Shown here one piece after another: positions 1 through 64,000 of a DNA stretch of 64,000 bases (position 1 is its first letter; each line of letters opens with the position of its first letter). The notes below the pieces were generated by a model, which did no database searches, was not told the DNA's origin, and saw only the letters and a list, made by a program, of their open reading frames with translations. The translations under genes and the position numbers were made by a program. This DNA is from Gimesia sp. (GTDB taxonomy: Bacteria; Planctomycetota; Planctomycetia; Planctomycetales; Planctomycetaceae): positions 124,001-188,000 of the forward strand of contig NZ_JAVJSQ010000010.1 of the NCBI RefSeq assembly GCF_040219335.1. Reading direction: 5' to 3'.

Positions 1-277
1 TGAACTGGCCTATGGCGTCGATGTCAGTCGCACCGACTTTGTGCCGAATTCGGGTGAAATTCAGGGCTTTCGAATTTCCAGAAGAGGCCGCATCATGTTG
101 TTGCGCTGATATGACCGGGTCATCGCCGGCAGTCCCGATTGAAGCCAGCAGGACGAAAACGCAACGTTCATAGTTTTGAAGATTCACCCGATCTCCCGTA
201 TTGACAGCCGTAGAAAGGTCAACTGGCATGAAGGCGGGGATGATATCATGCGATTCTAAGAATTCCTGATTGAACAT
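1..277 (-). CDS. Phage-like structural protein, partial (3' end outside window)
   Basis: An open frame starts at ATG 277 and runs off the left edge (92 codons visible). It begins MFNQEFLESHDIIPAFMPVD and contains NYERCVFVLLASIGTAGDDP. An AAGGA ribosome binding site precedes the ATG. It lies 59 bp downstream of the capsid gene on the same strand, so it is probably the next gene of the HK97-type head cluster. The sequence resembles short proteins that follow capsid genes in phage-like clusters, but the function is not known to me. The assignment rests on position more than on motifs. Confidence 0.6.
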   Translation of the reverse strand, partial: MFNQEFLESHDIIPAFMPVDLSTAVNTGDRVNLQNYERCVFVLLASIGTAGDDPVISAQQHDAASSGNSKALNFTRIRHKVGATDIDAIGQF

Positions 278-336
278 TTAATTAAATCCTTTTTAGTCAG
301 GTAGAAAATTATCAATGTAAGGTTTGGAAGGCTGGA

Positions 337-1611
337 TTAAGATCGAGTAGCCAGAGTGACGAAGCTGGACTGTGTTGCGGTCCCTTTGTAGGGAGTCAAT
401 GGCTGAGTTTCCCAGGGCTTGCCATCAATTCGCATGATAAACCGCAGTGCCAACTGGTCGGTCAGGAACTCGACGTGCATTGATTCTGCCTGTTCAATGC
501 CCCCTTTACTGATGGTGATGTAATCATCCAGACTGGCGAGCATGATGTCTCCTTCGGTGCCGAGCGTCTCATTGAACTCAGTGGGAATCACAGGCCGTCC
601 CATTAAAGTCGCGTAAGATGCCTCTGACACACCGGAAGGCGGCATATAAACTAACTGGCCTCCAGCGGTAGAAACTCCAAGACTCATTTGATGAAGTTGT
701 GGTTCAGTGTCCTGATTGATGAACCAGGCAGAATTTTTGCGAGAGGAAGCCCGCATTCTGCTCCACATATGCAGGATGTTCTCAGCGACAATACTGTTCG
801 CTGCCTGGCCGGATTCTTTGGGAATCGTTACCCGGGCAGATGATTGCATGATTCCAAGCGGTTTTCCGACCCCATTTCCATTGAAGATGGATTCCCCGAG
901 CATGAATTCCATTTCTTCAGTCACTTTTTTATTGACATACGCTTCGAGTGCCAGGCCGTTATCGTTGATAAGCTCTTCCGTAAGATAAACCAGAACAGCC
1001 AGCTTATTGAGTTTTAAGGTCGTCTCACCGAGCTTGGGAGCCGCACCCGTAAGAGGATCTCCCTCTCCAACCCAGTAGGCACGCAGACCACCAGCGCGCG
1101 AACCGTCAGCTCGACTGGATTCTGGATCCGTTGGGAAGGTCATATTATTACCGGCAACCTGGTAGTGGTCGGTCCGACTGAAAATATCGTTCTGGTAGAT
1201 GTGCGTCAGAATCTCCTGATGAAATTCAGGTAAGATTGCAATTCCACCATCCGCTCCAACGACTTCCGACATTCCCTGGATGGCTTTGCACTTTCCCCAG
1301 GAGTTCTTTGTTTTTGAGATTAGCTCGCTTCGATCTTTGAAACCGCAGCGAATAAATTCTCCGAAAGATTTAAATTCGGAATAGGGTTGATATCCGCTGG
1401 GAAAAGTACGCATTGATTTGATGCGTTGTTGCTTTACGTTTTTCGAGCTGGTGGAGTTTTCTTCCTCCTGTTCCCAATAGCTGGTCAATCTGCCCTGTGC
1501 ATCATGCCGAAGACCACTGATATCGGGGGAGTTTAACTGATCCACACTTTTGGTGAGACTTTCGATGTTGGAAGAGAGAGACTTTACTTTTTCCTCAAGC
1601 GTATCAGACAT
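337..1611 (-). CDS. HK97-family major capsid protein (outer head cluster)
   Basis: The 424-residue protein has the layout of HK97-fold major capsid proteins. A charged coiled-coil-like N-terminal segment (about residues 1-30) is followed by a linker and the shell domain. The shell domain includes a GGIAILPEF stretch near residue 120, a LNKLAVLVYLTEELINDN segment and a GKPLGIM loop. The ATG at 1611 has AAGGA seven bases upstream. The gene lies 88 bp downstream of the prohead protease gene, the canonical protease-capsid order. It is one of two unrelated capsid genes in the window; the second belongs to the inner prophage (25772-27943). The frame is intact, so it may still be expressed even though the portal gene of the same cluster is broken. 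Confidence 0.88.
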   Translation of the reverse strand: MSDTLEEKVKSLSSNIESLTKSVDQLNSPDISGLRHDAQGRLTSYWEQEEENSTSSKNVKQQRIKSMRTFPSGYQPYSEFKSFGEFIRCGFKDRSELISKTKNSWGKCKAIQGMSEVVGADGGIAILPEFHQEILTHIYQNDIFSRTDHYQVAGNNMTFPTDPESSRADGSRAGGLRAYWVGEGDPLTGAAPKLGETTLKLNKLAVLVYLTEELINDNGLALEAYVNKKVTEEMEFMLGESIFNGNGVGKPLGIMQSSARVTIPKESGQAANSIVAENILHMWSRMRASSRKNSAWFINQDTEPQLHQMSLGVSTAGGQLVYMPPSGVSEASYATLMGRPVIPTEFNETLGTEGDIMLASLDDYITISKGGIEQAESMHVEFLTDQLALRFIMRIDGKPWETQPLTPYKGTATQSSFVTLATRS

Positions 1612-1699
1612 ATGAATGTCCTTTCTAATAGAACGAGGGGTGACGATGGTGGTTTACAGAAAGCAGCCACTGCAGTTTCGTATGTATGAGACTGTCAAA

Positions 1700-3064
1700 C
1701 TACTTTTTCTGAGCAGGTAGTAGATCGCAGATTTTTTGTTGAAGTACCGCTAGTGATTTCGAAAGTGCCTCAACATGCCCTTCAAGTTTCTGATTACTGA
1801 TGTTGACTGGTGCCTCATTTTGTAACTTGATTTTCATCAGGATTTCCTCCATCAACTGGCGCTGATCGCTTGAACCTGTCAGTGTTTTGCAATTCTGAAG
1901 TTGAGTCGAGCCCATCCTGTTTGTGAATCGGTTTAGTTGTGTCTCCTTAAACAAAAGCGGAAACTCTGAGTTGTACGGGCTTTTTATTGAATCAGGACTC
2001 TGAGGAGAGTGCTCAGAGTCACTCAGGGAGGGGAGATGCTTATATATTTTTTGATAAAGTTGATTCAGATCATTCTGTTCGTCTTGAAGTGCCTGAAGAA
2101 AAGATTTCAGACGGTGTTGAATTCGTTCGTTTTCCAGAATTGCTTCTGTTGAATTCACCTGTTCTGTTAGCAGACTGATCGAGTCTGAAATGAATCGAAG
2201 CAGTTGGGCGCCCAATGGCAACCGCTGGTTTTTGTCTTTAACCTTTACTTCCGATTCACAGGTTTCTTTAGATGCAGACTTAATTGAGATGCTCTGCGAT
2301 TCTTTTGGAGAATCGGAAAGTGGTGGATGATGAGCCTGTTGAGAGGCAGTCGAATTACTGTATCGACTGATTTCGATACTCGTGTTATTTGCAGCAGACC
2401 AACCTGGGATTGAGATCTGGTCAGCAGGTAAAACTGCCTGAAGTGACTTCAAGAGCGGTGCGGTGATTTTCCGGCCTTCGATAGTCCCTCGATCGAGTGT
2501 TCGAGCGATCGCATCAGGGTTGACTCCCAGTGCCCCCCAGGACCACTCAATCAATTCCCATTCTTCGAGAATAATCCCCGAACCTGAATTTGATGTCTTT
2601 CTGATTGCAGACTTGATGGGCAGGGCCCGCACAGATGTTGCTTTCACCAGGCCTTCTGCGATCAGGTGGAATATCTGTAAAGATTCCAGACACTTGTCAG
2701 TAAAAAATGAAGTGGCTGTAATTTCATGATCTGATACATCCAGAGCGAGTTTGCCGTCGGGCTGCTGACATTTGGCAATCGGGCGTGTGAGTTCTCCCAG
2801 GCCATGTTCCCAAAGAACGACTGGGTTGTTGCGATAATTCTCGAGATGAACACCCCGAGGTACGATTACGTCACCTTCTCGGTCTTCGCGTGGAGTGTTG
2901 ATGACAGCTCGCGCCGACATCAGTCGTTCATCTACAACTGGTTGAGCTTGACAATGGAGTGAGAGGTCAGACGACTGATCAGCAAAACTGCAGAAGGAAC
3001 CGAATTTCTGTGTTCGGTCTTTAAGAATCGTCTGTAAAGGAATGTCCGAATTTGAAGTATTCAC
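1700..3064 (-). CDS. HK97-type prohead protease with long C-terminal extension
   Basis: The 454-residue protein starts at GTG 3064, with a GGGG ribosome-binding-like run nine bases upstream. Residues about 40-210 show the prohead protease (caudovirus S14/S78-like) pattern: RAVINTPREDREGDVIVPRG, an NPVVLWEHG segment carrying a His candidate for the catalytic site, and a GLVKATSVRALP segment with the Ser candidate. In capsid assembly this enzyme processes scaffold and capsid subunits. The C-terminal half (about 220-454) is Ser/Gln-rich and partly coiled coil, and may act as an internal scaffold fused to the protease (inference). It is followed directly by the capsid gene. Confidence 0.82.
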   Translation of the reverse strand: MNTSNSDIPLQTILKDRTQKFGSFCSFADQSSDLSLHCQAQPVVDERLMSARAVINTPREDREGDVIVPRGVHLENYRNNPVVLWEHGLGELTRPIAKCQQPDGKLALDVSDHEITATSFFTDKCLESLQIFHLIAEGLVKATSVRALPIKSAIRKTSNSGSGIILEEWELIEWSWGALGVNPDAIARTLDRGTIEGRKITAPLLKSLQAVLPADQISIPGWSAANNTSIEISRYSNSTASQQAHHPPLSDSPKESQSISIKSASKETCESEVKVKDKNQRLPLGAQLLRFISDSISLLTEQVNSTEAILENERIQHRLKSFLQALQDEQNDLNQLYQKIYKHLPSLSDSEHSPQSPDSIKSPYNSEFPLLFKETQLNRFTNRMGSTQLQNCKTLTGSSDQRQLMEEILMKIKLQNEAPVNISNQKLEGHVEALSKSLAVLQQKICDLLPAQKK

Positions 3065-3459
3065 AGTTTGCCCCGTTGAGTAGAACTATTTATTTGCGAC
3101 AGGGCAGTGTTTTAAGGTTCGGCTCCACGGGGTCAATAAGATTCGATTCGGTTTTTTCTTTTTTTATTCCAAGACGGTTGGTGAATGATCAGTGTCTGGT
3201 TTGGCCTACGCTGTGTGCAGGAATCGATAGACGAAAGAGATGCATGGCATGCGAAGAGACTCTTTAGCAGCAAGATCATTTTACACTCTGAATTCTTTCA
3301 ATAGGTAAAGAGAATTCAGAGTAGTTGTCTTAAATCTGAGAGTGCTGAATAAGCTGGCTCAATCTGCAATCTAATCGGACTAAATAGCAGAGAGCCGGAT
3401 GAAAGACTCAACTTAATAGGGACTGACACACCTGATAAATCGAAAGAATAATGGAGCGA
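3065..3459. other. Intergenic region with an inverted repeat
   Basis: No convincing gene is seen in this 395-bp stretch between the YkgJ-type gene and the protease gene. It holds a 10-bp perfect inverted repeat, CTCTGAATTC at 3286-3295 and GAATTCAGAG at 3312-3321, whose arms are extended by TTT/AAA. There is no T-run on either side, so it is a weak terminator candidate at best. A promoter for the protease-capsid genes may also lie here, but I could not pick one with confidence. Confidence 0.4.
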
Positions 3460-4152
3460 TCAGGCAGCCCGTTTGTGGGATTCAGAATTGTCAGAGACTC
3501 TAGCTGTGTCAACTGAGGTGCCCTCTCGTGTTTCAGAGGCAATTCGATTTGAGTAAATACGATCAATAAAATCTGGAAATTGATTCCATGCTCCGGGGGC
3601 CTGATTCCAGATCATGGCGATTTTACTGAAGAATGTCATTTCGTATCTGGCTATCACCAGACTCTGGATCGTGTCATTGGGATCCAGATCAGAAGCCGTC
3701 CATTGTCGAGAACAGAGGTCATAGGCAGGTTCGCCGTTGCGACCGTTAGAAGGAATATCATACAGGATCGCCAGCTCATTTGAGGTATTCAGTTTTGCCG
3801 GAAAGCAGCGACACGTTTGAGGGCGATTTTGATAGATTCCGCAGCGGCCCAGTCCTTTGGGATGCTCATCATCGGGAAGGCATTCCATCAGAAAACGGCA
3901 TTTTGTAGTTCCGGGGAAGGAACTGCTGGGAATGTGCTTAAGGCAAATCACGAAAGGAGTTTCAGGATCGTCCTCAAACAGAAAATGAGGTGCCAGGTTG
4001 CGTGAGATTAGTCCTTCGGTGTCTTCCCAGCGGCAGGCGAAATCCCAGAAATTCAAGTTCTGGCGATGAGTGAAATGATGGATGTCTGCACCGGAAATCG
4101 GAACCGCAAAAGAGCGACAACAACCAGAATGGCAGGAATCACAAATACCCAT
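3460..4152 (-). CDS. YkgJ-family cysteine-cluster protein
   Basis: The 230-residue protein has the spaced cysteines of the YkgJ family (putative Zn/Fe-S cluster proteins of unknown function). These are CDSCHSGCCRS at residues 4-14, a mid-protein CLKHIP, KCRFLMECLP, a GRCGIYQNRPQTCRCFPA motif around residues 103-120, and a DLCSRQW segment. The CGIYxxRPxxCRxFP signature is typical of the family. Its ribosome binding site is weak. It lies on the same strand as, and between, portal/aminotransferase and protease/capsid genes, so it is a cellular-type gene embedded in the phage head cluster. Whether it is functionally tied to that cluster is unknown. Confidence 0.8.
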   Translation of the reverse strand: MGICDSCHSGCCRSFAVPISGADIHHFTHRQNLNFWDFACRWEDTEGLISRNLAPHFLFEDDPETPFVICLKHIPSSSFPGTTKCRFLMECLPDDEHPKGLGRCGIYQNRPQTCRCFPAKLNTSNELAILYDIPSNGRNGEPAYDLCSRQWTASDLDPNDTIQSLVIARYEMTFFSKIAMIWNQAPGAWNQFPDFIDRIYSNRIASETREGTSVDTARVSDNSESHKRAA

Positions 4153-4325
4153 TCGTTTTTTAACTTACCAAGAAGGAGTTGGCGAAACTGAATATAGACA
4201 CATGACTTTGGACAGGGAATAATCCTGTCGTTATAATCGGCGCAATCGGCAAACTCGCTTGAGCTTATTCGTGATTCAGTACTCTTTGGAAAAAAAAAGC
4301 CAAACAAATTACTGTGTAACTACCG

Positions 4326-5627
4326 TCAGGAAAGAGACTTAATGGCGTTGGACAGTCGCTGCATGCCTTCCCGAATTCCTTCCGGGTTTTGAACACCAAA
4401 CGTTAACCGCATGTGATTTTTTTGTGGAGCCAGTTGTTCTTCGGCCGGGAGACCTTGATCAACAGCATAAAATAATTCGCCGGGAACGTACATTACTTTC
4501 TCTCCATGAACAGCGCGTTCGAATAGTGGACTTTGGAACCCGGTTTCAATTGACTCAGGCAGGGTCATCCAGACGTAGAGTCCCCCATTTGGATGTACCC
4601 AATGGACTCCAGGAATATCTGAAAAATATTCATCAGCGGCTTCCAGCATGCAGTCTCGTTTTTCGCGATACACGTTTTGGAGGGTTGCAACGTGGTCGTA
4701 ATATAAATGATCGCTCATCACGCGAGTTAAAATATGCTGACTCAGATTCGTAGATCCAAAGTCATCATTTCCTTTCTTGTCACGTATGGCAGCGCAGATT
4801 TCAAGCGGGGCAACTCCAAAACCCACTCTTAACCCGGGGGAAAAACTTTTGGAAAAAGTTTGCGTTAGAATCACATTATCTCCAGAAGGATCAAAGCTTC
4901 GTATACTTGGGGTCACAGGCCCGTCATAACAGAGTTCCCGATAGGCGAGGTCTTCCAGGATAAAGATACGTTGTGACTTTGACCACTTGCGTGCGATTTC
5001 GACGATCTGTTGTCGGCGATCAATCGAAAGGGAGAGACCGGAAGGATTTTCATAGTCGCTAACTACGTAGATCATCTTGACTTTTGTCAGGTCACCCTGG
5101 GACTCCAGCATGTCGAGGGTTGATTCGAGCGAATCCATTCGCATACCGAATTCATCGGTTTCTACAGAGACGATTCGCGCTCCCAGTCCCTGAAGTACAC
5201 CCAGAAAGACAAAATAGGTCGGAGCTGCAACCAGGCAGATATCGCCGGGATCGAGCAATATCTCACCAACCAGAGACAGATACTGCTGTGAGCCTGTGGT
5301 GGCAATGATGTTATCCACAGTGATTCCCAACTCGTCAGCAGGCTTTTGTTCCAGATTAGATAAATGGGACAGCAGTAATGTTCTTAAAGCGACAGATCCT
5401 GCCGTCGTTCCATACTGTAATGCTTCCAATCCCATTTTCGGATTGGCGAGCAGGCTCTCTAGAGCTTGCCTGGTAGATTCTACAGGGAGGCTTCCCTGGT
5501 CGACCAGGCCTGCTGCCAGTGACAGAACCCCCGGATTTTCTACACCCTGCTGCATGAGAAAACTGATGGGTAAATCGTGGCTCCAGGTTCTTTTTTTACT
5601 GAAACTGATATTACTGGGCGTGGACAT
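4326..5627 (-). CDS. PLP-dependent class I/II aminotransferase
   Basis: The 433-residue fold-type I aminotransferase is read from ATG 5627, preceded by GAGG; an upstream TTG at 5669 in the same frame has no better support. Hallmarks are GVLSLAAGLVDQGSLP near the N-terminus, an LQYGTTAGSVALR segment, the ATTGSQQ cofactor-phosphate region, VSDYENPSG (the Asn that contacts PLP O3'), and TQTFSKSFSPGLRVGF with the Schiff-base lysine. The sequence is closest in style to the 2-aminoadipate/valine-pyruvate-like subgroup related to MocR C-terminal domains. The exact amino-acid substrate cannot be told from sequence. It is divergent from the symporter gene across a 241-bp gap. Confidence 0.85.
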   Translation of the reverse strand: MSTPSNISFSKKRTWSHDLPISFLMQQGVENPGVLSLAAGLVDQGSLPVESTRQALESLLANPKMGLEALQYGTTAGSVALRTLLLSHLSNLEQKPADELGITVDNIIATTGSQQYLSLVGEILLDPGDICLVAAPTYFVFLGVLQGLGARIVSVETDEFGMRMDSLESTLDMLESQGDLTKVKMIYVVSDYENPSGLSLSIDRRQQIVEIARKWSKSQRIFILEDLAYRELCYDGPVTPSIRSFDPSGDNVILTQTFSKSFSPGLRVGFGVAPLEICAAIRDKKGNDDFGSTNLSQHILTRVMSDHLYYDHVATLQNVYREKRDCMLEAADEYFSDIPGVHWVHPNGGLYVWMTLPESIETGFQSPLFERAVHGEKVMYVPGELFYAVDQGLPAEEQLAPQKNHMRLTFGVQNPEGIREGMQRLSNAIKSLS

Positions 5628-5868
5628 GGTGCATAGCCTCTGGGAAATGGAACTTGCTTTTACCCGCAAATAAAGTTTGAATCAGCACATTGGTATAGAA
5701 TTCAGCATAATCTTGATCCTCATGATTTACCATGAACTTTGAGGTGACTGAATTGAAATCAGGGTTCATTGTCAGCATACTGAAATAGAAATTTGCCTGA
5801 AGCCAGGTCTACTGCGGCTCACTCTACCTACTGATGCTTAATTCGTATTCAGAGCAGGAAACCACATC

Positions 5869-7503
5869 TTGAAATTGTTTATTTCCATTGCGACTTTGTC
5901 CATCGTCTTTTCTCTGAATACTCCACTTTCGGCAGCAGAATCAGCTGCTGAGCCCTTGCCACTTAACACGGGCTTGCATCCGGTCGACTGGATGATCATA
6001 GCCGTTTACGCAATTCTCACGATATTTCTGGGCTGGTATTTCAGTCGAGGACAGGAAGATACTTCTGAATATTTTGTAGGCAGCGGTCAGATGAATCCGT
6101 TTCTGATTGGTGTTTCACTCTTTGCCACACTCTTGAGTACAATCACTTATCTCTCTACTCCAGGAGAAATTCTGGGAAAAGGGCCCGTCTATCTGGTCAA
6201 AGACCTGGCAATGCCTTTCATTTTCATCATTGTCGGTTACGTGATGTTGCCGGTATATATGAAAAGTCGGGTTACCAGTGCATACGAACTATTGGAAGAA
6301 AAACTGGGGCTCGGCATTCGTATGCTGGGAGCAGTCATGTTCCTGGGCTTGCGATTAATCTGGATGTCGTTGCTGGTCTATTTGACAGCAAAAGCGATCA
6401 CGACCATGTTGAATGTCGGAGAGGAGTGGATTCCCTATATCGTTCTGGGTACAGGGTTGGTAGCCATTATTTATACATCCCTGGGGGGCTTACGTGCTGT
6501 AGTCATCACCGATTTAATTCAGACGATTCTATTGTTTGGCGGAGCCTTGCTGGTGATTGCCACTATTACTTACCACTTGGGGGGCTTCAGCTGGTTTCCT
6601 ACTCAGTGGGACTCTAACTGGGATACACAGCCATTTTTCAGTACTGACCCGGCGACACGCGTGACTTATGTTGGCACGTTTTTGTCAATTCTGATCTGGT
6701 ATGTTGCTACCATGTGTGGAGACCAGGTTTCCGTGCAGCGATTCATGTCGACCCGGGATGCAGCGGCGGCACGACGATCTCTGGCTATCCAACTGACCGT
6801 TTCAGTGGTTGTATCATTGACTCTGGCGATGGTTGGTTTTGCGTTGCTGGGGTATTTCAATGCGTTTCCGAGTGAAATTCCTGCCGGTATGGAGCTCAAA
6901 AAGGATGCGGATAAATTTTTCCCACATTACATTGCAAATCATCTTCCCGTTGGAATATCAGGGTGTGTTGTGTCAGCGATGTTTGCAGCAGCCATGTCCA
7001 GTATCGATTCCGGTGTGAACTCCATCACAGCGGTCGTAATGACGGACTTTTTGGATCGATTTGGTTTCAAACCTAAAACAGAACGGGGACATGTTTTATC
7101 AGCACGTCTGCTGGCACTGGGAATTGGAGTCATCGTGGTTCTGTCCAGTTCATTGATGGGAAGTATTCCAGGAAACATCACTGCTGTGACGAATAAAACT
7201 GCGAACTTATTGACCACTCCTATTTTCTGTCTCTTCTTTTTTGCTCTTTTCGTCCCCTTTTCCAGACCCGCCGGCGTACTGGTCGGGACAGTATTGGGAA
7301 CTACGACTGCCGTGTTGATTGCTTTTTCGGGACCTATTTTTATCGAGAATTATACATCTGATATGCCTGATCCGATCAGTTTTCAATGGATTGCGCCGGC
7401 CGCGGTTTCAATAAATATCGCCAGCGGTTGCCTGGTCAGTTATCTCATCGCCAGTGCGCAACAAAAGAAGTCGGGTGCGCAACGGGATCTGACTTCCGAT
7501 TAA
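5869..7503 (+). CDS. Sodium:solute symporter (SSS family)
   Basis: The 544-residue membrane protein starts at TTG 5869, with AGGA about nine bases upstream. An N-terminal signal-like hydrophobic segment (1-22, ending near LSAAESAAE) precedes the SSS core of about 13 transmembrane helices. Typical SSS sequences are visible: GWYFSRGQEDTSEYFVGSG, YLSTPGEI, VYTSLGGLRAVVITD-like (IIYTSLGGLRAVVITDLIQ), WYVATMCGDQVSVQRFMSTRD and SAMFAAAMSSIDSGVNSI. It imports a solute with Na+; sugar or carboxylate cannot be distinguished. Its stop overlaps by three bases the convergent stop of the portal C-terminal fragment. Confidence 0.88.
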   Translation: MKLFISIATLSIVFSLNTPLSAAESAAEPLPLNTGLHPVDWMIIAVYAILTIFLGWYFSRGQEDTSEYFVGSGQMNPFLIGVSLFATLLSTITYLSTPGEILGKGPVYLVKDLAMPFIFIIVGYVMLPVYMKSRVTSAYELLEEKLGLGIRMLGAVMFLGLRLIWMSLLVYLTAKAITTMLNVGEEWIPYIVLGTGLVAIIYTSLGGLRAVVITDLIQTILLFGGALLVIATITYHLGGFSWFPTQWDSNWDTQPFFSTDPATRVTYVGTFLSILIWYVATMCGDQVSVQRFMSTRDAAAARRSLAIQLTVSVVVSLTLAMVGFALLGYFNAFPSEIPAGMELKKDADKFFPHYIANHLPVGISGCVVSAMFAAAMSSIDSGVNSITAVVMTDFLDRFGFKPKTERGHVLSARLLALGIGVIVVLSSSLMGSIPGNITAVTNKTANLLTTPIFCLFFFALFVPFSRPAGVLVGTVLGTTTAVLIAFSGPIFIENYTSDMPDPISFQWIAPAAVSINIASGCLVSYLIASAQQKKSGAQRDLTSD

Positions 7504-8036
7504 TTTGCCCCATTCACCAACGCGGAATCAGCACGCAGGTGTAAAGCATCCATCAGATTTTTTCCCGATGGTAGACTGGGGGCCGTAGTATGATCCTCTG
7601 TTTGTGATTCAGAGTGTACAGGTTGCTTTCGGTCGGCGCTGACAATTTGGTTTCCTCCATTTTCTGGACCAAGAGGTGGTAGTCCACGGATCGCCCGCAA
7701 TTCGTCTACTTTGATAATCTGGGCTCGAATATCTGTCGCCAGACGCTTTTCGAGCAGATCTGGATCATCAATTTGGGTCGCTTCAATTTCGATGGTCAGG
7801 TTCCTCCCGAACTGGGGGGCGAGATGCTCGGTATCATCTTCCGCCAATAAATCCAGAATGGGTTGAACAGTCAGAGAAATGAACTGCTTTAAACTGGCGT
7901 AAAAAGCGGCATAACTTCCTCCGTCTGAGATACCTGCAGCAATTCCAGGGACTCCATGTAAAGCCAGAATCGCATCTCTAAATTCGACGAATGAGGCGTT
8001 GTCATCCTGTCGAAATCTGACGACAAATACTGACAT
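7500..8036 (-). pseudogene. Portal protein, C-terminal fragment (split by the inner prophage)
   Basis: The 178-residue frame starts at a chance ATG inside the prophage end. From residue 15 it reads SFVEFRDAILALHGVPGIAA, which continues the portal fragment at 50936-51898 exactly. That fragment ends REMDYNA, and joining across the shared bases ACAACGCCT gives REMDYNASFVEFRD in frame. This part corresponds to the portal stem and wing after the clip-side helix, ending in a hydrophilic tail. It contributes about 164 residues to an intact portal of about 484. There is no ribosome binding site before the ATG, so it is probably not translated in the lysogen. Confidence 0.88.
7994..8002 (+). other. 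attL core (9-bp direct repeat)
   Basis: The sequence aggcgttgt is identical to 50938-50946. On the minus strand it reads ACAACGCCT and lies in the codons for Asn-Ala in the portal gene. It marks the left crossover site of the prophage. Confidence 0.82.
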
Positions 8037-8116
8037 TGCACATCTAAAAAAACTGCTTCACATCCCCTGATCTTCCCACCCATGAAGACAAGTAGCGACA
8101 TTCAGCGAAACGCGGT

Positions 8117-8135
8117 TGCTACCTGGGCTGCTACT
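8117..8135 (+). other. Arm-type integrase repeats, left end
   Basis: Two direct repeats, TGCTACC (8117-8123) and TGCTACT (8129-8135), are spaced by 12 bp. The same pair occurs inside the right end at 50832-50849 in the same orientation. Tyrosine integrases with an N-terminal arm-binding domain use such short repeats flanking the core, and this integrase has that domain. Confidence 0.65.
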
Positions 8136-8199
8136 TTTCCAATTCTCATCCACTCAGGCACACCCAAAATTAAAAATCAAAAAAACTGAAAAACATTCT

Positions 8200-8260
8200 G
8201 TGACGTTATCTTACGTGAGCGTGCGCTTCCGTGACTTTACATGACGTTGTGTGACGTGAC
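8200..8260. repeat. Cluster of TGACGT/ACGTGA repeats (operator or iteron candidate)
   Basis: Within 60 bp there are TGACGT at 8201, TTACGTGA at 8211, CGTGAC at 8230, TGACGT at 8242 and GTGACGTGAC at 8251, in mixed orientation. The cluster sits between the left attachment arm and the first plus-strand gene, just upstream of a promoter candidate. A repressor, Xis or replication-initiator binding array is plausible. Nothing else in the window repeats this motif at this density that I noticed. Confidence 0.5.
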
Positions 8261-8295
8261 CCATTTAACCGCTTCTCCGGTGATGCTGAACCGGA

Positions 8296-8323
8296 TTGAC
8301 GCTCCTAAAAATGAGTGTATCTT
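8296..8323 (+). promoter_or_regulatory. Candidate early promoter
   Basis: TTGACG (8296-8301) and TATCTT (8318-8323) are separated by 16 bp, a sigma-70-like arrangement with 5/6 and 4/6 matches. It lies about 50 bp upstream of the first early gene at 8375 and directly after the TGACGT repeat cluster, a typical place for a regulated early phage promoter. No experimental support. Confidence 0.4.
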
Positions 8324-8374
8324 TCCTCGTGTTGTGAGTGACATTTAACGACTGGAAAGGAAAGCGAGTCAGAA

Positions 8375-8620
8375 ATGACAACAGCAACTGAAAGCCCGGC
8401 AGATAAAAAATATGGATACACTTTCGGCTGTGATGGTGTTGTTGATTACTCGACAGCAGCTCGCATGCTTGGCGTCTGCAAACGGACTGTTGAGCGATAT
8501 GTAGAGAACCAGGATGAGTTCAAGCGTTTCAGAGTCGGGCGTCATCCAGGCAAGAAGAATCAGAAGTGTGTGATTTGTCGTCGGTCTCTCAATGACTACA
8601 TACGCTCGATAGAAAAATGA
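8375..8620 (+). CDS. Small helix-turn-helix protein (excisionase/MerR-like fold)
   Basis: The 81-residue protein is preceded by AGGAAAG. Residues about 25-60 read VDYSTAARMLGVCKRTVERYVENQ, the form of a winged-helix Xis/MerR-type DNA-binding domain (helix, turn, recognition helix). The later KCVICRRSLNDYI segment matches the DNA-binding-module style in which an RV/IRRSDLDAYI-type tail ends the domain. It is the first gene of the plus-strand early operon and sits beside the left attachment site. It could be a regulator or a recombination directionality factor; a second Xis-like gene lies beside the integrase. Confidence 0.62.
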   Translation: MTTATESPADKKYGYTFGCDGVVDYSTAARMLGVCKRTVERYVENQDEFKRFRVGRHPGKKNQKCVICRRSLNDYIRSIEK

Positions 8621-8714
8621 TGCTCACCAGCTGAGCGAACCGCTAATTTTCAAAACTACATTTTATTTTCCGGGATCGGGGTACGCGCTGATCCAAGCCG
8701 AAAGGGGAGAACCA

Positions 8715-9299
8715 ATGCTGATTTCAAAAGAGATGTTTGATATCGCCCGGGTGGCGGAGAAAGAACCGAATGAACGCAACTCAATCGATTGTGTGAGGTT
8801 TGAAACGGATGGTCTCCGCAATGAAGCGACGGCAACGAATGGCCGATGTGCCATTCTCGTGAAGTGGCCAGCGCTGGAAGAGACTGAAGGGGCAGAGCTC
8901 TATCTGATCCCCGCTTCCGATTGCCTGCAGATCAAACCAGGCATCAAGCGATTGGGCAAACTGGCAGCCGCCCGGGTGTCTGACTCCGAAGATGGATTCA
9001 CCCTGTTTCAGGACTTCAATCTGATCGGGTCTGTCTTCCGCAGCCCGACCACAGGCAGGCCGTTTCCCAAAGCCAGGAAACTGATTGAGGATCGTGTCTA
9101 TTCAGAGAATTCGGGGCCGTCTCATTCATTCAACATTTCACAGCTCAACAAACTGCTATCCACCATCGAAAAAGTCATCGGTCCTGATGAGATCGTTGAT
9201 TTGCAATTCGACGAGAGTGAAGGCGGTGGCACGGTACTGGTAGTTACCCATCACGGAACGAAGATCATTGAATCCATCCTGATGGGCATCTCTTCGTAA
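8715..9299 (+). CDS. Possible sliding-clamp-like DNA replication protein
   Basis: The 194-residue protein is preceded by a strong AGGGGAG ribosome binding site. Several segments resemble bacterial DnaN and phage clamp-like proteins: NEATATNGRCAILVKW (compare TDGHRL...), a TTGRPFPKARKLIED segment (compare FPDW...), and SFNISQLNKLLSTIEKVIG. It lacks the length of a full three-domain clamp (about 370 residues). The resemblance is by eye and the call is tentative. Position at the head of the replication/recombination operon supports a DNA-metabolism role. Confidence 0.45.
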   Translation: MLISKEMFDIARVAEKEPNERNSIDCVRFETDGLRNEATATNGRCAILVKWPALEETEGAELYLIPASDCLQIKPGIKRLGKLAAARVSDSEDGFTLFQDFNLIGSVFRSPTTGRPFPKARKLIEDRVYSENSGPSHSFNISQLNKLLSTIEKVIGPDEIVDLQFDESEGGGTVLVVTHHGTKIIESILMGISS

Positions 9300-9344
9300 C
9301 CGTTTTTTCAACATCCATTTTTACGCAATTTTCAAGGAGGAGTC

Positions 9345-9590
9345 ATGCTGGTTCTGAGTCGAAGTCGAGACGAAAAGATTTTCATTGGGGACAACATCAC
9401 GGTCACTGTCGTGGATATCCGGGGCGATAAAGTCCGGTTGGGGATCGCCGCACCGACCGACATTCCCGTGCATCGTGAGGAAGTTTACGAAGCGATTAAG
9501 CAGGAACAACGGCTCAAAGCCGAGCAGGAAACTGATTACGAACGGATGTGGCGTGAATGGGCAGAAAACAAAGGCAAACCGTGCCAATGA
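9345..9590 (+). CDS. csrA: CsrA/RsmA-family translational regulator, phage encoded
   Basis: The 81-residue protein begins MLVLSRSRDEKIFIGDNITV and carries the C-terminal IPVHREEVYEAI motif. This includes the RNA-contacting residues L4, R6 and the conserved Arg of VHREE. After the 60-residue CsrA fold it has an extra charged tail. CsrA dimers bind GGA motifs around ribosome binding sites and block or alter translation. A GGAGG ribosome binding site precedes the ATG. A copy inside the early operon of a prophage suggests control of host or phage mRNAs (inference). Planctomycete chromosomes often carry their own csrA, so this is probably an extra copy. Confidence 0.92.
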   Translation: MLVLSRSRDEKIFIGDNITVTVVDIRGDKVRLGIAAPTDIPVHREEVYEAIKQEQRLKAEQETDYERMWREWAENKGKPCQ

Positions 9591-9656
9591 CTGGACGGTG
9601 GCAATAAGGCTGCGACCGCTACTGCAAGAAGCAACTGGCCACGACGTCAGAGCGGA

Positions 9657-9681
9657 GCCCCCAGGATGCGGGGCATTTTTT
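9657..9681 (+). terminator. Rho-independent terminator candidate after csrA
   Basis: GCCCC (9657-9661) pairs with GGGGC (9670-9674) across an 8-nt loop and is followed by ATTTTTT. The stem is short but GC-only. It may partially separate csrA from the downstream recombination genes. Confidence 0.55.
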
Positions 9682-9703
9682 AACACGAGGGAGGTAACCA
9701 GAA

Positions 9704-9934
9704 ATGAAATACAGGGGATCAGGCAGGGGCGTTCGACGGCGTTGCCACTGCGGTACTTACTACACATTTTATCGGAGATATCAGAATCATGAATGCACCA
9801 GCTGCAGCCTCGGATCACTTAGAAAGCGTAACGAAAAACGGACACGGAATCAGCCAGAGTCAATCGATTCAGGAGATATCGAAAGCCCTGTTCTCCGTCC
9901 AGTCCCAGATGATGTCAGTGACAAAGGATGCTGA
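9704..9934 (+). CDS. Small zinc-ribbon-like protein overlapping the ERF gene
   Basis: The 76-residue frame has a strong GGGAGGTAA ribosome binding site before its ATG. Its first part is basic and contains RCHCGTYYTFYRRYQNHECTSC, two cysteine pairs that could bind zinc. The C-terminal 45 residues overlap the ERF gene at 9789 in a different frame, which is unusual. The useful part may therefore be the N-terminal half. No homologue recognised. It is included because of the ribosome binding site and paired cysteines. Confidence 0.42.
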   Translation: MKYRGSGRGVRRRCHCGTYYTFYRRYQNHECTSCSLGSLRKRNEKRTRNQPESIDSGDIESPVLRPVPDDVSDKGC

Positions 9935-10703
9935 CAACACTTTTTACCGTGCCAAGTATGCAACCCTGCACGCTGTCTGGCAGACGCTGCAGCCATTGAT
10001 GAAAGACGCTGGCCTGGTGGTGATGCAGAGCTCCGGGGATGCAAGACCGATTGTGATCCAAGGAAAGACATCCGAGCAGGTTGTGTTGTTCATTGATTTC
10101 TTTACCAGGATCACTCATTCAGAAACTGGGGAATGGATTCAATCTGTCACAGAGTTCCCCCTCGGGAAAATCGATCCCCAGGGTTACGGTTCTGCGATGA
10201 CCTACGCACGGCGGTACTGTCTCTCCGCGCTGATGGGAATCGTGGTCGACGATGACGACGACGGAAACGCCGGCAGTGGAAAGCAGCCTCCCCAGAATCA
10301 GAACCGGAATGGTTCCCAGCCTCCACGACAGGGGCAGCAGCAACAACGCCAGCAGCAGCCCGCGAATCAACAGCAACGGCAACAGCCCCAGACTGGCCAG
10401 CCGGGGCCGTCCAACCAGGCACCACCGAACCAACCGCCCGCCGGTCAGCCACCAGAGCAGCCGACCGCACTGCAGCGACTAGGGGCATTCCTGAAACAGG
10501 CAGGCTGTAACGGCAAGGATGATGCCAATCTGCTAATCGATTTCGTGGCCCCATCACACAACTGGGAGACGGTTCAGAACGAGGAAGTTGCCCTGTTCGT
10601 GATCAACCTGGTGAATGAGGGAATCACCGCTGGACGTTTCACAGTTCAATCCGTTTTACAAACTGCGCGGGCGACTGAAGACGCTTCCGCGACATTCAAT
10701 TAG
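9789..10703 (+). CDS. ERF-family single-strand annealing protein
   Basis: The 304-residue protein has the ERF superfamily pattern: SIQEISKALFSVQSQM at about residue 20, KYATLHAVWQTLQPLMKDAGL at about 55, and GSAMTYARRYCLSALMGIV at about 130-150 followed by an acidic DDDDDG run. ERF proteins anneal complementary single strands in phage recombination and circularisation. A low-complexity Gln/Pro linker (about 155-230) separates the core from a C-terminal helical domain. It lies upstream of the ParB-like and helicase genes, with SSB farther down the same strand, a usual partner set. Confidence 0.88.
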   Translation: MNAPAAASDHLESVTKNGHGISQSQSIQEISKALFSVQSQMMSVTKDADNTFYRAKYATLHAVWQTLQPLMKDAGLVVMQSSGDARPIVIQGKTSEQVVLFIDFFTRITHSETGEWIQSVTEFPLGKIDPQGYGSAMTYARRYCLSALMGIVVDDDDDGNAGSGKQPPQNQNRNGSQPPRQGQQQQRQQQPANQQQRQQPQTGQPGPSNQAPPNQPPAGQPPEQPTALQRLGAFLKQAGCNGKDDANLLIDFVAPSHNWETVQNEEVALFVINLVNEGITAGRFTVQSVLQTARATEDASATFN

Positions 10704-10716
10704 GACGTAACCAACG

Positions 10717-11763
10717 ATGCGGATCAACGATATAAAAATCGACGAAGAATTCAGGACGCTCTGTCCAGCCCTGTCAGATGATGAGCTCAATCAGCTGCGG
10801 GAAAACATCGTGAAGGATGGAGCGTTTCACGATCCCATTACCGTCTGGAAGTCTGACGAAGGCCCCATTCTGGTTGATGGGCACAACCGACTTTCCATCT
10901 GGTTCAGCATGACCATGGATCAGCGGGCCCGGATCGCTCCCCCTGAGATCAATGCGATTGAGTTTACAGACCGTGGAACGGCTCACAACTGGATCATCAG
11001 CACACAGCTGGGACGGCGGAATCTCGACGGAAAACAGAAGGCCTACCTGGTCGGTCTGTGGTATCGGGAGGAAAAGAAAAACAAAGCCCAGAATCTGAAA
11101 CAAGGCAAAAAGCCCTCAAAATCCCCGAGACGACAAAATGACGCTTCGGGAAAAACGTCAGAGAATATCGCTCAGCAAACCGGCCAGAGTCCGCGGCAAG
11201 TCGAGCGGGATGCGGCATTCACAGAAGCGGTTGACACGCTGGTTGAGAACGTCGGGCCGGAAGTCAAAGACGAGATTCTGACCGGCAAAGAGATCAGCAA
11301 AAACAAGGTAATGGAGATTGCCCAGCTACCAGCAGCGAAACAGAAGGCAGAGTATGACCGTGCCATGGGCCGGGGCGAGCCAGCCGGGGGAATGAATTTC
11401 AACCCGGAAGAGTGGGGCGGCATGGAGCCCGCAGAGAATCCGGTCGTTCCTGCGGATGTGGTCACCAAGCATCACATAAAGGAAATGCAGGCTCCCTGGC
11501 GTGAAATCCAGAAGATCAAGATTCAATTGAAAAACGCGATTGAGAAACTGCCCGAAAGTCCCGCCGGTCCCTGGTGTAGTGAAAACCAGATGGCTGACAT
11601 CATGGCCTGTTTCAACAATCTGTTTTCCACGATCAACCACCGAAAACCGGTCGAAGTCTGCGGACACTGTGGCGGGAAGAAATGCGACAAGTGTTATCAG
11701 ACGGGAGCTCTGAACAAAGACCTGGCCGACACGCTCAAAGAAGGTCAGGCAGCGACTGAGTAG
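10717..11763 (+). CDS. ParB/Srx-like N-terminal domain protein
   Basis: The 348-residue protein has a ParB-like fold at its N-terminus: a DDELNQLRENIVKDG helix, the PITVWKSDEGPILVDGHNRL strand-turn with the DGHNR signature, then helices ending GRRNLDGKQKAYLVGLWY. The middle has an HTH-like segment (SENIAQQTGQSPRQVERDA). The C-terminus has a CGHCGGKKCDKCYQ zinc-knuckle-like cluster. Related phage proteins bind or modify DNA, or act as nucleases. It starts 13 bp after the ERF gene. Together with the PAPS-reductase-like gene at 13885 it recalls the IbrB/IbrA pairing. Confidence 0.78.
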   Translation: MRINDIKIDEEFRTLCPALSDDELNQLRENIVKDGAFHDPITVWKSDEGPILVDGHNRLSIWFSMTMDQRARIAPPEINAIEFTDRGTAHNWIISTQLGRRNLDGKQKAYLVGLWYREEKKNKAQNLKQGKKPSKSPRRQNDASGKTSENIAQQTGQSPRQVERDAAFTEAVDTLVENVGPEVKDEILTGKEISKNKVMEIAQLPAAKQKAEYDRAMGRGEPAGGMNFNPEEWGGMEPAENPVVPADVVTKHHIKEMQAPWREIQKIKIQLKNAIEKLPESPAGPWCSENQMADIMACFNNLFSTINHRKPVEVCGHCGGKKCDKCYQTGALNKDLADTLKEGQAATE

Positions 11764-11841
11764 AAACATATTTTTGAAGGATGACCGGAGGGTTGGAGCG
11801 CCACGCACTGAGATGTTCAGCAGGTGGAACCGCCCGGACTT

Positions 11842-11867
11842 GCGGGGCAGGAAACGGCCTGCCCCGC
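11842..11867. other. Strong hairpin downstream of the ParB-like gene
   Basis: GCGGGGCAGG (11842-11851) and CCTGCCCCGC (11858-11867) form a perfect 10-bp stem with a 6-nt loop. No T-run follows on either strand, so it is not a standard terminator. It may act in mRNA stability or processing between two early genes. Confidence 0.5.
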
Positions 11868-11891
11868 TTCAATCAAAAGGATTCTGGACCA

Positions 11892-12110
11892 GTGATACTC
11901 GAAAACACAGAACGGTTATTCATTCAGGCGTTTGATGCGATGGAAAATGATCGCAGAGACATATTTGTATCGACATTGCGGGATCTGGCAGACCTGGTCG
12001 AACAGGGATACCCGATTCCGAATCCGACCGGCAGTGAAATAAATCAGTTTCTATACGACTTTTATATTGACTGCGAAATTCACACGAACATCGACATTGG
12101 TGATTTTTGA
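11892..12110 (+). CDS. Small hypothetical phage protein
   Basis: The 72-residue acidic protein is read from GTG 11892, with AAGGA upstream. A longer frame from 11781 would have to span the 10-bp hairpin at 11842-11867 and lacks a good site, so the shorter start is preferred. The sequence (ILENTERLFIQAFDAMENDR, later NQFLYDFYIDCEIHTN) is helical with no recognised family. Its stop overlaps the ATG of the helicase, so the two are translationally linked. Confidence 0.55.
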   Translation: MILENTERLFIQAFDAMENDRRDIFVSTLRDLADLVEQGYPIPNPTGSEINQFLYDFYIDCEIHTNIDIGDF

Positions 12111-13888
12111 TGCAACAGTTCCTGTTTCAGAATGATCAACCAGAGCAGCCGCTGATTCAGAGTCAGCTGAAATTCACGCCCCGGGATTACCAGGCTGAGG
12201 CGATCGGGAATTTCTACGATCTGATCGACAACGGTTCCCCGGGCGCTATTGCACGTTGCTTTACCGGCGGCGGGAAAACGTTCATGGGGGCTCTGGGTGC
12301 TGAACGCTGGCTTCCCCGGTCTGACGATCATTATGTGATGGTGCTGGCTCATGAGCGACAACTGGTTAATCAGTTCCGTGATGAACTCCGTGAGTTTCTC
12401 GGAATCCCGGTCGGTCTGGAAATGGGGGATGATGGCAGTGTGGCCTTTGGGAGATATGACACGCCCCGAATCACGGTGGCCAGTCGGGCCACGCTGGCGG
12501 AAAAGGACGGTAAATCCCGGCTCTATAAATTCGACTGGCGAAAAAAATGGCTGATCATCGTGGATGAATGCCATCGCTACGCATATTCGCTCCCCTCCTG
12601 CAGGCACATTATTGACTGGTTCGAGCAGAACCCGGAAAGCAAACGACTGGGCTTGTCAGCGACTCCGGAGCGTGGAGACGGCATTTCACTGGGGCGGCTG
12701 TTTCCTGATGTGGCCCTGGATTACAAAATGTTCGGCAAGGACAAAAACGCCATCCGCGACGGGTGGTGTGTGCCCTTCGATCAGCGGTTCGTGAGCGTGG
12801 AAGGAGTCGACTTTCAGAACCTCAAAGAGGTCAACGGTGATTTCGATGTCCATGAACTGGATGAGGTGCTGAGGCAACGTGAGGCCCTGCTGTCGATGGT
12901 CAAGCCGACACTGGATCTGGTCGGTGATCGGCGGACCGTGATTTTCAATCCGACAAAGAAAATGGCACGGGCGATCGCTCACACCATCAACGAATTTAAA
13001 CCGCATTCCGCACGGTACGTGGACGGGGAAGCCAGTGACGATCTGAGACAGAAGCGATTCAGCCAGCATCAAAGCGGTCAGTTTCAGTTCCTGTCGGTCT
13101 GCGGGCTCTGTCGTGAGGGGTACAACGATCCGGGAATCAAAGCGGTGGCTGTGTTCCGACCGACGAAAAGCCGATCCCTGGCGGAACAGATGAAGGGTCG
13201 GGGGTGCCGACCACTACGGGGTGTGGTGGATGGACCGGAGACCGCCGAGCAACGCCGGGCGGCGATTGCTGCGAGTGATAAGCCGAATTGCATGATTATC
13301 GATCTGGTGGGTGTGACAGGGCTGCCACCAGTGGCATCAACGGCACACCTGATCGCCAGTGGGAAGCCGGACGCCGTGATCAAGCGGGCCAATGAGAATG
13401 CCCAGAAAAACGACGGTCCGACCGACATGGAAGAGGAAATTGCCAAAGCGGAAAAACAGATCAACGAAGAGAACGAAGCCGCCCGCCTGCGACGTCTGGA
13501 ACAGCAACGTCTGGAGCGTGAAGAGGCGGACCGCCTGTCCAGACTCAAGGGAGAGGTCAGGTATTCGACCAGCACGGTTGTGGATGGTCAGGGGGTCGCG
13601 AAACGGGAAGTCAAGGGGACAAAACAGGCGATACTCAAAATGCCTTTCGGGAAGTTCGAAGGCACACCCATCAAGGAACTGCCGGACTGGTATCTGTCCT
13701 GGGCAGCGGAGAAATGCGGAAACACGAACGTAGCCCGGGCCGCCCGGAATGAGGTCAGCCGCCGTGAGGGGAAAGTTCCCGCAACCGGTAAACAGATCGA
13801 CGTACTGTCGAAATTTGGACTGGCCACAGACGGACTGAGTAAAGCCCAGGCGAACGAACTGATTAAAGACTGGGATTTAACAATATGA
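12110..13888 (+). CDS. Superfamily 2 DEAD/DEAH-type helicase with DUF3820-like C-terminus
   Basis: The 592-residue protein contains helicase motif I GGGKT (about residue 53), motif II DECH (about 151) and motif III LSATPERGDG (about 182). The C-terminal RecA domain has an EQMKGRGCRP motif VI-like segment. A charged coiled coil (about 440-480) follows. Near residue 510 comes MPFGKFEGTPIKELPDWYLSW, the pattern of the DUF3820 domain. The ATG overlaps the upstream stop. It is likely a phage recombination or replication helicase (UvsW/RecG-like role by context). The substrate is inferred only. Confidence 0.85.
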   Translation: MQQFLFQNDQPEQPLIQSQLKFTPRDYQAEAIGNFYDLIDNGSPGAIARCFTGGGKTFMGALGAERWLPRSDDHYVMVLAHERQLVNQFRDELREFLGIPVGLEMGDDGSVAFGRYDTPRITVASRATLAEKDGKSRLYKFDWRKKWLIIVDECHRYAYSLPSCRHIIDWFEQNPESKRLGLSATPERGDGISLGRLFPDVALDYKMFGKDKNAIRDGWCVPFDQRFVSVEGVDFQNLKEVNGDFDVHELDEVLRQREALLSMVKPTLDLVGDRRTVIFNPTKKMARAIAHTINEFKPHSARYVDGEASDDLRQKRFSQHQSGQFQFLSVCGLCREGYNDPGIKAVAVFRPTKSRSLAEQMKGRGCRPLRGVVDGPETAEQRRAAIAASDKPNCMIIDLVGVTGLPPVASTAHLIASGKPDAVIKRANENAQKNDGPTDMEEEIAKAEKQINEENEAARLRRLEQQRLEREEADRLSRLKGEVRYSTSTVVDGQGVAKREVKGTKQAILKMPFGKFEGTPIKELPDWYLSWAAEKCGNTNVARAARNEVSRREGKVPATGKQIDVLSKFGLATDGLSKAQANELIKDWDLTI

Positions 13889-14751
13889 AACACGTTGTAG
13901 GGTTTTCAGGTGGTGTGGACAGTCAAGCGTGTCTGTGGTGGGCTCGCCAGCGGTTCGGTGATGATAACGTGATCGCGATGAATTCAGACGTGGGAGGTCA
14001 TGAGCATCCAATCACCACGGAGTTCATCAAGCAATTCAGCGAGACCGTATTCCCAGTGGTTCAAGTTACGCCATTGGTACGGGATCTGGGAACACGTGGC
14101 ACGAGGCCGGGAAAGACGCGGGATCGTCGTCAAGAGTTCAACGAAGATGATGTACTGTCGTTCGACAGACTCGCATATATCAAGCAGCGGTTCCCATCAC
14201 GCAAGGCTCAATTCTGCACAGAACATTTGAAGCTGGCTCCTCAGCGCAGATGGTGTGATGAAAACCTGAGAGAAAACGATATTGAGTTTGAGCGGTATGC
14301 CGGTGTCCGTTGCGATGAATCAAACAAAAGGGCGGACACTCCAGATCGCACCTGGGATGACTATTTCAACTGCTGGATCAATTATCCGATTCGATGTTGG
14401 ACCAAACAGGAATGTTTCTCTGTGCTCAAAAAGGCCGGTGAGGAAGTCAACCCCCTTTATCGAATGGGGTTTGGTCGTGTCGGCTGTGCCCCCTGTGTCA
14501 ATGCTAGCAAGGGGGACGTTAGGGAGTGGTCTGCTCGCTTTCCGGAAATGATTGATAAGGTCCGGGACTGGGAAGAAAGCGTCGGAAAGACTTTCTTTAT
14601 GCCTCTGGTTCCAGGAATGGAGATCAACTGGATTGACGACGTCGTGAAGTGGTCCAAGACAGCACATGGCGGCAAGCAGCCAATGTTGCCCCTGATCGAA
14701 GTCGAAGCCGATGCGGGAATGTGTAGCAGTAAATACGGACTTTGTGAATAA
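13885..14751 (+). CDS. Phosphoadenosine phosphosulfate reductase-family (PP-loop) protein
   Basis: The 288-residue protein has the N-terminal PP-loop SGGVDSQA at residues 8-15. Downstream are an FCTEHLK segment, and GRVGCAPCVNASKGDVREW with paired cysteines that could bind a metal or Fe-S cluster. The family adenylates substrates in sulfur transfer; members include CysH and the DNA phosphorothioation protein DndC. Here no dndD/dndE is nearby, so sulfate assimilation or complete Dnd function is unlikely. A role in nucleic-acid modification or transcription control, like IbrA, is inference. Its ATG overlaps the helicase stop. Confidence 0.8.
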   Translation: MKHVVGFSGGVDSQACLWWARQRFGDDNVIAMNSDVGGHEHPITTEFIKQFSETVFPVVQVTPLVRDLGTRGTRPGKTRDRRQEFNEDDVLSFDRLAYIKQRFPSRKAQFCTEHLKLAPQRRWCDENLRENDIEFERYAGVRCDESNKRADTPDRTWDDYFNCWINYPIRCWTKQECFSVLKKAGEEVNPLYRMGFGRVGCAPCVNASKGDVREWSARFPEMIDKVRDWEESVGKTFFMPLVPGMEINWIDDVVKWSKTAHGGKQPMLPLIEVEADAGMCSSKYGLCE

Positions 14752-15014
14752 CTAAAGATGCATTGTATAGCCCAGATAGGCAACCGGTTAAACGGCATGG
14801 CTACCGAGTACGTTGAGGCGTCGAAGGCCATGCGAACAAATCAGACACCCAGAGCCGTAAAGAATAACGGGGGATACCGTGGCGGGTGCAGAGGACTGAT
14901 TGAGACGTGAGGAGCTCGGGAGACCGGGAAGGGATCACAAAGTGTGGTTGGTGCAGCGTCTATAAACAAGAGCCGGCATATGGAGCTATTGCGCACTGAT
15001 GAAAGGGTGAAACA
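14752..15014. other. Gap of about 260 bp without a confident gene
   Basis: The only plus-strand frame of note is 14758-14910 (50 codons, starting MHCIAQIGNRLNG). It has no good ribosome binding site and no recognisable family. I looked for a tRNA in the first 80 bases, where the D-arm-like stretch tagcccagataggc occurs, but the T-arm and acceptor pairing do not work. The stretch is GC-rich and could be a structured RNA, but I cannot support one. Confidence 0.3.
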
Positions 15015-15770
15015 TTGAACCATCGAGAAAGAGTGATTTCCCAGGCTGTTAAATATGCAGCTCACTTTGGTCTGGCTGTCCTGCCGTTGAGCAGTTCCAA
15101 AAAGCCGCCGAGTAATTATTCCTGGGAGCCACTTCAACAACGTCGGATGACAGTTCCAGAGATTACGAGTTGCCCAGTGTGGGAAAACGTCGGAATCGTA
15201 ACAGGCGAAGTCAGCGGAGTGGCGGTAGTGGATTGTGACACCATGGAGGCGGCTAACCAGTTTTGGCAAAAGCGTCCGACTCCTGTGGTGGTTCAGACGC
15301 CGAAAGGCTTTCATTTCTTCTATCGCCATCCTGGCCAGCCTGTGAAAACTTGTCAGGCGGACGGTTTTGATATTCGGGGCGATGGTGGTTACGTGGTCGC
15401 GCCTCCTTCGGTGGTGGCTGGAAAAACATATTCATTCGACCGGGGGGCCGATGAACTGTTCCCCGAGAAACTGCCGTTGTTTGATCTGAACTGGATCCCG
15501 CAACCGAAAACCGAAACCGGTTCACCGGCTGTGGATCGGCGGGTCAAAGATGGCGAAGCCTACATTTCAAAGATTTTCGCTATTGAAGGTCAGCAGGCAC
15601 ACAACAGCACATTCCGTGCTGTCAACCGGCTGAAAGATTCAGGGATGAGCGAACTGGAAGCATGGATGGTGCTGGTTCGATGGAACCAGACGAACTGCTT
15701 TGGCAAAGACGGCAGGCCGTACCCATGGTCTGACAAAGAACTGTTACACAAACTCAAATCTGTTTATTGA
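15015..15770 (+). CDS. Bifunctional DNA primase/polymerase (Prim-Pol) domain protein
   Basis: The 251-residue protein starts at TTG 15015 with AAAGGGTGA upstream. It shows the archaeo-eukaryotic primase-like Prim-Pol pattern: AVKYAAHFGLAVLPL, a VGIVTGEVSGVAVVDCDT strand with acidic metal-binding residues, PKGFHFFYRHP, and DIRGDGGYVVAPPS. A short C-terminal helical module (about 190-250) resembles primase C-terminal domains. There is no attached helicase, unlike many phage Prim-Pol/helicase fusions. It probably primes phage DNA replication together with the SSB encoded just downstream. Confidence 0.85.
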   Translation: MNHRERVISQAVKYAAHFGLAVLPLSSSKKPPSNYSWEPLQQRRMTVPEITSCPVWENVGIVTGEVSGVAVVDCDTMEAANQFWQKRPTPVVVQTPKGFHFFYRHPGQPVKTCQADGFDIRGDGGYVVAPPSVVAGKTYSFDRGADELFPEKLPLFDLNWIPQPKTETGSPAVDRRVKDGEAYISKIFAIEGQQAHNSTFRAVNRLKDSGMSELEAWMVLVRWNQTNCFGKDGRPYPWSDKELLHKLKSVY

Positions 15771-15782
15771 AAGGCATCTATT

Positions 15783-16247
15783 GTGGCGAGTTTCAACAAA
15801 GTAATTTTAGTCGGCAATCTGACCCGGGACCCTCAAGTCAGATACACACCAGGCGGATCGGCGGTCGCTGAAATCGGTCTGGCGGTGAATCGAAAGTGGT
15901 TCAACAAGAACACGAATCAGCAGCAGGAGGAAGTCACATTCGTAGATATCACGCTGTGGGGGCGGACTGCTGAGGTTGCTCAGGAATACCTGACCAAAGG
16001 ACGGTCAGTGCTGATTGAGGGGCGTCTGCAGCTGGATCAGTGGGACGACAAAGAGACCGGCCAGAAACGCTCCAAGCTCAAGGTGGTTGGGGAAAACATG
16101 ACCATGCTGGGCGGTGGTGGCGGTCAGCAGCAGGGGCAGCAGCAATACAATCAGGGCTATCAACAGCCGGCTGGGAACTACCAGGACAACGTTTCCAATG
16201 ATGGATTCATGGACTGGAACAACGGCGGCGGAAACGACGCATTCTGA
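15783..16247 (+). CDS. ssb: Single-stranded DNA-binding protein
   Basis: The 154-residue protein starts at GTG 15783. The OB fold is clear: NKVILVGNLTRDPQVRYTPG at the N-terminus, then WFNKNT...EEVTFVDITLWGRTAEVAQEYL and KGRSVLIEGRLQLDQW. A Gly/Gln-rich linker leads to a tail ending NGGGNDAF, a weakened version of the usual DDDIPF acidic tip. It coats single strands during phage replication and ERF-mediated annealing. It lies 12 bp after the Prim-Pol gene. Confidence 0.94.
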   Translation: MASFNKVILVGNLTRDPQVRYTPGGSAVAEIGLAVNRKWFNKNTNQQQEEVTFVDITLWGRTAEVAQEYLTKGRSVLIEGRLQLDQWDDKETGQKRSKLKVVGENMTMLGGGGGQQQGQQQYNQGYQQPAGNYQDNVSNDGFMDWNNGGGNDAF

Positions 16248-16263
16248 AAGGCGGTGAACCGCG

Positions 16264-16617
16264 ATGGCTAAAAAGAAGCAACCAGATCAAGAAGCCATCT
16301 TCCTGGGAATCTGGCGGGACGTAACCCAGTTACCACCGCCAGAGCGGGAGATTCAATTCCATCCCACGCGGAAATGGCGTTTTGATTTCGTCTGGCCAGA
16401 ACAACGCGTCGCGGTGGAGATCCACGGCGGGACATTCATGAAGGGCAGGACCGGTCACACCTCGGGGGTGGGCGTTCAACGGGACTGCGAAAAAAGCAAT
16501 GCAGCAACGATGCTCGGATGGCGGGTGCTGCACTTCACAACTCAGGACCTGAGACAGCGACCGGTTCAGTGTTGTGAGGATGTGATATCACTTTTGAATT
16601 GGAAATTTTCTCGATGA
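16264..16617 (+). CDS. Small restriction-endonuclease-fold nuclease (Vsr/DUF559-like)
   Basis: The 117-residue protein has a compact PD-(D/E)XK-like layout: KWRFDFVWPEQRVAVEIHGG supplies the Asp and the E-x-H strand, and GRTGHTSGVGVQRDCEKSNAATMLGWRVLHFT supplies the conserved GW-V-L end. Similar small nucleases are common in phage replication operons, where they may resolve branched DNA or nick. It follows the SSB gene by 16 bp. Confidence 0.72.
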   Translation: MAKKKQPDQEAIFLGIWRDVTQLPPPEREIQFHPTRKWRFDFVWPEQRVAVEIHGGTFMKGRTGHTSGVGVQRDCEKSNAATMLGWRVLHFTTQDLRQRPVQCCEDVISLLNWKFSR

Positions 16618-16844
16618 TGGATCAACAGGTTGACCTGAAAAAAATACCTTCATCTGCAGTCGGGTTCGATAAGCCTTATTGCTTCAAACATAATCAGGAT
16701 TTCCGAGTGGAAAAAGTGACACGAAGCTATGATTTTGATCGATGTCGACTTACTGTAACTCGATACTGCATCTGTAAAAAATGTCAGGCAGATGGAGAGA
16801 AGAACTTTCGAAAATTGGTGAATTCCAAAGACTTTGATTTATAA
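16614..16844 (+). CDS. Small zinc-binding-like hypothetical protein
   Basis: The 76-residue frame starts at ATG 16614, which overlaps the previous stop. It carries YCFKHNQDF and later RYCICKKCQADGE, so a Cys-x3-His plus Cys-x-Cys-x2-Cys arrangement could bind zinc. Family not recognised. It is in a run of very short early genes. Confidence 0.55.
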   Translation: MMDQQVDLKKIPSSAVGFDKPYCFKHNQDFRVEKVTRSYDFDRCRLTVTRYCICKKCQADGEKNFRKLVNSKDFDL

Positions 16845-16878
16845 TTCCGGTTTCAAACCGCACCAGAAAGGCCGTACT

Positions 16879-17055
16879 ATGCCATTAAGCCACTTTGATC
16901 ACGAACGCCTGGTTAAACTGAAGGACAATGTCCGGGGGCTTCACGACGACGAGGAAGCTGATATCAGATTCCTGGCTGAATGCATCTGGAAAATCAATCT
17001 CTACCTGCAGCAGCGGGAAGACTACGAAGCCGAACAGGCAGAACAGGGGGAATGA
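16879..17055 (+). CDS. Small acidic hypothetical protein
   Basis: The 58-residue frame starts at ATG 16879 with AAGG upstream. It is strongly acidic and helical (GLHDDEEADIRFLAECIWKI, later REDYEAEQAEQGE). No family recognised. It sits 4 bp before the next small gene. Confidence 0.5.
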   Translation: MPLSHFDHERLVKLKDNVRGLHDDEEADIRFLAECIWKINLYLQQREDYEAEQAEQGE

Positions 17056-17059
17056 GATT

Positions 17060-17221
17060 ATGAGCTGGTCCCCAGAACTTATCGAATCGGAAAAACGATT
17101 TCGCGATGCTTTTGAAAGGGCAGAACGGATACTGCAAAAGGCGATTGCCTCGAAAAGCCCGGAAGAACGCAAAGAGCATAACCAGCGAATGCAGCGTTTG
17201 AAATTGATTTGGCCAAGATAA
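17060..17221 (+). CDS. Small helical hypothetical protein
   Basis: The 53-residue frame starts at ATG 17060, five bases after the previous stop, with GGGGGAATGAG upstream. Its sequence (SPELIESEKRFRDAFERAER, SPEERKEHNQRMQRL) predicts one long charged helix. No family recognised. It is the last gene before a terminator. Confidence 0.5.
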   Translation: MSWSPELIESEKRFRDAFERAERILQKAIASKSPEERKEHNQRMQRLKLIWPR

Positions 17222-17290
17222 AACTTTTCGAGTTGTTCCTATACGTAGGAACCGACACGCTCTTTAAACCAACATCCTGAGATACCATTC

Positions 17291-17318
17291 ACACCTGTCA
17301 AACGGCAGGTGTTTTTTT
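17291..17318 (+). terminator. Rho-independent terminator closing the early operon
   Basis: ACACCTG (17291-17297) pairs with CAGGTGT (17306-17312) across an 8-nt loop, followed directly by a run of seven T. It separates the small early genes from the membrane/lysis-like set. Confidence 0.85.
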
Positions 17319-17339
17319 ATTGGTGCATCGGATGTGGGC

Positions 17340-17642
17340 ATGATTGATTTCTTTCAACCGGACAATTTCCAGACCCTCTCCCAGTTCGTGATGTGGACGG
17401 TGGGCGGAACCTGCTTACTTGTGTCCGGTCTGGCTTCATGGACTCTGATCTACATCATCAACATCGCCGGAAATATGGCCGAGACCAAAGCGTCCTGTCA
17501 GCTGATCGCCGCCAGCCTGTCTGAGTTCAAGCAGGAGAACGAACAGGATCATCTGGCCTTACATGGCCGTATCACCAAAGTCGAAGAGGTCAACCACGAT
17601 CAGGGGTTGGCGATTCACAGTTTACAGAAGGGGAGTTGCTGA
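17340..17642 (+). CDS. One-TM membrane protein, holin candidate
   Basis: The 100-residue protein starts at ATG 17340. One strong hydrophobic segment (about residues 18-45, WTVGGTCLLVSGLASWTLIY) is followed by a charged coiled-coil tail. The size, topology and position just before a lipase gene fit a holin or a lysis accessory. Sequence alone cannot prove this. Confidence 0.5.
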   Translation: MIDFFQPDNFQTLSQFVMWTVGGTCLLVSGLASWTLIYIINIAGNMAETKASCQLIAASLSEFKQENEQDHLALHGRITKVEEVNHDQGLAIHSLQKGSC

Positions 17643-17643
17643 G

Positions 17644-18351
17644 ATGTGGAATGAGATCAGATCGAACTGGGTGCAATGGATCGTTGTGGTATTGCTTGGT
17701 GTGGCGGTAGTGCAGGCGCTGCGATGTAACAAGGAAATATCCGAACTGAAGACGGATTTGCAATCTGAATTAAAGCAGGCCCATCAGGATACGCGACCGC
17801 TGATCGACATTGAGAAACCGGTTCAGCAGTTTCTCAGTCAGATTGCCAAGGTTAATCAGGCGAAGCCGAAACAGGTTGATTCCAGGCCAGTTTCCGAAGC
17901 GGTCACCATGGCCATGTATCAAAGTAAGCGGGAAATGGAGGAGATGCGAAAGCTGATTTCCGGGCTGGCTCACCAGGTGCAGACGATGCAATTTCGATCT
18001 GCCGGGAAAACGACGCCCGTGGATCGCAGTGGTAACACTGAGGAAGCTCTGAACGACATCTATGCCGATGTCAACCCGCCGGAACTGCCAGACCCGATGG
18101 TCAAAGCACTGGCCCGCAATCCCGGTTCCCGCATCGTGGCGGATCCGGACACCGGGGAATACATCCCCGAAGTGACTGCCTGGAGGGAAACCAGCTGGGG
18201 TGGTGGAAAGCAGCTTCACCTGATGCGTCACCGAGGCAAGCTCCACGGTCAGACGGTTCTGTATCGTTCCCGCATTAAACAGCAGCAGGAGCAACAGCAG
18301 CCCGCTAAGGAAGAGGAACCAGCGTTCAATCTGAACCTGGGCAATAACTGA
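17644..18351 (+). CDS. Membrane-anchored coiled-coil protein
   Basis: The 235-residue protein starts at ATG 17644, one base after the previous stop. An N-terminal transmembrane helix (about 8-27, NWVQWIVVVLLGVAVVQAL) precedes a long coiled coil and a C-terminal Gln-rich tail (QQQEQQQ). It may span the envelope like an inner-membrane spanin or structural lysis accessory. This is inferred from topology and location between the holin candidate and the lipase. Confidence 0.5.
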   Translation: MWNEIRSNWVQWIVVVLLGVAVVQALRCNKEISELKTDLQSELKQAHQDTRPLIDIEKPVQQFLSQIAKVNQAKPKQVDSRPVSEAVTMAMYQSKREMEEMRKLISGLAHQVQTMQFRSAGKTTPVDRSGNTEEALNDIYADVNPPELPDPMVKALARNPGSRIVADPDTGEYIPEVTAWRETSWGGGKQLHLMRHRGKLHGQTVLYRSRIKQQQEQQQPAKEEEPAFNLNLGNN

Positions 18352-18359
18352 GGTGCAGC

Positions 18360-19112
18360 ATGGCCTACTCTCCCGCACTCGCTCTGACTTGCGCAGAATA
18401 CTCAGCAAAGGTCTATCTGGAACCTGACCAGCACGTCCTGGCTGATAGCAACCAGGCGTTTATTTCTCGGTTCGGAACTCAGGTCTGGCTGATCAATGCA
18501 GCTGAGGCTGTCTATGTCATTTTTCGGGGCACCTCTGATGAGGACTTTTTCACTGACCTGAAATTCCGGAAAACCGAAACCGACTTCGGGCGAGTGCATA
18601 GGGGCTTTCATGACTATGTGATGTTGGCTCAATGGGAGGTCATTCAGCAGTTGCTGCAGTGGGTTCCGCGGATGGATAAACCAGTCATTCTGACGGGGCA
18701 TTCTCTGGGGGCAGCAGCAGCTGTGATCGAAGCCTGCTATCTGAATGAGCTGGGCTTCGATATCGCAGGTATTTACACATTCGGGGAACCGCGGATCGGC
18801 AACGGCCGGTTCGCGAGATTCGTTGACGATGCATTCGACGGGAAACACTTCCGGCATGTCAACGGTCTTGATGGCGTTCCGATGATTCCCCCACTTCATT
18901 GGGGCTTTCGGCATTGCGGACAACGGTTCTACTTTTCGACCTATAAACAGCAGTTGATCCGCAATGCCCCGCTCTGTCAGGTCATGCTTGAACGTCTGCC
19001 AATTCTAATCAAAAGGCCCTGGAAATGGGGCACATACAAAATCATTGATCACGCTGTCGCTGGCTATGTGGGCGCGTGCGAACGAAACCTGGAAACTGTG
19101 AGGGAAAAATGA
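18360..19112 (+). CDS. Class 3 lipase (alpha/beta hydrolase)
   Basis: The 250-residue protein shows the fungal-type Lipase_3 pattern: YVIFRGTSDEDFFTDL (oxyanion strand and RGT), VHRGFHDYV, the nucleophile elbow GHSLGAAAA (about residues 112-120), TFGEPRIGNGRFARF, and a later DGVPMIPPLHWGFRH supplying Asp and His candidates. It lacks a signal peptide, so release through a holin would be needed. It sits where an endolysin gene is expected and no peptidoglycan hydrolase is visible elsewhere in the prophage. Confidence 0.85.
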   Translation: MAYSPALALTCAEYSAKVYLEPDQHVLADSNQAFISRFGTQVWLINAAEAVYVIFRGTSDEDFFTDLKFRKTETDFGRVHRGFHDYVMLAQWEVIQQLLQWVPRMDKPVILTGHSLGAAAAVIEACYLNELGFDIAGIYTFGEPRIGNGRFARFVDDAFDGKHFRHVNGLDGVPMIPPLHWGFRHCGQRFYFSTYKQQLIRNAPLCQVMLERLPILIKRPWKWGTYKIIDHAVAGYVGACERNLETVREK

Positions 19113-20758
19113 AACGATTCATTCTGTTAATTCCGTTGTTGCTGTGTGCGACCGCTCTGCAGGCTGCTGAGTATCGTACTCCGAATTTTACCGTTTACTG
19201 CTCTGACTCTGACCTGGCACAACAGATCGGCGATACCGCCGAACACTTCCGGAAGCAGCATGCCCAGGAATGGCTGGGAACTGAATTGCCGAAATGGTAT
19301 TTACCTTGCCCAGTCCACGTGAAATTCGGTCAAATCTCTTCTGGTGGTGCAACCAGCTTCACCTTCGACAGGGGAGAGGTCACAGGCTGGAAAATGGACA
19401 TCTACGGCACTCCGGATCGTCTATTGGATTCCGTTGTCCCGCATGAGGTATTGCACACGATTTTTGCTTGTCGATACAGACGCGCACTCCCCAGATGGGC
19501 GGATGAAGGGGCAGCGACCTATACCGAGTCTGAAGCTGAGCAGAAACAGTATCGTGATGCAGGGCTCCAGGTGGTGGGAACGCAGGAGCATATCCCGCTT
19601 TCAAATCTGCTGTCAGCGACTGAGTATCCCGCGGATGGTCGGAAGGTCTTTGTGTTCTACGGTCAGGCTTTTGTCCTGGCCGAATATCTGCTGGATTTGA
19701 AAGGCTGTCCTGAATACGTTTCGTTCCTGGATACCTACTTCAAAACAGGCAGCTGGGAGGCTGCTTTCGAGAAGCACTATGGGCAGAACCCCGGGGAAGC
19801 CTACACCGGGGCGATTACGGCGAATAAGCCGCCCAGCACACCAGTGGACTACGACACATATCACATTGACATCTTCGTCCAGTCTGACTGTCCACCCTGT
19901 GAGAAGTTCAAAACAGAGCAACTACCAGCCCTGATGAAAGCCAAAAATCTGAAGGTCCGTATTTACGACATGGACAAGGATTACACCTGGGAACGTGCGA
20001 AGCAGGACGGGATCACCGGGACGCCGGCATTTATCGTTTACCGCAATGAGAGACGACAGGCTGTTCTTCAGGGCTTCCGTACTGCTGAAGAGTTGCTGGC
20101 GAAATGTAAGGGAGCCAAAACGGTGAAGGCTGCTCAGGGTATCGGGATCGGGTATTTCGGTCCAGTCGGTGGGGCTCGTAATGATAACCGGGCGAACCCG
20201 CATCAGGATTTCAGTCCAGCCCAACGGCAACTGTTGAATGACATGATTGACCAGCGGTCTCAGCTTGCGATCAATCAGACGATCACTGACCGCATGGGCG
20301 ATTTAACAGGACTGATGAAATCGGAAATCAAATCCTTTGCCCTGGAAGTTCAGGCGAAACTGACCGACGAACAGAAAGCTCTGATCAATGCGACCGACGA
20401 GCAGAAATCAATTATCGCAGGATTCAAAGGTCAGATTGAAGCAGTGGAAGCAGAGAAGACTGCGTTCATCGAGAAGCATGCAGCCGCTCTGGAAGAGCAG
20501 AAGAAACAGGCTGAGGCATTGGCAGCGGAAGTCAAAGCGGCAAAGGACGCTGCAGCGGATGCCCAGACAGAAAGCCTAAGTCTGAAAGAGAAGCTGGCGA
20601 ACCTTGCTAAGGATGGCGTGAAAACAGCTGCTTCCGGTTTCATTGGATCTGCAATGGGTGGAACGACTCCGCCCGCTCTGGCCATGACTCTGATCGGCGG
20701 GATTGCAACGTTTCTCTGGAATCGTCGCAAGAAGGATGAGCTGGCCAAGAAGGCCTGA
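19109..20758 (+). CDS. Secreted metalloprotease-thioredoxin-coiled-coil fusion with C-terminal TM
   Basis: The 549-residue protein starts at ATG 19109, overlapping the lipase stop. A signal peptide (1-20, ending LQAA) is followed by a gluzincin-like domain with HEVLH (about 112-116) and a downstream WADEGAATYTE glutamate. A thioredoxin-like domain carries SDCPPCEKF (about 260) and a cis-Pro segment GTPAFIVY. A long Ala/Glu/Lys coiled coil (about 415-510) leads to a C-terminal membrane segment ALAMTLIGGIATFLW and a basic end. I know of no standard phage protein with this set. A periplasmic lysis or envelope-remodelling role is inferred from its place. Confidence 0.75.
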   Translation: MKRFILLIPLLLCATALQAAEYRTPNFTVYCSDSDLAQQIGDTAEHFRKQHAQEWLGTELPKWYLPCPVHVKFGQISSGGATSFTFDRGEVTGWKMDIYGTPDRLLDSVVPHEVLHTIFACRYRRALPRWADEGAATYTESEAEQKQYRDAGLQVVGTQEHIPLSNLLSATEYPADGRKVFVFYGQAFVLAEYLLDLKGCPEYVSFLDTYFKTGSWEAAFEKHYGQNPGEAYTGAITANKPPSTPVDYDTYHIDIFVQSDCPPCEKFKTEQLPALMKAKNLKVRIYDMDKDYTWERAKQDGITGTPAFIVYRNERRQAVLQGFRTAEELLAKCKGAKTVKAAQGIGIGYFGPVGGARNDNRANPHQDFSPAQRQLLNDMIDQRSQLAINQTITDRMGDLTGLMKSEIKSFALEVQAKLTDEQKALINATDEQKSIIAGFKGQIEAVEAEKTAFIEKHAAALEEQKKQAEALAAEVKAAKDAAADAQTESLSLKEKLANLAKDGVKTAASGFIGSAMGGTTPPALAMTLIGGIATFLWNRRKKDELAKKA

Positions 20759-20798
20759 GTTGTTTCAGTTGTCCGGTTGTTTTTTAGTAGGTGAGTTG

Positions 20799-21437
20799 AT
20801 GGAACAAAACTTAAATGAACAGCAGATTAAATGTCCTAAATGTCTTGGTGTTTGGTTTATCAGATCCGATCAGGCAGTAGCTGTTTGTAGGTATGGTAAG
20901 TGCGCTTGCTGTCTGGTCGATGATAAAGACGAATTCGACCCCAGCCAATTACGCGTGTTCGACCTAAAAAAGGGAGTGACCACCAGAGCAAAGGCGGAAG
21001 CGGATCAGATTGCCGAGATGAAAGACAATCCAGTGTGGACAGCGGATGATGACCTGGACGCGTGCGGTGGTGGTGAAACCGGTGAAGTCTGCAGGATTGA
21101 TGATGTCGTCGATAGTAATCCCGATGAATACCAGGTGGTCTATATAACGCCATGGGGCGATGAACTGGAAGCAACGGTTATTGACAAGGTCAGAATGAAC
21201 CCGGGCTATTTCGAGCTGCTGTGCCCTGAAATCTCAGAAAAACCGTTCATTTGCTGCAAGTCGGATATTAAGTCAGCGAGAAAGGTAACACTGGAACCTG
21301 GTGACCGTGTAGATATTCCCGGTGACAGCCTGTCATGGTTCGATCAGTGCGTGCAATTCATACCACTTACGCTGATTGCGTCACTATGTAGCTTTGCCGC
21401 TGGAGCCGCCTGGTATCGCTGGATGGAGCGTCTATAG
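20799..21437 (+). CDS. Zinc-ribbon protein with C-terminal membrane segment
   Basis: The 212-residue protein is read from ATG 20799, with AGGTGAG upstream. The N-terminal CPKCLGVWF plus CRYGKCACC could bind zinc. The middle is acidic. The C-terminus has a hydrophobic segment (FIPLTLIASLCSFAAGAAWY) that would anchor it in the membrane. No family recognised. It lies between the protease fusion and the terminase. Confidence 0.6.
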   Translation: MEQNLNEQQIKCPKCLGVWFIRSDQAVAVCRYGKCACCLVDDKDEFDPSQLRVFDLKKGVTTRAKAEADQIAEMKDNPVWTADDDLDACGGGETGEVCRIDDVVDSNPDEYQVVYITPWGDELEATVIDKVRMNPGYFELLCPEISEKPFICCKSDIKSARKVTLEPGDRVDIPGDSLSWFDQCVQFIPLTLIASLCSFAAGAAWYRWMERL

Positions 21438-21468
21438 GCGGTGCCGCGGGTCCTTCCTGAAGGTGAAA

Positions 21469-21549
21469 ATGAATATTCATAGCGGCGGGAACTACCGGTA
21501 TTTGAGGTATCTTTACTTACGCACGTGTGGCAGATCGAATGGTTGTTAG
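21469..21549 (+). CDS. Possible 26-residue leader peptide before terminase
   Basis: A short frame starts at ATG 21469 after GAAGGTGAAA and stops immediately before the terminase ATG at 21550. The peptide is Arg/Tyr-rich (NYRYLRYLYLRTCGRS). The good ribosome binding site and the stop-to-start junction suggest translational coupling rather than a protein function. No small terminase gene was recognised nearby. Confidence 0.3.
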   Translation: MNIHSGGNYRYLRYLYLRTCGRSNGC

Positions 21550-23679
21550 ATGGTCTCACAGAATGTCAGTTATGCGGACCGGGAAGCCGAACGGGTCCGA
21601 AAGTTCCAGGCAGCTCAACGTGCCCATTCTCAGGATGTCTATTCTCAGTTCGGTGAAATCCTTGATGCTGGCCCGCTGGAGCCCGAGCGACGGGAACGCA
21701 CATCAAAGAGCCTGGCTTATACATGCGAGACTTACGGTGGCAAAGCTTTCAATCTGAAGTGGTCACCGAACCACATTAAGGCGATCGACCGGATTGAATC
21801 GGCTGTCTTCCATCGTCTGGGTTTCGCTTTCGCCATGCCCCGCGGAACCGGTAAAACGACACTTGCCCGTTGGGGTGTTCTCTGGGCGATTATCAATGGA
21901 TGGACGGAATATGCTGTTCTGATCGGTGCATCGCAGAAATCTGGTGACCGTTTAATCAAGAACCTGAAATCCACACTCCGGTTCAATCAATTGCTCTGGG
22001 AGGACTTCCCAGAAATCTGTGTTCCGATCCGGCATATCAAAGGCGAGGCCAGACGCTCTACAGGCCAGAAGTTCAAAGGCGACCCCACTATGATTGAGTG
22101 GGGCAAGTCTCAGATCGTCCTGCCTGACATTGATGTCCCCTATGCTAAGGCGCGATGCTCAATTATCGATGTAACTGGTATTGAAGGGGAAATCCGTGGT
22201 CGCCAGTTTGAACGGCCGGACGGTTCAATCATCCGCCCCACACTCGCCCTGCTGGACGATCCGCAAACGCGCGAGTCTGCTAAGTCTCTCACTCAGAGCA
22301 AAGACCGTGAGGACATTATCACCGCTGATGTCACCTACCTGGCTGGACCGGGTAAGAAAACAGGAATCGTGATTCCCTGTACCAAGATTAAGGAAGGCGA
22401 CCTGGCATGCCGCCTGCTCGATCGCGAGAAACATCCTGAGTTCCGCGGCGAAGTAACACGGATGCTGGAATCGTTCCCTGAAAATATGCACCTCTGGGAA
22501 GAGTATCGCGAGATCCAGGTGGAAAGCCTGATGAATGGCGGGGACGGAAAAGAGGCGACCGAGTTCTATCGTCAGAATCGTGAAGAAATGGACCAGGGGG
22601 CGGAGTCTACCTGGCCGGAACGCTTCGACGAACTGGAAGGTGAAATCTCAGCCATTCAAAACGCGATGAATAATTTCCTCAAAGATGAGGACGCGTTCTA
22701 TGCTGAGTTCCAGAATGATCCTCGTGACGGTCAGGACCAGAGTGTCACCAAGCTGGATCCAGATGAACTGGGACACCGGATGATCGGGCTGAAACGCTAT
22801 GTGGTTCCTGCTGACACTTCGCACATCACCGCATTTATTGATGTCAGTAAAAAAGTCCTGTGGTATGTCGTTTGTGCCTGGAAAGATGATTTCACCGGAG
22901 CGGTAATCGATTACGGTGTCTGGCCAGACCAGAAGACCAGGTATGTCACGCTGGACTCAGCCCGCATTACTATGCTGATGAAAAAACCGGGGACAGGTCT
23001 TGAGGCTGCCCTGCTGAATGGACTGGAGAATCTGACCAACGAAATCGTACAACGGGAATGGAAATCTGAAATCGGCGGTATCCATCGTGTCAGCCGGCTG
23101 ATGATCGATGAAGGATGGGAGCAGCGGGTAGTCCATGAATTCTGCCGGCGTTCGGATCACTCTTCGCTACTGCTCCCCAGCAAGGGGATCGGCATCAAGG
23201 CCAACGAACTGAACGATCCCAGTAAGCGTCCGAAGCCTGGCGAAAAACGCGGGGATCACTGGAGGATCAATCCCAACAAACGATCGATCAGATCCATGGT
23301 CTTTGATTCAGACTGGTGGAAAACATTTGTTGCTAACCGGTTCAGTGTGGAAAAGAACGATTCAGGTGCCCTGACCATCTATCAGGAGAAGAATGCATTT
23401 TCGAGACACAGGATGCTGCTCGAGCAGTTGACTGCAGAATATGGCTCTGAGGTTACCTACGAATCACAGGGAGTCACCCGGACTCATTGGAGTCTGCAGG
23501 TCGGATTATTTGACAACCACTTATGGGACTGTGTTATCGGATGCGCTGTAGGGGCTTCGGAGCAGGGGGCGGTCTTGAAAGGAATGACTCCTGTTTCAAG
23601 TGGTAAAAAGAAAAAGGAACGCTCCGGGAAATCGATGTCTGAACGACAGCGGGAAAGGAGGGCGAAGCGTGGAATGTGA
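21550..23679 (+). CDS. Terminase large subunit (inner prophage)
   Basis: The 709-residue protein has an ATPase domain with Walker A PRGTGKTTLARW (about residue 97) and Walker B LALLDDPQTRES (about 230). The C-terminal RNase-H-like nuclease region has acidic candidates in HITAFIDVSKK, RLMIDEGWEQ and LFDNHLWDCVIG. It packages phage DNA into the prohead. It is longer than typical (450-600), with extra sequence between the two domains and a basic tail ending RRAKRGM. It is followed by a zinc-finger gene and then gpW and portal genes. Confidence 0.87.
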   Translation: MVSQNVSYADREAERVRKFQAAQRAHSQDVYSQFGEILDAGPLEPERRERTSKSLAYTCETYGGKAFNLKWSPNHIKAIDRIESAVFHRLGFAFAMPRGTGKTTLARWGVLWAIINGWTEYAVLIGASQKSGDRLIKNLKSTLRFNQLLWEDFPEICVPIRHIKGEARRSTGQKFKGDPTMIEWGKSQIVLPDIDVPYAKARCSIIDVTGIEGEIRGRQFERPDGSIIRPTLALLDDPQTRESAKSLTQSKDREDIITADVTYLAGPGKKTGIVIPCTKIKEGDLACRLLDREKHPEFRGEVTRMLESFPENMHLWEEYREIQVESLMNGGDGKEATEFYRQNREEMDQGAESTWPERFDELEGEISAIQNAMNNFLKDEDAFYAEFQNDPRDGQDQSVTKLDPDELGHRMIGLKRYVVPADTSHITAFIDVSKKVLWYVVCAWKDDFTGAVIDYGVWPDQKTRYVTLDSARITMLMKKPGTGLEAALLNGLENLTNEIVQREWKSEIGGIHRVSRLMIDEGWEQRVVHEFCRRSDHSSLLLPSKGIGIKANELNDPSKRPKPGEKRGDHWRINPNKRSIRSMVFDSDWWKTFVANRFSVEKNDSGALTIYQEKNAFSRHRMLLEQLTAEYGSEVTYESQGVTRTHWSLQVGLFDNHLWDCVIGCAVGASEQGAVLKGMTPVSSGKKKKERSGKSMSERQRERRAKRGM

Positions 23680-23842
23680 ACAGACTCTCAAAGAAAATGA
23701 GCATGGAATTCCCTGCCCAGATTGTGGCTGTTGTCGGAGTGAAATTTATAAAACACGCAGGGTCATGAAGAAGGTCAGGCGTACAAGAATTTGTCAGCAT
23801 TGCGGTCGAAAATACTACACGACTGAGTCAATTCCAGAGTGA
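23669..23842 (+). CDS. Small NrdR/Ogr-like zinc finger protein
   Basis: The 57-residue protein starts at GTG 23669 with a strong AAGGAGG site; it overlaps the terminase end. CPDCGCCRSEIYKTRR and ICQHCGRKYYTTE give four cysteines in the layout of NrdR N-terminal zinc ribbons and Ogr/Delta late activators. It may regulate late transcription, as Ogr does, since it lies just before a terminator and the head operon. That role is inference. Confidence 0.62.
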   Translation: MECEQTLKENEHGIPCPDCGCCRSEIYKTRRVMKKVRRTRICQHCGRKYYTTESIPE

Positions 23843-23950
23843 GGGTCATATATGGCCGTTTCTCATTTTAAAGTTAAATTTTTCCTGAAACCTGTATTGT
23901 TCAGAACTGTCAGGAATTAATAATAAGACCAACAACCGGACAACGGGCGA

Positions 23951-23975
23951 CACTCACGACTGATCATCGTGAGTG
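23951..23975. other. Perfect hairpin upstream of the head operon
   Basis: CACTCACGA (23951-23959) pairs with TCGTGAGTG (23967-23975) with a 7-nt loop. It stands 18 bp before a strong terminator. It could be an operator or a processing site; no T-run follows. Confidence 0.5.
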
Positions 23976-23993
23976 AGACCAGCTGATAGTCAA

Positions 23994-24030
23994 GGCCATG
24001 CGGGGCCGCAATCCCCGCGTGGCCTTTTTT
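23994..24030 (+). terminator. Strong Rho-independent terminator between terminase and gpW-like genes
   Basis: GGCCATGCGGGG (23994-24005) pairs with CCCCGCGTGGCC (24013-24024), including one or two G-T/A-G positions, and is followed by six T. It splits the packaging gene from the head and tail genes, so a separate promoter or antitermination is needed downstream. Confidence 0.85.
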
Positions 24031-24084
24031 CATTGGCTCGCCCTAGTCTGGTTTTTTTATTGGATCGTTCTTTGGAGTGAATCA

Positions 24085-24279
24085 ATGGCAGATTTGTCAG
24101 AGCAGATTGAACAGTCAGCACAGCAACCCAAAAGCGGGACTGTTGACGGTCAGACATTCACTCAGCATTCACTCAAAGAGCAGATTGAAGCGGATAAGTA
24201 TTTGGAATCAAAGAAAGCTGCCAAGGGTAAAACCCGGGGGCTGGCTTTCGTTCAGCTTCGGCATCCAGGGGCTCAGTAA
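24085..24279 (+). CDS. gpW-like head-tail joining protein
   Basis: The 64-residue protein sits between terminase and lambda-type portal, the position of lambda gpW. It contains DGQTFTQHSLKEQIEADKYL, matching the usual pattern of a short helical protein whose C-half reads HSLKDQIEAD-YL. ATG 24085 is preceded by GGAG. It completes the head by plugging the portal for tail joining. Confidence 0.7.
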   Translation: MADLSEQIEQSAQQPKSGTVDGQTFTQHSLKEQIEADKYLESKKAAKGKTRGLAFVQLRHPGAQ

Positions 24280-25845
24280 TTGGTCACATCTGCAATAGTT
24301 GATCATCACGGGAATCCGATCAGCTCGCCTACGCAGCGACCCAGGAGACGTCTGCGCAATAACGCGATCGCAGTAAATGCCAGGTACGATGCCGCCGAAA
24401 CCACGGTTCACAATCAAAAGCACTGGGTGAACGCAGATGGTTTGAGCGTACATGAGGCGACAAACCCTAATGTGCGGCGGACATTGAGAAACCGCGCACG
24501 CTATGAAGTGCTGGAGGCGAATTCTTACGCAAAGGGCATCGTCCGTACCTATGCGAATGATACGATCGGAACCGGTCCTCGTTTGCAGATCCGGACAGGG
24601 AATTTAAAGGTTGATGCCTGGCTGGAAAAAGAGTTCCACAAATGGAGTCGACGCGTCAAGCTGGCCAGGAAGCTTCACACCATCAAGATGTCAAAAGTCA
24701 TTGACGGTGAAGGTTTCGGAATGCTGGTCACCAACCCTGGGGTGAAGCATGCGGTGAAGTTGGCACTCAGCCCCCTGGGTGCCGAGCAGGTTACTTCTCC
24801 AGACTACAATTACAACTTGAACGAAAAAGACTCGGTCGACGGGATCCACTTCGACGAATACGACAATCCGGTTCGGTATGACGTTGTCAAAGACAATGTA
24901 CTCAGTCGGTCTGCAGTCACCAGCACACTGGATTATGAGTCGATTCCTGCCCGTTACATCGTTCATCTGTTTGATGAAGAACGCTCTGGTCAGAAGCGTG
25001 GTGTCTGTGAAATCGCTACATCATTACCGCTGTTTGCCCACTTGAGACGGTACACACTGGCGGTCGTTTCAGCTGCAGAGACTGCTGCCGATCTCTCTGG
25101 GGTCGCGACAAGCACTGGCCCCAACGTGAATCCCGATGAAGATGTCGAACCGATGGATATTATCGACATCGAACGGAATATGCTGCTGTTCTTGCCTGAA
25201 GGCTACGACATGCGGCAATTCAAACCAGAACAGCCAGTCACAAATTATGGCATCTTCAAGGATGCAATCATCAATGAGATTGCCCGTTGTATCAACATGC
25301 CGTTCAACATCGCTGCCAGTAATTCGTCTGATTACAACTATGCGTCTGGCCGAATGGACCATCAAACGTATTACAAATCTCTTCGAATCGAGATCAACCG
25401 AGTGGAAGAGTCGGTGATGGATCCGGTGCTGGAAGAATGGATGATCGAAGCGTCCATGGCCTGGGGTGAAGATCCCTACTGGTCTGACACGGTTCAAGAT
25501 GCGGAACTTCGGAACGACATCACCACATTCTTCGCTACGTATCAATCCCTTGATTACCTGGAAGATTATGGCTGGAACTGGGACGGAACCGAACACGTTG
25601 ATCCACAAAAAGCAGCCAATGCCCAGAAGACGAAACTGGAAAACAAAACCACAACCTACAAGGCCGAATACGCCAAAGAAAATAAAGACTGGCGTGTCGA
25701 GCTGACACAGGTTGCGGAAGAGCAGGCGTTTATACGCGACAACAAAATCAACACTGAAGGGGTGATGGATCATGGTAAAGCGTCAACAGAAGCTGAAACG
25801 ACGGAAGAATCGGATGATGAAGAAGATTCAGACCAGGAAGAGTGA
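24280..25845 (+). CDS. Lambda gpB-type portal protein (inner prophage)
   Basis: The 521-residue protein starts at TTG 24280 directly after the gpW-like stop. It shows the phage_portal_2 (lambda) family pattern: ARYEVLEANSYAKGIVRTYANDTIGTG near residue 70, IVHLFDEERSGQKRGV-type segment near 230, and INMPFNIAASNSSDYNYASGRMD near 350. The C-terminal part is acidic. The dodecameric portal is the DNA channel of the head. It belongs to a different portal family from the split HK97-type portal of the outer cluster. Confidence 0.85.
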   Translation: MVTSAIVDHHGNPISSPTQRPRRRLRNNAIAVNARYDAAETTVHNQKHWVNADGLSVHEATNPNVRRTLRNRARYEVLEANSYAKGIVRTYANDTIGTGPRLQIRTGNLKVDAWLEKEFHKWSRRVKLARKLHTIKMSKVIDGEGFGMLVTNPGVKHAVKLALSPLGAEQVTSPDYNYNLNEKDSVDGIHFDEYDNPVRYDVVKDNVLSRSAVTSTLDYESIPARYIVHLFDEERSGQKRGVCEIATSLPLFAHLRRYTLAVVSAAETAADLSGVATSTGPNVNPDEDVEPMDIIDIERNMLLFLPEGYDMRQFKPEQPVTNYGIFKDAIINEIARCINMPFNIAASNSSDYNYASGRMDHQTYYKSLRIEINRVEESVMDPVLEEWMIEASMAWGEDPYWSDTVQDAELRNDITTFFATYQSLDYLEDYGWNWDGTEHVDPQKAANAQKTKLENKTTTYKAEYAKENKDWRVELTQVAEEQAFIRDNKINTEGVMDHGKASTEAETTEESDDEEDSDQEE

Positions 25846-27943
25846 GTTTCAGATTCGGGCGTCTGTAGCAGCTTCACTGAAAGACTTCTATATCGAAGCT
25901 GCTGAGGATGATCGGCCTGTTATCAATCCGACAGAAGACCCGGCAAAGTCACCGACATTTGAGATGAAATGTTATGGCGGTGGGAAACTCATGCTGGCTG
26001 GAATCAAGTATCCAGTTGTGGTTGACCTGAAGGGGTTACAGGTCACAGCCAAATCGCGTCCTGTGCTGCGGGAACACCAGACAGAACGAAACATCGGACA
26101 CACTACTGAGATTCGGAACAACTATCGAACTCTGGAAGCATCCGGAGTGATCTCGGTCGACAACGCTGATTCAAAAGAAGTTGTTGACGCCAGCAAAAAA
26201 GGTTTCCCCTGGCAGGTCTCCATTGGTGCCAAAGCACTGAAAGTGGAGATGGTTCCCAAGGGGCGGACGGTCACCGTCAACGGGCAGACGTTTAGCGGAC
26301 CCGTGCTTGTTGCACGCCAGTCGCAATTAAAGGAGCTCTCATTCGTGACCCTCGGTTCGGATGATGACACAGAAGTAAGACTTGCGGCATCGGCCGCTAA
26401 ATCCAAAGGAGTTTCTCAAATGAATGAGTTTGAAAAATGGATTCTGGCCACATTTGGTGAGGATCATGATTTGTCTGATGGTCAGCTGAAAGATCTGCAG
26501 GCCACGTTTGATGATGCTCAGAAAGCATTGAAAACGGACACAGATAAAAAGAAATCCTCAGACGATGATGATGCAGATCCCGCTGTTTTGCTGAAGGCAA
26601 AGACTGAAGAATATCTGGAAAGCATCCGCGCTAGTTCGGTCGCTGAAATGGAGCGAATCTCTGGAATCAACGAACTCTGTGAAGGGCATGCTGATATTGC
26701 CGCCCAGGCGATCAAAGATAACTGGTCTCTGGAGAAAACTGAAATCACCATGTTACGGGCATCGCGTCCGAAACCGCGTAAATCTGGTGCCGCCGATGCT
26801 CCCGCACAGGGACTCGTGATTGAAGCTGCACTGGCAATGAATAACGGTTTCCTTACGGAGAACGAAGCTGGCGAGCAGTTTGACGAGCGGACAATGAATG
26901 CCGCTGTTGATGTCTTGCGTGATGTCAGCCTGCGTTCACTGATGGTGGAAGTGATCGAAGCCAGCGGTGGTCACGCCGGTAATGGACGTGTGACAGATGG
27001 GATGATTGAGGCTGCTCTGAAAGCTGACATGATGATCCGGGCGGCTGGTACTTCGACACTGTCTCTCTCTGGCGTTTTGGGGAACCTGGCCAACAAGCAT
27101 CTGCTCAAAGCGTACAACTCCGTACTCAGTGTGGTTGAAAAGTTCTGCAATCAGACTGACCACATGGACTTCAAGGTCCATACCAGACATCGCGTGACTG
27201 CAGATGGTGAACTGGTTGCCCTGGGAAAAAATGGTGAAATCGAGCATGGCAGTATGTCGGAAGAGACTTACACCAATAAGCTCGAAACCAAGGCAAGAAT
27301 GATCACGCTGACCCGAGAAGACATGATCAATGATGATCTGGGGGTGTTTAAGTCTCTTGTCTGGATCTTTGGCCGCGGTGGTTCCAACGCACTCCAGCGG
27401 GCCGTTTACACGCTCCTGCTGGGGAATGCAGGGAACTTCTTTCACACCGATAATGACAACCTTCTGACAGGGGCTGGTTCTGCACTCAGCATTGAGGCAC
27501 TAACCGCAGCCGAAGCGTTATTCCTGGATCAGACTGATTCAAACGGTCTGCCAATCGGAATTACACCAGAAATTCTGTTATGTCCTAACGCCCTGAAGGT
27601 GACCGCAGAGTCTATTTATAAAGAGACCAAGGTCAACGAAACGACTACTGCAAATAAACCGAAAACGGTTGATAACCCGCATGCCGGTAAATTCGAGCCC
27701 GTTCCCACATCCTGGTTGAGTAATGCGACGATCCCCAACGCCAGCTCTAAGAAATGGTTTCTGTTTGGAAACCCGGACAGCGCTCCAGCGATCCAGATTG
27801 CCTACTTGCAGGGTAAGCGACGTCCGACTGTTGAAGGTGGTCAGAGTGATTTCAGCACCCTGGGGATGGGATGGCGCAGCTTCTGGGACTTCGGCGTTGC
27901 GTTCGTGGATCCGAAGGCAGCTGAACGTAATGACGGCGAATAA
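25772..27943 (+). CDS. Protease-major capsid fusion protein (Mu gpT-like capsid)
   Basis: The 723-residue protein combines an N-terminal prohead protease-like domain (about 20-210, with VLREHQTERNIGHTTEI supplying His and a WQVSIGA segment supplying Ser), a charged linker with DDDDADP, and a capsid domain (about 340-720) like the Mu major head subunit group. The capsid domain includes RMITLTREDMINDDLGVF and PEILLCPNALKVTAESIY. Start 25772 overlaps the portal gene by 74 bp; ATG 25817 is an alternative. Autoproteolysis must release the capsid protein. Confidence 0.82.
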   Translation: MVKRQQKLKRRKNRMMKKIQTRKSEFQIRASVAASLKDFYIEAAEDDRPVINPTEDPAKSPTFEMKCYGGGKLMLAGIKYPVVVDLKGLQVTAKSRPVLREHQTERNIGHTTEIRNNYRTLEASGVISVDNADSKEVVDASKKGFPWQVSIGAKALKVEMVPKGRTVTVNGQTFSGPVLVARQSQLKELSFVTLGSDDDTEVRLAASAAKSKGVSQMNEFEKWILATFGEDHDLSDGQLKDLQATFDDAQKALKTDTDKKKSSDDDDADPAVLLKAKTEEYLESIRASSVAEMERISGINELCEGHADIAAQAIKDNWSLEKTEITMLRASRPKPRKSGAADAPAQGLVIEAALAMNNGFLTENEAGEQFDERTMNAAVDVLRDVSLRSLMVEVIEASGGHAGNGRVTDGMIEAALKADMMIRAAGTSTLSLSGVLGNLANKHLLKAYNSVLSVVEKFCNQTDHMDFKVHTRHRVTADGELVALGKNGEIEHGSMSEETYTNKLETKARMITLTREDMINDDLGVFKSLVWIFGRGGSNALQRAVYTLLLGNAGNFFHTDNDNLLTGAGSALSIEALTAAEALFLDQTDSNGLPIGITPEILLCPNALKVTAESIYKETKVNETTTANKPKTVDNPHAGKFEPVPTSWLSNATIPNASSKKWFLFGNPDSAPAIQIAYLQGKRRPTVEGGQSDFSTLGMGWRSFWDFGVAFVDPKAAERNDGE

Positions 27944-28024
27944 TCTCGCCTGAAAATCAGACCGGACTCTGTCCGGATAACTATATAGATCAGATTTTTC
28001 AATTCTTGTTTTGAGGTAAATATC

Positions 28025-28690
28025 ATGGGAAGTTACTCAACAGAGGGGCGCTATGTTAAATACACGCCCTCTGAAGCAACTCCTGCCGGCACCGAGGTGC
28101 TCGTGGGAAAGCGGTTCGGGTTTGTCCCCTCCGATCTGGCAGCAAACCAGAGAGGATCGATCGACACGGAAGGCGTCTGGAAGGTCACCAAGGTGGCTGG
28201 CGCTGCGACTGTTGATGGCGAACTCGCTTACCGCCTGAATGATGGGTCCGGATGGCAGATGTCAGCCGCTGGAGCGACACCATACGGTAAGTTTGTGGGA
28301 GATCAGGAATCAGCAGATACGACTTGCAAAGTGGAACTGATTCCCTCTCTCACAAGTGGTGGCACCAAAACCATTACCGAAGACACAACGCTGACGGCCG
28401 CCGATTCCGGTAAGACGATTTCGTCAGTCGGTGCTGCCGGTGCTGTTGTCGCTACCTTGCCGGCTGCCGTGCCTGGTCTGGAGTTTGACTTCTATGTCGG
28501 AGCTGCCCAGATGCTGCGACCGAAGGCTGCCGGTACTGATGTGATCGGTCTCCCCTCTACCGGGGTTGCTGGTTCTGCGGGAGAGTACATCGAAGCGAAT
28601 GCGGTCGGCGAGACCGTCCGGCTGAAATGTATGGTGGCGGGAGTCTGGTCTCCCCTGGGTTACTCAGGCACCTGGGCACATCAGACGTAA
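28025..28690 (+). CDS. Head decoration-like protein (DUF2190-type)
   Basis: The 221-residue protein begins MGSYSTEGRYVKYTPSEATP and has an SH3-like AGTEVLVGKRFGFVP segment, then an Ala/Gly-rich region. It follows the capsid gene. The N-terminal fold pattern resembles capsid cement proteins of the DUF2190 group. The C-terminal half (TLTAADSGKTISSVGAAGA) resembles beta-rich modules of phage surface proteins. Confidence 0.62.
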   Translation: MGSYSTEGRYVKYTPSEATPAGTEVLVGKRFGFVPSDLAANQRGSIDTEGVWKVTKVAGAATVDGELAYRLNDGSGWQMSAAGATPYGKFVGDQESADTTCKVELIPSLTSGGTKTITEDTTLTAADSGKTISSVGAAGAVVATLPAAVPGLEFDFYVGAAQMLRPKAAGTDVIGLPSTGVAGSAGEYIEANAVGETVRLKCMVAGVWSPLGYSGTWAHQT

Positions 28691-29073
28691 TGGCAAACAT
28701 GATGAAATGGGCGGCGCAGTGGGTAGCTGACCAGGCAAAGGCTCACACGTCGGAATCTGTCAGGTACTACCGCGACGCCCAGTTCGTCGACATTGCTGCA
28801 TCGATTGGACAGACAGACCAGGACTATCAGGAAGTCGATGGTGTGACTGTCACCATCATCCGGGCTGACTGGGTGTTTGATACCGCTGATCTGATTCTGG
28901 GTGGTTCTGTCACTCTCCCGGAAGTCGGGGATCTGATCAAACACACGATCGGAACAAAAACGTTTACCTACAAAGTGCTGCCGATGGAGGGCGAGGAAAA
29001 GCACTGGCGATACACCGAACATCATACGAAATCGAGAATCCGAGCTCATACGAAACTGGTGAATGAATCATGA
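28690..29073 (+). CDS. Head closure/head-tail joining-like protein
   Basis: The 127-residue protein starts at ATG 28690, overlapping the previous stop (TAATG). It begins MANMMKWAAQWVADQAKAH and is beta-rich, with SVTLPEVGDLIKHTIGTKTF. Place and size fit a head-completion protein (gpFII or stopper-like). No decisive motif. Confidence 0.55.
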   Translation: MANMMKWAAQWVADQAKAHTSESVRYYRDAQFVDIAASIGQTDQDYQEVDGVTVTIIRADWVFDTADLILGGSVTLPEVGDLIKHTIGTKTFTYKVLPMEGEEKHWRYTEHHTKSRIRAHTKLVNES

Positions 29074-29486
29074 CTGTTGACGACATCGCCGCCGCGATCC
29101 TGGCTGACCTGTTGGTCAATTACAACGAGGATCTGCCCACAACCGTGGATTACGTCCTGGATGAGGCACTGGAAAACGTAACTGCGTTGAAAGTCCACAT
29201 CATGCCGCGGGATGAGGAATCCACTGTTGAGAATCGCAGGTCTAACGATGTCACATTTACAGTCGACCTGGCAGTGATTCAACCGGCCATCGCTTCGCTC
29301 ACCTCGGATCAGATTAAGGAACTGCAGCGGGAACCGCGGAACATCCGGGATTTCCTCGACCGTAGGAAACAGGCCGGGGCCAGCTGGAAACGCAACACGC
29401 TGACCACCACTTACAGTTATGACGCACTGAAAAAGACCAGGCTGCTGGTCAGCACAATCCGGTGCGAATACAGGACACTTCAATGA
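29070..29486 (+). CDS. Tail-completion-like hypothetical protein
   Basis: The 138-residue protein overlaps both neighbours by the ATGA pattern. It starts MTVDDIAAAILADLLVNYNE and has an alternating beta pattern (VTALKVHIMPRDEE, NDVTFTVDLAVI). In siphophages this slot usually encodes a neck or tail-terminator component. Assignment from position only. Confidence 0.5.
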   Translation: MTVDDIAAAILADLLVNYNEDLPTTVDYVLDEALENVTALKVHIMPRDEESTVENRRSNDVTFTVDLAVIQPAIASLTSDQIKELQREPRNIRDFLDRRKQAGASWKRNTLTTTYSYDALKKTRLLVSTIRCEYRTLQ

Positions 29487-29995
29487 ACGAACCAATAGCA
29501 GGCTACAAGGTGACGAACTCCATTTTTCAGAGCGATAAGGTTCTGAAGAAGTCGGAGAGAGTCCGCCGCCGCTTCGCTTATTGGGCCGGTGGTCTGGTTC
29601 GAAAAATCATCAAGCGGAAGCTCAAAGTAGCCCGCATGAAGTACATCAGTGAATTGACTGATAAAGAGAAAGAAATTCTCGAGATCCGGAAGGAGATCGC
29701 AAAACGGAAGGGGCTCCCCAAGCCGAAGCGCCCGAAGAAACCTTCCGATCCTGGTGAGCCACCCCGATTAACTCACAAAGACTCGCCATTGAAGTACCTG
29801 GTGTTTTTTGCTGTGACCAAAGACAGCAATACGGTCATTGGTCCAGAACGGGCGAAATCGGGAATTGCGGACGTACTCGAATACGGCGGAGTGTCGAACG
29901 GGAAAAACATCGAAGCAAGGCCACTGGCGAGACCGTCTCTCGCTGATGCCGCGCCTCAGCTTGATGATTATTGGAAAGACAAAATAGGAGTTTGA
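29483..29995 (+). CDS. HK97 gp10-like/minor tail-completion protein
   Basis: The 170-residue basic protein starts at ATG 29483, inside the previous stop. It has a Lys/Arg-rich N-terminal helical region (RRRFAYWAGGLVRKIIKRKL) and a late VFFAVTKDSNTVIGPERAK strand with an EYGG turn. This resembles tail-completion proteins (gp10/gpZ type), in which an EFG motif precedes a R-P-F-L-like end, here ARPLARPSL. Confidence 0.58.
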   Translation: MNEPIAGYKVTNSIFQSDKVLKKSERVRRRFAYWAGGLVRKIIKRKLKVARMKYISELTDKEKEILEIRKEIAKRKGLPKPKRPKKPSDPGEPPRLTHKDSPLKYLVFFAVTKDSNTVIGPERAKSGIADVLEYGGVSNGKNIEARPLARPSLADAAPQLDDYWKDKIGV

Positions 29996-29998
29996 TCC

Positions 29999-30439
29999 AT
30001 GACTATCGGTTTGGAATGTTGTCTGTACCTTGATCCGGCTGGCGCTGGTCAGGGCACCTGGACTAAATATGAAGACGTGGGCGACGTGCAGGTTCCGCAC
30101 AGCTGGAATGAATCACAGCGAAAAATCCGGAAGCACAAATACGAACGCACCACCCTCGGACAAGGTGTCCTGGAAACCACGTTCACTCTGACCTATCGGG
30201 CGGGCGATCCTGGTTTCGAAATGCTGCGGGATGCCCATCTCAACAAAACCGACATTGGTGTGGCTGTGATGTCGGGCGACATCGCCACCAATGGTAGCGA
30301 GGGCTGGCAGTATGACGCGAAAGTCACCAGTTTCCCGGAAACCCAGTCGCTGGAAGAGGACATGTCTTTCGATGTGACTCTGAAGCCATCTTCTGACGCG
30401 ACCGATGACCCGGCACGCGTTGTGATTTCCGGGGCATAA
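29999..30439 (+). CDS. Major tail tube protein
   Basis: The 146-residue protein has the beta-sandwich tail tube style: YEDVGDVQVPHSWNESQRKI, RTTLGQGVLETTFTLTY, GWQYDAKVTSFPETQSLEE and FDVTLKPSSDA. It lies between the completion proteins and the chaperone genes, the canonical location of the tube gene in siphophages. Confidence 0.72.
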   Translation: MTIGLECCLYLDPAGAGQGTWTKYEDVGDVQVPHSWNESQRKIRKHKYERTTLGQGVLETTFTLTYRAGDPGFEMLRDAHLNKTDIGVAVMSGDIATNGSEGWQYDAKVTSFPETQSLEEDMSFDVTLKPSSDATDDPARVVISGA

Positions 30440-30507
30440 GTCACTTTATGAAAGATGTCAATCGTTCCCCACTGGGGAATTCACTTGATTTTTAGCGAGG
30501 GAAACCA

Positions 30508-30687
30508 ATGAAAATCGGAGAGACAAAAGAGCAGTTTGTGTGGAAGGATGGAAAACGCGTTCCATTCAAGGCGACTGCCATTCAGCCGAAAAAGCCGGAG
30601 GAATACAACCCGCCGGATCAGGCTGAGCAAGTGCCACAACCACAGCAAAAACCACAGGAGGCACCAAAGGCAGCGGGCTCGAAATAG
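30508..30687 (+). CDS. Small Pro/Gln-rich hypothetical protein
   Basis: The 59-residue frame starts at ATG 30508 with AGGGAAA upstream. It begins MKIGETKEQFVWKDGKRVPF and then becomes a Pro/Gln-rich tail. No family recognised. It sits between the tail tube gene and the chaperone gene. Confidence 0.55.
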   Translation: MKIGETKEQFVWKDGKRVPFKATAIQPKKPEEYNPPDQAEQVPQPQQKPQEAPKAAGSK

Positions 30688-30743
30688 CCCGCTGCTGATG
30701 TGGCTCGTTACTCATTCACCACAACACACAGGAGAAATTCAGG

Positions 30744-31208
30744 ATGTCAAGTTTTACTGACACAAAGGGAGAAACCTGGACCATTTCCATCAACCTGGGT
30801 ACAGCGCTGAGGCTCAAACAGGAATTAGAAATCGATCTGCTTTCGGAACTGAAGACACCAGAACAGGGCTTTAAATATGTGGCCAGCCTGGATGACGACC
30901 GGTTCAAGCTGGGACAGATCATCTACATTCTGGCCAAACCTGCCAATCCAGGGAAAACGCAGGACGATCTGTTCGAGGCTCTGGACCAGGATACCATCGA
31001 GGCTGCCTACCTGGCATTGATGGAAGCGGTGATTGATTTTTTCCCGAAGTCCCTCAGGGAGCAGATGAGGAAGATCCTCGACAAAACCATGGTGATCCAG
31101 GAAGAGAACCGGGAGGGACTTCTAAAGCAGTCAGCGGAAATGATCGACAGCCCGGAACTGGAGCAACGCATCAGGGAGCAAATCTTTGGTCAGAAATCTT
31201 CCGCATAG
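30744..31208 (+). CDS. Tail assembly chaperone (gpG-like)
   Basis: The 154-residue protein with SFTDTKGETWTISINLGTAL at the N-terminus and helical rest has the composition and place (tube, then this, then tape measure) of gpG-type tail chaperones. A second frame overlapping its 3' end encodes a gpT-like domain, so a G/GT pair made by -1 frameshifting is likely. A GGAGAAA site precedes the ATG. Confidence 0.7.
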   Translation: MSSFTDTKGETWTISINLGTALRLKQELEIDLLSELKTPEQGFKYVASLDDDRFKLGQIIYILAKPANPGKTQDDLFEALDQDTIEAAYLALMEAVIDFFPKSLREQMRKILDKTMVIQEENREGLLKQSAEMIDSPELEQRIREQIFGQKSSA

Positions 31209-31462
31209 CGGGGAAAACCGGAATTGACCCCCGGCCATATTCCCTGCGTGAATTCCTGTGGATGAATGAAGGACACAGCGAGCATAGCGGTTATCAGCTG
31301 AGATCAGTGATGGCCGCCATTTACAACATCGCCCCCTGGAAGCCTAAGAACAAATGGTTCAAAGAATCAGATTTCAAAGGCAAGCCGCGTCGACTGCAGC
31401 CACCAACGGGGCAAGAAGTGATCGCAGATATGGATAGGGTGTTCGGGGCAGTTTATGGCTAG
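31181..31462 (+). CDS. gpT-like extension reached by -1 frameshift from the gpG-like gene
   Basis: The frame, one base back from that of 30744-31208, is open from well before the upstream stop and encodes IDPRPYSLREFLWMNEGHSE. This carries the LREFLWM-EG pattern seen in gpGT and other small chaperone extensions. The only ATG (31262) falls inside this conserved part, so independent initiation would truncate it. I found no perfect X-XXY-YYZ heptamer; the exact slip site is uncertain. The start given is only the approximate point after which both frames overlap. Confidence 0.6.
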   Translation, partial: NLWSEIFRIAGKTGIDPRPYSLREFLWMNEGHSEHSGYQLRSVMAAIYNIAPWKPKNKWFKESDFKGKPRRLQPPTGQEVIADMDRVFGAVYG

Positions 31463-33812
31463 CGCAGGGGCAATCAGAGCAGGAAAGGCTTTCGTGGAAA
31501 TCTTCACGAAAGACTCTGCCTTGCGCAAAGGTCTGAAGAATGCCCGGGAGCAGTTGAAGTCGTTCGGGGCTTTCAGTCGGAAAATGGGAATGGGGCTGGC
31601 CGTCTCCGGGATGGCCCTGATGGCCCCGGTGGTGGCAGCTATTCCCATCTATGCCAGTTTCGCAGACCAGATGTCTGCGGTCCGCGCTGTTACGAATGCC
31701 ACTGAGTCAGATTTTGAAGCACTTAACCAGGTTGCCAAAGACCTGGGGAGCTCGACTTCTTTCTCTGCCAGTCAGGTAGCCGAGGGGATGAAATACCTCG
31801 GGATGGCGGGCTTTGATACGAAAGAGATCATCGCCGGTATTCCTGAGGTGCTGAACCTGGCGCGGGCCGGTGCGCTTGAACTGGGGATGGCTGCGGACAT
31901 CGCTTCCGATGTCGGTAGTGCGTTTGACATCGCCGCCGGTGATATTGGCCGCGTAGCCGATGTGATCGCGAAGACCGCCACTAGTGCGAACACCAACGTA
32001 GAAATGATGGGGGAGACGTTTAAGTATGTCGCCCCTGTTGCCAATGCTGCCGGTCAGAGCATTGAAGAGACTTCCGCTGCTATCGGACTTCTGGGCAATA
32101 ATGCGATCAAGGCCAGCACCGCTGGAACGGACCTGAAAAACATCCTGTCCAAAATGGCATCAGACAAAGATGCCTTTAAGAAATTGGGTGTCGATACCGC
32201 GGACGCCGCCGGGAATATGCGTCCGCTGATGGACGTAATGCAGGATCTGGGGAGAGCCACCCAGAACATGAGTCAGGATAAACGCCTGGCGTTGTACATG
32301 GACATGTTCGGGGAACGGAGTGCGAAATCAGCCCTGGTCCTCTCCAAGCTGAATATCGGCGTGGAAGAGATGCGCGGCAAGATGCAGAATGCCGCCGGTG
32401 CTGCTGCTGCCATGGCAAAGATCATGGATGACAATCTGGGCGGTTCCTGGCGAATGTTCATGTCTGCGGTGGAGGGGGCCGCCATCGCCATCGTCGAAGA
32501 CATGGAGACACCACTCAGGGATATCCTTTCTGTCCTTTCCAAGCTGACATCCGGGGCAACAAAGTGGATCGCCGCGAATAAAGGAATTGTCGGAACGGTT
32601 GCCCTGGTGGCTTCCGGTCTGATCACCGCCGGTGGTGCGTTTCTGGCTGTAGGGTTGTCTGCCACCCTCGCCAGCCTCGCCATCGGTGGATTTACAACCA
32701 TGCTCAGTGCAGCAGGTACGGTGTTAGGTATCCTGACCTCTCCCTTTGTACTTATCACCGCTGCTGTGCTGGGCGGGGCTGCCGCTCTGCTCTATTACTC
32801 TGGCATCGGTGGGAAAATGGTTTCCTACCTGAAGGAGCAGTTCAGCGGGCTGGGCGACATCGCCGGTGAAGTCTTTACAGGCATTAAGGATGCCATGTTG
32901 TCCGGAGACTTTGAACGCGCTGGGAACATTCTCTGGAAAACGCTGGAGCTGGTCTATCTGACTGGCATGAACGCAATTAACTCAAAGGTCAGCGACTGGA
33001 AAACCTACTTTCTGAACCTTTGGTATGGCACGATCGACCAGGCGTCCAGTTACTTCACCGATGCCTGGGCGGGGCTGCAGACAACCTGGACGGGAATGAC
33101 TCAGTTTTTCGGGGACGCCTGGGACACTGTCATGAACCGGATTCAGAAAATCTGGTCGCAGGTGGGCGGTCGAATCATCGACGGTATCGATGGGATCATG
33201 GATTACGTCAAGCTGATTCACCCATCTCTGAAAAGCATATTACCCGAAAGTGGTCAATTTCGCTTTGAAGCCAAACAGGCAACCGGCGTCGGGATGTCTT
33301 CGGAAGAGATCGACCAGGCAACCAGTAACAGTATCGCCAATCGGGCGCAGGCAGCGCGAGACCGACGTAGCCAGATTGAACAGTCCCGACAGGGCACCCG
33401 GGGCTCAATCAGTGATCTGTCCCAGCAGAGACAGAGCGAACGGGAGAGAAAGCTCGAGCAGTCGCAAAAAAAAGCTGCTGATGCGATGGCCCAGACACAG
33501 GCTGAATTACGGCAGTTGCTGCAGCAGACCAATCAGCAGGCCGCCCAGGAGAGGGAGACCAGACAGGAGAAAGCCGCAACGGCAGCTGCTGCCGCTTCTG
33601 CTGCCCTGGCTCCTGGCGGGGCTGTGGCAAAGGCGGGCCAATCGGTCAGCGGTTCTGGCAACCTGAAGACCAAAGAGGGGCTCGAGACGTTGGCAAAGCT
33701 GATCAACATGAGCGGGGAAGACAGTGTGCAGAATGACCAGCTGGCAACCCTGAAACGTATCCATTCTGCTATCCAGAATGGACCGCAGGTAAAAGTGGTA
33801 AGGAGCGGTTGA
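31455..33812 (+). CDS. Tail tape measure protein, TP901 family
   Basis: The 785-residue protein has the TP901 core in its N-terminal half: MSAVRAVTNATESDFEALNQ, DLGSSTSFSASQVAEGMKYL, VADVIAKTATSANTNVEMMG and AIGLLGNNAIKASTAGTDLK. Two hydrophobic regions around 380-450 (TVALVASGLITAGGAFLAV and a TAAVLGGAAALLYY stretch) and a Gln-rich coiled coil (about 600-720) follow. It sets tail length and helps DNA passage. It overlaps the gpT-like frame by 8 bp. Confidence 0.9.
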   Translation: MASAGAIRAGKAFVEIFTKDSALRKGLKNAREQLKSFGAFSRKMGMGLAVSGMALMAPVVAAIPIYASFADQMSAVRAVTNATESDFEALNQVAKDLGSSTSFSASQVAEGMKYLGMAGFDTKEIIAGIPEVLNLARAGALELGMAADIASDVGSAFDIAAGDIGRVADVIAKTATSANTNVEMMGETFKYVAPVANAAGQSIEETSAAIGLLGNNAIKASTAGTDLKNILSKMASDKDAFKKLGVDTADAAGNMRPLMDVMQDLGRATQNMSQDKRLALYMDMFGERSAKSALVLSKLNIGVEEMRGKMQNAAGAAAAMAKIMDDNLGGSWRMFMSAVEGAAIAIVEDMETPLRDILSVLSKLTSGATKWIAANKGIVGTVALVASGLITAGGAFLAVGLSATLASLAIGGFTTMLSAAGTVLGILTSPFVLITAAVLGGAAALLYYSGIGGKMVSYLKEQFSGLGDIAGEVFTGIKDAMLSGDFERAGNILWKTLELVYLTGMNAINSKVSDWKTYFLNLWYGTIDQASSYFTDAWAGLQTTWTGMTQFFGDAWDTVMNRIQKIWSQVGGRIIDGIDGIMDYVKLIHPSLKSILPESGQFRFEAKQATGVGMSSEEIDQATSNSIANRAQAARDRRSQIEQSRQGTRGSISDLSQQRQSERERKLEQSQKKAADAMAQTQAELRQLLQQTNQQAAQERETRQEKAATAAAAASAALAPGGAVAKAGQSVSGSGNLKTKEGLETLAKLINMSGEDSVQNDQLATLKRIHSAIQNGPQVKVVRSG

Positions 33813-33813
33813 G

Positions 33814-34776
33814 ATGTCGCAATTCATTCTCAGTTTTGAACTGGCGTTCGAGGATCGGTACGACGACAAGGAAGGTCCGGAGCGGAATTACACCGAAGTC
33901 TATTCCTGCAGGCTGGCGACGGTTGAAGTGGATCCGATTGTGATACGCGAGTACCGCAAATGCCCCCAGCTGGGCGACAAACATTACCGGGACAAAGCCG
34001 CCCATGTGGTCAGTCGACAGTTTCAACGCGTCGACGACACTGCCGATTTCAACGTGACGATTCAGTACTCCACCAATATTCAGGAACCGGAGCGGGAACC
34101 AGACCCTCTGAAACGTCCTGCCCGAATCGATATCAGCAGCAGCCCGGAAATGATCCCGACATTTCTGGACGGTGATGAGAAACCCCGACTGAATACGGCC
34201 GGTGACCTGGTCATTGGCTATCGTCGGGTTCCTTTCCTGGAAATCACCGTTCAGAAAAATGTCGCCGATTATCCGGACTGGCTGTGGGACTATGACGGAA
34301 CGGTCAATAAATACCCGGTGACTCTGAAAAAGAAACAGGGCAAACCGAAAATATTTGATCCGCGGACACTGCGGGTGGAAGGCATCGAAGCCCCTGACCT
34401 GGAATATGAAAACGGAAAATGGTTTTACCCACTCACGTTCCGTCTGCGCCATGATCCCCGCACATTCGATGAATACATCTACAGCGCCGGGTTTAACGAA
34501 CTCGCCAAAGTGGACACCGGTTTGAAGAGTATTCCCAAGGGTGTCGCCCCGGGTGATGTCACCATCGAAAACAGCAAAGTTTACCAGAAGGTGAAACGGC
34601 GAATCACAATTGGCACGCCTGCAGAGTATCCCACTGAACCGGAATTCCTGGACAAGGAAGGGGCACGCATCGAGCTGAAACCCGACCGCAAAGGCCGGTT
34701 CGACTTGTCCCGACTGCATCTGCTGCAATTCAAGGATGACCTTCAAACCGACTTCTCATTTTTACCATTTGAATAG
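33814..34776 (+). CDS. Phage minor tail-like protein
   Basis: The 320-residue beta-rich protein starts at ATG 33814, one base after the tape measure stop, with AAGGAG upstream. Segments such as VNKYPVTLKKKQGKPKIFDP and NGKWFYPLTFRLRHDPRTFD have a structural-protein character. Place directly after the tape measure suggests a distal tail or baseplate protein. Family not recognised. Confidence 0.55.
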   Translation: MSQFILSFELAFEDRYDDKEGPERNYTEVYSCRLATVEVDPIVIREYRKCPQLGDKHYRDKAAHVVSRQFQRVDDTADFNVTIQYSTNIQEPEREPDPLKRPARIDISSSPEMIPTFLDGDEKPRLNTAGDLVIGYRRVPFLEITVQKNVADYPDWLWDYDGTVNKYPVTLKKKQGKPKIFDPRTLRVEGIEAPDLEYENGKWFYPLTFRLRHDPRTFDEYIYSAGFNELAKVDTGLKSIPKGVAPGDVTIENSKVYQKVKRRITIGTPAEYPTEPEFLDKEGARIELKPDRKGRFDLSRLHLLQFKDDLQTDFSFLPFE

Positions 34777-34784
34777 GTGATGTA

Positions 34785-37349
34785 ATGCCCGAAGAAAAAG
34801 TATGGATCGGCGGGGCTCCCGCAAACGCCAGACAGGTTAAGTACACGCTCCCCCTGGACATCGAAAGCGGTCAGGTCATGACGGCCAAAATTGGTCTGAA
34901 GTCATTCTCCTACACGTTCCCGGATGGACCGTTGCGGCTCAGTGTCGTGGCTGCGTTTGTCAGTCTCTGGGAGGAGAAAGCCCTCGAAATCACGGAGTTC
35001 TCTCAGGTCAGCATCACCGACAACCTGGATGCCAGTTTTACGCTCACGGCGGCTGTACCTGGTGTCCCATTTATCGTCACCATCTTAATCGGTGATGGGA
35101 CCAACGAAAAACAGACGGTTTCCCTGGTGGGGGATGTGACCGGCGGAACGTTCACGCTCGACTTTAATGGGCAGGAAACCGGGAACATTGCCTACGATGC
35201 CACTGCAGGCGCAATCCAAACCGAGATGGAAGGCCTGTCGAATGTCGAAGTCGGAGACGTGGAAGTGACTGGACCCGCCGGTGGTCCCTGGGTGATCGAA
35301 TTCAAGGGGAACCTGGCTGATACTGATGTGGCTTTGCTGATAGCCGATTCCACGCTCCTGGAATCGACCAACGAACAGCAGACCATCAGCCTGGCCAGCT
35401 GCAGCGGTGGAACGTTTGCGCTGGGATACGGTGAAGACACCACCGACCCGATTGCATTTAACGCCAGTGCAGCGACGATTGAGAGCGAACTGGAAGCCCT
35501 GCCCGGTATCGGGGCCGGGAATGTCAGTGTGTCCGGATCCGGTCCCTGGGTGGTGGAATTCACTGGCACACTGCGCGGAACCAACGTGGATCTGATTACC
35601 CTGGACGACTCGAACCTGACTGGTGTGTTAGATGCGACCATCAGCGAAACCACACCCGGTGGTGGTGGCTGTAATGAACGCTGGGCGATTCAGGCACACC
35701 TGGCCAACGACAGTGACCAGAACGGGTATATTACCCTGACTGGTAATGCCAGCGTTTCAGCGGGGACATGGGATCTGCTGATTGAATTGAATTCATCAGC
35801 CCTCTCTACCGAGATCACTGATATCCCGTATGATGTTACACTCGCCGAGCTGCAGGCCCTGATTGATGCCAGCCTGGCTGACAGTGATGTGTATAAACAT
35901 TACAAGGTGTTTGCATCGCATCAACTCCCCTCCAGCCCCGTAGGGACTGACAAACTTTCTGACGGAGAAGGCTTCCGGTTTCAGTTCCACAGCTCACTTT
36001 GCACCACTACAGGTAATGAATCGCCGGAATTCACGATTGATAGCAGCGGTCTGACCGGTGGAACATATAGCGTGACTGCAACCCAGCAAGCATTTACCGG
36101 CGGTGGTAGTGACTGGGGCACCTCTTCCGGTTCCTGGAAGTTCATCATTGACGGCGAAGCGACCGACGATTTAAGCCCAACCATTACCGTTGCTGATCTG
36201 AAGACTGCCATTGAGGGTCTGTCTGCTGTCGGGGCCGGAAACGTCGATGTGTTCGGCATGGGGAGCGATAACGGGTATGCCTTTGGTGGTGGCTTCCAGA
36301 TTGAATTCAAGGGGGATCTGGCGAATCTGGACACCGGTTTTGCGATCACCACCAGTAAGAGCGCCGGTGCCACGCTCAATCTGCAGGTCTGGACCGTTTA
36401 CACGGGCGATTCCGGAACGGGCGAAGTTCAGACGCTGAGCATTTCAGGCAGCCCAGTGGCGGGAACGTTCGCTCTCAGTTACGGCGACGAAGTAACCGCA
36501 CTGCTCGACTATGACTCCACCGCGGGAGAAATTGAAACTGCCCTGGAAACGCTGTCAGGGATCAGCGCTGCGGATGTCTCCACCAGTGGGGGGCCGTTGC
36601 CTGGATCTGATATCCTCATCACGTTTGCGGGCTCCCTGGGTGGAGAAGACGTTGCCGAAATCGAAGTGAAGTTCGGCACGGTGGCAGAGACCGTTCAGGG
36701 TGGCGGAGATCCGGACGTCGATATCACCACCACACAGACTATTCTGGCCACGACCGTTCTGCAGGAGTCCGAAGGCCCCAACGATTGGGACATCGCCGCC
36801 AACTGGGATACCGGAACACTACCTGAAGACGGGGACACGGTCCGCGTCCCCAACGGACCGGACATTCTCTATGGTCTGGATCAGTCGAGTCTGTCTTTGG
36901 CACTGGTGATTGTTGAGGACTCGGATACAGAAATCGGTCTCCCCCGCCGGACCGCCGATGATGAGATTGAATATCTCCCCCGCTTCCTGAAACTGTCTGC
37001 GGACAAATTCATCATCGGTCAGGGGGCAGGTGGTGGCAGCCGTCGCATCAATATCGAACCGGTCAACACAGATGCCGAAATCATTGTGCATGACTCCCTG
37101 ACCGGTGAAGACGGGGAAGAGGCGGTGCAGATCCGGAACGTCAATTCCGCGAATACGGTAACGCTCCTGGTGACCGGAGGCGAGGTCGGCATTGCGACCA
37201 GCCCGAAAGACGAGGCTTATATCAAGCAGATCACGCAACGGGGTGGGTTCATCAATGTCGGCTCTGATGTCGGGCTGGGTGGAATTGAACGGACCGGCGG
37301 TCAGTTCACCAGTTACCAGACCACCATGAACGGGGTACTCACGTTATGA
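34785..37349 (+). CDS. Repeat-rich distal tail/receptor-binding candidate
   Basis: The 854-residue protein contains at least four degenerate repeats of about 85-95 residues. Each has a GGTFTLDFNG-like strand, an AYDATAGAIQTEMEGL helix, a GAGNVSVSG loop and a PWVVEFTGTL strand. Examples start near residues 110, 195, 425 and 545. The C-terminal 200 residues (from NDWDIAANWDTGTLPEDGD) resemble beta-helical surface domains. The repeat unit appears again in the next gene. Tail fibre or receptor binding is inferred from position and repeat type. Confidence 0.6.
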   Translation: MPEEKVWIGGAPANARQVKYTLPLDIESGQVMTAKIGLKSFSYTFPDGPLRLSVVAAFVSLWEEKALEITEFSQVSITDNLDASFTLTAAVPGVPFIVTILIGDGTNEKQTVSLVGDVTGGTFTLDFNGQETGNIAYDATAGAIQTEMEGLSNVEVGDVEVTGPAGGPWVIEFKGNLADTDVALLIADSTLLESTNEQQTISLASCSGGTFALGYGEDTTDPIAFNASAATIESELEALPGIGAGNVSVSGSGPWVVEFTGTLRGTNVDLITLDDSNLTGVLDATISETTPGGGGCNERWAIQAHLANDSDQNGYITLTGNASVSAGTWDLLIELNSSALSTEITDIPYDVTLAELQALIDASLADSDVYKHYKVFASHQLPSSPVGTDKLSDGEGFRFQFHSSLCTTTGNESPEFTIDSSGLTGGTYSVTATQQAFTGGGSDWGTSSGSWKFIIDGEATDDLSPTITVADLKTAIEGLSAVGAGNVDVFGMGSDNGYAFGGGFQIEFKGDLANLDTGFAITTSKSAGATLNLQVWTVYTGDSGTGEVQTLSISGSPVAGTFALSYGDEVTALLDYDSTAGEIETALETLSGISAADVSTSGGPLPGSDILITFAGSLGGEDVAEIEVKFGTVAETVQGGGDPDVDITTTQTILATTVLQESEGPNDWDIAANWDTGTLPEDGDTVRVPNGPDILYGLDQSSLSLALVIVEDSDTEIGLPRRTADDEIEYLPRFLKLSADKFIIGQGAGGGSRRINIEPVNTDAEIIVHDSLTGEDGEEAVQIRNVNSANTVTLLVTGGEVGIATSPKDEAYIKQITQRGGFINVGSDVGLGGIERTGGQFTSYQTTMNGVLTL

Positions 37350-38143
37350 CAAAACGCTGGAACACATTACAGGTTACCGGGTCTTACAAAAAAACGCTCG
37401 ATAACATGGTGAATTGGTTCCTGCAGAATGTCGGCAATCATCCTGATATCGGGAAACTGAATGTCGAAGCAACGCGCCACCCGGTCCGGTTCATTCTGCA
37501 CGAACCTTACAGCACGTACTGTCTGAAGAAATACAGTTCCTCGGACTACGATCTGGACGGGGACACGCGCGCGGGTCAGTATTACGCTGTGATGGTCGAC
37601 GGTGACACACCGGTCCCTGTCTCTCTATTCAACTGGGACCCCTACGGGAACACGAAACAGATGATCGAGTTCCGCGGGGATGACATCATGGGGAGCATTA
37701 AGCTGGCCCTGGGAGATTACGAAACTGACCCGATTTCCCTGAACACGGAAACGCTAACAGAAGAATATCTGCTGCAGAAGCTGGAAGCACTCCCCAACAT
37801 TGGCGCGGGAAATGTGATTGTTTCCGTCTGGCCTGGTCACTGGCTGATCGAATTTGTAGGGGCGCTGGCGGGTAAGGTTCCAGATCAGTTTGAAATCGAT
37901 CTACCGGAAGAGGCGGTTTTCGACTGCTGGTCTTATTACACGCACTGGAAAGACTCCCGTATTGATGACGAGGTGATCTTCCCTTATCCCATGGCTGGCA
38001 CGCTCGATGCGGATGACAACACGGTCAGCGACGCAGCTGCCGCCGGCTCGATCGGTTTTGCCAAGATGGTCCCCAACGTGGGGCTGACCGTTATGAACCT
38101 CCAGTGTCGAGATTACTACGGCGACGGCACACCGGATCTGTAA
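37346..38143 (+). CDS. Distal tail protein with one copy of the same repeat
   Basis: The 265-residue protein overlaps the previous stop (ATGA). Residues about 120-180 repeat the unit of the preceding gene: LLQKLEALPNIGAGNVIVS followed by GHWLIEFVGALAG. The rest, including DYDLDGDTRAGQYYAVMVDG, is not recognised. It is probably an associated tail-tip or fibre subunit. Confidence 0.55.
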   Translation: MTKRWNTLQVTGSYKKTLDNMVNWFLQNVGNHPDIGKLNVEATRHPVRFILHEPYSTYCLKKYSSSDYDLDGDTRAGQYYAVMVDGDTPVPVSLFNWDPYGNTKQMIEFRGDDIMGSIKLALGDYETDPISLNTETLTEEYLLQKLEALPNIGAGNVIVSVWPGHWLIEFVGALAGKVPDQFEIDLPEEAVFDCWSYYTHWKDSRIDDEVIFPYPMAGTLDADDNTVSDAAAAGSIGFAKMVPNVGLTVMNLQCRDYYGDGTPDL

Positions 38144-38152
38144 GGGAACCCC

Positions 38153-39151
38153 ATGGGAAAATGTAATTGCAGTCTGTCTATTTTAAGAAAGCCCTGCCCC
38201 CGCAAAACATGGCGGTGCAGACGCTGCGCTGAAAAGCTGCAGAACTCAGAGACCGTCTGGGAGCTGACAGTGCCGACATATAAGGACTGGGTATTTGACG
38301 GACTGAACCCGAGCCCACCAGCCCCTTCAGGTGAGGTGAAAATCTACACTGATTACAAAACCATCCCACAGGACCCGGACGGGACGCTTTCCAATTGCAT
38401 TTTCGACGGGACCAACGAATTGATTTACAGCCCTGACCGTTCAGTCATTTCCACAGCTGGCTGGCCACAGTGGGTGCTGGATCTGGAACATGCGATCGAC
38501 AATGTACCGCTCGCGATTGTTGGTAGCTCTCCGCCGGCTCTATCATGGATGGCTTTTGCCAGACGGCACGAGGCGAAAGTCCAGTGGATTGAATCGATCC
38601 TTGACGGCTCGAAAGTAAAGACGCCTGGTAACTGGCAGATCAATCTGACGGTGGTTCAGATGGCATCTTATGCGCTGGCTTATTTTGAACCCACTGGATT
38701 GATTGAGTGGTTTGGTCTGTCTCTGGCAGAACAGGCACTGCTGGGAGTCGGGTATATTGACTACGGCGGTAGTTTACAGGTCAGCACCGAGGAGTTTTCC
38801 GCCGTTCAGAGTCCGCTGAGGGGGACGTATTATTCCCCGGAAGATTTCGCCTGCCCGATCCTGGACGGGGCAACGTACCGATTCTCAAACAGCCTGCCCA
38901 CTGACATTTTCCCGATATCGGTGACCGACATCACAGTAAACGATTTGCCCGATGGTTACGACTGGCCCTGGCACATCCCCCAATACGAAGACGGTCCGCA
39001 CGGGATGCCCGATCTGTCAAAGCCCGTCTATTACACTGGCGAGATTTACCCCACCGGATTCACCCGGGGGGACTATTTATCGCCGCCCTACATCGACGTA
39101 AGGCACGTCAAACGCTCAGAAATCGACGTAAGAAAGTCAATCACCCAATGA
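38153..39151 (+). CDS. Hypothetical phage protein with N-terminal cysteine cluster
   Basis: The 332-residue protein begins MGKCNCSLSI and has CPRKTWRCRRCAEKLQ within the first 30 residues, which suggests a zinc knuckle. The remainder (VPTYKDWVFDGLNPSPPAPSG, later SLAEQALLGVGYIDYG) is unrecognised. It lies between tail genes and the glycosyltransferase and may be another tail component. Confidence 0.5.
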   Translation: MGKCNCSLSILRKPCPRKTWRCRRCAEKLQNSETVWELTVPTYKDWVFDGLNPSPPAPSGEVKIYTDYKTIPQDPDGTLSNCIFDGTNELIYSPDRSVISTAGWPQWVLDLEHAIDNVPLAIVGSSPPALSWMAFARRHEAKVQWIESILDGSKVKTPGNWQINLTVVQMASYALAYFEPTGLIEWFGLSLAEQALLGVGYIDYGGSLQVSTEEFSAVQSPLRGTYYSPEDFACPILDGATYRFSNSLPTDIFPISVTDITVNDLPDGYDWPWHIPQYEDGPHGMPDLSKPVYYTGEIYPTGFTRGDYLSPPYIDVRHVKRSEIDVRKSITQ

Positions 39152-40749
39152 TCAGCACCGAAGAAAAACAGCGACTCTGTCAGCAGTGCAAATTTAAACG
39201 GAATTACCTCTGCCGAAGGCACGGTGAAGAGTGGAAAAAGGTCTGTGAAACTCGCCTGGTCTGTGAGGGGTGGGGCAATGTTCCGCGGGTCCCTGAACAG
39301 ACGAAAGAAACCGAACAGAAGAAAGAGCCCAGTTTTGGGGTGGCCATCATTATTACCAGCCACAATTACGGCAGGTTTCTGGCCCAGTGCCTGGAAAGCA
39401 CACTCAACCAAAGTTGTCCGGCGTCTGAAATCATCGTCGTTGATGACTCCAGCACGGATAACACGCAAGAGGTTGCCGAGTCATTCAGTGACCGCGGTGT
39501 CCAATACCTGAGAGTGGAGAACCGCAGCGCCCATTTCAGCCGTAGGGACGGCGTGGTGGCTACCAGGTCGGATATCGTGTTGTTTCTCGATGCAGACGAC
39601 ATGTTGCCCCCAGACTTCATTGAGTGCGGTCTGAGAGAGTTTATCAATCAGGACGTGGGGGTGGTCTACTGCGACCACCAGAACTTCGGGATTTACAACC
39701 ACAGAACGAACTTTCCTGACTTCTCAGTCGATCGACTGTTCAAGGGGCCGAATTTCGTCAGTACCTGTTCTTTCGTGAGACGGGAGGCGCTGACACTGAC
39801 AGACGCCTGGAACATCGACGTTGATGAACGCTACATGCCTGAGGATTACTGGCTGTTTCAACGCATTGCGATGGACGGTTGGGACTTCAGAAAGCAGACG
39901 GCCGTGCTGCAGTACCGCCGGCACAAGGAGTCAATGTCTCAGACTCGCGTGACGATGGACCCGGGAAAGGTTTATTATCTGTCCCATGGTCTCACGTATC
40001 ACAATATTACGCTGTTCGTTCCGCTGTCCGGTCGCAAATGGATGTGGCCCCGCTTCCGTGATTACCTCGAGCGCCAGACTTGGCCCCATGATCAAATCAA
40101 GCTGATCCTGATGGACACCAGCCGCGATGTTGTGTTTTCCGCAATGGTCAGGGGGTGGGTTGCTAACTGCGATTATAAAGACGTGCGACATGTGCAGCTG
40201 GATGTCGGCACGCCGGGACTGGCGGACCTGAACCGCAGGGAGCGGAAACACTATGATGAGGTCAGGCTGTCGATGTGCAAAATCTATAACCAGCTGCGGT
40301 CGATGCTGGAAACGCCGTATGTGTGGATTCTGGAGGATGACATCATCCCCCCTGACGATGTTTTAGACCGACTTATGAGAAACTTCACTCATGAAGTCGG
40401 GGCCGTCACAGCGCCGTATCAGTCACGCTACAACGGCGAGCCGATTGTCTGGGTTGAAGATGGCGTGAAGAACGTGAAGCCACCGAAGAAAGCGACACCA
40501 CCGGGACCAGGTGAGCCACAGGTAACCGAAATGCGGGGGTCTGGGTTTGGCTGTCTGGTGACACGCTCAGAGCTGATCAAACAGCATGTGTTCGCCCTGC
40601 CCAGCAGCCAGAACGACTATGACCCGTATTTCTTCACCGGGATGGGAGACCACTGGAAGCGACTGTGTAACTGGTCGTGTGCCTGTGAGCATTGGGGGCA
40701 GGATCGGGTTTACCTAATTGCAGAAAATTTAAAGAATTTTATCGCATAA
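39148..40749 (+). CDS. Two-domain glycosyltransferase (GT2 plus second GT-A-like domain)
   Basis: The 533-residue protein starts inside the previous stop (ATGA). Residues 1-35 hold a cysteine motif (CQQCKFKRNYLCRRHG, then CETRLVCEGW). Residues about 65-290 are a GT2 domain: IIITSHNYGRFLAQCLES, IIVVDDSSTDNT, and VLFLDADDMLPPD with the DAD metal site. From about 285 a second GT-like domain follows, with LEDDIIPPDDVLDRLM (an EDD motif). It could glycosylate virion tail proteins or alter the host surface. The plus-strand late operon ends here. Confidence 0.82.
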   Translation: MISTEEKQRLCQQCKFKRNYLCRRHGEEWKKVCETRLVCEGWGNVPRVPEQTKETEQKKEPSFGVAIIITSHNYGRFLAQCLESTLNQSCPASEIIVVDDSSTDNTQEVAESFSDRGVQYLRVENRSAHFSRRDGVVATRSDIVLFLDADDMLPPDFIECGLREFINQDVGVVYCDHQNFGIYNHRTNFPDFSVDRLFKGPNFVSTCSFVRREALTLTDAWNIDVDERYMPEDYWLFQRIAMDGWDFRKQTAVLQYRRHKESMSQTRVTMDPGKVYYLSHGLTYHNITLFVPLSGRKWMWPRFRDYLERQTWPHDQIKLILMDTSRDVVFSAMVRGWVANCDYKDVRHVQLDVGTPGLADLNRRERKHYDEVRLSMCKIYNQLRSMLETPYVWILEDDIIPPDDVLDRLMRNFTHEVGAVTAPYQSRYNGEPIVWVEDGVKNVKPPKKATPPGPGEPQVTEMRGSGFGCLVTRSELIKQHVFALPSSQNDYDPYFFTGMGDHWKRLCNWSCACEHWGQDRVYLIAENLKNFIA

Positions 40750-41370
40750 AATTGATTTCAAACTCTCTTTTCCCACATCGCCATAAAGGTTCTGAGAGAT
40801 GGGGGTCACTACTGAAACATTAAGATCAGCGAGAGATTCTATAGAAGATTCCAGGTCGATCTGTTTGGTATTTTCTGGAGTCTCAAGTCCCACTGCCTCT
40901 TTTGCGCTATAGACGACCTGCTGAAAAGTTTTACGAAACGCATTCTTCAAACTATCCACTGACCATTCCGAATAATGAGGATTCGTACGATTCGTGACGG
41001 TATTTCTAATATGAATCGTAGGGTCCAACCAGATCAAAATTGTACTCTGTATGATATCTGGATCCTTTTTCCTGACATAGACAGGAATCGTTGTAGAAGA
41101 AAACTGCCAACGATGAACGATAGTGTCACACTCTCCATCACCACTATGAATCAGCGAGTCGATATCTTCCTGTAGGTGAGATAGTTCCCTTTTTAATTGT
41201 GTGCTTACAGGGTCCGGAAAATGACATTTTCCGACGAGTCCAAACTTTGTCATAAAGTATTTCTGCTGAGGTGTCCGCTTATCAGCAGTTTGCAGATTCG
41301 CAGCTTTTAACTTTCTAATTAAGTGATGCTTTCCAACTGCAGAATAACCGCAAACATGAATTATCCTCAT
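40729..41370 (-). CDS. P-loop-like NTPase/kinase-type protein
   Basis: The 213-residue protein is read from ATG 41370. A Walker-A-like GYSAVGKHHLIRKL (residues about 8-21) has His where Ser/Thr is usual. Later TILIWLDPTIHIRNT could be a Walker B or lid. It resembles small nucleotide or adenylate kinase-type P-loop proteins, but the family is not recognised. The 3' end overlaps the convergent glycosyltransferase gene by 21 bp. It is the last gene of a minus-strand operon with SMEK, HNH and zinc-ribbon genes. Confidence 0.5.
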   Translation of the reverse strand: MRIIHVCGYSAVGKHHLIRKLKAANLQTADKRTPQQKYFMTKFGLVGKCHFPDPVSTQLKRELSHLQEDIDSLIHSGDGECDTIVHRWQFSSTTIPVYVRKKDPDIIQSTILIWLDPTIHIRNTVTNRTNPHYSEWSVDSLKNAFRKTFQQVVYSAKEAVGLETPENTKQIDLESSIESLADLNVSVVTPISQNLYGDVGKESLKSILCDKIL

Positions 41371-41416
41371 ATGCAATAGTTCTCACTTTCAACCAATTTG
41401 AAGATGGCAATCTTTT

Positions 41417-42469
41417 TCAGGATGAAACCTCAGGTAGCTCTACTCCAAAATCTGAAAAATCTAAAAATACAATTGCTCTCTGAAAACTGAGATTTCCAGC
41501 TTCAATGAAATCAACTATGTAAGATAGGGTAGAATATTTTTGTTCGTCAATATAAATATAAGGACTTTCATATGCGGCTTCTTCGTAATCAGGAATATTG
41601 ATTCTTATCAAATCGTACTCTTGAAGCATTATCAATTCTTCTCTAACAATTATAGGAGTGTTCTCACAATACCTATTGATTCGGTTTAAATTTACTCTCA
41701 ATGAGTCTTCGAACGATCCCTGCTCCCTGCGCTCCATTAAAATTGAGTAGAATTCACGCGTAATACGAGGAAGCTTCGACAAGCATTCAGAGTATTCAGT
41801 CATGATTGTTATGACTTCTTCTCGACTGCATGGTGGATCAAAATTGTTTTCTTCCAAATACTGAAATAGAAAACTAAAATCTGATATTTTAGGCCTAGGT
41901 ATTACTTCTATGAGATTAATCAATGAAGTTGGATATTCGCCATCGGTATTAGGTATTTCTAATTCTATTAATACTTTTGTGCATTCTCTCACGATGTAAT
42001 TGTAGATTGTGTGTAAGGTATCTAGTTCTAGGTCAATTAGTTTTTTGGCCAGGGTGTTAATGTCCCAGATGTTATCCCTTGAAAAAAAATCTGCTTGTTC
42101 GGTTGTTTCGTCTAATGTGTATGTTTTCTGTTTATGACCAATAATAAAAACGATAAGTTTTTGAGGTGGTGTTTCCAACTCAAGAGCTTTCTGAACGGCA
42201 TCATTTACCTTGTCAGAACTTTTGAGTGATGTGATTTGAATTGCTGTTCCTGAAGACGAATCCTGGAGATCCAAAGCTGGAACGTTACTGACATCTTGAT
42301 TCAAATTTGTCAGGTTCAAATTCAACACATGATTGAGAATTGTTTTAAAGAAACTCTCCAGGTGTGTATTGATATCTAATAAATTTAATTTCCCTCGGAT
42401 TTCGACCTGTTGAGCGATCGTGCTTAACTGGTCAACAATTTCCCCGATTAAATAACCTCGTGTAATCAT
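41417..42469 (-). CDS. SMEK-domain protein (predicted antiphage defence)
   Basis: The 350-residue protein begins MITRGYLIGEIVDQLSTIAQ. It shows the SMEK-domain pattern: VEIRGKLNLLDINTHLESFF, then LNLTNLNQDVSNVPALDLQD and AIQITSLKSSDKVNDAV, then a LIVFIIGHKQKTY strand. This domain is found at the N-terminus of proteins associated with defence islands, and its order of acidic and IQxTS residues recalls a restriction-endonuclease fold. The C-terminal half (from about 180) is unrecognised. It is 12 bp downstream of the HNH gene and base composition is AT-rich compared with neighbouring phage genes. Confidence 0.72.
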   Translation of the reverse strand: MITRGYLIGEIVDQLSTIAQQVEIRGKLNLLDINTHLESFFKTILNHVLNLNLTNLNQDVSNVPALDLQDSSSGTAIQITSLKSSDKVNDAVQKALELETPPQKLIVFIIGHKQKTYTLDETTEQADFFSRDNIWDINTLAKKLIDLELDTLHTIYNYIVRECTKVLIELEIPNTDGEYPTSLINLIEVIPRPKISDFSFLFQYLEENNFDPPCSREEVITIMTEYSECLSKLPRITREFYSILMERREQGSFEDSLRVNLNRINRYCENTPIIVREELIMLQEYDLIRINIPDYEEAAYESPYIYIDEQKYSTLSYIVDFIEAGNLSFQRAIVFLDFSDFGVELPEVSS

Positions 42470-42481
42470 TTAACACCTGAT

Positions 42482-43270
42482 TCATTTTAATGCGATTATT
42501 CGTTTCAATTCATCGACACTGATTAAATTGTCTTTATACCGATGTACCATCATATGGCAATTCGCACACAGAACAGTCAAATCGGTTTTAGGGTCGGTGC
42601 GACGAATACCTTTAGACTCGCTCAGTGGATCGAGATGATGCACTTGGATATAACCAGCACCATGGCTTCCATAAACTTCAGCAAAGTTGAAACCACAGGC
42701 TTTACAGGTCGTACCATGATGTTCGATGGCAGCGTCTCGTAGTTCTCTTTCTCTTTTGTATTCAGTTCGGGTGACAACTCGGGCCTCACCTTCAAGACTG
42801 CTGAATTGGATTGCGTCCAAATCCTGAAAATCATCATTGGTATTTTCTTCGATGTATCCGTTTTCGATTGACGCTAAGGACAGGATTTTAAGAAAGACGT
42901 CTTTTTCGATCTGGCGAGCGCTACCTCTCCAGTAATTGCTTTTTTTACTCTCTGGAATCTGCTCAATGTAGGAACCGTTTATTTTCGCCAGGACCGGCCG
43001 CTGGAATGGTTTATAATCAGTGATTTCAGCGAAGAAGCTGTTCTTAGAATCGATATCTGGGCGTACTTCTCCTGTACGAGCTATTCCAAAATAATGTGGA
43101 TGATCAGAGAGTCGCTCAGGTCGATACTTGGCTTTCGTCAATTTCCCTTTGTAGTAGACGATTTCGGTACCGGGTTTTATTAAACCCTGGTAAATCGCTG
43201 GGAAGTGGTAGGCTTCTCCTGTGACATCATCCCATTGGGATTCGTCATTTTCAGTGATGACTGTGTAAAT
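42482..43270 (-). CDS. HNH endonuclease with N-terminal PUA/EVE-like region
   Basis: The C-terminal HNH domain shows TTCKACGFNFAEVYG, YIQVHHLDPLSE (the HH of the motif) and TDLTVLCANCHMMVHRY. The frame stays open upstream of the first ATG (43141) and encodes a conserved-looking AYHFPAIYQGLIKPGTEIVYY followed by HYFGIARTGEV. This pattern is found in front of HNH domains in predicted modification-dependent nucleases. I therefore extend to ATT 43270, which has AGGAG seven bases upstream (262 residues). It is a predicted restriction nuclease, 12 bp before the SMEK gene. Confidence 0.72.
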   Translation of the reverse strand: MYTVITENDESQWDDVTGEAYHFPAIYQGLIKPGTEIVYYKGKLTKAKYRPERLSDHPHYFGIARTGEVRPDIDSKNSFFAEITDYKPFQRPVLAKINGSYIEQIPESKKSNYWRGSARQIEKDVFLKILSLASIENGYIEENTNDDFQDLDAIQFSSLEGEARVVTRTEYKRERELRDAAIEHHGTTCKACGFNFAEVYGSHGAGYIQVHHLDPLSESKGIRRTDPKTDLTVLCANCHMMVHRYKDNLISVDELKRIIALK

Positions 43271-43290
43271 TGTGACTCTCCTGATCTCAT

Positions 43291-44856
43291 TTAATTCTTA
43301 AACTTAAAGTTCAAAGGCTGCTTCTCTGTGAATGCTCGGGGATAGAGAAACAGGTTGAATTTTGTAGCCTTCGGATCAGGCTTTTCAAAATAGAGCGTAT
43401 CTTCGATAGTTGAATCCGGTTCGATTGTTTGGGGATCGAGTTTCACGGGAACCGATTCATAAGCCTTTCCGAGGTCATCAGTCAACAGGTCCCCGGAGCT
43501 GTAATACTTGCTCTGCCAGGTGCTGTAGGTCTGCTTAGATCCACTGTTGTTGGTGAGTTTCAAGTGGATCGCCAGGCATTCTTTGCCCTCGAACTCTTCA
43601 ACCGCTACTTTCGTGATTTCTGCCTTGATGCCGCCAGCTGTTGAAACATTATTGAATTCAGGTACAGGTGAAGCTTCTGTTTTGGGGGCTCCTCTTAACA
43701 TGACGGGCTTTTCTGAGTCAGCTTGATTTTTCTCACTCTGAGTTTTTGCTTCCGCAATCAACTCCTTAGAGCAGGCGAATTTCAGTAGAACTGGCTCGCC
43801 TCCCGTGAAGTCTCTTGAGTAAAGATTCATTTTAAATTTGCTGGCTTTGCCGACCGGGCGTTCGAAGACATAAAGGTCCTCGACTGATTCACCAGGATAG
43901 AGCTCTTTATATCTAACACTGCCAACAATCTTCTGAAATGTTGGGCTCTTGGCGACATATGAGTTTCCGTGCTCATCAGTCAACAGTGGGTCATTCCCAT
44001 AACGAGCGCTTTCCCATGGTGAATAGGAATATTTTTTTACTTCACTGTTATTGGTGATTTTCAATTTCACCAGCAGGAATTCCTCTTCGCTTGTGCCAGT
44101 TTGTCGATCGGCGATGTCCTTAAACTGGATCTGATTGATGTCGGTCCCCAGGATTTCTACGGTCACATCGCCCACAGTCGCTGTCAGTCCCTTGCCTGCC
44201 CACTTATCAGCTGGTTTCTTGGGTTGATCCATTGGGGCTGGTAAGGCCTGCTGCTGTTTCTGATTTTTGTCATTTACAACTAAGGCATTCTCCATTGCCT
44301 GCCGTCTCTCTCTGGCTTGATTAGCAGTATCAACAGCCTGACTGACCGCAGCGACACTGCCGAAAAGAGCCAGGAAAAAACCAGCAGAGAAAAACAGTGC
44401 GATCGCAGACAGTGCACCACCCGCGATCGAATATCCAATGCCTGAGCCATTACGTGAGATTCCCAGGAAGATCCCAATAACCGCCATCAGGGCGCTGATG
44501 CTACCGAGAACGAATGCGAGAATGTTTACAAACGGGATCCAGCAAAGCAGGAATGCCAATATTCCGAGAATCACAGACGCGATTCCCATACTGTTTGCCG
44601 CGCGCGATTCCTGCTTGATGTTCACAGACACATTCGGAGAGTGGGGCTGCTGATAAACTGTAGGAGACGGTGGGGGAGACTGATAATGCGCAGGCACTTC
44701 CTCAGGTTTAACGATTTCAGGTGTCGTTCTGACGATCGATGTCGAGTGAGGTACGGTGATTTTCTCGCCGCACTTATTACATGCCCCCTGTTTTCCAGCT
44801 GCTGAGTCCTTAACTTTAATCGAGTTCCCACAGTGTGGGCATTCAAATCTGATCAT
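43291..44856 (-). CDS. Zinc-ribbon, multi-TM protein with two DUF4352-like domains
   Basis: The 521-residue protein is read from ATG 44856 with GAGGG upstream; a longer frame to 44934 lacks support. It has an N-terminal zinc ribbon (MIRFECPHCGNSIKV...CNKCGEKI), a Pro/Gln-rich linker, about three transmembrane helices (about residues 90-175, including ASVILGILAFLLCWIPFVNI), and two copies of a DUF4352-type Ig-like domain (EFLLVKLKITNNSEVKKYSY and ECLAIHLKLTNNSGSKQTYS). It is probably an envelope-anchored protein. It heads the minus-strand operon with HNH, SMEK and P-loop genes. Confidence 0.68.
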   Translation of the reverse strand: MIRFECPHCGNSIKVKDSAAGKQGACNKCGEKITVPHSTSIVRTTPEIVKPEEVPAHYQSPPPSPTVYQQPHSPNVSVNIKQESRAANSMGIASVILGILAFLLCWIPFVNILAFVLGSISALMAVIGIFLGISRNGSGIGYSIAGGALSAIALFFSAGFFLALFGSVAAVSQAVDTANQARERRQAMENALVVNDKNQKQQQALPAPMDQPKKPADKWAGKGLTATVGDVTVEILGTDINQIQFKDIADRQTGTSEEEFLLVKLKITNNSEVKKYSYSPWESARYGNDPLLTDEHGNSYVAKSPTFQKIVGSVRYKELYPGESVEDLYVFERPVGKASKFKMNLYSRDFTGGEPVLLKFACSKELIAEAKTQSEKNQADSEKPVMLRGAPKTEASPVPEFNNVSTAGGIKAEITKVAVEEFEGKECLAIHLKLTNNSGSKQTYSTWQSKYYSSGDLLTDDLGKAYESVPVKLDPQTIEPDSTIEDTLYFEKPDPKATKFNLFLYPRAFTEKQPLNFKFKN

Positions 44857-44890
44857 GTGGCCCTCAAATCTAAGCGTGCCTGTTACGATG

Positions 44891-44919
44891 TTGAGTATCT
44901 TGTCCAGACTATACATAAT
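44891..44919 (+). promoter_or_regulatory. Candidate promoter for the ChaN-like gene
   Basis: TTGAGT (44891-44896) and CATAAT (44914-44919) are separated by 17 bp, near sigma-70 consensus, 36 bp before the GTG start at 44956. It lies in a 99-bp divergent intergenic region that must also hold the promoter for the minus-strand operon. Confidence 0.5.
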
Positions 44920-44955
44920 ATAGGGCAATATCAAGAATAAACCGGGAGGTGAAAA

Positions 44956-45660
44956 GTGCTCCGATTCTGTCTGTTATCATTGCTCCTGTTTCCCGCAACT
45001 ACTTTTGCAGAAACCACTAAGATCATTCACATTCTGAACTGGCATTACGTTGAATATGACGAATTCGCAGTCGACCTGCGGGCCAATAGTGACAAGCCTG
45101 TTTCAGATGCGCAGGTAACCAAAGAATATTTGGAATTCCTGGACGATGTTCGTGAGATCCAGAAGCAGCAGATGGAACTGCTGCGGACATTGATCAAAAA
45201 GCACAACCTGAAAGCGGTCTATGTCGAAGGGCTCACAGAAAAGAACCACAAAGGGATCTTAGAATTCCTGGAGTCGATGAAGAAATACGAACGGACCAGG
45301 AAGCCACCAGCAGATCGATTAGACCGTCAGATAGAAGCTCTGCACCAGCTGAGCCTGCTTCACGTTGGAGCAGCCCCGCGGTTGGTCATGTCAGGAGAAC
45401 TGAAAACGATCCTGCCGGCAGAAGACTCAAAAGCGATGGAAGCGGCGAATCCTGTGCGGCCGGATGGCACTGTGGTTTACGATCTGAAGGTGGCCACAGA
45501 ACGGGAAGACGCGATAGCACGCAACCTGCTTAAAGCTGAGGGTGTGGCTGTGATTGTTTTAGGGGGTGGGCACGATCTGGCTGATAACATTAAACGGGTT
45601 GGAGGCAATTGCAAATACGAACGGGCGATAGTGCCGAAATACAAAAAAGCCTCAGAGTAA
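44956..45660 (+). CDS. Secreted ChaN/TraB-like protein
   Basis: The 234-residue protein starts at GTG 44956 with GGGAGGTGA upstream. A signal peptide (1-18, FCLLSLLLFPATTFA) is followed by a domain with KAVYVEGLTEKNH and a late VAVIVLGGGHDLADN segment. The strand-helix order and the final G-G-G-H are like ChaN/TraB-type folds. Function is unknown. It is an accessory gene of the prophage, divergent from the HNH/SMEK operon. Confidence 0.55.
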   Translation: MLRFCLLSLLLFPATTFAETTKIIHILNWHYVEYDEFAVDLRANSDKPVSDAQVTKEYLEFLDDVREIQKQQMELLRTLIKKHNLKAVYVEGLTEKNHKGILEFLESMKKYERTRKPPADRLDRQIEALHQLSLLHVGAAPRLVMSGELKTILPAEDSKAMEAANPVRPDGTVVYDLKVATEREDAIARNLLKAEGVAVIVLGGGHDLADNIKRVGGNCKYERAIVPKYKKASE

Positions 45661-45812
45661 CCAGTGACGACATCCCTGAAGAAGACGTCCGCAGCTGGCT
45701 GAAGCGTCACAGTTTCCGCTGGTCCCGCTATCACGGAGCCTGGCAAAGGCATCTGAACCAGCATGGGAAGAATTACGTCAGAATGATCGTTGAGTGGTAT
45801 TCAGGGAGGTGA
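45609..45812 (+). CDS. Small phage/plasmid-type C-terminal-module protein
   Basis: The 67-residue frame starts at TTG 45609, with GGAGG four to eight bases upstream, and overlaps the previous gene by 52 bp. It contains EEDVRSWLKRHSFRWSRYHG and AWQRHLNQHG. The F-RWS---GAWQR-L pattern occurs at the end of many phage and plasmid proteins. It could be a free-standing copy or the remnant of a longer gene. Confidence 0.5.
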   Translation: MQIRTGDSAEIQKSLRVTSDDIPEEDVRSWLKRHSFRWSRYHGAWQRHLNQHGKNYVRMIVEWYSGR

Positions 45813-45813
45813 C

Positions 45814-45856
45814 AAAAAAAGGCAGTCGGAGTGAAAATCTCACGACTGCCTTTTTT
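45814..45856. terminator. Bidirectional Rho-independent terminator
   Basis: GGCAGTCG (45821-45828) pairs with CGACTGCC (45843-45850). A run of A precedes and a run of T follows, so it terminates on both strands. It separates the convergent small gene ending at 45812 and the minus-strand operon ending at 45887. Confidence 0.88.
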
Positions 45857-45886
45857 ATTTGTATCTAATTGATTGAATACGTTGGT

Positions 45887-46330
45887 TCACTCAATTGACT
45901 CTGGATCAGCAATTTCATCTGCATTAAGAATGCGAGTTTTTTTTGCAATTTTTTTGCCTGCTATTTTAGGATAGTCTAAGCCGCCCTCAGCTTTTAGCAA
46001 GCAGTGACCTTCATCGGAATCTGTCTTATCCAATGAAATCTCTAGCCCAAGTGCCCTTGCATCTCCGACTTTAAACAAAGCTACATTCCAGCCATCTGGT
46101 TCTATACCCTGATCTTTAAGTTGATCCAATAAATCTTGTGGCTTTGTTACTTTCAGAAGCGAACAAGACAGATGCTCCTCGTTTGGCCTTGTGCTCATAG
46201 AAGATGAGCTAGCTCGAAAAGTGCCATCTTTATTTTTAGCTATAGTATCCCAACCAGGTTTAGAAGGACTAATCCGTCTGATTAGATAATCATCATCTGA
46301 AATGTTATCTTCAATGTCTGAAGCTCCCAT
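45887..46330 (-). CDS. Hypothetical protein, third gene of the TIGR04255 operon
   Basis: The 147-residue acidic protein (DDDYLIRRISPSKPGWDTIA, CSLLKVTKPQDLLDQLKDQG, GHCLLKAEGGLDYPKIAG) is not recognised. It starts 10 bp after the preceding gene in the operon and ends at a bidirectional terminator. A toxin/immunity-like or accessory role is possible but not shown by the sequence. Confidence 0.6.
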   Translation of the reverse strand: MGASDIEDNISDDDYLIRRISPSKPGWDTIAKNKDGTFRASSSSMSTRPNEEHLSCSLLKVTKPQDLLDQLKDQGIEPDGWNVALFKVGDARALGLEISLDKTDSDEGHCLLKAEGGLDYPKIAGKKIAKKTRILNADEIADPESIE

Positions 46331-46340
46331 TCATCAACAG

Positions 46341-46811
46341 TTACCACTGAGTAAGGAACTGGGCTATGACATCAAGGTTTTTAGCTACACCTTCGCAATC
46401 TTTGGTGCTATTTTCTTCATCGATGTAGGCGTAGCGAATCACACGGTTAGGATCTAGCTCTACATCAAGCTCACGAGTGTAATCTTCTAAGTCCCAGGAA
46501 AGTGCAACATTTCCTGCAGGTGACGCTGCAATTCTTGGGCAACTGACACCAGTGATTGATGAGAGCGCATTCATCACTTCCATCGCAAACTGAATAGAGT
46601 CAGGGTTAACTGGCTTCGCGCCATAGCTATCCCAGTTTGCTGGCAAATCACGAAGCTTCCAGATGTTGATAATACACTGCTGTAGCCACTGGACAGGTTC
46701 GTTTCTTTCTGCAAGCAAGCCTTCCCCGGTAATACCAGCACTAGCTATTAAGCTTTCCGTGGAAGTTAATGTACTTGTTCCATCGATTTCTAGGCTTGTT
46801 GGTGGCGTCAT
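46341..46811 (-). CDS. Hypothetical protein with LPANWDSYGA motif, TIGR04255 partner
   Basis: The 156-residue protein is read from ATG 46811, two bases after the TIGR04255 stop. It contains IWKLRDLPANWDSYGAKPV and later DLEDYTRELDVELDPN. I recall the W-DSYGA motif in short proteins encoded beside TIGR04255 genes, but its function is unknown. The tight coupling suggests they act together. Confidence 0.65.
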   Translation of the reverse strand: MTPPTSLEIDGTSTLTSTESLIASAGITGEGLLAERNEPVQWLQQCIINIWKLRDLPANWDSYGAKPVNPDSIQFAMEVMNALSSITGVSCPRIAASPAGNVALSWDLEDYTRELDVELDPNRVIRYAYIDEENSTKDCEGVAKNLDVIAQFLTQW

Positions 46812-46813
46812 GA

Positions 46814-47629
46814 TTAAAACCGTTTCCAACGTTCTATTTGAACGTGCTCTTCTGTGAGGCTTACAAAACTCTTAACAACCCATAAGTGAGCGAGATCCAT
46901 ATTTTCTAGAAGTGAATCCTCTTCTTTATGAATTACTCGTCCCGTGATTTTGAGCAAGATAAATTTCTTTCGTTCTTTATCTTGATTGATATTCGCTTCA
47001 ACGTAAAGTCTGCCCTGTTCATCACCTATTACATAAACTCGATTATAGGCTACGAGTTCTGGGAGATCTTTCAACCAACTATCTGAGGTTTCCCATTTCA
47101 GGCCTTTAAAGCTGGATTCGAAAAACTCTATAACATCCTCTTCAGGCTCGGGGTAGATGTGATTTATATATGTCACTTCGCAAAGGTTAGGGAGTACCTT
47201 CCCAATTGAGTGGTCGTTCACGAACTTAGAAAAATTTTCAAACTCTTCTATAAAGACCGGCCGATTTGAGTCATAGTGAGGATATTCAGTCCCCTCTTTT
47301 CCTGCCCAGTTAAAAGCAAATCTGTCTGGTTGCAATTGAAGCATCATGCTTCCGTTATCTGGCTGTCTATACCATACTCTCTGCGGACCTGGACCCTGAT
47401 CACCTGTGATAAACTGGAATGCTCCTTTAGGCATTCGCCCACGGGGAAAGGTTTCTACCACCGGATCGAGACGTCCCCTGTCAATAACCTCTGGGAACCT
47501 GGCTTTTACAGTCTCGTAGAACATCCCAAAGTGAGCTGTTTTAAAATCTTGAAGCTCATCAAATTGTACTGTTAGCACCGTCTCCACAACTGGTGGATTC
47601 TTGAATTTTGGGCAATCTACTTTACTCAT
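46814..47629 (-). CDS. TIGR04255-family protein
   Basis: The 271-residue protein matches the TIGR04255 pattern: FKNPPVVETVLTVQFDELQD at the N-terminus, RVWYRQPDNGSMMLQLQPDR with FAFNWAG in the middle, CEVTYINHIYP near residue 150, and later GRLYVEANINQD. The family is widely scattered in bacteria, and its role is unknown. It heads a three-gene minus-strand operon in an AT-rich accessory part of the prophage. Confidence 0.78.
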   Translation of the reverse strand: MSKVDCPKFKNPPVVETVLTVQFDELQDFKTAHFGMFYETVKARFPEVIDRGRLDPVVETFPRGRMPKGAFQFITGDQGPGPQRVWYRQPDNGSMMLQLQPDRFAFNWAGKEGTEYPHYDSNRPVFIEEFENFSKFVNDHSIGKVLPNLCEVTYINHIYPEPEEDVIEFFESSFKGLKWETSDSWLKDLPELVAYNRVYVIGDEQGRLYVEANINQDKERKKFILLKITGRVIHKEEDSLLENMDLAHLWVVKSFVSLTEEHVQIERWKRF

Positions 47630-48279
47630 ACTGAGTTTAATTTCCTCTCGCAGGTCAAATTATTTCGTGAGCCCAAGAGTTTGTAATGGAATTTTGCTAT
47701 AGCTACTTATTAATACGTTATAGACACACATTATGAGAACTCAGGCCCCATAATAGTATTAGTATTTCGGTCATTTTCCACGATAGGTATTGGTTGCAAT
47801 CATTGTTATATCACAATTCTACACATATTATGTAATATTGGTCAATGTCTAGATGTTGACTATAGATGCTGTATCTCTTTTATTTTCAATTGTTTACATT
47901 GTCATGTCGTATTAGAGAGTAAGCCAGAATTTAAACTATGTAATTGTAAGCTCCAAAGATAAGACGCCTAATCTATAAAAATCGAATTGAAAGATTTCTT
48001 TTTTAAAATCTTTACCTGAACACCCCGAAAAAGTTTCCATTTTTGACTTGCGGCGACCTGTACGCACGTTATATTGGGAACATCACACCTACTCCCATAT
48101 CCGTCTGGCGACGGCCGCGTGAGACCCGCTGAAGGTGGTCTCAGTTGATTATTCCAATCCGCGAAATTCTCTCTGCCCCGTAGTGAACCCAGGGCAAAAT
48201 CCAAACCAGGGAAGTCATCATCCGCGAAGAGCGTACGCGCGTTTGGTGGGTCGCCATCGGTACGCGCTGAGGAGATGGG
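47630..48279. other. AT-rich 650-bp intergenic region
   Basis: I see no gene here. It must hold the promoters of the TIGR04255 operon (minus) and the winged-helix regulator (plus). The first 330 bp are very AT-rich. The last 200 bp are GC-rich and contain a small hairpin GAGACC/GGTCTC (48121-48142) and two GTACGCGC motifs (about 48228 and 48259). A plus-strand frame at 48135-48329 overlaps the regulator gene and has no support. Confidence 0.45.
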
Positions 48280-48531
48280 ATGCCATACATCCTACGGAAG
48301 ATCAGCCATCGGCAATTCAAGTTTTATGATTTCATCCGGAACTACTACCGGAGCTGCAAAGGCTGGCCGACATTGGAAAACATCTGCTGTTACTTCCACG
48401 CCAGCCAAACACGCACACTGGTGACCCTGGAGATACTCAAGCGCCATCACTTCATTGAAGATGTGGGCGGACGCTACCAGGCGATCGATCGTAATCCGCT
48501 CGTGATGCCGTTCAGAGGGATTGTGAGATGA
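48280..48531 (+). CDS. LexA-like winged-helix DNA-binding protein
   Basis: The 83-residue protein has the fold of the LexA N-terminal domain: ISHRQFKFYDFIRNYYRSCK, GWPTLENICCYFHASQTRTL, then LEILKRHHFIEDVGGRY. There is no autocleavage domain. The GAGGAGATGGG site precedes the ATG. It is the best candidate for a prophage regulator, as no CI-type repressor was found. Confidence 0.68.
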   Translation: MPYILRKISHRQFKFYDFIRNYYRSCKGWPTLENICCYFHASQTRTLVTLEILKRHHFIEDVGGRYQAIDRNPLVMPFRGIVR

Positions 48532-48544
48532 ACATACTTGATAA

Positions 48545-48961
48545 TTATTTTTTACGCTCAGCTTCAAAGGTATTGAAAGCTTCTTCGATTTTTTTGAATG
48601 CTATTTCGACCGTTTCTTTTAACTGTAGATATGCTGGGTCCTCTTGTGACTCGTAGTATTCACGATCTTCCTCAGCATATTTTTTCTTCAACCAGTCATC
48701 TATCGCATTCATACATGCCCGTTTAGACGAATAGAGGTCTTGGACATCAGAATTTGAAAAAGCATCTCCCTGGACAGCCCAGGTTCTCCCATCAATAAAT
48801 GTTAGATTTTCAAATTTCCAGTCTTCTCTAGCGTCCCAAATTAAATATCCACGATAAGCCCACTCACCAGGGTTTTCAGTTCGAGTTGCATGATATTCAA
48901 ATTCAGTCATTTTTGATTTATCTATTTTTGATAAGTGAGACTCGACCACAAGAAAGTTCAA
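48545..48961 (-). CDS. Hypothetical protein
   Basis: The 138-residue protein (EFEYHATRTENPGEWAYRGY, FIDGRTWAVQGDAFSNSDVQ, acidic coiled coil at the C-terminus) has no recognised family. It overlaps the upstream RHH gene by four bases, so the pair is translationally coupled. A toxin-antitoxin-like arrangement is possible but there is no toxin motif. Confidence 0.58.
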   Translation of the reverse strand: MNFLVVESHLSKIDKSKMTEFEYHATRTENPGEWAYRGYLIWDAREDWKFENLTFIDGRTWAVQGDAFSNSDVQDLYSSKRACMNAIDDWLKKKYAEEDREYYESQEDPAYLQLKETVEIAFKKIEEAFNTFEAERKK

Positions 48962-49137
48962 TGATCTTCTTTACCAAGAATTTTATCAGAGTATTGTGTC
49001 AGCAGCTCGCGAATAACTTCAGCGAGGTATTTGTCCTCCTGGTAAGCAGCTGCCTCAAAGCGCGCTTTTTCTTCGCTGGTCACACTCGCGCGAATGATTT
49101 CGTTCTTACGGCTCTTCTTTTTGGGTTTAGGGGACAT
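48958..49137 (-). CDS. Ribbon-helix-helix-like small protein
   Basis: The 59-residue protein from ATG 49137 (MSPKPKKKSRKNEIIRASVT) has the RHH pattern: basic N-terminus, short beta strand IIRASVTSEEKARFEA, and two helices. A longer frame to 49212 has an unlikely N-terminus. No ribosome binding site precedes either start. A TTGCCA-17 bp-TACTGT promoter lies about seven bases before the ATG, so the mRNA may be leaderless. It is coupled to the downstream unknown gene. Confidence 0.58.
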   Translation of the reverse strand: MSPKPKKKSRKNEIIRASVTSEEKARFEAAAYQEDKYLAEVIRELLTQYSDKILGKEDH

Positions 49138-49217
49138 GTAAAGGACAGTATCAAATTCCGCAGATATTGGCAATTTGCAGTTGAATGTATGGCTAAAAAT
49201 ATGGTACAACATTTAGC

Positions 49218-49332
49218 TATAATAACGGTCGTGTACGGAGACCGATTGAGTACAAGTGAATCAACGGCGGAGGATCGTCGTTTTCTGAGCCTATGCGGGT
49301 GCGCCGTACACGCGCCTCATAGGCTCTTTTTG
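49218..49332 (+). ncRNA. Candidate structured small RNA with terminator
   Basis: TATAAT (49218-49223) is followed about 105 bp later by a 9-bp stem GAGCCTATG (49287-49295) and CATAGGCTC (49318-49326) and TTTTT, a typical terminator. The 5' segment CGTGTACGG (49230-49238) is exactly complementary to CCGTACACG (49304-49312) in the loop of that terminator. No reading frame is supported. The -35 region is weak. The transcript would be divergent from the RHH gene. Confidence 0.5.
49287..49331 (+). terminator. Rho-independent terminator, plus strand
   Basis: Stem GAGCCTATG/CATAGGCTC with an upper part rich in GC, followed by five T. It ends the candidate small RNA. Confidence 0.8.
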
Positions 49333-49377
49333 TTTGGAGACGTGAGAATGGACGGATAGGGACAGCGCATGAAAAAA

Positions 49378-49405
49378 CCCTCAGAGAGCTGCAACTCTCT
49401 GAGGG
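49378..49405 (-). terminator. Rho-independent terminator, minus strand
   Basis: CCCTCAGAGAG (49378-49388) pairs perfectly with CTCTCTGAGGG (49395-49405), loop of 6 nt. On the minus strand it is followed by six T. No minus-strand gene of the prophage lies upstream of it. It would stop transcription entering from the outer cluster through the right end. Confidence 0.82.
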
Positions 49406-49458
49406 CGAAATAGTCAATTCATCGTTTTTCAGGAATCTTATGGTAGGGATTTCCTTCA

Positions 49459-49716
49459 ATGACTGACCATAACATTAGTCATGATAGAGACGGTACGTCA
49501 AGAGTAAAAGCCCGAAATTCAACTTCGACGGGAAAAACGTTCCCTGCAGAGGGGGACCACGATGTTGAATACTGGGCAAATATTTGGGGAGTCACTCCCC
49601 GTTGTATCAGAGACTGGGTGAAGAAATTCAACATTCCGGTCTGGGGTCCGAGTAATGATAACTTCATGATCAATGCCGAAGACTTCAGATCTGTGTTTGA
49701 GAAACGGACGATCTGA
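49459..49716 (+). CDS. Xis-like helix-turn-helix protein
   Basis: The 85-residue protein lies 3 bp before the integrase gene. Residues about 37-60 (YWANIWGVTPRCIRDWVKKF) form a MerR/excisionase-type winged-helix domain, followed by NFMINAEDFRSVF. Its place makes it the probable recombination directionality factor of this prophage. Confidence 0.68.
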   Translation: MTDHNISHDRDGTSRVKARNSTSTGKTFPAEGDHDVEYWANIWGVTPRCIRDWVKKFNIPVWGPSNDNFMINAEDFRSVFEKRTI

Positions 49717-49719
49717 GTC

Positions 49720-50820
49720 ATGGCAAAAAAACGCAGGCGTTCCAATGGGGAAGGATCGATCTACCAGGTTGACGGCAAATGGGTTGCGCAGATCAGCTAC
49801 TACAAAGACGGTAAGCTGAAGCGGCCAAAGCGTATTTGTAAGAAGCATGCTGATGCTGTTGCCAAGCTGGAAGAGCTCCGGAAAGATGCCTTGCATCTCG
49901 ACATGGATGAACAGCACCACACGGTAGAGAGTTACATAAATGAGTGGCTGTTCGATATTGAAAACAGCGACCGCGCTTTCAGCACTCTCAAGGGCTATCG
50001 AGGGATAGTTAATAATTACATCATTCCGAAACTGGGAACAGTCAAACTTCGTGAGCTGAAAGCCTCTAAAATCAGAAGGTTCATCCATTCTCTTCAGGAT
50101 TCCGGCGTTGGTTCTCGTGCTGTGGAGATGTCTTATTTCTGTCTGAACAGTGCATTAAATCAGGCCTATAAATCAGACATCATTTTGAAGAATCCCTGTG
50201 TGAGCATTCAACGTCCGGTGCATAAGCAGAAGGAAGCGATACCATTCACCAGGGAAGAACGGGAGCTGATCCTCCAGGCTGCGGATGGAGATTATTTCTA
50301 CCCGCTTTACAAGTTCATGCTCGCCACCGGAATGAGATCATCAGAAACGTTCGGTCTACACTGGGATGATATTGATTACCAGACGAGAACGATTCATGTG
50401 CAGCGCCAGTACATCTTTGGAGATTACGCGAAGCTGAAATCGAAAAAGAGCGATCGATTTCTAGATCTCACACCTGGTTTAGAAGAGGTGTTGAGGCTCC
50501 AGAGAGAGAAAATGAACGAAGCCGGTTTCGGTGATCGCAAATACGTCTTCTGCGGAAAACGCGGGGGGCACCTCAACAGCAGTACCTTCAATCACCAGAT
50601 CTGGAAGCCATTCCTGGAAGAAGCCGGCGTTACTCCCCGCGGACTGCATCACCTGAGGCACACGTTCGCATCAGAGCTGCTGGCGGAAGGGGCGGATCTT
50701 CTGGTAGTATCTGCTCTGCTCGGTCATTCATCACCGACAGTAACACTGAAAATCTACGCTCATGCGATGCCACCAAAGCGGTCGCAGGTGGCTGGTCTGA
50801 TCCAGACGATTTTCGGTTAA
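49720..50820 (+). CDS. int: Tyrosine-family phage integrase
   Basis: The 366-residue protein has an N-terminal arm-binding domain (GEGSIYQVDGKWVAQISYYK), a SAM-like core-binding domain (about 65-165) and the catalytic domain. Catalytic residues are seen as the first Arg in ATGMRSSETFGLHWDD (about 206), HHLRH (about 310-314), LLGHSS (about 337) and the nucleophile in KIYAHA (about 346). It integrates the prophage by recombination between attP and the portal-gene attB. It starts 3 bp after the Xis-like gene and ends about 120 bp from the right core site. Confidence 0.94.
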   Translation: MAKKRRRSNGEGSIYQVDGKWVAQISYYKDGKLKRPKRICKKHADAVAKLEELRKDALHLDMDEQHHTVESYINEWLFDIENSDRAFSTLKGYRGIVNNYIIPKLGTVKLRELKASKIRRFIHSLQDSGVGSRAVEMSYFCLNSALNQAYKSDIILKNPCVSIQRPVHKQKEAIPFTREERELILQAADGDYFYPLYKFMLATGMRSSETFGLHWDDIDYQTRTIHVQRQYIFGDYAKLKSKKSDRFLDLTPGLEEVLRLQREKMNEAGFGDRKYVFCGKRGGHLNSSTFNHQIWKPFLEEAGVTPRGLHHLRHTFASELLAEGADLLVVSALLGHSSPTVTLKIYAHAMPPKRSQVAGLIQTIFG

Positions 50821-50831
50821 TCTGGCCTGGC

Positions 50832-50849
50832 TGCTACCTTGTTGCTACT
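50832..50849 (+). other. Arm-type integrase repeats, right end
   Basis: TGCTACC (50832-50838) and TGCTACT (50843-50849), spaced 11 bp, match the pair at 8117-8135 inside the left end in the same orientation. Confidence 0.65.
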
Positions 50850-50935
50850 TTCTGCTGAATTAGAAAGGCGGAAAAATAGACGCAAAGGCAAATGCAGTAA
50901 GGCGATACGCTTAATCGAATAGAGACACCAACGGA

Positions 50936-51898
50936 TTAGGCGTTGTAGTCCATCTCCCGGGGGGTGGCTGTAAGAGAGACGACTTGCTCACCGGTTGTAA
51001 AGATCGCCTTGCCCGTATTTTCAGTACCCCCATATTTTTGATCAAACATCGCGGCTGCGGCTTCAAGTTCTTCTCTGGTTGGGCGCATATCCTTTCCGCA
51101 GGTGACGACAATTGATGGATCTGCTCCATTATTCATCTGAGCCCAACGAGCTGCATCGATCTGATTGGCTGAGTCGATCCAGCGGGCACCCGCGCTGACA
51201 GGAGATTGTCCGTCATCCTGGTAAAGTGGATGAGGCCACCGCGTTATCTGCAGCTGTGAAAGGGGGATGACTTTCCCCAATACCTGCTGTAGTAGGTTGT
51301 GTGAACTGGAGTAACTTGAAAAGGAGTCAAGATCATAGCGCGACGAAGGTGTCTGTATTCGATATCCACCATCAGGCAAATCTGTTGAGGGGGCAACTGG
51401 CGACGCGATCGCGGTGGGAATTACATAACGTTGAACCGTCTTCCCAAACTGATTAGGAACATTCCAGACGATACTTGCCCCAGTCAGTTGCAGTTGCAGG
51501 ACTCGCTCATAGCGAAAAGCGGCACCTGATTGAGTGGGATTTGGATGTTTGAGAATCTGGCAAAGTGCATGATCGTTTGACAGGGGAATAGACGCACCAG
51601 TTTCACCAGCATATAGACTTCGGGAAAGTCCGTATCCAGAGTCCATTCTCAAGTGGCGTCGGAACAATTTCTGATCGGAATTATTCACAGTGTCATCGTA
51701 GACAGCCACCGAAGCCTGCATGGCTTGCAGGCAAATTGCCCGAATCGCAACAAACGTCCAACCAGTGAACTGTTCTGATTCCTCTCGATGGTTACTATGC
51801 CATTTGCCTGGTTGACCGGTTCCGAGTGCGGTTCGTAGCGCGACTGAGAACCGATTTGATTTGAATCGTGCGGCAAGCTGTTTGAAGGGGTTCCACAT
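50936..51898 (-). pseudogene. HK97-type portal protein, N-terminal fragment
   Basis: The 320-residue fragment starts at ATG 51898 with AAGGA upstream. It shows HK97-family portal features: TGWTFVAIRAICLQAMQASV, a DHALCQILKHPNPTQSGAAF segment, QLTGASIVWNVPN, and a late MNNGADPSIVVTCGK with GKAIFTTGEQVVSLT. It ends REMDYNA with a stop formed by prophage DNA. The missing part is at 7500-8036. Joined, the protein is about 484 residues, a normal portal length. Confidence 0.88.
50938..50946 (+). other. attR core (9-bp direct repeat)
   Basis: aggcgttgt is identical to 7994-8002. On the minus strand the portal frame runs through it and meets a TAA immediately after the Ala codon, just inside the prophage. 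Confidence 0.82.
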
Positions 51899-51955
51899 GT
51901 TTTACTATCCTTAGATTGATAAGGGAATATGTCTAACTTTTGTCTGCTGAATTTA

Positions 51956-53653
51956 TCAGACAACAATCAGTCTTCGACAGGATTGATTACGTAGAGCACA
52001 GAGGCAGTAGACGACTGCATCAGCCCGATCGGGAGAACGTCCCAAGGTTTCCCTCAACGTTTTGCCCTGATAGTTTTCGTCAGACCCTCGCCGTCCCTTT
52101 GGGGTGATATAATATTTTTCGCCGTCATGCCCGGAGTATATTTTCTGAGGTGCGATCAGTTCTGCACGCAGGCGCTCGTTATCGGGCAAAGCGAACGGTA
52201 TCATGCGGAAGTCCCCCGCCGGGTCAAGGCGTCTTGCAGCCTCTCCGTAGAGTTCGGCCCGTTTGTTGGCATATTTTTGAGTGTCGATATCACTTGCGGA
52301 ATTACTGTGAATTTCGATCACATGCACGTTTCGTTTTTTTAAAGGATCACCGACTGCATTCCCATAACCTCCTCCCCAGTCGATGGCCAACGGAACATTT
52401 CCCTGTTCCAGATCAACTCCGTATGTAAGTGCGGTTTCGATTACCCACTCCAGCGTCTGTTGTGTATCTGCGAACTGACATTCATGGATGGCTCGGATAC
52501 CGTACCTGCCACCGACAGCAAGGACTGAGGTATCTCCAAATCGGGATGCGGCGACATCCAGTCCAAAGCCCTCGACCGGGATAATCTGATCCAAAAGATG
52601 AATCGCGGACTTGTGTTGTTTGTCCGTAGCACGTCGCCAGAGATGATGCCAGCGTATCCAGAATGAGACAGGTTCCATTAGCCAGTCCGGGAGAATGACC
52701 TGTTTCTCAGGATCCTGATCCGGAAACTTTCCTAGTGCATATACATTACGTATGAGTGGATCCGGATCGTTTAATAACGACATAAATTCGTCGTAGCACG
52801 TCTGTCCGGGAATACGGGGCTTACATTGTTCGAAGTCTTCCGTTTCAATCGGCGTACCATGCGAATAGAACCTGCTTCCGATTTTGATACCACCTAAGGG
52901 GGCGACCGGTTGTTCGAGGCAAGTCTCTTTCACATTTGTGCATTCCCAGCCACTGACTGTGATACAGCGTGTTTTACCATATTGGTCCACAATCGTTTGT
53001 GTACGGTCTGGTTCTATACTCGGAAAGGCATCTCGAAATGATCCCGATAGTGTGGATGGATTGGAGAGAGCCAGAAATTTTTTTGCCTGAGTGTTGGCTA
53101 GTTTATATTTGTCTTCGAGATTCGGGGCCGTTGCCTCATCAAACCAGAAAAGAACATGTGGCGAGTGTGCCCCTCTGAAACCTTCAATATGCTTAGGGTT
53201 AGCCAGGGAAATAGAATGCTGTTGATGATCATAAATTCCGGAAGTCAACAATTTTCCCGGTGGCTTTACCGTCATTCGTCTCCACCATTTATCGACTTCC
53301 CCGTAAGCGATTTTCTGAGCCATCCTGAGTGAGTCTCGCGTAATTACAATTTTGGCATCATCCCAGATATGAAAGTAAGTGCAACAGGCAATTCCAGCAG
53401 CAGCTCCCTTACCACAACCGGTGTTCCCTTTGACGAATACGCGGCGAATTGTGGGGTCGAATAGAGACTCCAGAATGTCCCATTGCCATTCATCCAGTTG
53501 GACACCAGGCCATTGTATTTCAATGTATTGGCGAATCTGACCTGTTCGGGCTTGTTCAATGGCGGAATCCAAATTGGTGTTATCACCAGTCTGCGTACGT
53601 TTTCTCTGTTGCTGCTCGCAGGCTGCAAACTGATTCTGCTCAGAAGAATTCAA
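51956..53653 (-). CDS. Terminase large subunit (outer head cluster)
   Basis: The 565-residue protein has an ATPase domain with a P-loop GNTGCGKGAAAG (about residues 76-87; Gly where Ser/Thr is usual) and Walker B HVLFWFDEAT. A nuclease domain follows, with acidic residues in GFGLDVAASRFGD, LAIDWGGGYGNAV and SPDRADAVVYC. No ATG is near the N-terminus; TTG 53653 is the likely start. It lies 57 bp upstream of the portal gene on the same strand, the standard order. The open frame suggests it is maintained. Confidence 0.82.
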   Translation of the reverse strand: MNSSEQNQFAACEQQQRKRTQTGDNTNLDSAIEQARTGQIRQYIEIQWPGVQLDEWQWDILESLFDPTIRRVFVKGNTGCGKGAAAGIACCTYFHIWDDAKIVITRDSLRMAQKIAYGEVDKWWRRMTVKPPGKLLTSGIYDHQQHSISLANPKHIEGFRGAHSPHVLFWFDEATAPNLEDKYKLANTQAKKFLALSNPSTLSGSFRDAFPSIEPDRTQTIVDQYGKTRCITVSGWECTNVKETCLEQPVAPLGGIKIGSRFYSHGTPIETEDFEQCKPRIPGQTCYDEFMSLLNDPDPLIRNVYALGKFPDQDPEKQVILPDWLMEPVSFWIRWHHLWRRATDKQHKSAIHLLDQIIPVEGFGLDVAASRFGDTSVLAVGGRYGIRAIHECQFADTQQTLEWVIETALTYGVDLEQGNVPLAIDWGGGYGNAVGDPLKKRNVHVIEIHSNSASDIDTQKYANKRAELYGEAARRLDPAGDFRMIPFALPDNERLRAELIAPQKIYSGHDGEKYYITPKGRRGSDENYQGKTLRETLGRSPDRADAVVYCLCALRNQSCRRLIVV

Positions 53654-53959
53654 CCCGTCACCGATTATTTTCAGGTAATATGAGACAAACAGACGTGGTG
53701 AGAGACTGATTCTTTTTCATTCATCCAGTAGCACTGCGATGAAAGCTCTTTAGAGAACAGCATATTGACCCACGAATTATTCCCGGAAATCCTTGCGATC
53801 TGCGGGGGTAAGTCAAGATAATCAAATAACACGTGGATAAAGTGAACTGCTGAAGTTTTACCTGATTATTTTAAGGTGTAATGCAACTTTGCTTAGAGTG
53901 AAACAAGTGTCATTTACCTCAACCTCTCATGGGTATGAATTGCCCGAGGAAACTAACAT
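53654..53959. other. Intergenic region between terminase and hydrolase
   Basis: About 300 bp without a gene; it should contain divergent promoters for the outer phage cluster and the hydrolase. I could not choose a convincing promoter. Confidence 0.4.
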
Positions 53960-54823
53960 ATGAAAATTTTATTCGTTATCTTAGTACTCTTTTCACTAGT
54001 TATGCCTGCGTACTCAGTTGCTCAAGCGGAAGAAGAGGTCAGAATTATTCCGGACGTCGTTTATGGGCATAAATTTGGAATGGCACTGACTTTCGATGTG
54101 TTCCAACCCGAGAAGCCGAACGGCGCTGGCGTACTATTTATGGTTAGTGGGGGATGGTATTCGCGCTGGACGGAGCCCCAAAATATGTTGTCGCGGTTTA
54201 AGCCATTATTAGATAGCGGTTTTACAGTATTTTGTGTCAGGCATGGCAGCAGCCCTAAATTCAAAATCCCGGCAATGGTTGAGGATGTGAGAAGAAGTGT
54301 GCGGTTCATTCGTCTGCATGCGAAAGAATACGGTGTCGATCCCAACCAACTGGGGGTATGGGGTGGGAGTGCCGGAGGGCATTTATCGCTGATACTGGGG
54401 ACGACATCGGATCAGGGAGAACCGGATGCAAAAGACAAGGTTTTACAACAGAGTGATCGTGTGGCTGCAGTAGCTGCCTATTATCCTCCAACGGATTTGC
54501 GTGAGTTCGTTGAAGAAACATCTCCCTATTACCAGCGGTTTCCAGCACTACAGTTTGACAAGGAACTTGCTGATGATTTCTCCCCGCTTCTGCAAGTCAC
54601 TCCCGATGATTCGCCGACTCTGTTGATTCATGGCGACCAGGACAAACTGGTTCCCATCAGCCATAGTGAAAACATCATGCAGAAGTTTAAGGCGAAAAAC
54701 GTCCCGGCTGAGTTACTGGTTATTGAAAAGGCGGCTCATGGTTTTAAAGGGGATGACCAGACGCGCGCCAGCCAGGCTGTCGTCGAGTGGTTCCGAAAAC
54801 ATCTAAGCGGGCAGGCTAAATGA
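53960..54823 (+). CDS. Secreted alpha/beta hydrolase (esterase-like)
   Basis: The 287-residue protein has a signal peptide (1-23, ILFVILVLFSLVMPAYSVAQ). The hydrolase core has VLFMVSGGWYS (oxyanion region), the nucleophile elbow GVWGGSAGGHLS (about 131-142), and PTLLIHGDQDKLVPI with Asp and EKAAHGFKGD with His. It belongs to the group of esterases/acyl-peptide hydrolase-like enzymes frequent in planctomycetes. The substrate is not known. It is a chromosomal gene outside the prophage. Confidence 0.85.
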   Translation: MKILFVILVLFSLVMPAYSVAQAEEEVRIIPDVVYGHKFGMALTFDVFQPEKPNGAGVLFMVSGGWYSRWTEPQNMLSRFKPLLDSGFTVFCVRHGSSPKFKIPAMVEDVRRSVRFIRLHAKEYGVDPNQLGVWGGSAGGHLSLILGTTSDQGEPDAKDKVLQQSDRVAAVAAYYPPTDLREFVEETSPYYQRFPALQFDKELADDFSPLLQVTPDDSPTLLIHGDQDKLVPISHSENIMQKFKAKNVPAELLVIEKAAHGFKGDDQTRASQAVVEWFRKHLSGQAK

Positions 54824-54833
54824 TTTTCCCGGA

Positions 54834-56225
54834 TCAGAATTCCGCGTTTTTAGGAGTTCTGGGGAAGGGAATACAGTCACGGATATTAGTCATAGAGGTC
54901 AGTAGCTGAATCAAACGCTCAAACCCGAGTCCGAAGCCTGAATGAGGGACTGTACCGTACTTCCGTAAGTCGGTGTACCACCAGTAGTCTTCGGGGTTTA
55001 GATCTCCTTCCCGCATACGATCGATAAGAACATCGTAGCGTTCTTCGCGCTGACTTCCTCCGATAATCTCACCGACACCTGGAACAAGTACGTCCATAGC
55101 ACAGACGGTTTTACCATCGTCATTGCATCGCATGTAGAAGGGTTTGATCGTTCGGGGGTAATTGTAAACGATGACGGGTTGCTTAAAGTGTTCCTCAGTT
55201 AAGTATCGTTCATGTTCGGACTGCATATCACTGCCCCAGTCGATGGGGAAGTCAAACTGCTTTCCGCAGGATTTGAGAATCTCGATGGCTTCGGTATAAG
55301 AGAGCCGAATGAATTCGTTCTCGGTAATGTTGTGCAGTTTTTCTAATGTGGTCTGATCGATACGCTGGTTGAAAAACTCCATGTCTTCAGGACAGTTTTG
55401 CAGAACATCGCCAATGACAGTTCTGACAAAACTTTCTGCGAGTGCCATGTTGTCTTCAAGATCATAGAAGGGCATTTCAGGCTCAATCATCCAGAATTCA
55501 GCGAGATGACGGGATGTATTTGAATTCTCTGCACGGAATGTTGGGCCGAAGGTATAACACTCACCGAGTGAGGTGGCAAAAATCTCTGCTTCCAGTTGGC
55601 CGCTGACTGTCAGGGAAGCCGGTTTACCAAAAAAGTCCTGAGAAAAGTCAATTTCTGTCTGAACTTGCGCCAGACGTTCCAGGTTGAGTGTCGTGACCTG
55701 AAACATTTCACCTGCTCCCTCACAGTCACTGGTGGTAATAATCGGAGTCTGAATGTAGACAAAACCTCTGGATTGAAAGAAGCGGTGAATAGCATAAGCG
55801 GCTTCATTGCGGACGCGAGTAATGGCCCCAAAGGTATTGGTACGGGGACGCAGGTGGGCGATTTCTCTCAGAAACTCGAAACTGTGACGTTTCTTCTGAA
55901 GAGGATAACTCTCCGAATCTGCAGTTCCATACAGAATAAACGATTCAGCATGCAGCTCTATTCGCTGATTCTTACCCGGTGATTCATTCACTTTTCCAGT
56001 GACTGAGATACTGGAACCGGTGGTGACATCTTTGATCAACGTTTCATAGTCTGGAACGCTTTGATCGATGACGATTTGTAAATTAGACATGCAACTGCCA
56101 TCATTGAGCTCGACAAAGGAAAAGCCACTCTTCGAATCACGGCGTGTGCGGACCCACCCGGATACCTTGATTGTTTCACCGGGCTGGGAGGTATGCAGTG
56201 CTGCTTTAATTTTGGTACGAATCAT
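54834..56225 (-). CDS. asnS: Asparaginyl-tRNA synthetase
   Basis: The 463-residue protein has an OB-fold anticodon-binding domain ([20 protein letters not shown]) and the class II catalytic domain. Motif 2 is [20 protein letters not shown], motif 3 is [16 protein letters not shown] with [15 protein letters not shown] at the end, the AsnRS-type C-terminus. Length matches the bacterial family (about 460). It charges tRNA-Asn in the cytoplasm. It is a housekeeping gene, convergent with the hydrolase. Confidence 0.95.
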
Positions 56226-56624
56226 GTGGAGGTCTTTCCGTAATACAAGCCTGGGAGCTGGCTGTCATCCTGATCGATATTTAATAACTCCAGAGCGGTC
56301 TGGAAGTTATATCTCTTTGTAATCTGCGGTCTTCGATCTGTAAACTGTAATCGAGCCGGGTACTTGCTCCCGTAAATCAGAAATATTGTTTTATGGGGGT
56401 TCCCAGAGACTCTGGTGATAGAAAATGGTGTATTTTCGATGTTTCTAGACAAAATCTTCTAGAGACAGGGTCATCAGAAGGAAATAGGTCCGAGAAAGTT
56501 CTGACATTTCAGATGATTTGTTTTGATCACATCTGGCGGTCTGCGCTGGCGGGTCGGACCATTTCAGCTTAGTATGGACACAAGAATACATGTTGTCGTG
56601 GTGGCCGGTGAGATAACAACATTC
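56226..56624. other. Intergenic region between asnS and the GspF-like genes
   Basis: About 400 bp, holding the asnS promoter on the minus strand and a promoter for the pilus/secretion gene set on the plus strand. No further feature is clear. An in-frame extension of the next gene reaches 56523 but its N-terminus looks non-coding. Confidence 0.4.
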
Positions 56625-57731
56625 ATGATGAACTCGAATCAACCCAAATCCCAGAGCGTTTCAGCTGAAAGTCTGGCTGATCTCAATGATGAGTTAGCTG
56701 CGATGGTCCGCACAGGGATTCCATTAGATGAAGGGCTCAGAAATGCCGCAAAATATTTGAAAGCGGATTCGCAGAACTTCATCAGGCATCTACTGCAAAA
56801 AATTGAGGAAGGAGCTTCTCTGGATGAGGCTGTCCAGTCCGAAGCGATCCAGTTACCGTCTTCCTATGTCGCGCTCATCAAATCAGGAATCAGAATGGGG
56901 CGTTTGCCGGAAGCGCTGACATCCTTTGCTTCATTTGCTCGCGCCAGGATGGATTTGCGGCGTGAAATCGGAGCAGCATTGATCTATCCAGCGATAATTT
57001 TGATCATCGCCTTTATGCTTTCGCTGTTTGTCTGTTTCGTTATTTTTCCAGAACTGGTCACTGCGAATGAAATATTTCACCTCAAAAACACATTAGTGAT
57101 GAACACGCTCATGAATCTGTTCGGATTTTACCAGAACTGGTTCATACTGATTCCTGCGATATTTCTGGTCTTGCTTTTCAGCTGGAAGTTCAGTCGGCAT
57201 TCATTCATGTTGTCGCGAGAAGTTAATCAGTCTGGTTTGAAATCTTTGGCAACCAACATCGCATATGGGTGGGTCCCTGGCTATCGCAGGTTGGTGCTCG
57301 ATATGAATTATTCCACTTTTGCGGAAATGGCCGGTGTTTTGCTCTCTTATCATATTCCTTTATCTGATTCACTCGTGCTCGCAGCAGAGTGTACGGGCAA
57401 TTCGAAAATGATCAATCAGTTCCGTACTGTGGCAAAAAAACTTGAACAGGGTGAGGGAATTGAAGTCAGTATTCAGTCTGTAGCAGAATTGCCTGGATAT
57501 ATTCAATCCATGTTGATGAATCCTGCACATCAAAATCGTCTGCCGGACATCATGTCCGAAATTGCCCGTGTATATCAGACGCGCGTATTAAACCGTATTG
57601 AATGGATCAAAAACATCGTCCCTGTGGGATTAGTCGTATTAGTCGCAGGTGGTATTACAGTCTGTTATGCACTGCTCGTATTTTTACCCTTCGTCGAGAT
57701 TTTGAAGATGCTGGGAAGTCCTTCGGTCTAA
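56625..57731 (+). CDS. Type II secretion GspF-like inner-membrane protein 1
   Basis: The 368-residue protein from ATG 56625 has two GspF/T2SSF-type domains. In the first, ELAAMVRTGIPLDEGLRNAA is followed by YVALIKSGIRMGRLPEALTS and a TM segment (AALIYPAIILIIAFMLSLFV). In the second, FAEMAGVLLSYHIPLSDSLV is followed by a final TM. GspF is the platform protein of the secretion/pilus machinery. It is the first of three such genes in a row; the stop overlaps the next ATG. Confidence 0.8.
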   Translation: MMNSNQPKSQSVSAESLADLNDELAAMVRTGIPLDEGLRNAAKYLKADSQNFIRHLLQKIEEGASLDEAVQSEAIQLPSSYVALIKSGIRMGRLPEALTSFASFARARMDLRREIGAALIYPAIILIIAFMLSLFVCFVIFPELVTANEIFHLKNTLVMNTLMNLFGFYQNWFILIPAIFLVLLFSWKFSRHSFMLSREVNQSGLKSLATNIAYGWVPGYRRLVLDMNYSTFAEMAGVLLSYHIPLSDSLVLAAECTGNSKMINQFRTVAKKLEQGEGIEVSIQSVAELPGYIQSMLMNPAHQNRLPDIMSEIARVYQTRVLNRIEWIKNIVPVGLVVLVAGGITVCYALLVFLPFVEILKMLGSPSV

Positions 57732-58999
57732 TGAAACAGTATTCCTATCTCTGTATTAATTCTGATGGTCAGGAAGTCAGCGGCTTTGTTAATGCACGCA
57801 GTGATGAGTCTGCCCGTATCAAGCTGATGGAGCAGGGACTGAAAATTGTTCGAGTTGATTTGATCGAGTCAAATCAGAGTCCAGATTCAGAATTCAGCGA
57901 TGGTGATGCTGTTGATATTACTGAATTTGAGGGAGAGTCATTAGAGGACTACGGTAAAGCTGTTTGGGATGTTAGCACTGATTATCTGGATTCGATCCGA
58001 AACAAAAAACAGCCTCAAATAGAAGGGTTACCATTGTCCGCCAGTTTGCGAACACTGGCGGAAGAATCGCCATCAACCAACCTGGCACAAACTTTTCAGA
58101 AGATGGCATTAGACCTGGAGCAGGGGAGATCTCAAGAAGATACTTTCCTACGGCATTTGCAATCGGTACCACAAAACCTGGCGACCTTGATTCATGTCTC
58201 CGCTGGTACAGAAAAACTGGAGTCTGTGATTGAAGATTATATTGCCAGCGAGAGACAGCTTAGACAGGCAAGGCATAAATTGCTGACATCTTTTTTCTAT
58301 TCAATCGTATTAATCCTTGGTTCTTTGATTTTGTTCTACTTCCTGATGACGATCATCGTTGGAAATTTCAAATCACTTTTTGAAGACTTCGGCACTGAAC
58401 TTCCCGGGCTGACGGTTCTGATGATCAGTGTCGCTGATCTGTTAACAAAGCACGGATTCAAGATTGCCCTCATTATTATTGGCGGGATGTTACTCATCTG
58501 GTTCAGTTTTGATTTTCTGAAGAAACGTGCCTTGAGACGCCGGCTACTGAATCAAATACCCGTGTTTGGTTCTATTTTGAGTAATACTTCGATCTCTCAA
58601 TTCTGCCGCATGCTCGCTGGCCTGATTGATGCCAGGGTGAAATTACCCGAAGCACTCATGTTGGCGGCTCAGATGACGCGTGATCCGAACCTGATCGCAG
58701 GATGTGAAGTTCTGATTAAACGGACCAATGCAGGGTTCAGCCTGATGGAATCCGCTCAAAGTTCTCCACATTTTACGAAAAGTTTTATTCATATATTTCG
58801 CTGGCAGGACCACCCACAGGTCTTCGTTGAGTCTTTACGTGCCAGCAGTAACATCTATCAGACCAAAGCCGATTTGAAAACAGGCACACTGATATTCATC
58901 CTGCAGCCTGTGCTGATATCTGGAATGTTGTTTTTATTGGGCATTCCGATCGTGGCAATCTATTTACCAATGATCAAATTATTAAATGATCTCTCTTAG
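57731..58999 (+). CDS. Type II secretion GspF-like inner-membrane protein 2
   Basis: The 422-residue protein starts at ATG 57731, overlapping the previous stop (TAATG). It begins YSYLCINSDGQEVSGFVNAR, the usual Y-Y-A-D-G start of GspF proteins. It has a first T2SSF domain with TSFFYSIVLILGSLILFYFL as TM, and a second with ISQFCRMLAGLIDARVKLPE. It is expected to act with the neighbouring GspF-like proteins in one assembly platform. Confidence 0.82.
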   Translation: MKQYSYLCINSDGQEVSGFVNARSDESARIKLMEQGLKIVRVDLIESNQSPDSEFSDGDAVDITEFEGESLEDYGKAVWDVSTDYLDSIRNKKQPQIEGLPLSASLRTLAEESPSTNLAQTFQKMALDLEQGRSQEDTFLRHLQSVPQNLATLIHVSAGTEKLESVIEDYIASERQLRQARHKLLTSFFYSIVLILGSLILFYFLMTIIVGNFKSLFEDFGTELPGLTVLMISVADLLTKHGFKIALIIIGGMLLIWFSFDFLKKRALRRRLLNQIPVFGSILSNTSISQFCRMLAGLIDARVKLPEALMLAAQMTRDPNLIAGCEVLIKRTNAGFSLMESAQSSPHFTKSFIHIFRWQDHPQVFVESLRASSNIYQTKADLKTGTLIFILQPVLISGMLFLLGIPIVAIYLPMIKLLNDLS

Positions 59000-59013
59000 T
59001 CCATTTTGAAAGT

Positions 59014-60549
59014 TTGACGACCGTGGAATTTCTGGGCGTGATATTCAGTCTGGCTTTCTTTGTCTATTTCCCAATAGCAGGAATTACATCGGTCATGCTT
59101 GCGCGGCGCGTGCAGGATTATGGTCATCAGGGAGTCAATCAGCTGATCAAAGTCTGCTGGAAGGCATTTACTCTGTTCATGCTGGCTCTATGTGTGATCT
59201 TTCTCCTGCTCAATATTATTGCAGTGGTAACTAATCAAGTAACTATTCTTGGAACTGCCCTGATCGCTCTGCCAACGATCTTGATCTATGTCTTCACAAT
59301 CTATCTGGAATGGCAGTGCTTTCAGTTATTGCGTTCTATCAATCAGGAAGATGAATACAGCCTCTCAGAAGTTATGCAAAACCGCTTGCATGTTATCCGG
59401 ATGGGAGGTTGGATTTTGCTGGGTTTACCTCTACTGATTTTCATTCCAGTTTTAATTTACGTCATTCCTTTTTTTATCCTGATGATTGCTGTCATTTGCT
59501 GTGTGTTAAATATCCTGTCATTAAACAAGCGGTCTCGGGAAACAGAACTGCTCTGGTTGATGACGTTTTGTGTTGAGAAAAATATTCCCCTGGCTGCAGA
59601 GATCGATCGTTATTCTCAAACGAAGAAAGGAAGATACCGGGACCGATTGTTAAGGTTCAGCAGCAGATTGCATTCCGGTGAGTCCCTTTCCGAAGCACTG
59701 GCAGAAAATTCAGGTTTGCTACCCCAGTCAGCAATTGTGGCATTAAATATCGGTGAGAAGACTAACAATACGGGGATCGCTTTACGGGATTCGGCGGTCA
59801 GAGCGACAAGAAAACTCGGTACCAGTTCTGATAAATCGAATTTTGCAAATCTGATTCTATACCTCACAATTATTCTTTCGCTGCAGTTTATTATCACTGG
59901 GTTTATCATGTACTGGATTGTTCCGAAGTTCAAGAAGATCTTCCTGGATTTCGGTGTTGAATTACCATCAATTACACAGTCACTCATGACTGCCAGCGAT
60001 GTGATCTTCTCATACTTCTATCTATTCTTTCCAATATTCTCATTGCCACTGGTAGTACTGGCAATTCTACATCTTGGTAATTACTTCGGTTGGTCGAACC
60101 TCAATGTTCCATTTCTTACGGGCTGGTTTCCCCGTCTGAATACACCCCAATGTTTAAGACAAATTGCGCAGACCGTGGTAGTCGAGAGACCTCCACTTCT
60201 CGCCCTGGATTCAATTGGAAATTATCATCTCTGGTCTGATGTAAGAGTACGGACGCAGTCAGCTGCGCAACGAGTTCGTCAGGGTAATGATTTCTGGGAA
60301 TCCTTACGTGAGGCGAATGTTCTCTCCAGTGCAGAGGCAGGTCTTTGTATGACTGCTGAAAAAGTGGGTAATCTTCCCACTGTTTTGCGTTCCCTGGCAG
60401 ATACGATTGAGCAGCGCAGATTTCGCAGAATCAGATACTTCACAGAAATCTGTAAACCGGTTCTGGTTTGTACTCTAGCGATAATGGTCGGTTACTTTGT
60501 CATAGCTCTGTTTATGCCTTTAGTTTATCTGTTGTTCCAAATTTCCTGA
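59014..60549 (+). CDS. Type II secretion GspF-like inner-membrane protein 3
   Basis: The 511-residue protein from TTG 59014 (or GTG 59023) carries four N-terminal TM helices (about 1-160), unlike usual GspF. Two T2SSF-type domains follow, with ESLSEALAENSGLLPQSAIV and a second LRQIAQTVVVERPPLLALDS. The final TM is VCTLAIMVGYFVIALFMPLV. It is probably a divergent platform component. Confidence 0.72.
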   Translation: MTTVEFLGVIFSLAFFVYFPIAGITSVMLARRVQDYGHQGVNQLIKVCWKAFTLFMLALCVIFLLLNIIAVVTNQVTILGTALIALPTILIYVFTIYLEWQCFQLLRSINQEDEYSLSEVMQNRLHVIRMGGWILLGLPLLIFIPVLIYVIPFFILMIAVICCVLNILSLNKRSRETELLWLMTFCVEKNIPLAAEIDRYSQTKKGRYRDRLLRFSSRLHSGESLSEALAENSGLLPQSAIVALNIGEKTNNTGIALRDSAVRATRKLGTSSDKSNFANLILYLTIILSLQFIITGFIMYWIVPKFKKIFLDFGVELPSITQSLMTASDVIFSYFYLFFPIFSLPLVVLAILHLGNYFGWSNLNVPFLTGWFPRLNTPQCLRQIAQTVVVERPPLLALDSIGNYHLWSDVRVRTQSAAQRVRQGNDFWESLREANVLSSAEAGLCMTAEKVGNLPTVLRSLADTIEQRRFRRIRYFTEICKPVLVCTLAIMVGYFVIALFMPLVYLLFQIS

Positions 60550-60561
60550 GTCATAGTTCAA

Positions 60562-61002
60562 ATGAGAATTCGCAATAATAAACATCCAGAACGAAAGGCC
60601 CTCTTAAATCATCGAGGTGGATTTACCCTCTTTGAAGCCTTCATCTCGATGATTCTGGTGGGTGCAACGATGGCAGTGGCACTTCCCGCGTTTAAGGCTA
60701 TTGGCCAGCAGAGGAAAGACATCGATCAAAGGTATCTGGTAGTCACAGCAGTCGCCAATCTGGCGGAACGAATTCGTGCAGAAAACTCCGGGAAGGACTT
60801 GAGTCAGGATCGCCTCAATAATTATCAGTCAGCGCTGATTGGGGAGTTAGATCTCAATGATCTTCAAGTAGAACTCTCTGTAGTCAACACAGATGATGAC
60901 GAAGTATCAGGAGTCCGTCAGGTTGATATCAAAGTCTCCTGGAGAAATATCTACGGGGAAAATGTAGATCCTGTTACGCTGATCCTCTGGTTATATGAAT
61001 GA
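60562..61002 (+). CDS. Pseudopilin-like protein
   Basis: The 146-residue protein has a prepilin cleavage motif GGFTLFEAFISMILVGATMA with Glu at +5, followed by a short globular domain. It resembles GspI/GspH-type minor pseudopilins. It follows the GspF-like genes and overlaps the next pseudopilin gene. Confidence 0.78.
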   Translation: MRIRNNKHPERKALLNHRGGFTLFEAFISMILVGATMAVALPAFKAIGQQRKDIDQRYLVVTAVANLAERIRAENSGKDLSQDRLNNYQSALIGELDLNDLQVELSVVNTDDDEVSGVRQVDIKVSWRNIYGENVDPVTLILWLYE

Positions 61003-61591
61003 ATGTTTCATGATCATATCAGACAAAAGAAGAATACAACTAAGTTTGTATGTGAAGTTACGACAGGGATTTTCGTTGATCGAAATGCTGGCAGTAATGT
61101 CGGCAATGTCAATTCTATTCACTGCAGCGGTGACCACTCTGGCATTCCTGATGCGAGTTGAGATGAAGGGAACAGAACGCCTTGAGGATAAACTGGTGCT
61201 TCAAAAGATCGCGCACAAGTTCAGAGAAGATGTATCGACAGCTCAGAACGCAGAGATATCCAAACAGAATAGCCAGCAAATACTTAAGCTGGCACTGCGC
61301 CAAAACACATCGATCACTTATTTGACAAATTCCCCGGGTGAAGGAATTCGTCGCGAATATCACAAGGAAGGTAAACTTGTCTCACAGGATGAATATTTAC
61401 TCCCGCTGGCAGGTGTTACTTTTCAGACACAAAAAATCAATCAGCAGGAACTGGTTTCTATGGAGCTGAAAATTCCAGATGTAACAGGACATGAGAATAA
61501 AACTCTGCAAGCTTATTTCCAGTTATTCCGGTGTGAAGCACAGTTGAATCGAGTTGGTCAGATTCAGAAACAGTCAGAGCAGACAGAGTGA
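60995..61591 (+). CDS. Pseudopilin-like protein (GspJ type)
   Basis: The 198-residue protein overlaps the previous gene by eight bases. QGFSLIEMLAVMSAMSILFT is the cleavage site and TM helix, with Glu at +5. The following helical and beta segments match GspJ-like minor pseudopilins. ATG 61010 is an alternative start. Confidence 0.78.
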   Translation: MNECFMIISDKRRIQLSLYVKLRQGFSLIEMLAVMSAMSILFTAAVTTLAFLMRVEMKGTERLEDKLVLQKIAHKFREDVSTAQNAEISKQNSQQILKLALRQNTSITYLTNSPGEGIRREYHKEGKLVSQDEYLLPLAGVTFQTQKINQQELVSMELKIPDVTGHENKTLQAYFQLFRCEAQLNRVGQIQKQSEQTE

Positions 61592-61594
61592 AGC

Positions 61595-62053
61595 ATGGAA
61601 TCAAATCGAATAACAACAAATCGGTATTTGCATAGAGTAAGAGCGCAGAAGTTATATGTGCGGCGTGGATCTTTTGTGCTCATTCCCATGCTGTGTCTGA
61701 TTCTGGCGTTAGCAGTCGTGGGGCAAATATTACAGCAGAGTCAAGTCGAGGCCAAGCAGCTCAAGCAGCAACAATACCTGCTTCAAGCTTCCTCATTGGG
61801 AGATGCTGCTGCTCAGAGAGCTGTCAGAAGATTGATTCAAGATACAGACTACGATGGCGAAACCTGGCAAGTAGAGATCGAGTCGATGGGAAAAGTTAAT
61901 TCAGGTGAAGTCGTCATTAAAGTAAAGAAAAACAGACAAATGGAAGACTCACATATCATCACAACTGAGGCGAGTTATCCCGCTGATGATATTTACCGCG
62001 TGCGAGTCATCAGAAAATGGCCATTTACTGTTAAGAGTCAAAACTCAGAATAA
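61595..62053 (+). CDS. Pseudopilin/GspK-like small protein
   Basis: The 152-residue protein has one N-terminal TM (VLIPMLCLILALAVVGQILQ) preceded by RRGSF, without the Glu+5 of typical pilins, as in GspK-type proteins. The rest is a short globular region. It is shorter than usual GspK. Confidence 0.6.
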   Translation: MESNRITTNRYLHRVRAQKLYVRRGSFVLIPMLCLILALAVVGQILQQSQVEAKQLKQQQYLLQASSLGDAAAQRAVRRLIQDTDYDGETWQVEIESMGKVNSGEVVIKVKKNRQMEDSHIITTEASYPADDIYRVRVIRKWPFTVKSQNSE

Positions 62054-62097
62054 TAAAACTCTATCCCCGCAGGAAAGTCTGATTTAAAGGGAAGATC

Positions 62098-63000
62098 ATG
62101 CCACATTTAGAATTGTTGCCTAAGCTGAAGCTCACGCATAAAAAGAGTGGTTTCACCTTAATTGAGTTGCTGGTCGTGATTGCTATTATCGCAATTCTCA
62201 TTGCATTACTCTTGCCAGCTGTGCAGCAGGCAAGAGAGGCGGCCCATCGTGCGTCCTGTAAAAATAATCTGATGCAGATCAATATCGCACTTCAGAATTA
62301 TGAGATGGCGCACAACGTACTGCCTTCCGGGACGATCAATCCCACAGGGCCTGTGCGAAGTGAATCAAAGGGTTATCACGTCAGTTGGATCCTTCAGATT
62401 CTTCCGTATCTCGACGAGCGAGTTGCATTCAACAAGTTCAATTTTAAAGAGAGTGTTTATGCCCCGGTTAATAAGCAGGTTGCTGAGTATCAGATTCCGT
62501 TGCTCAGTTGCCCATCGAACCCTGCTCCGGGAAATACCTATGCAGGGATGCAGAATGACATCGAAGCACCAATCGATGTGAATAATAATGGAGTTCTGTT
62601 TCTCAACAGCAGCGTGCGGTACGACGAAATTCTGGATGGGTCTTCCAAAACAATCTTTATCGGTGAATTCGCTGGCGGTAATCAACGAGGCTGGGTCTCT
62701 GGTACACGTTCTACATTGAGGAATGCTGGCACCAGTATTAACGCCGACGGGCTGAACTACTATCCTGGTAAAGCTCAGTTCGATGCACGAAATCCGGAAG
62801 GAGAGTCCACTGAAGCAGCCGGTGAGTCTGAGTCAGCGGAAAATCCACTTAGTGTTGGTGGTTTCTCCAGTTATCATACTGGGGGCGCTCAGTTTGGACT
62901 GGGGGACGGAAGTGTTCGTTTTCTCAGTGAAAACATTGACGAGACCGTCTATCAGGCATTGGCCAACCGACATGATGGTCAATTGCTTCCGGAGTTTTAA
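62098..63000 (+). CDS. DUF1559 (SBP_bac_10) domain protein with prepilin motif
   Basis: The 300-residue protein begins with a prepilin-type SGFTLIELLVVIAIIAILIA, then LLPAVQQAREAAHRASCKNN and the DUF1559 domain, ending with LGDGSVRFLSENID. This family is greatly expanded in Planctomycetes and is thought to be surface exposed through a type II/IV pilus-type route. Here it follows a secretion gene set, supporting the link. Confidence 0.92.
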   Translation: MPHLELLPKLKLTHKKSGFTLIELLVVIAIIAILIALLLPAVQQAREAAHRASCKNNLMQINIALQNYEMAHNVLPSGTINPTGPVRSESKGYHVSWILQILPYLDERVAFNKFNFKESVYAPVNKQVAEYQIPLLSCPSNPAPGNTYAGMQNDIEAPIDVNNNGVLFLNSSVRYDEILDGSSKTIFIGEFAGGNQRGWVSGTRSTLRNAGTSINADGLNYYPGKAQFDARNPEGESTEAAGESESAENPLSVGGFSSYHTGGAQFGLGDGSVRFLSENIDETVYQALANRHDGQLLPEF

Positions 63001-63065
63001 GTCAGCTGATTCAATGTGATGAAAGTTTTCTTTGACGGACATTTCCAGCTAATGGGTTCTTATCG

Positions 63066-64000
63066 ATGATCTCTCTACCAGTTAAGAAATCACACTCTGC
63101 CGGCTTTGTATTGATGGAGCTGTGGTGTGTGATTGCTGTCATCGCGATACTGATTGCGCTCCTGCTTCCTGCCGTTCAGTCAGCTCGCGAAGCGGCACGA
63201 GCGACAACCTGCAAAAATAATCTGATGCAACTCGGAATTGCTTTGCAGAATTATCAGATGGCACATCTGGTGCTTCCCTCAGGAACGGTTAATTCCCAGG
63301 GACCCATTTTGAATCAGCCACAAGGCTATCATGTTGGCTGGGTGATCCAGATACTTCCTTTTCTGGACGAGCGGGTGGCGTTTCAGCGTTATGATTTTGC
63401 GAAAGGTGTTTATGACCCGGTCAATTCAGAAATTGCGAACCATAGACTGACCTGTTTTGTGTGTCCTTCCAGTTATCTGGGGGGATATAACTATGCCGGC
63501 TGTCAGAATGACGTTGAGGCACCGATCGACTCAGATAACCAGGGAGTCTTTTTTTTGAACAGTAGCATTCGCGAGAAGGATCTGAAAGATGGGCGTGCCT
63601 ACACCATTTATGTAGGAGAAACGGCCGATGGTGGTTTTTTAAGCTGGACTTCGGGGACCTCCTCTACGCTGCGTAATATGGGCACCAAAATTAATCAGTC
63701 CCTGACATCTCGTATCTCATCACGAGTTGCATTTCCCTATGGTGATTCACGTGAGTATCAGTTCCAAAATGATCCGATGTCCGATAGTTACTTCGATGAA
63801 TATGAAGAGATGACAGACGACAATCCGGGCGGAATACGTGAAACGGAAGAACTGACCGCGGAGGAACGCAAATCTTTGCTCCGTGTGGGAGGCTTTTCAA
63901 GTTTCCATGCTGAGGGAGCGCACTTTAGCCTGGGAGATGCATCCGTGCGTTATATCAGCCAGAAAACCGATTACGAAATTTTAAAACGCCTGGCCAATCG
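63066..64000 (+). CDS. DUF1559 domain protein with prepilin motif, partial at right edge
   Basis: An open frame from ATG 63066 runs off the window (311 codons visible). It begins with [20 protein letters not shown], then [20 protein letters not shown], and is clearly paralogous to the upstream gene. The terminal [16 protein letters not shown] matches the usual C-terminal signature, so only a few codons are missing. It has an insert rich in acidic residues ([17 protein letters not shown]). Confidence 0.88.

Follow-up and report, generated by a model that had tools for sequence, protein, structure and literature searches.

Active lysogeny, also described as phage-regulatory switches, is a term of Feiner et al. 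2015 quoted in PMC6036120. In E. coli, attB sites that are apparently derived from host chromosomes have been described within prophages (PMC8112680). The RcGTA-type gene transfer agents (GTAs) of Alphaproteobacteria are, according to PMC10883770 and PMC9836097, respectively phage-derived with mostly vertical inheritance and subject to purifying selection. Our literature search for a prophage inside a GTA or a portal gene returned prophage-in-prophage work and nothing on the present case, and a search for a GTA of the Planctomycetes' own gave no title on one.

We detected a prophage between the two parts of a phage-derived portal gene in a Gimesia genome, within a stretch of 64,000 nucleotides that was analysed as a whole (the window; Table 1). 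This location had been proposed in a first-pass annotation and is borne out by the PF00589 integrase, the pair of identical 9-mers and the portal matches on both sides. Very probably, a siphovirus-like temperate phage integrated site-specifically in the portal gene of a vertically inherited, most likely domesticated GTA-like cluster of Gimesia. The case joins two topics that are usually separate, gene-splitting prophages and domesticated phage clusters.

Table 1. Coordinates (positions in the window) of the host head-tail cluster, the prophage and its attachment sites
Feature	Position	Strand	Basis
HK97-type major capsid protein of the cluster	337..1611	-	PF05065 E=4e-43; dN/dS 0.02-0.04
Probable head maturation protease of the cluster	1700..3064	-	PHROG 617 and 11321 matches, neither named protease
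CxxCxxCC (YkgJ-like) protein inside the cluster	3460..4152	-	PF03692; relatives' synteny
Class I/II aminotransferase inside the cluster	4326..5669	-	PF00155; relatives' synteny
Sodium:solute symporter inside the phage-derived cluster	5869..7503	+	PF00474
Portal C-terminal fragment (ORF start in prophage DNA; portal part 7500-8002)	7500..8036	-	PF04860 224-321, below Pfam cut-off alone; PHROG portal
att core copy, 9 bp, left junction of prophage	7994..8002	.	Identical to 50938-50946; same 9-mer at G005 empty site
Prophage, about 42.9 kb, siphovirus-like, lambda-type portal and terminase	8003..50937	.	Pfam/PHROG matches; identity to G005 ends at both junctions
attP arm-type repeat, far side of core (putative arm role)	8114..8138	+	TGCTACCT...TGCTACTTT motif
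HTH protein, possible excisionase or regulator, beside left att site	8375..8620	+	PF12728
Tyrosine integrase, 366 aa, beside right att site	49720..50820	+	PF00589 E=4e-29, PF14659 E=1e-8
attP arm-type repeat, integrase side (putative arm role)	50829..50851	+	TGCTACCT...TGCTACTTT motif
Portal N-terminal fragment, 320 aa	50936..51898	-	PF04860 (Phage_portal) 31-216; PHROG portal
att core copy, 9 bp, right junction of prophage	50938..50946	.	Identical to 7994-8002
Large terminase of the host HK97 cluster	51956..53653	-	PHROG terminase large subunit

The two portal fragments are consecutive parts of one HK97-type portal, because their matches occupy successive ranges of the same Pfam model. They are the sole Phage_portal matches genome-wide, and no second portal of this family was found in the genome. 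The N-terminal fragment is 95-96% identical to the uninterrupted portals of three relatives (G001, G005 and G012) and had no match among phage records. A PDB search gave one weak match. The comparison with related genomes lacking the insertion, suggested at first pass, agreed with the expected arrangement: the insert is absent in all 16 Gimesia relatives, where the portal parts are adjacent, and the portal frame is open to about residue 477-485 in 14 of them. In the other two, the portal frame changes near residue 294 (G016) or ends early at a stop after residue 363 (G004). The predicted portal length of about 484 residues corresponds to the 484 aa found in G001, G005, G009 and G012.

Two copies of the 9-mer AGGCGTTGT bound the prophage as an exact pair. 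This 9-mer occurs exactly twice in the window (expected 0.31; at least two copies in 2 of 100 shuffles), and a shared run of at least 9 bp at the junction was seen in 10 of 200,000 random position pairs from the window; a chance repeat was rejected as the origin of the pair on the basis of these shuffles and position pairs. The portal of G005 runs uninterrupted across the site with exactly AGGCGTTGT and represents the exact empty site (attB), so that removal of the prophage at the 9-mer leaves an arrangement with the same core and flanks as in G005, as had been proposed. Portal-side flanks are identical to G005 at 190/200 and 187/199 positions (about 95%), and prophage-side flanks match it at 49 and 51 of about 200 positions, the level expected by chance; the similarity is thus lost at both junctions. 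Among the 15 of 16 relatives aligned at the empty site (G007 is not included), the 9-mer is exact in one, has one base change in two (G001 and G012) and more changes in 12. Judged from this alignment, the portal site is not a broadly conserved attB.

Pfam and PHROG matches within the prophage include an integrase, ERF, helicase, primase-polymerase, SSB and terminase, as well as portal, protease-capsid, cement, major tail and tape measure proteins. The description of the prophage as complete is supported for the integration, replication/recombination, head and tail modules; no lysis gene was recognised among the ORFs scanned. The core is separated by 117 bp from the end of the PF00589 integrase. 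In the phage contig L125, the integrase is 60% identical to that of the prophage, a homologue of the HTH protein (54% identical) lies on the other side of attP, and the gene order int-attP-HTH is common to both. The TGCTACCT...TGCTACTTT motif of the two arm-type repeats also occurs in the L125 attP region. The HTH protein itself had, against PHROG, a weak excisionase match (E=0.009) and, at a comparable level (E=0.003), one to a family of small terminases. No match was made between the L125 core and the prophage core; CAACGCCT in the L125 attP region was dropped as core support, its orientation relative to the integrase being reversed.

An integrase next to an att site, an identical core at both ends and the empty site in G005 are features of a site-specific prophage, and together with the flanks and the attP-like repeats they form the sequence basis for integration. 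The tyrosine integrase most likely joined phage and host DNA by recombination between the 9-bp attP core and its identical counterpart in the portal gene. This integrase had 2692 matches among phage records, all below 60% identity, and at E<=1e-70 a search of 392 genomes drawn from the phylum for close relatives gave the own integrase alone. The nearest integrases in the genus (39% and 35% identity) are found near an apparent pyruvate kinase gene, away from the portal. G014 carries a sister virion module (capsid 87% identical) about 95 kb from an intact portal, and no match to the prophage-type integrase was found in the 100 kb read around it, which suggests that portal targeting goes with the integration module.

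The genome's single Phage_portal-family gene is cut by the insertion after residue 320, and the remainder is left without a native start. The stop codon that ends the N-terminal fragment consists of the last base of the right core copy and two prophage bases. Since this stop overlaps the end of the 9-mer and a second portal of the family is absent, the earlier statement that the prophage disables its target is a fair one, and the insertion should disable the cluster. On these grounds, the cluster in the lysogen would be expected to make no packaging-competent heads. An excision event at the core would give back an uninterrupted portal of the kind present in G005.

The first-pass annotation had also proposed that the prophage parasitises another element, and this part was not supported. 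The cluster does encode phage-like terminase, portal, capsid, adaptor and tail proteins, that is packaging, head and tail genes on the chromosome, among them the probable head maturation protease, named from its position and its match to the N-terminal part of PHROG 617. G016 has, at a different locus, a related terminase (48%), and close to it relatives of portal, protease and capsid type (25-29%). These are the observations that would suit a mobile prophage as the target, parasitised by or competing with the inserted phage, but the cluster is a single syntenic locus genus-wide, with the same host neighbours in the relatives. It also contains three cellular genes (symporter, aminotransferase and CxxCxxCC protein), of which the symporter is at the same place in 14 of 16 relatives (partial in G015 at a contig end) and absent in G004 and G010. 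No PF00589 tyrosine integrase other than the prophage's was found on the contig (C10), and the cluster ORFs scanned included no replication gene. An observation against domestication is that the G+C content of the cluster (0.48 and 0.53) exceeds that of the cellular genes in the window (0.46). Taken with the congruent trees and purifying selection described below, synteny and the lack of another PF00589 integrase on the contig contradict a mobile target, and we regard this explanation as highly improbable.

The portal is present in all 17 Gimesia genomes, and the cluster terminase was found at E<=1e-40 in 16 of the 17, against 0 of 153 other genomes of the order. Host and terminase plus portal trees (15 taxa) have 10 of 12 splits in common (label shuffles at most 4), and host and capsid trees (9 taxa) 6 of 6 (shuffles at most 5); the two splits that disagree are among the four closest species, including the present one. 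Between this genome and G001, G005 and G012, dN/dS was 0.09-0.11 for the terminase and 0.05-0.16 for the portal halves; it was 0.02 for the capsid (own vs G001) and 0.01-0.17 for nearby host genes. These sets exclude genes covered below 75%, and the stop in the C-terminal portal part of G004 was treated as X. The cluster, as these sequences indicate, behaves as a vertically inherited, fixed chromosomal locus of the genus under purifying selection and is a candidate GTA.

Terminase, portal and capsid are all open in 7 of the 14 assessable genomes (G007, G010 and G015, whose contigs end inside the locus, are left out of the count). The cluster is broken in the other seven, five times by deletion, once by the premature portal stop in G004 and once by the prophage in the present genome. 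The deletion lineages do not represent further prophage insertions, as ORFs and flanks join the same downstream host genes. Such breakage, along with the frame change in the G016 portal, is what a degraded prophage remnant without present function could display, syntenic by happenstance and reached by a second prophage by chance. The genomes with all three genes open speak against this, however, as do the dN/dS values over all pairs tested (capsid 0.02-0.04, terminase and portal about 0.05-0.16; the one exception is the N-terminal portal part of G001-G012, 0.24 at a dS of 0.05), which are unexpected for drifting remnants, and a remnant appears rather unlikely. The target is instead most likely a domesticated GTA-like cluster that selection would have preserved in some lineages, with breakage in others.

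The same breakage bears on whether the prophage might leave again in a regulated manner. Under active lysogeny, reversible and non-lytic excision under some condition would turn on the portal and the particle-forming cluster. The G005 arrangement would return on excision at the core, and the integrase, attP-like repeats and HTH protein (possible excisionase) are present. Both portal halves, the terminase and the capsid are still open in this genome, with dN/dS like that of the relatives and no visible decay after insertion, although a recent insertion accounts for this equally well. The excised form was not found: a search of the own assembly for an excised junction or an empty attB gave just the two prophage junctions, and the attP junction had 0 matches among viral contigs (IMG/VR). 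No link was found between prophage regulation and the cluster. Moreover, parallel breakage in six other lineages shows that the cluster is dispensable. Active lysogeny is thus unlikely, and a dispensable target or "safe harbour" is the simpler reading; the GTA-like cluster may be a place where the prophage sits at low cost to the host.

A more specific proposal, which we consider quite improbable, sees the prophage as reversibly switching a planctomycete GTA, the host particle cluster being silent while the prophage is integrated and a subpopulation making transfer particles once excision restores the portal. If this were true, the integrated prophage would remove a lytic competitor and an exit route for host DNA. 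Under the preferred reading of site-specific integration into a domesticated cluster, the locus indicates a GTA-like head-tail cluster in Planctomycetes that extends across the genus. Its natural states (intact, deleted, stopped and prophage-split) at one locus make the cost and benefit of the cluster, and its settlement by phages, directly testable.

As in the active lysogeny described in PMC6036120, the prophage lies in or at a gene that excision or integration would change; the target there is a cellular gene, whereas here it is a head gene of phage origin in a cluster that is most likely domesticated. The prophages that integrate into E. coli prophages (PMC8112680) likewise use an attB within phage-derived DNA, but the attB in Gimesia is native sequence, part of a portal coding region at a locus inherited vertically. 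Like the RcGTA-type GTAs, as presented in PMC10883770 and PMC9836097, the Gimesia cluster is phage-derived, vertically inherited and under purifying selection. It differs from them in belonging to another phylum, in being split in two by the symporter, aminotransferase and CxxCxxCC genes and in its interruption by a prophage.

The prophage lies between two copies of the 9-mer ACAACGCCT (portal sense), and no third copy occurs in the window, where 0.31 copies were expected by chance and at least two were seen in 2 of 100 shuffles. A shared run of at least 9 bp at the junction was found for 10 of 200,000 random position pairs. At the right junction, a stop codon arises where the 9-mer's final base meets two bases of the prophage, and at the left junction the ORF of the portal C fragment starts within prophage DNA. 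The Phage_portal matches to the two fragments are consecutive stretches of the Pfam model and the only ones in the whole genome (7.93 Mb).

Features of the prophage and the interrupted cluster (window coordinates)
Feature	Position	Strand	Match or content
Left copy of the 9-mer	7994-8002	-	
Right copy of the 9-mer	50938-50946	-	
Prophage	8003-50937		
Portal N	50936-51898	-	320 aa, far side of 50938; Pfam Phage_portal 31-216; PHROG portal families
Portal C	7500-8036	-	Pfam Phage_portal 224-321, below cut-off on its own; PHROG portal families
Cluster terminase	51956-53653	-	
Head-tail cluster	337-8036 and 50936-53653		
HTH_17 protein	beside left att site		weak excisionase match (E=0.009); a small terminase family scores slightly higher (E=0.003)
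CsrA-family regulator	9345-9590		early region of prophage
Large prophage tail protein	34785-37349		PHROG tail families
Cargo region	40729-48961	mostly -	
Secreted-looking protein	44956-45660		

The first-pass annotation had expected related genomes to carry an uninterrupted portal with the core. In the 16 other Gimesia genomes (G001-G016), portal N and portal C are adjacent without an insert, and among 15 relatives compared, G005 bears joined portal sequence with the identical 9-mer. Of the other 14, G001 and G012 have one base changed in the core and 12 differ more. The portal frame stays open as far as about residue 477-485 in 14 of the 16 genomes. The portal of G016 changes frame at about residue 294; in that of G004 (locus L035), residue 363 is followed by a premature in-frame stop, the gene being otherwise aligned and the other head genes open. 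Compared with G005, the portal-side flanks are identical at 190/200 and 187/199 positions and the prophage-side flanks give 49 and 51 matches of about 200. Given the uninterrupted relatives, the shared 9-mer, these flank identities and the rarity of random pairs, both boundaries and the rejoining at the repeat are confirmed.

The same annotation took the prophage to parasitise or disable another element; we tested whether the target is mobile, and the results argue against it. Portal N is present in all 17 genus genomes (weak matches in 5 of 42 others searched) and the terminase in 16, the contig of G007 ending before it; at E<=1e-40 the terminase was detected in none of the 153 genomes searched from elsewhere in the order. 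The locus reads AsnRS, esterase, terminase, portal, symporter (absent in G004 and G010), aminotransferase, CxxCxxCC protein, probable protease, capsid, followed by head-tail and tail genes. The tree of host neighbours agrees with the one built from terminase plus portal at 10 of 12 splits (at most 4 after label shuffles), the two discordant splits falling among the four closest species, own species included; the capsid tree matches the host tree at 6 of 6 splits (shuffles at most 5). Against G001, G005 and G012, the own terminase has a dN/dS of 0.09-0.11 and the portal halves have 0.05-0.16; the value is 0.02 for the capsid against G001, 0.01-0.17 for nearby host genes, and 0.24 for portal N in the G001-G012 pair, at a dS of 0.05. 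The sole PF00589 integrase of the own contig belongs to the prophage. From genus-wide presence, locus order, congruent trees, dN/dS and the lack of a second PF00589 integrase on this contig, we read the target as a domesticated, GTA-like cluster and candidate gene transfer agent (GTA), not a mobile prophage. Its G+C is 0.48-0.53 (0.46 in cellular genes of the window).

Across the genus, three cellular genes split the head-tail cluster (also loci L028 and L118), the symporter lying on the opposite strand. G016 has a second locus (G016:C1:1924689-1932955), where the terminase is 48% identical to that of the cluster and identity is 25-29% for capsid, protease and portal; it may be a prophage from the family that gave rise to the cluster. 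On a contig binned as Emcibacter (L132), terminase, portal, head and protease genes follow compactly in this order, the portal being 59% identical; the contig is likely a mis-binning or a phage.

Terminase, portal and capsid are open at full length, with head-tail genes, in seven genomes (G001, G002, G003, G008, G009, G011 and G014), although in G002 and G003 the protease aligns over no more than about half its length; G004 has the same gene set but the early portal stop. Parts of the cluster are deleted in five genomes, where sequence resumes at the same downstream host genes; the break points apparently differ, even when two sister species, G013 and G016, are compared. Capsid and neighbours are missing from G005, G012, G013, G016 and G006 (L029, L031, L037, L041 and L033, respectively), with the terminase still open and selected. 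Excluding G007, G010 and G015, whose contigs end within the locus, the cluster is broken in 7 of 14 genomes, once (own genome) through the prophage. That it is a remnant without function gains from G004, whose stop brings the count to this half; we consider it unlikely. An open terminase was seen in each of the 15 relatives where it was read, and low dN/dS of terminase and portal persists in pairs that include deleted lineages, which fits recent losses or a separate, capsid-independent role.

The prophage (42.9 kb, G+C 0.51) encodes ERF, helicase, primase-polymerase, SSB and CsrA in its left part, further genes for terminase, lambda-type portal, protease-capsid, cement, tail and tape-measure, and a tyrosine integrase at the right end; among the ORFs scanned, none was identified as a lysis gene. 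Its cargo region may hold defence genes: a protein with an SMEK domain matches the PADLOC model Aga_REase-PNTD1-PNTD2 and an HNH protein is near type IV restriction models. The secreted-looking protein resembles, by eye, proteins of integrase-bearing islands in G014 (L119:14388-15092) and G016 (L120:14885-15583). The large tail proteins of prophage and host cluster (L028:3429-6278) have a similar WIGGAPA start and the same PHROG families.

Paired repeats TGCTACCT...TGCTACTTT, which we read as putative arm-type sites, flank the core on both sides, between the integrase and HTH genes at the prophage ends. An IMG/VR contig (L125) has the order 60% identical integrase, attP-like region with similar repeats, 54% identical HTH protein; no match was made between its core and that of the prophage, and CAACGCCT in its attP-like region was discounted as core support, its orientation being reversed. 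The closest integrases in the genus are 39% and 35% identical and lie near a gene that, from its sequence, we take to be pyruvate kinase. In G014, about 95 kb separate the intact portal from a sister virion module whose capsid-protease is 87% identical, and no match to the prophage integrase was found in the 100 kb read at that place. Since no such match accompanies the G014 module in that stretch and the nearest integrases lie near the pyruvate kinase-like gene, portal targeting seems tied to the integration module of the prophage.

In the best-supported scheme, the integrase would insert the prophage at the 9-bp core within the portal coding sequence; the truncated portal presumably silences the cluster, and excision would return an open portal. 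A possible alternative is a regulated switch in which excision turns the portal or cluster on, which would be striking if true; against it, searches for an excised junction in the own assembly and in IMG/VR gave none, and nothing was found linking prophage and cluster regulators. The simplest way to explain the success of the prophage at the portal is as a low-cost harbour, because the cluster was broken repeatedly in other lineages.

Among the papers listed, judged by title and opening of abstract in a library with few subscription papers, neither a prophage inside the portal gene of a GTA nor a GTA from planctomycetes was the subject of any. In E. coli, prophages in prophages are described, with attB sites located in prophages (PMC8112680); here, mobility of the target was tested and not found. 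The anatomy is like that of active lysogeny, which is defined by excision as a switch (PMC6036120); here such a switch would be hypothetical. Vertical inheritance and purifying selection, described for Alphaproteobacterial GTAs (PMC10883770, PMC9836097), likewise mark the Gimesia cluster, a candidate GTA.
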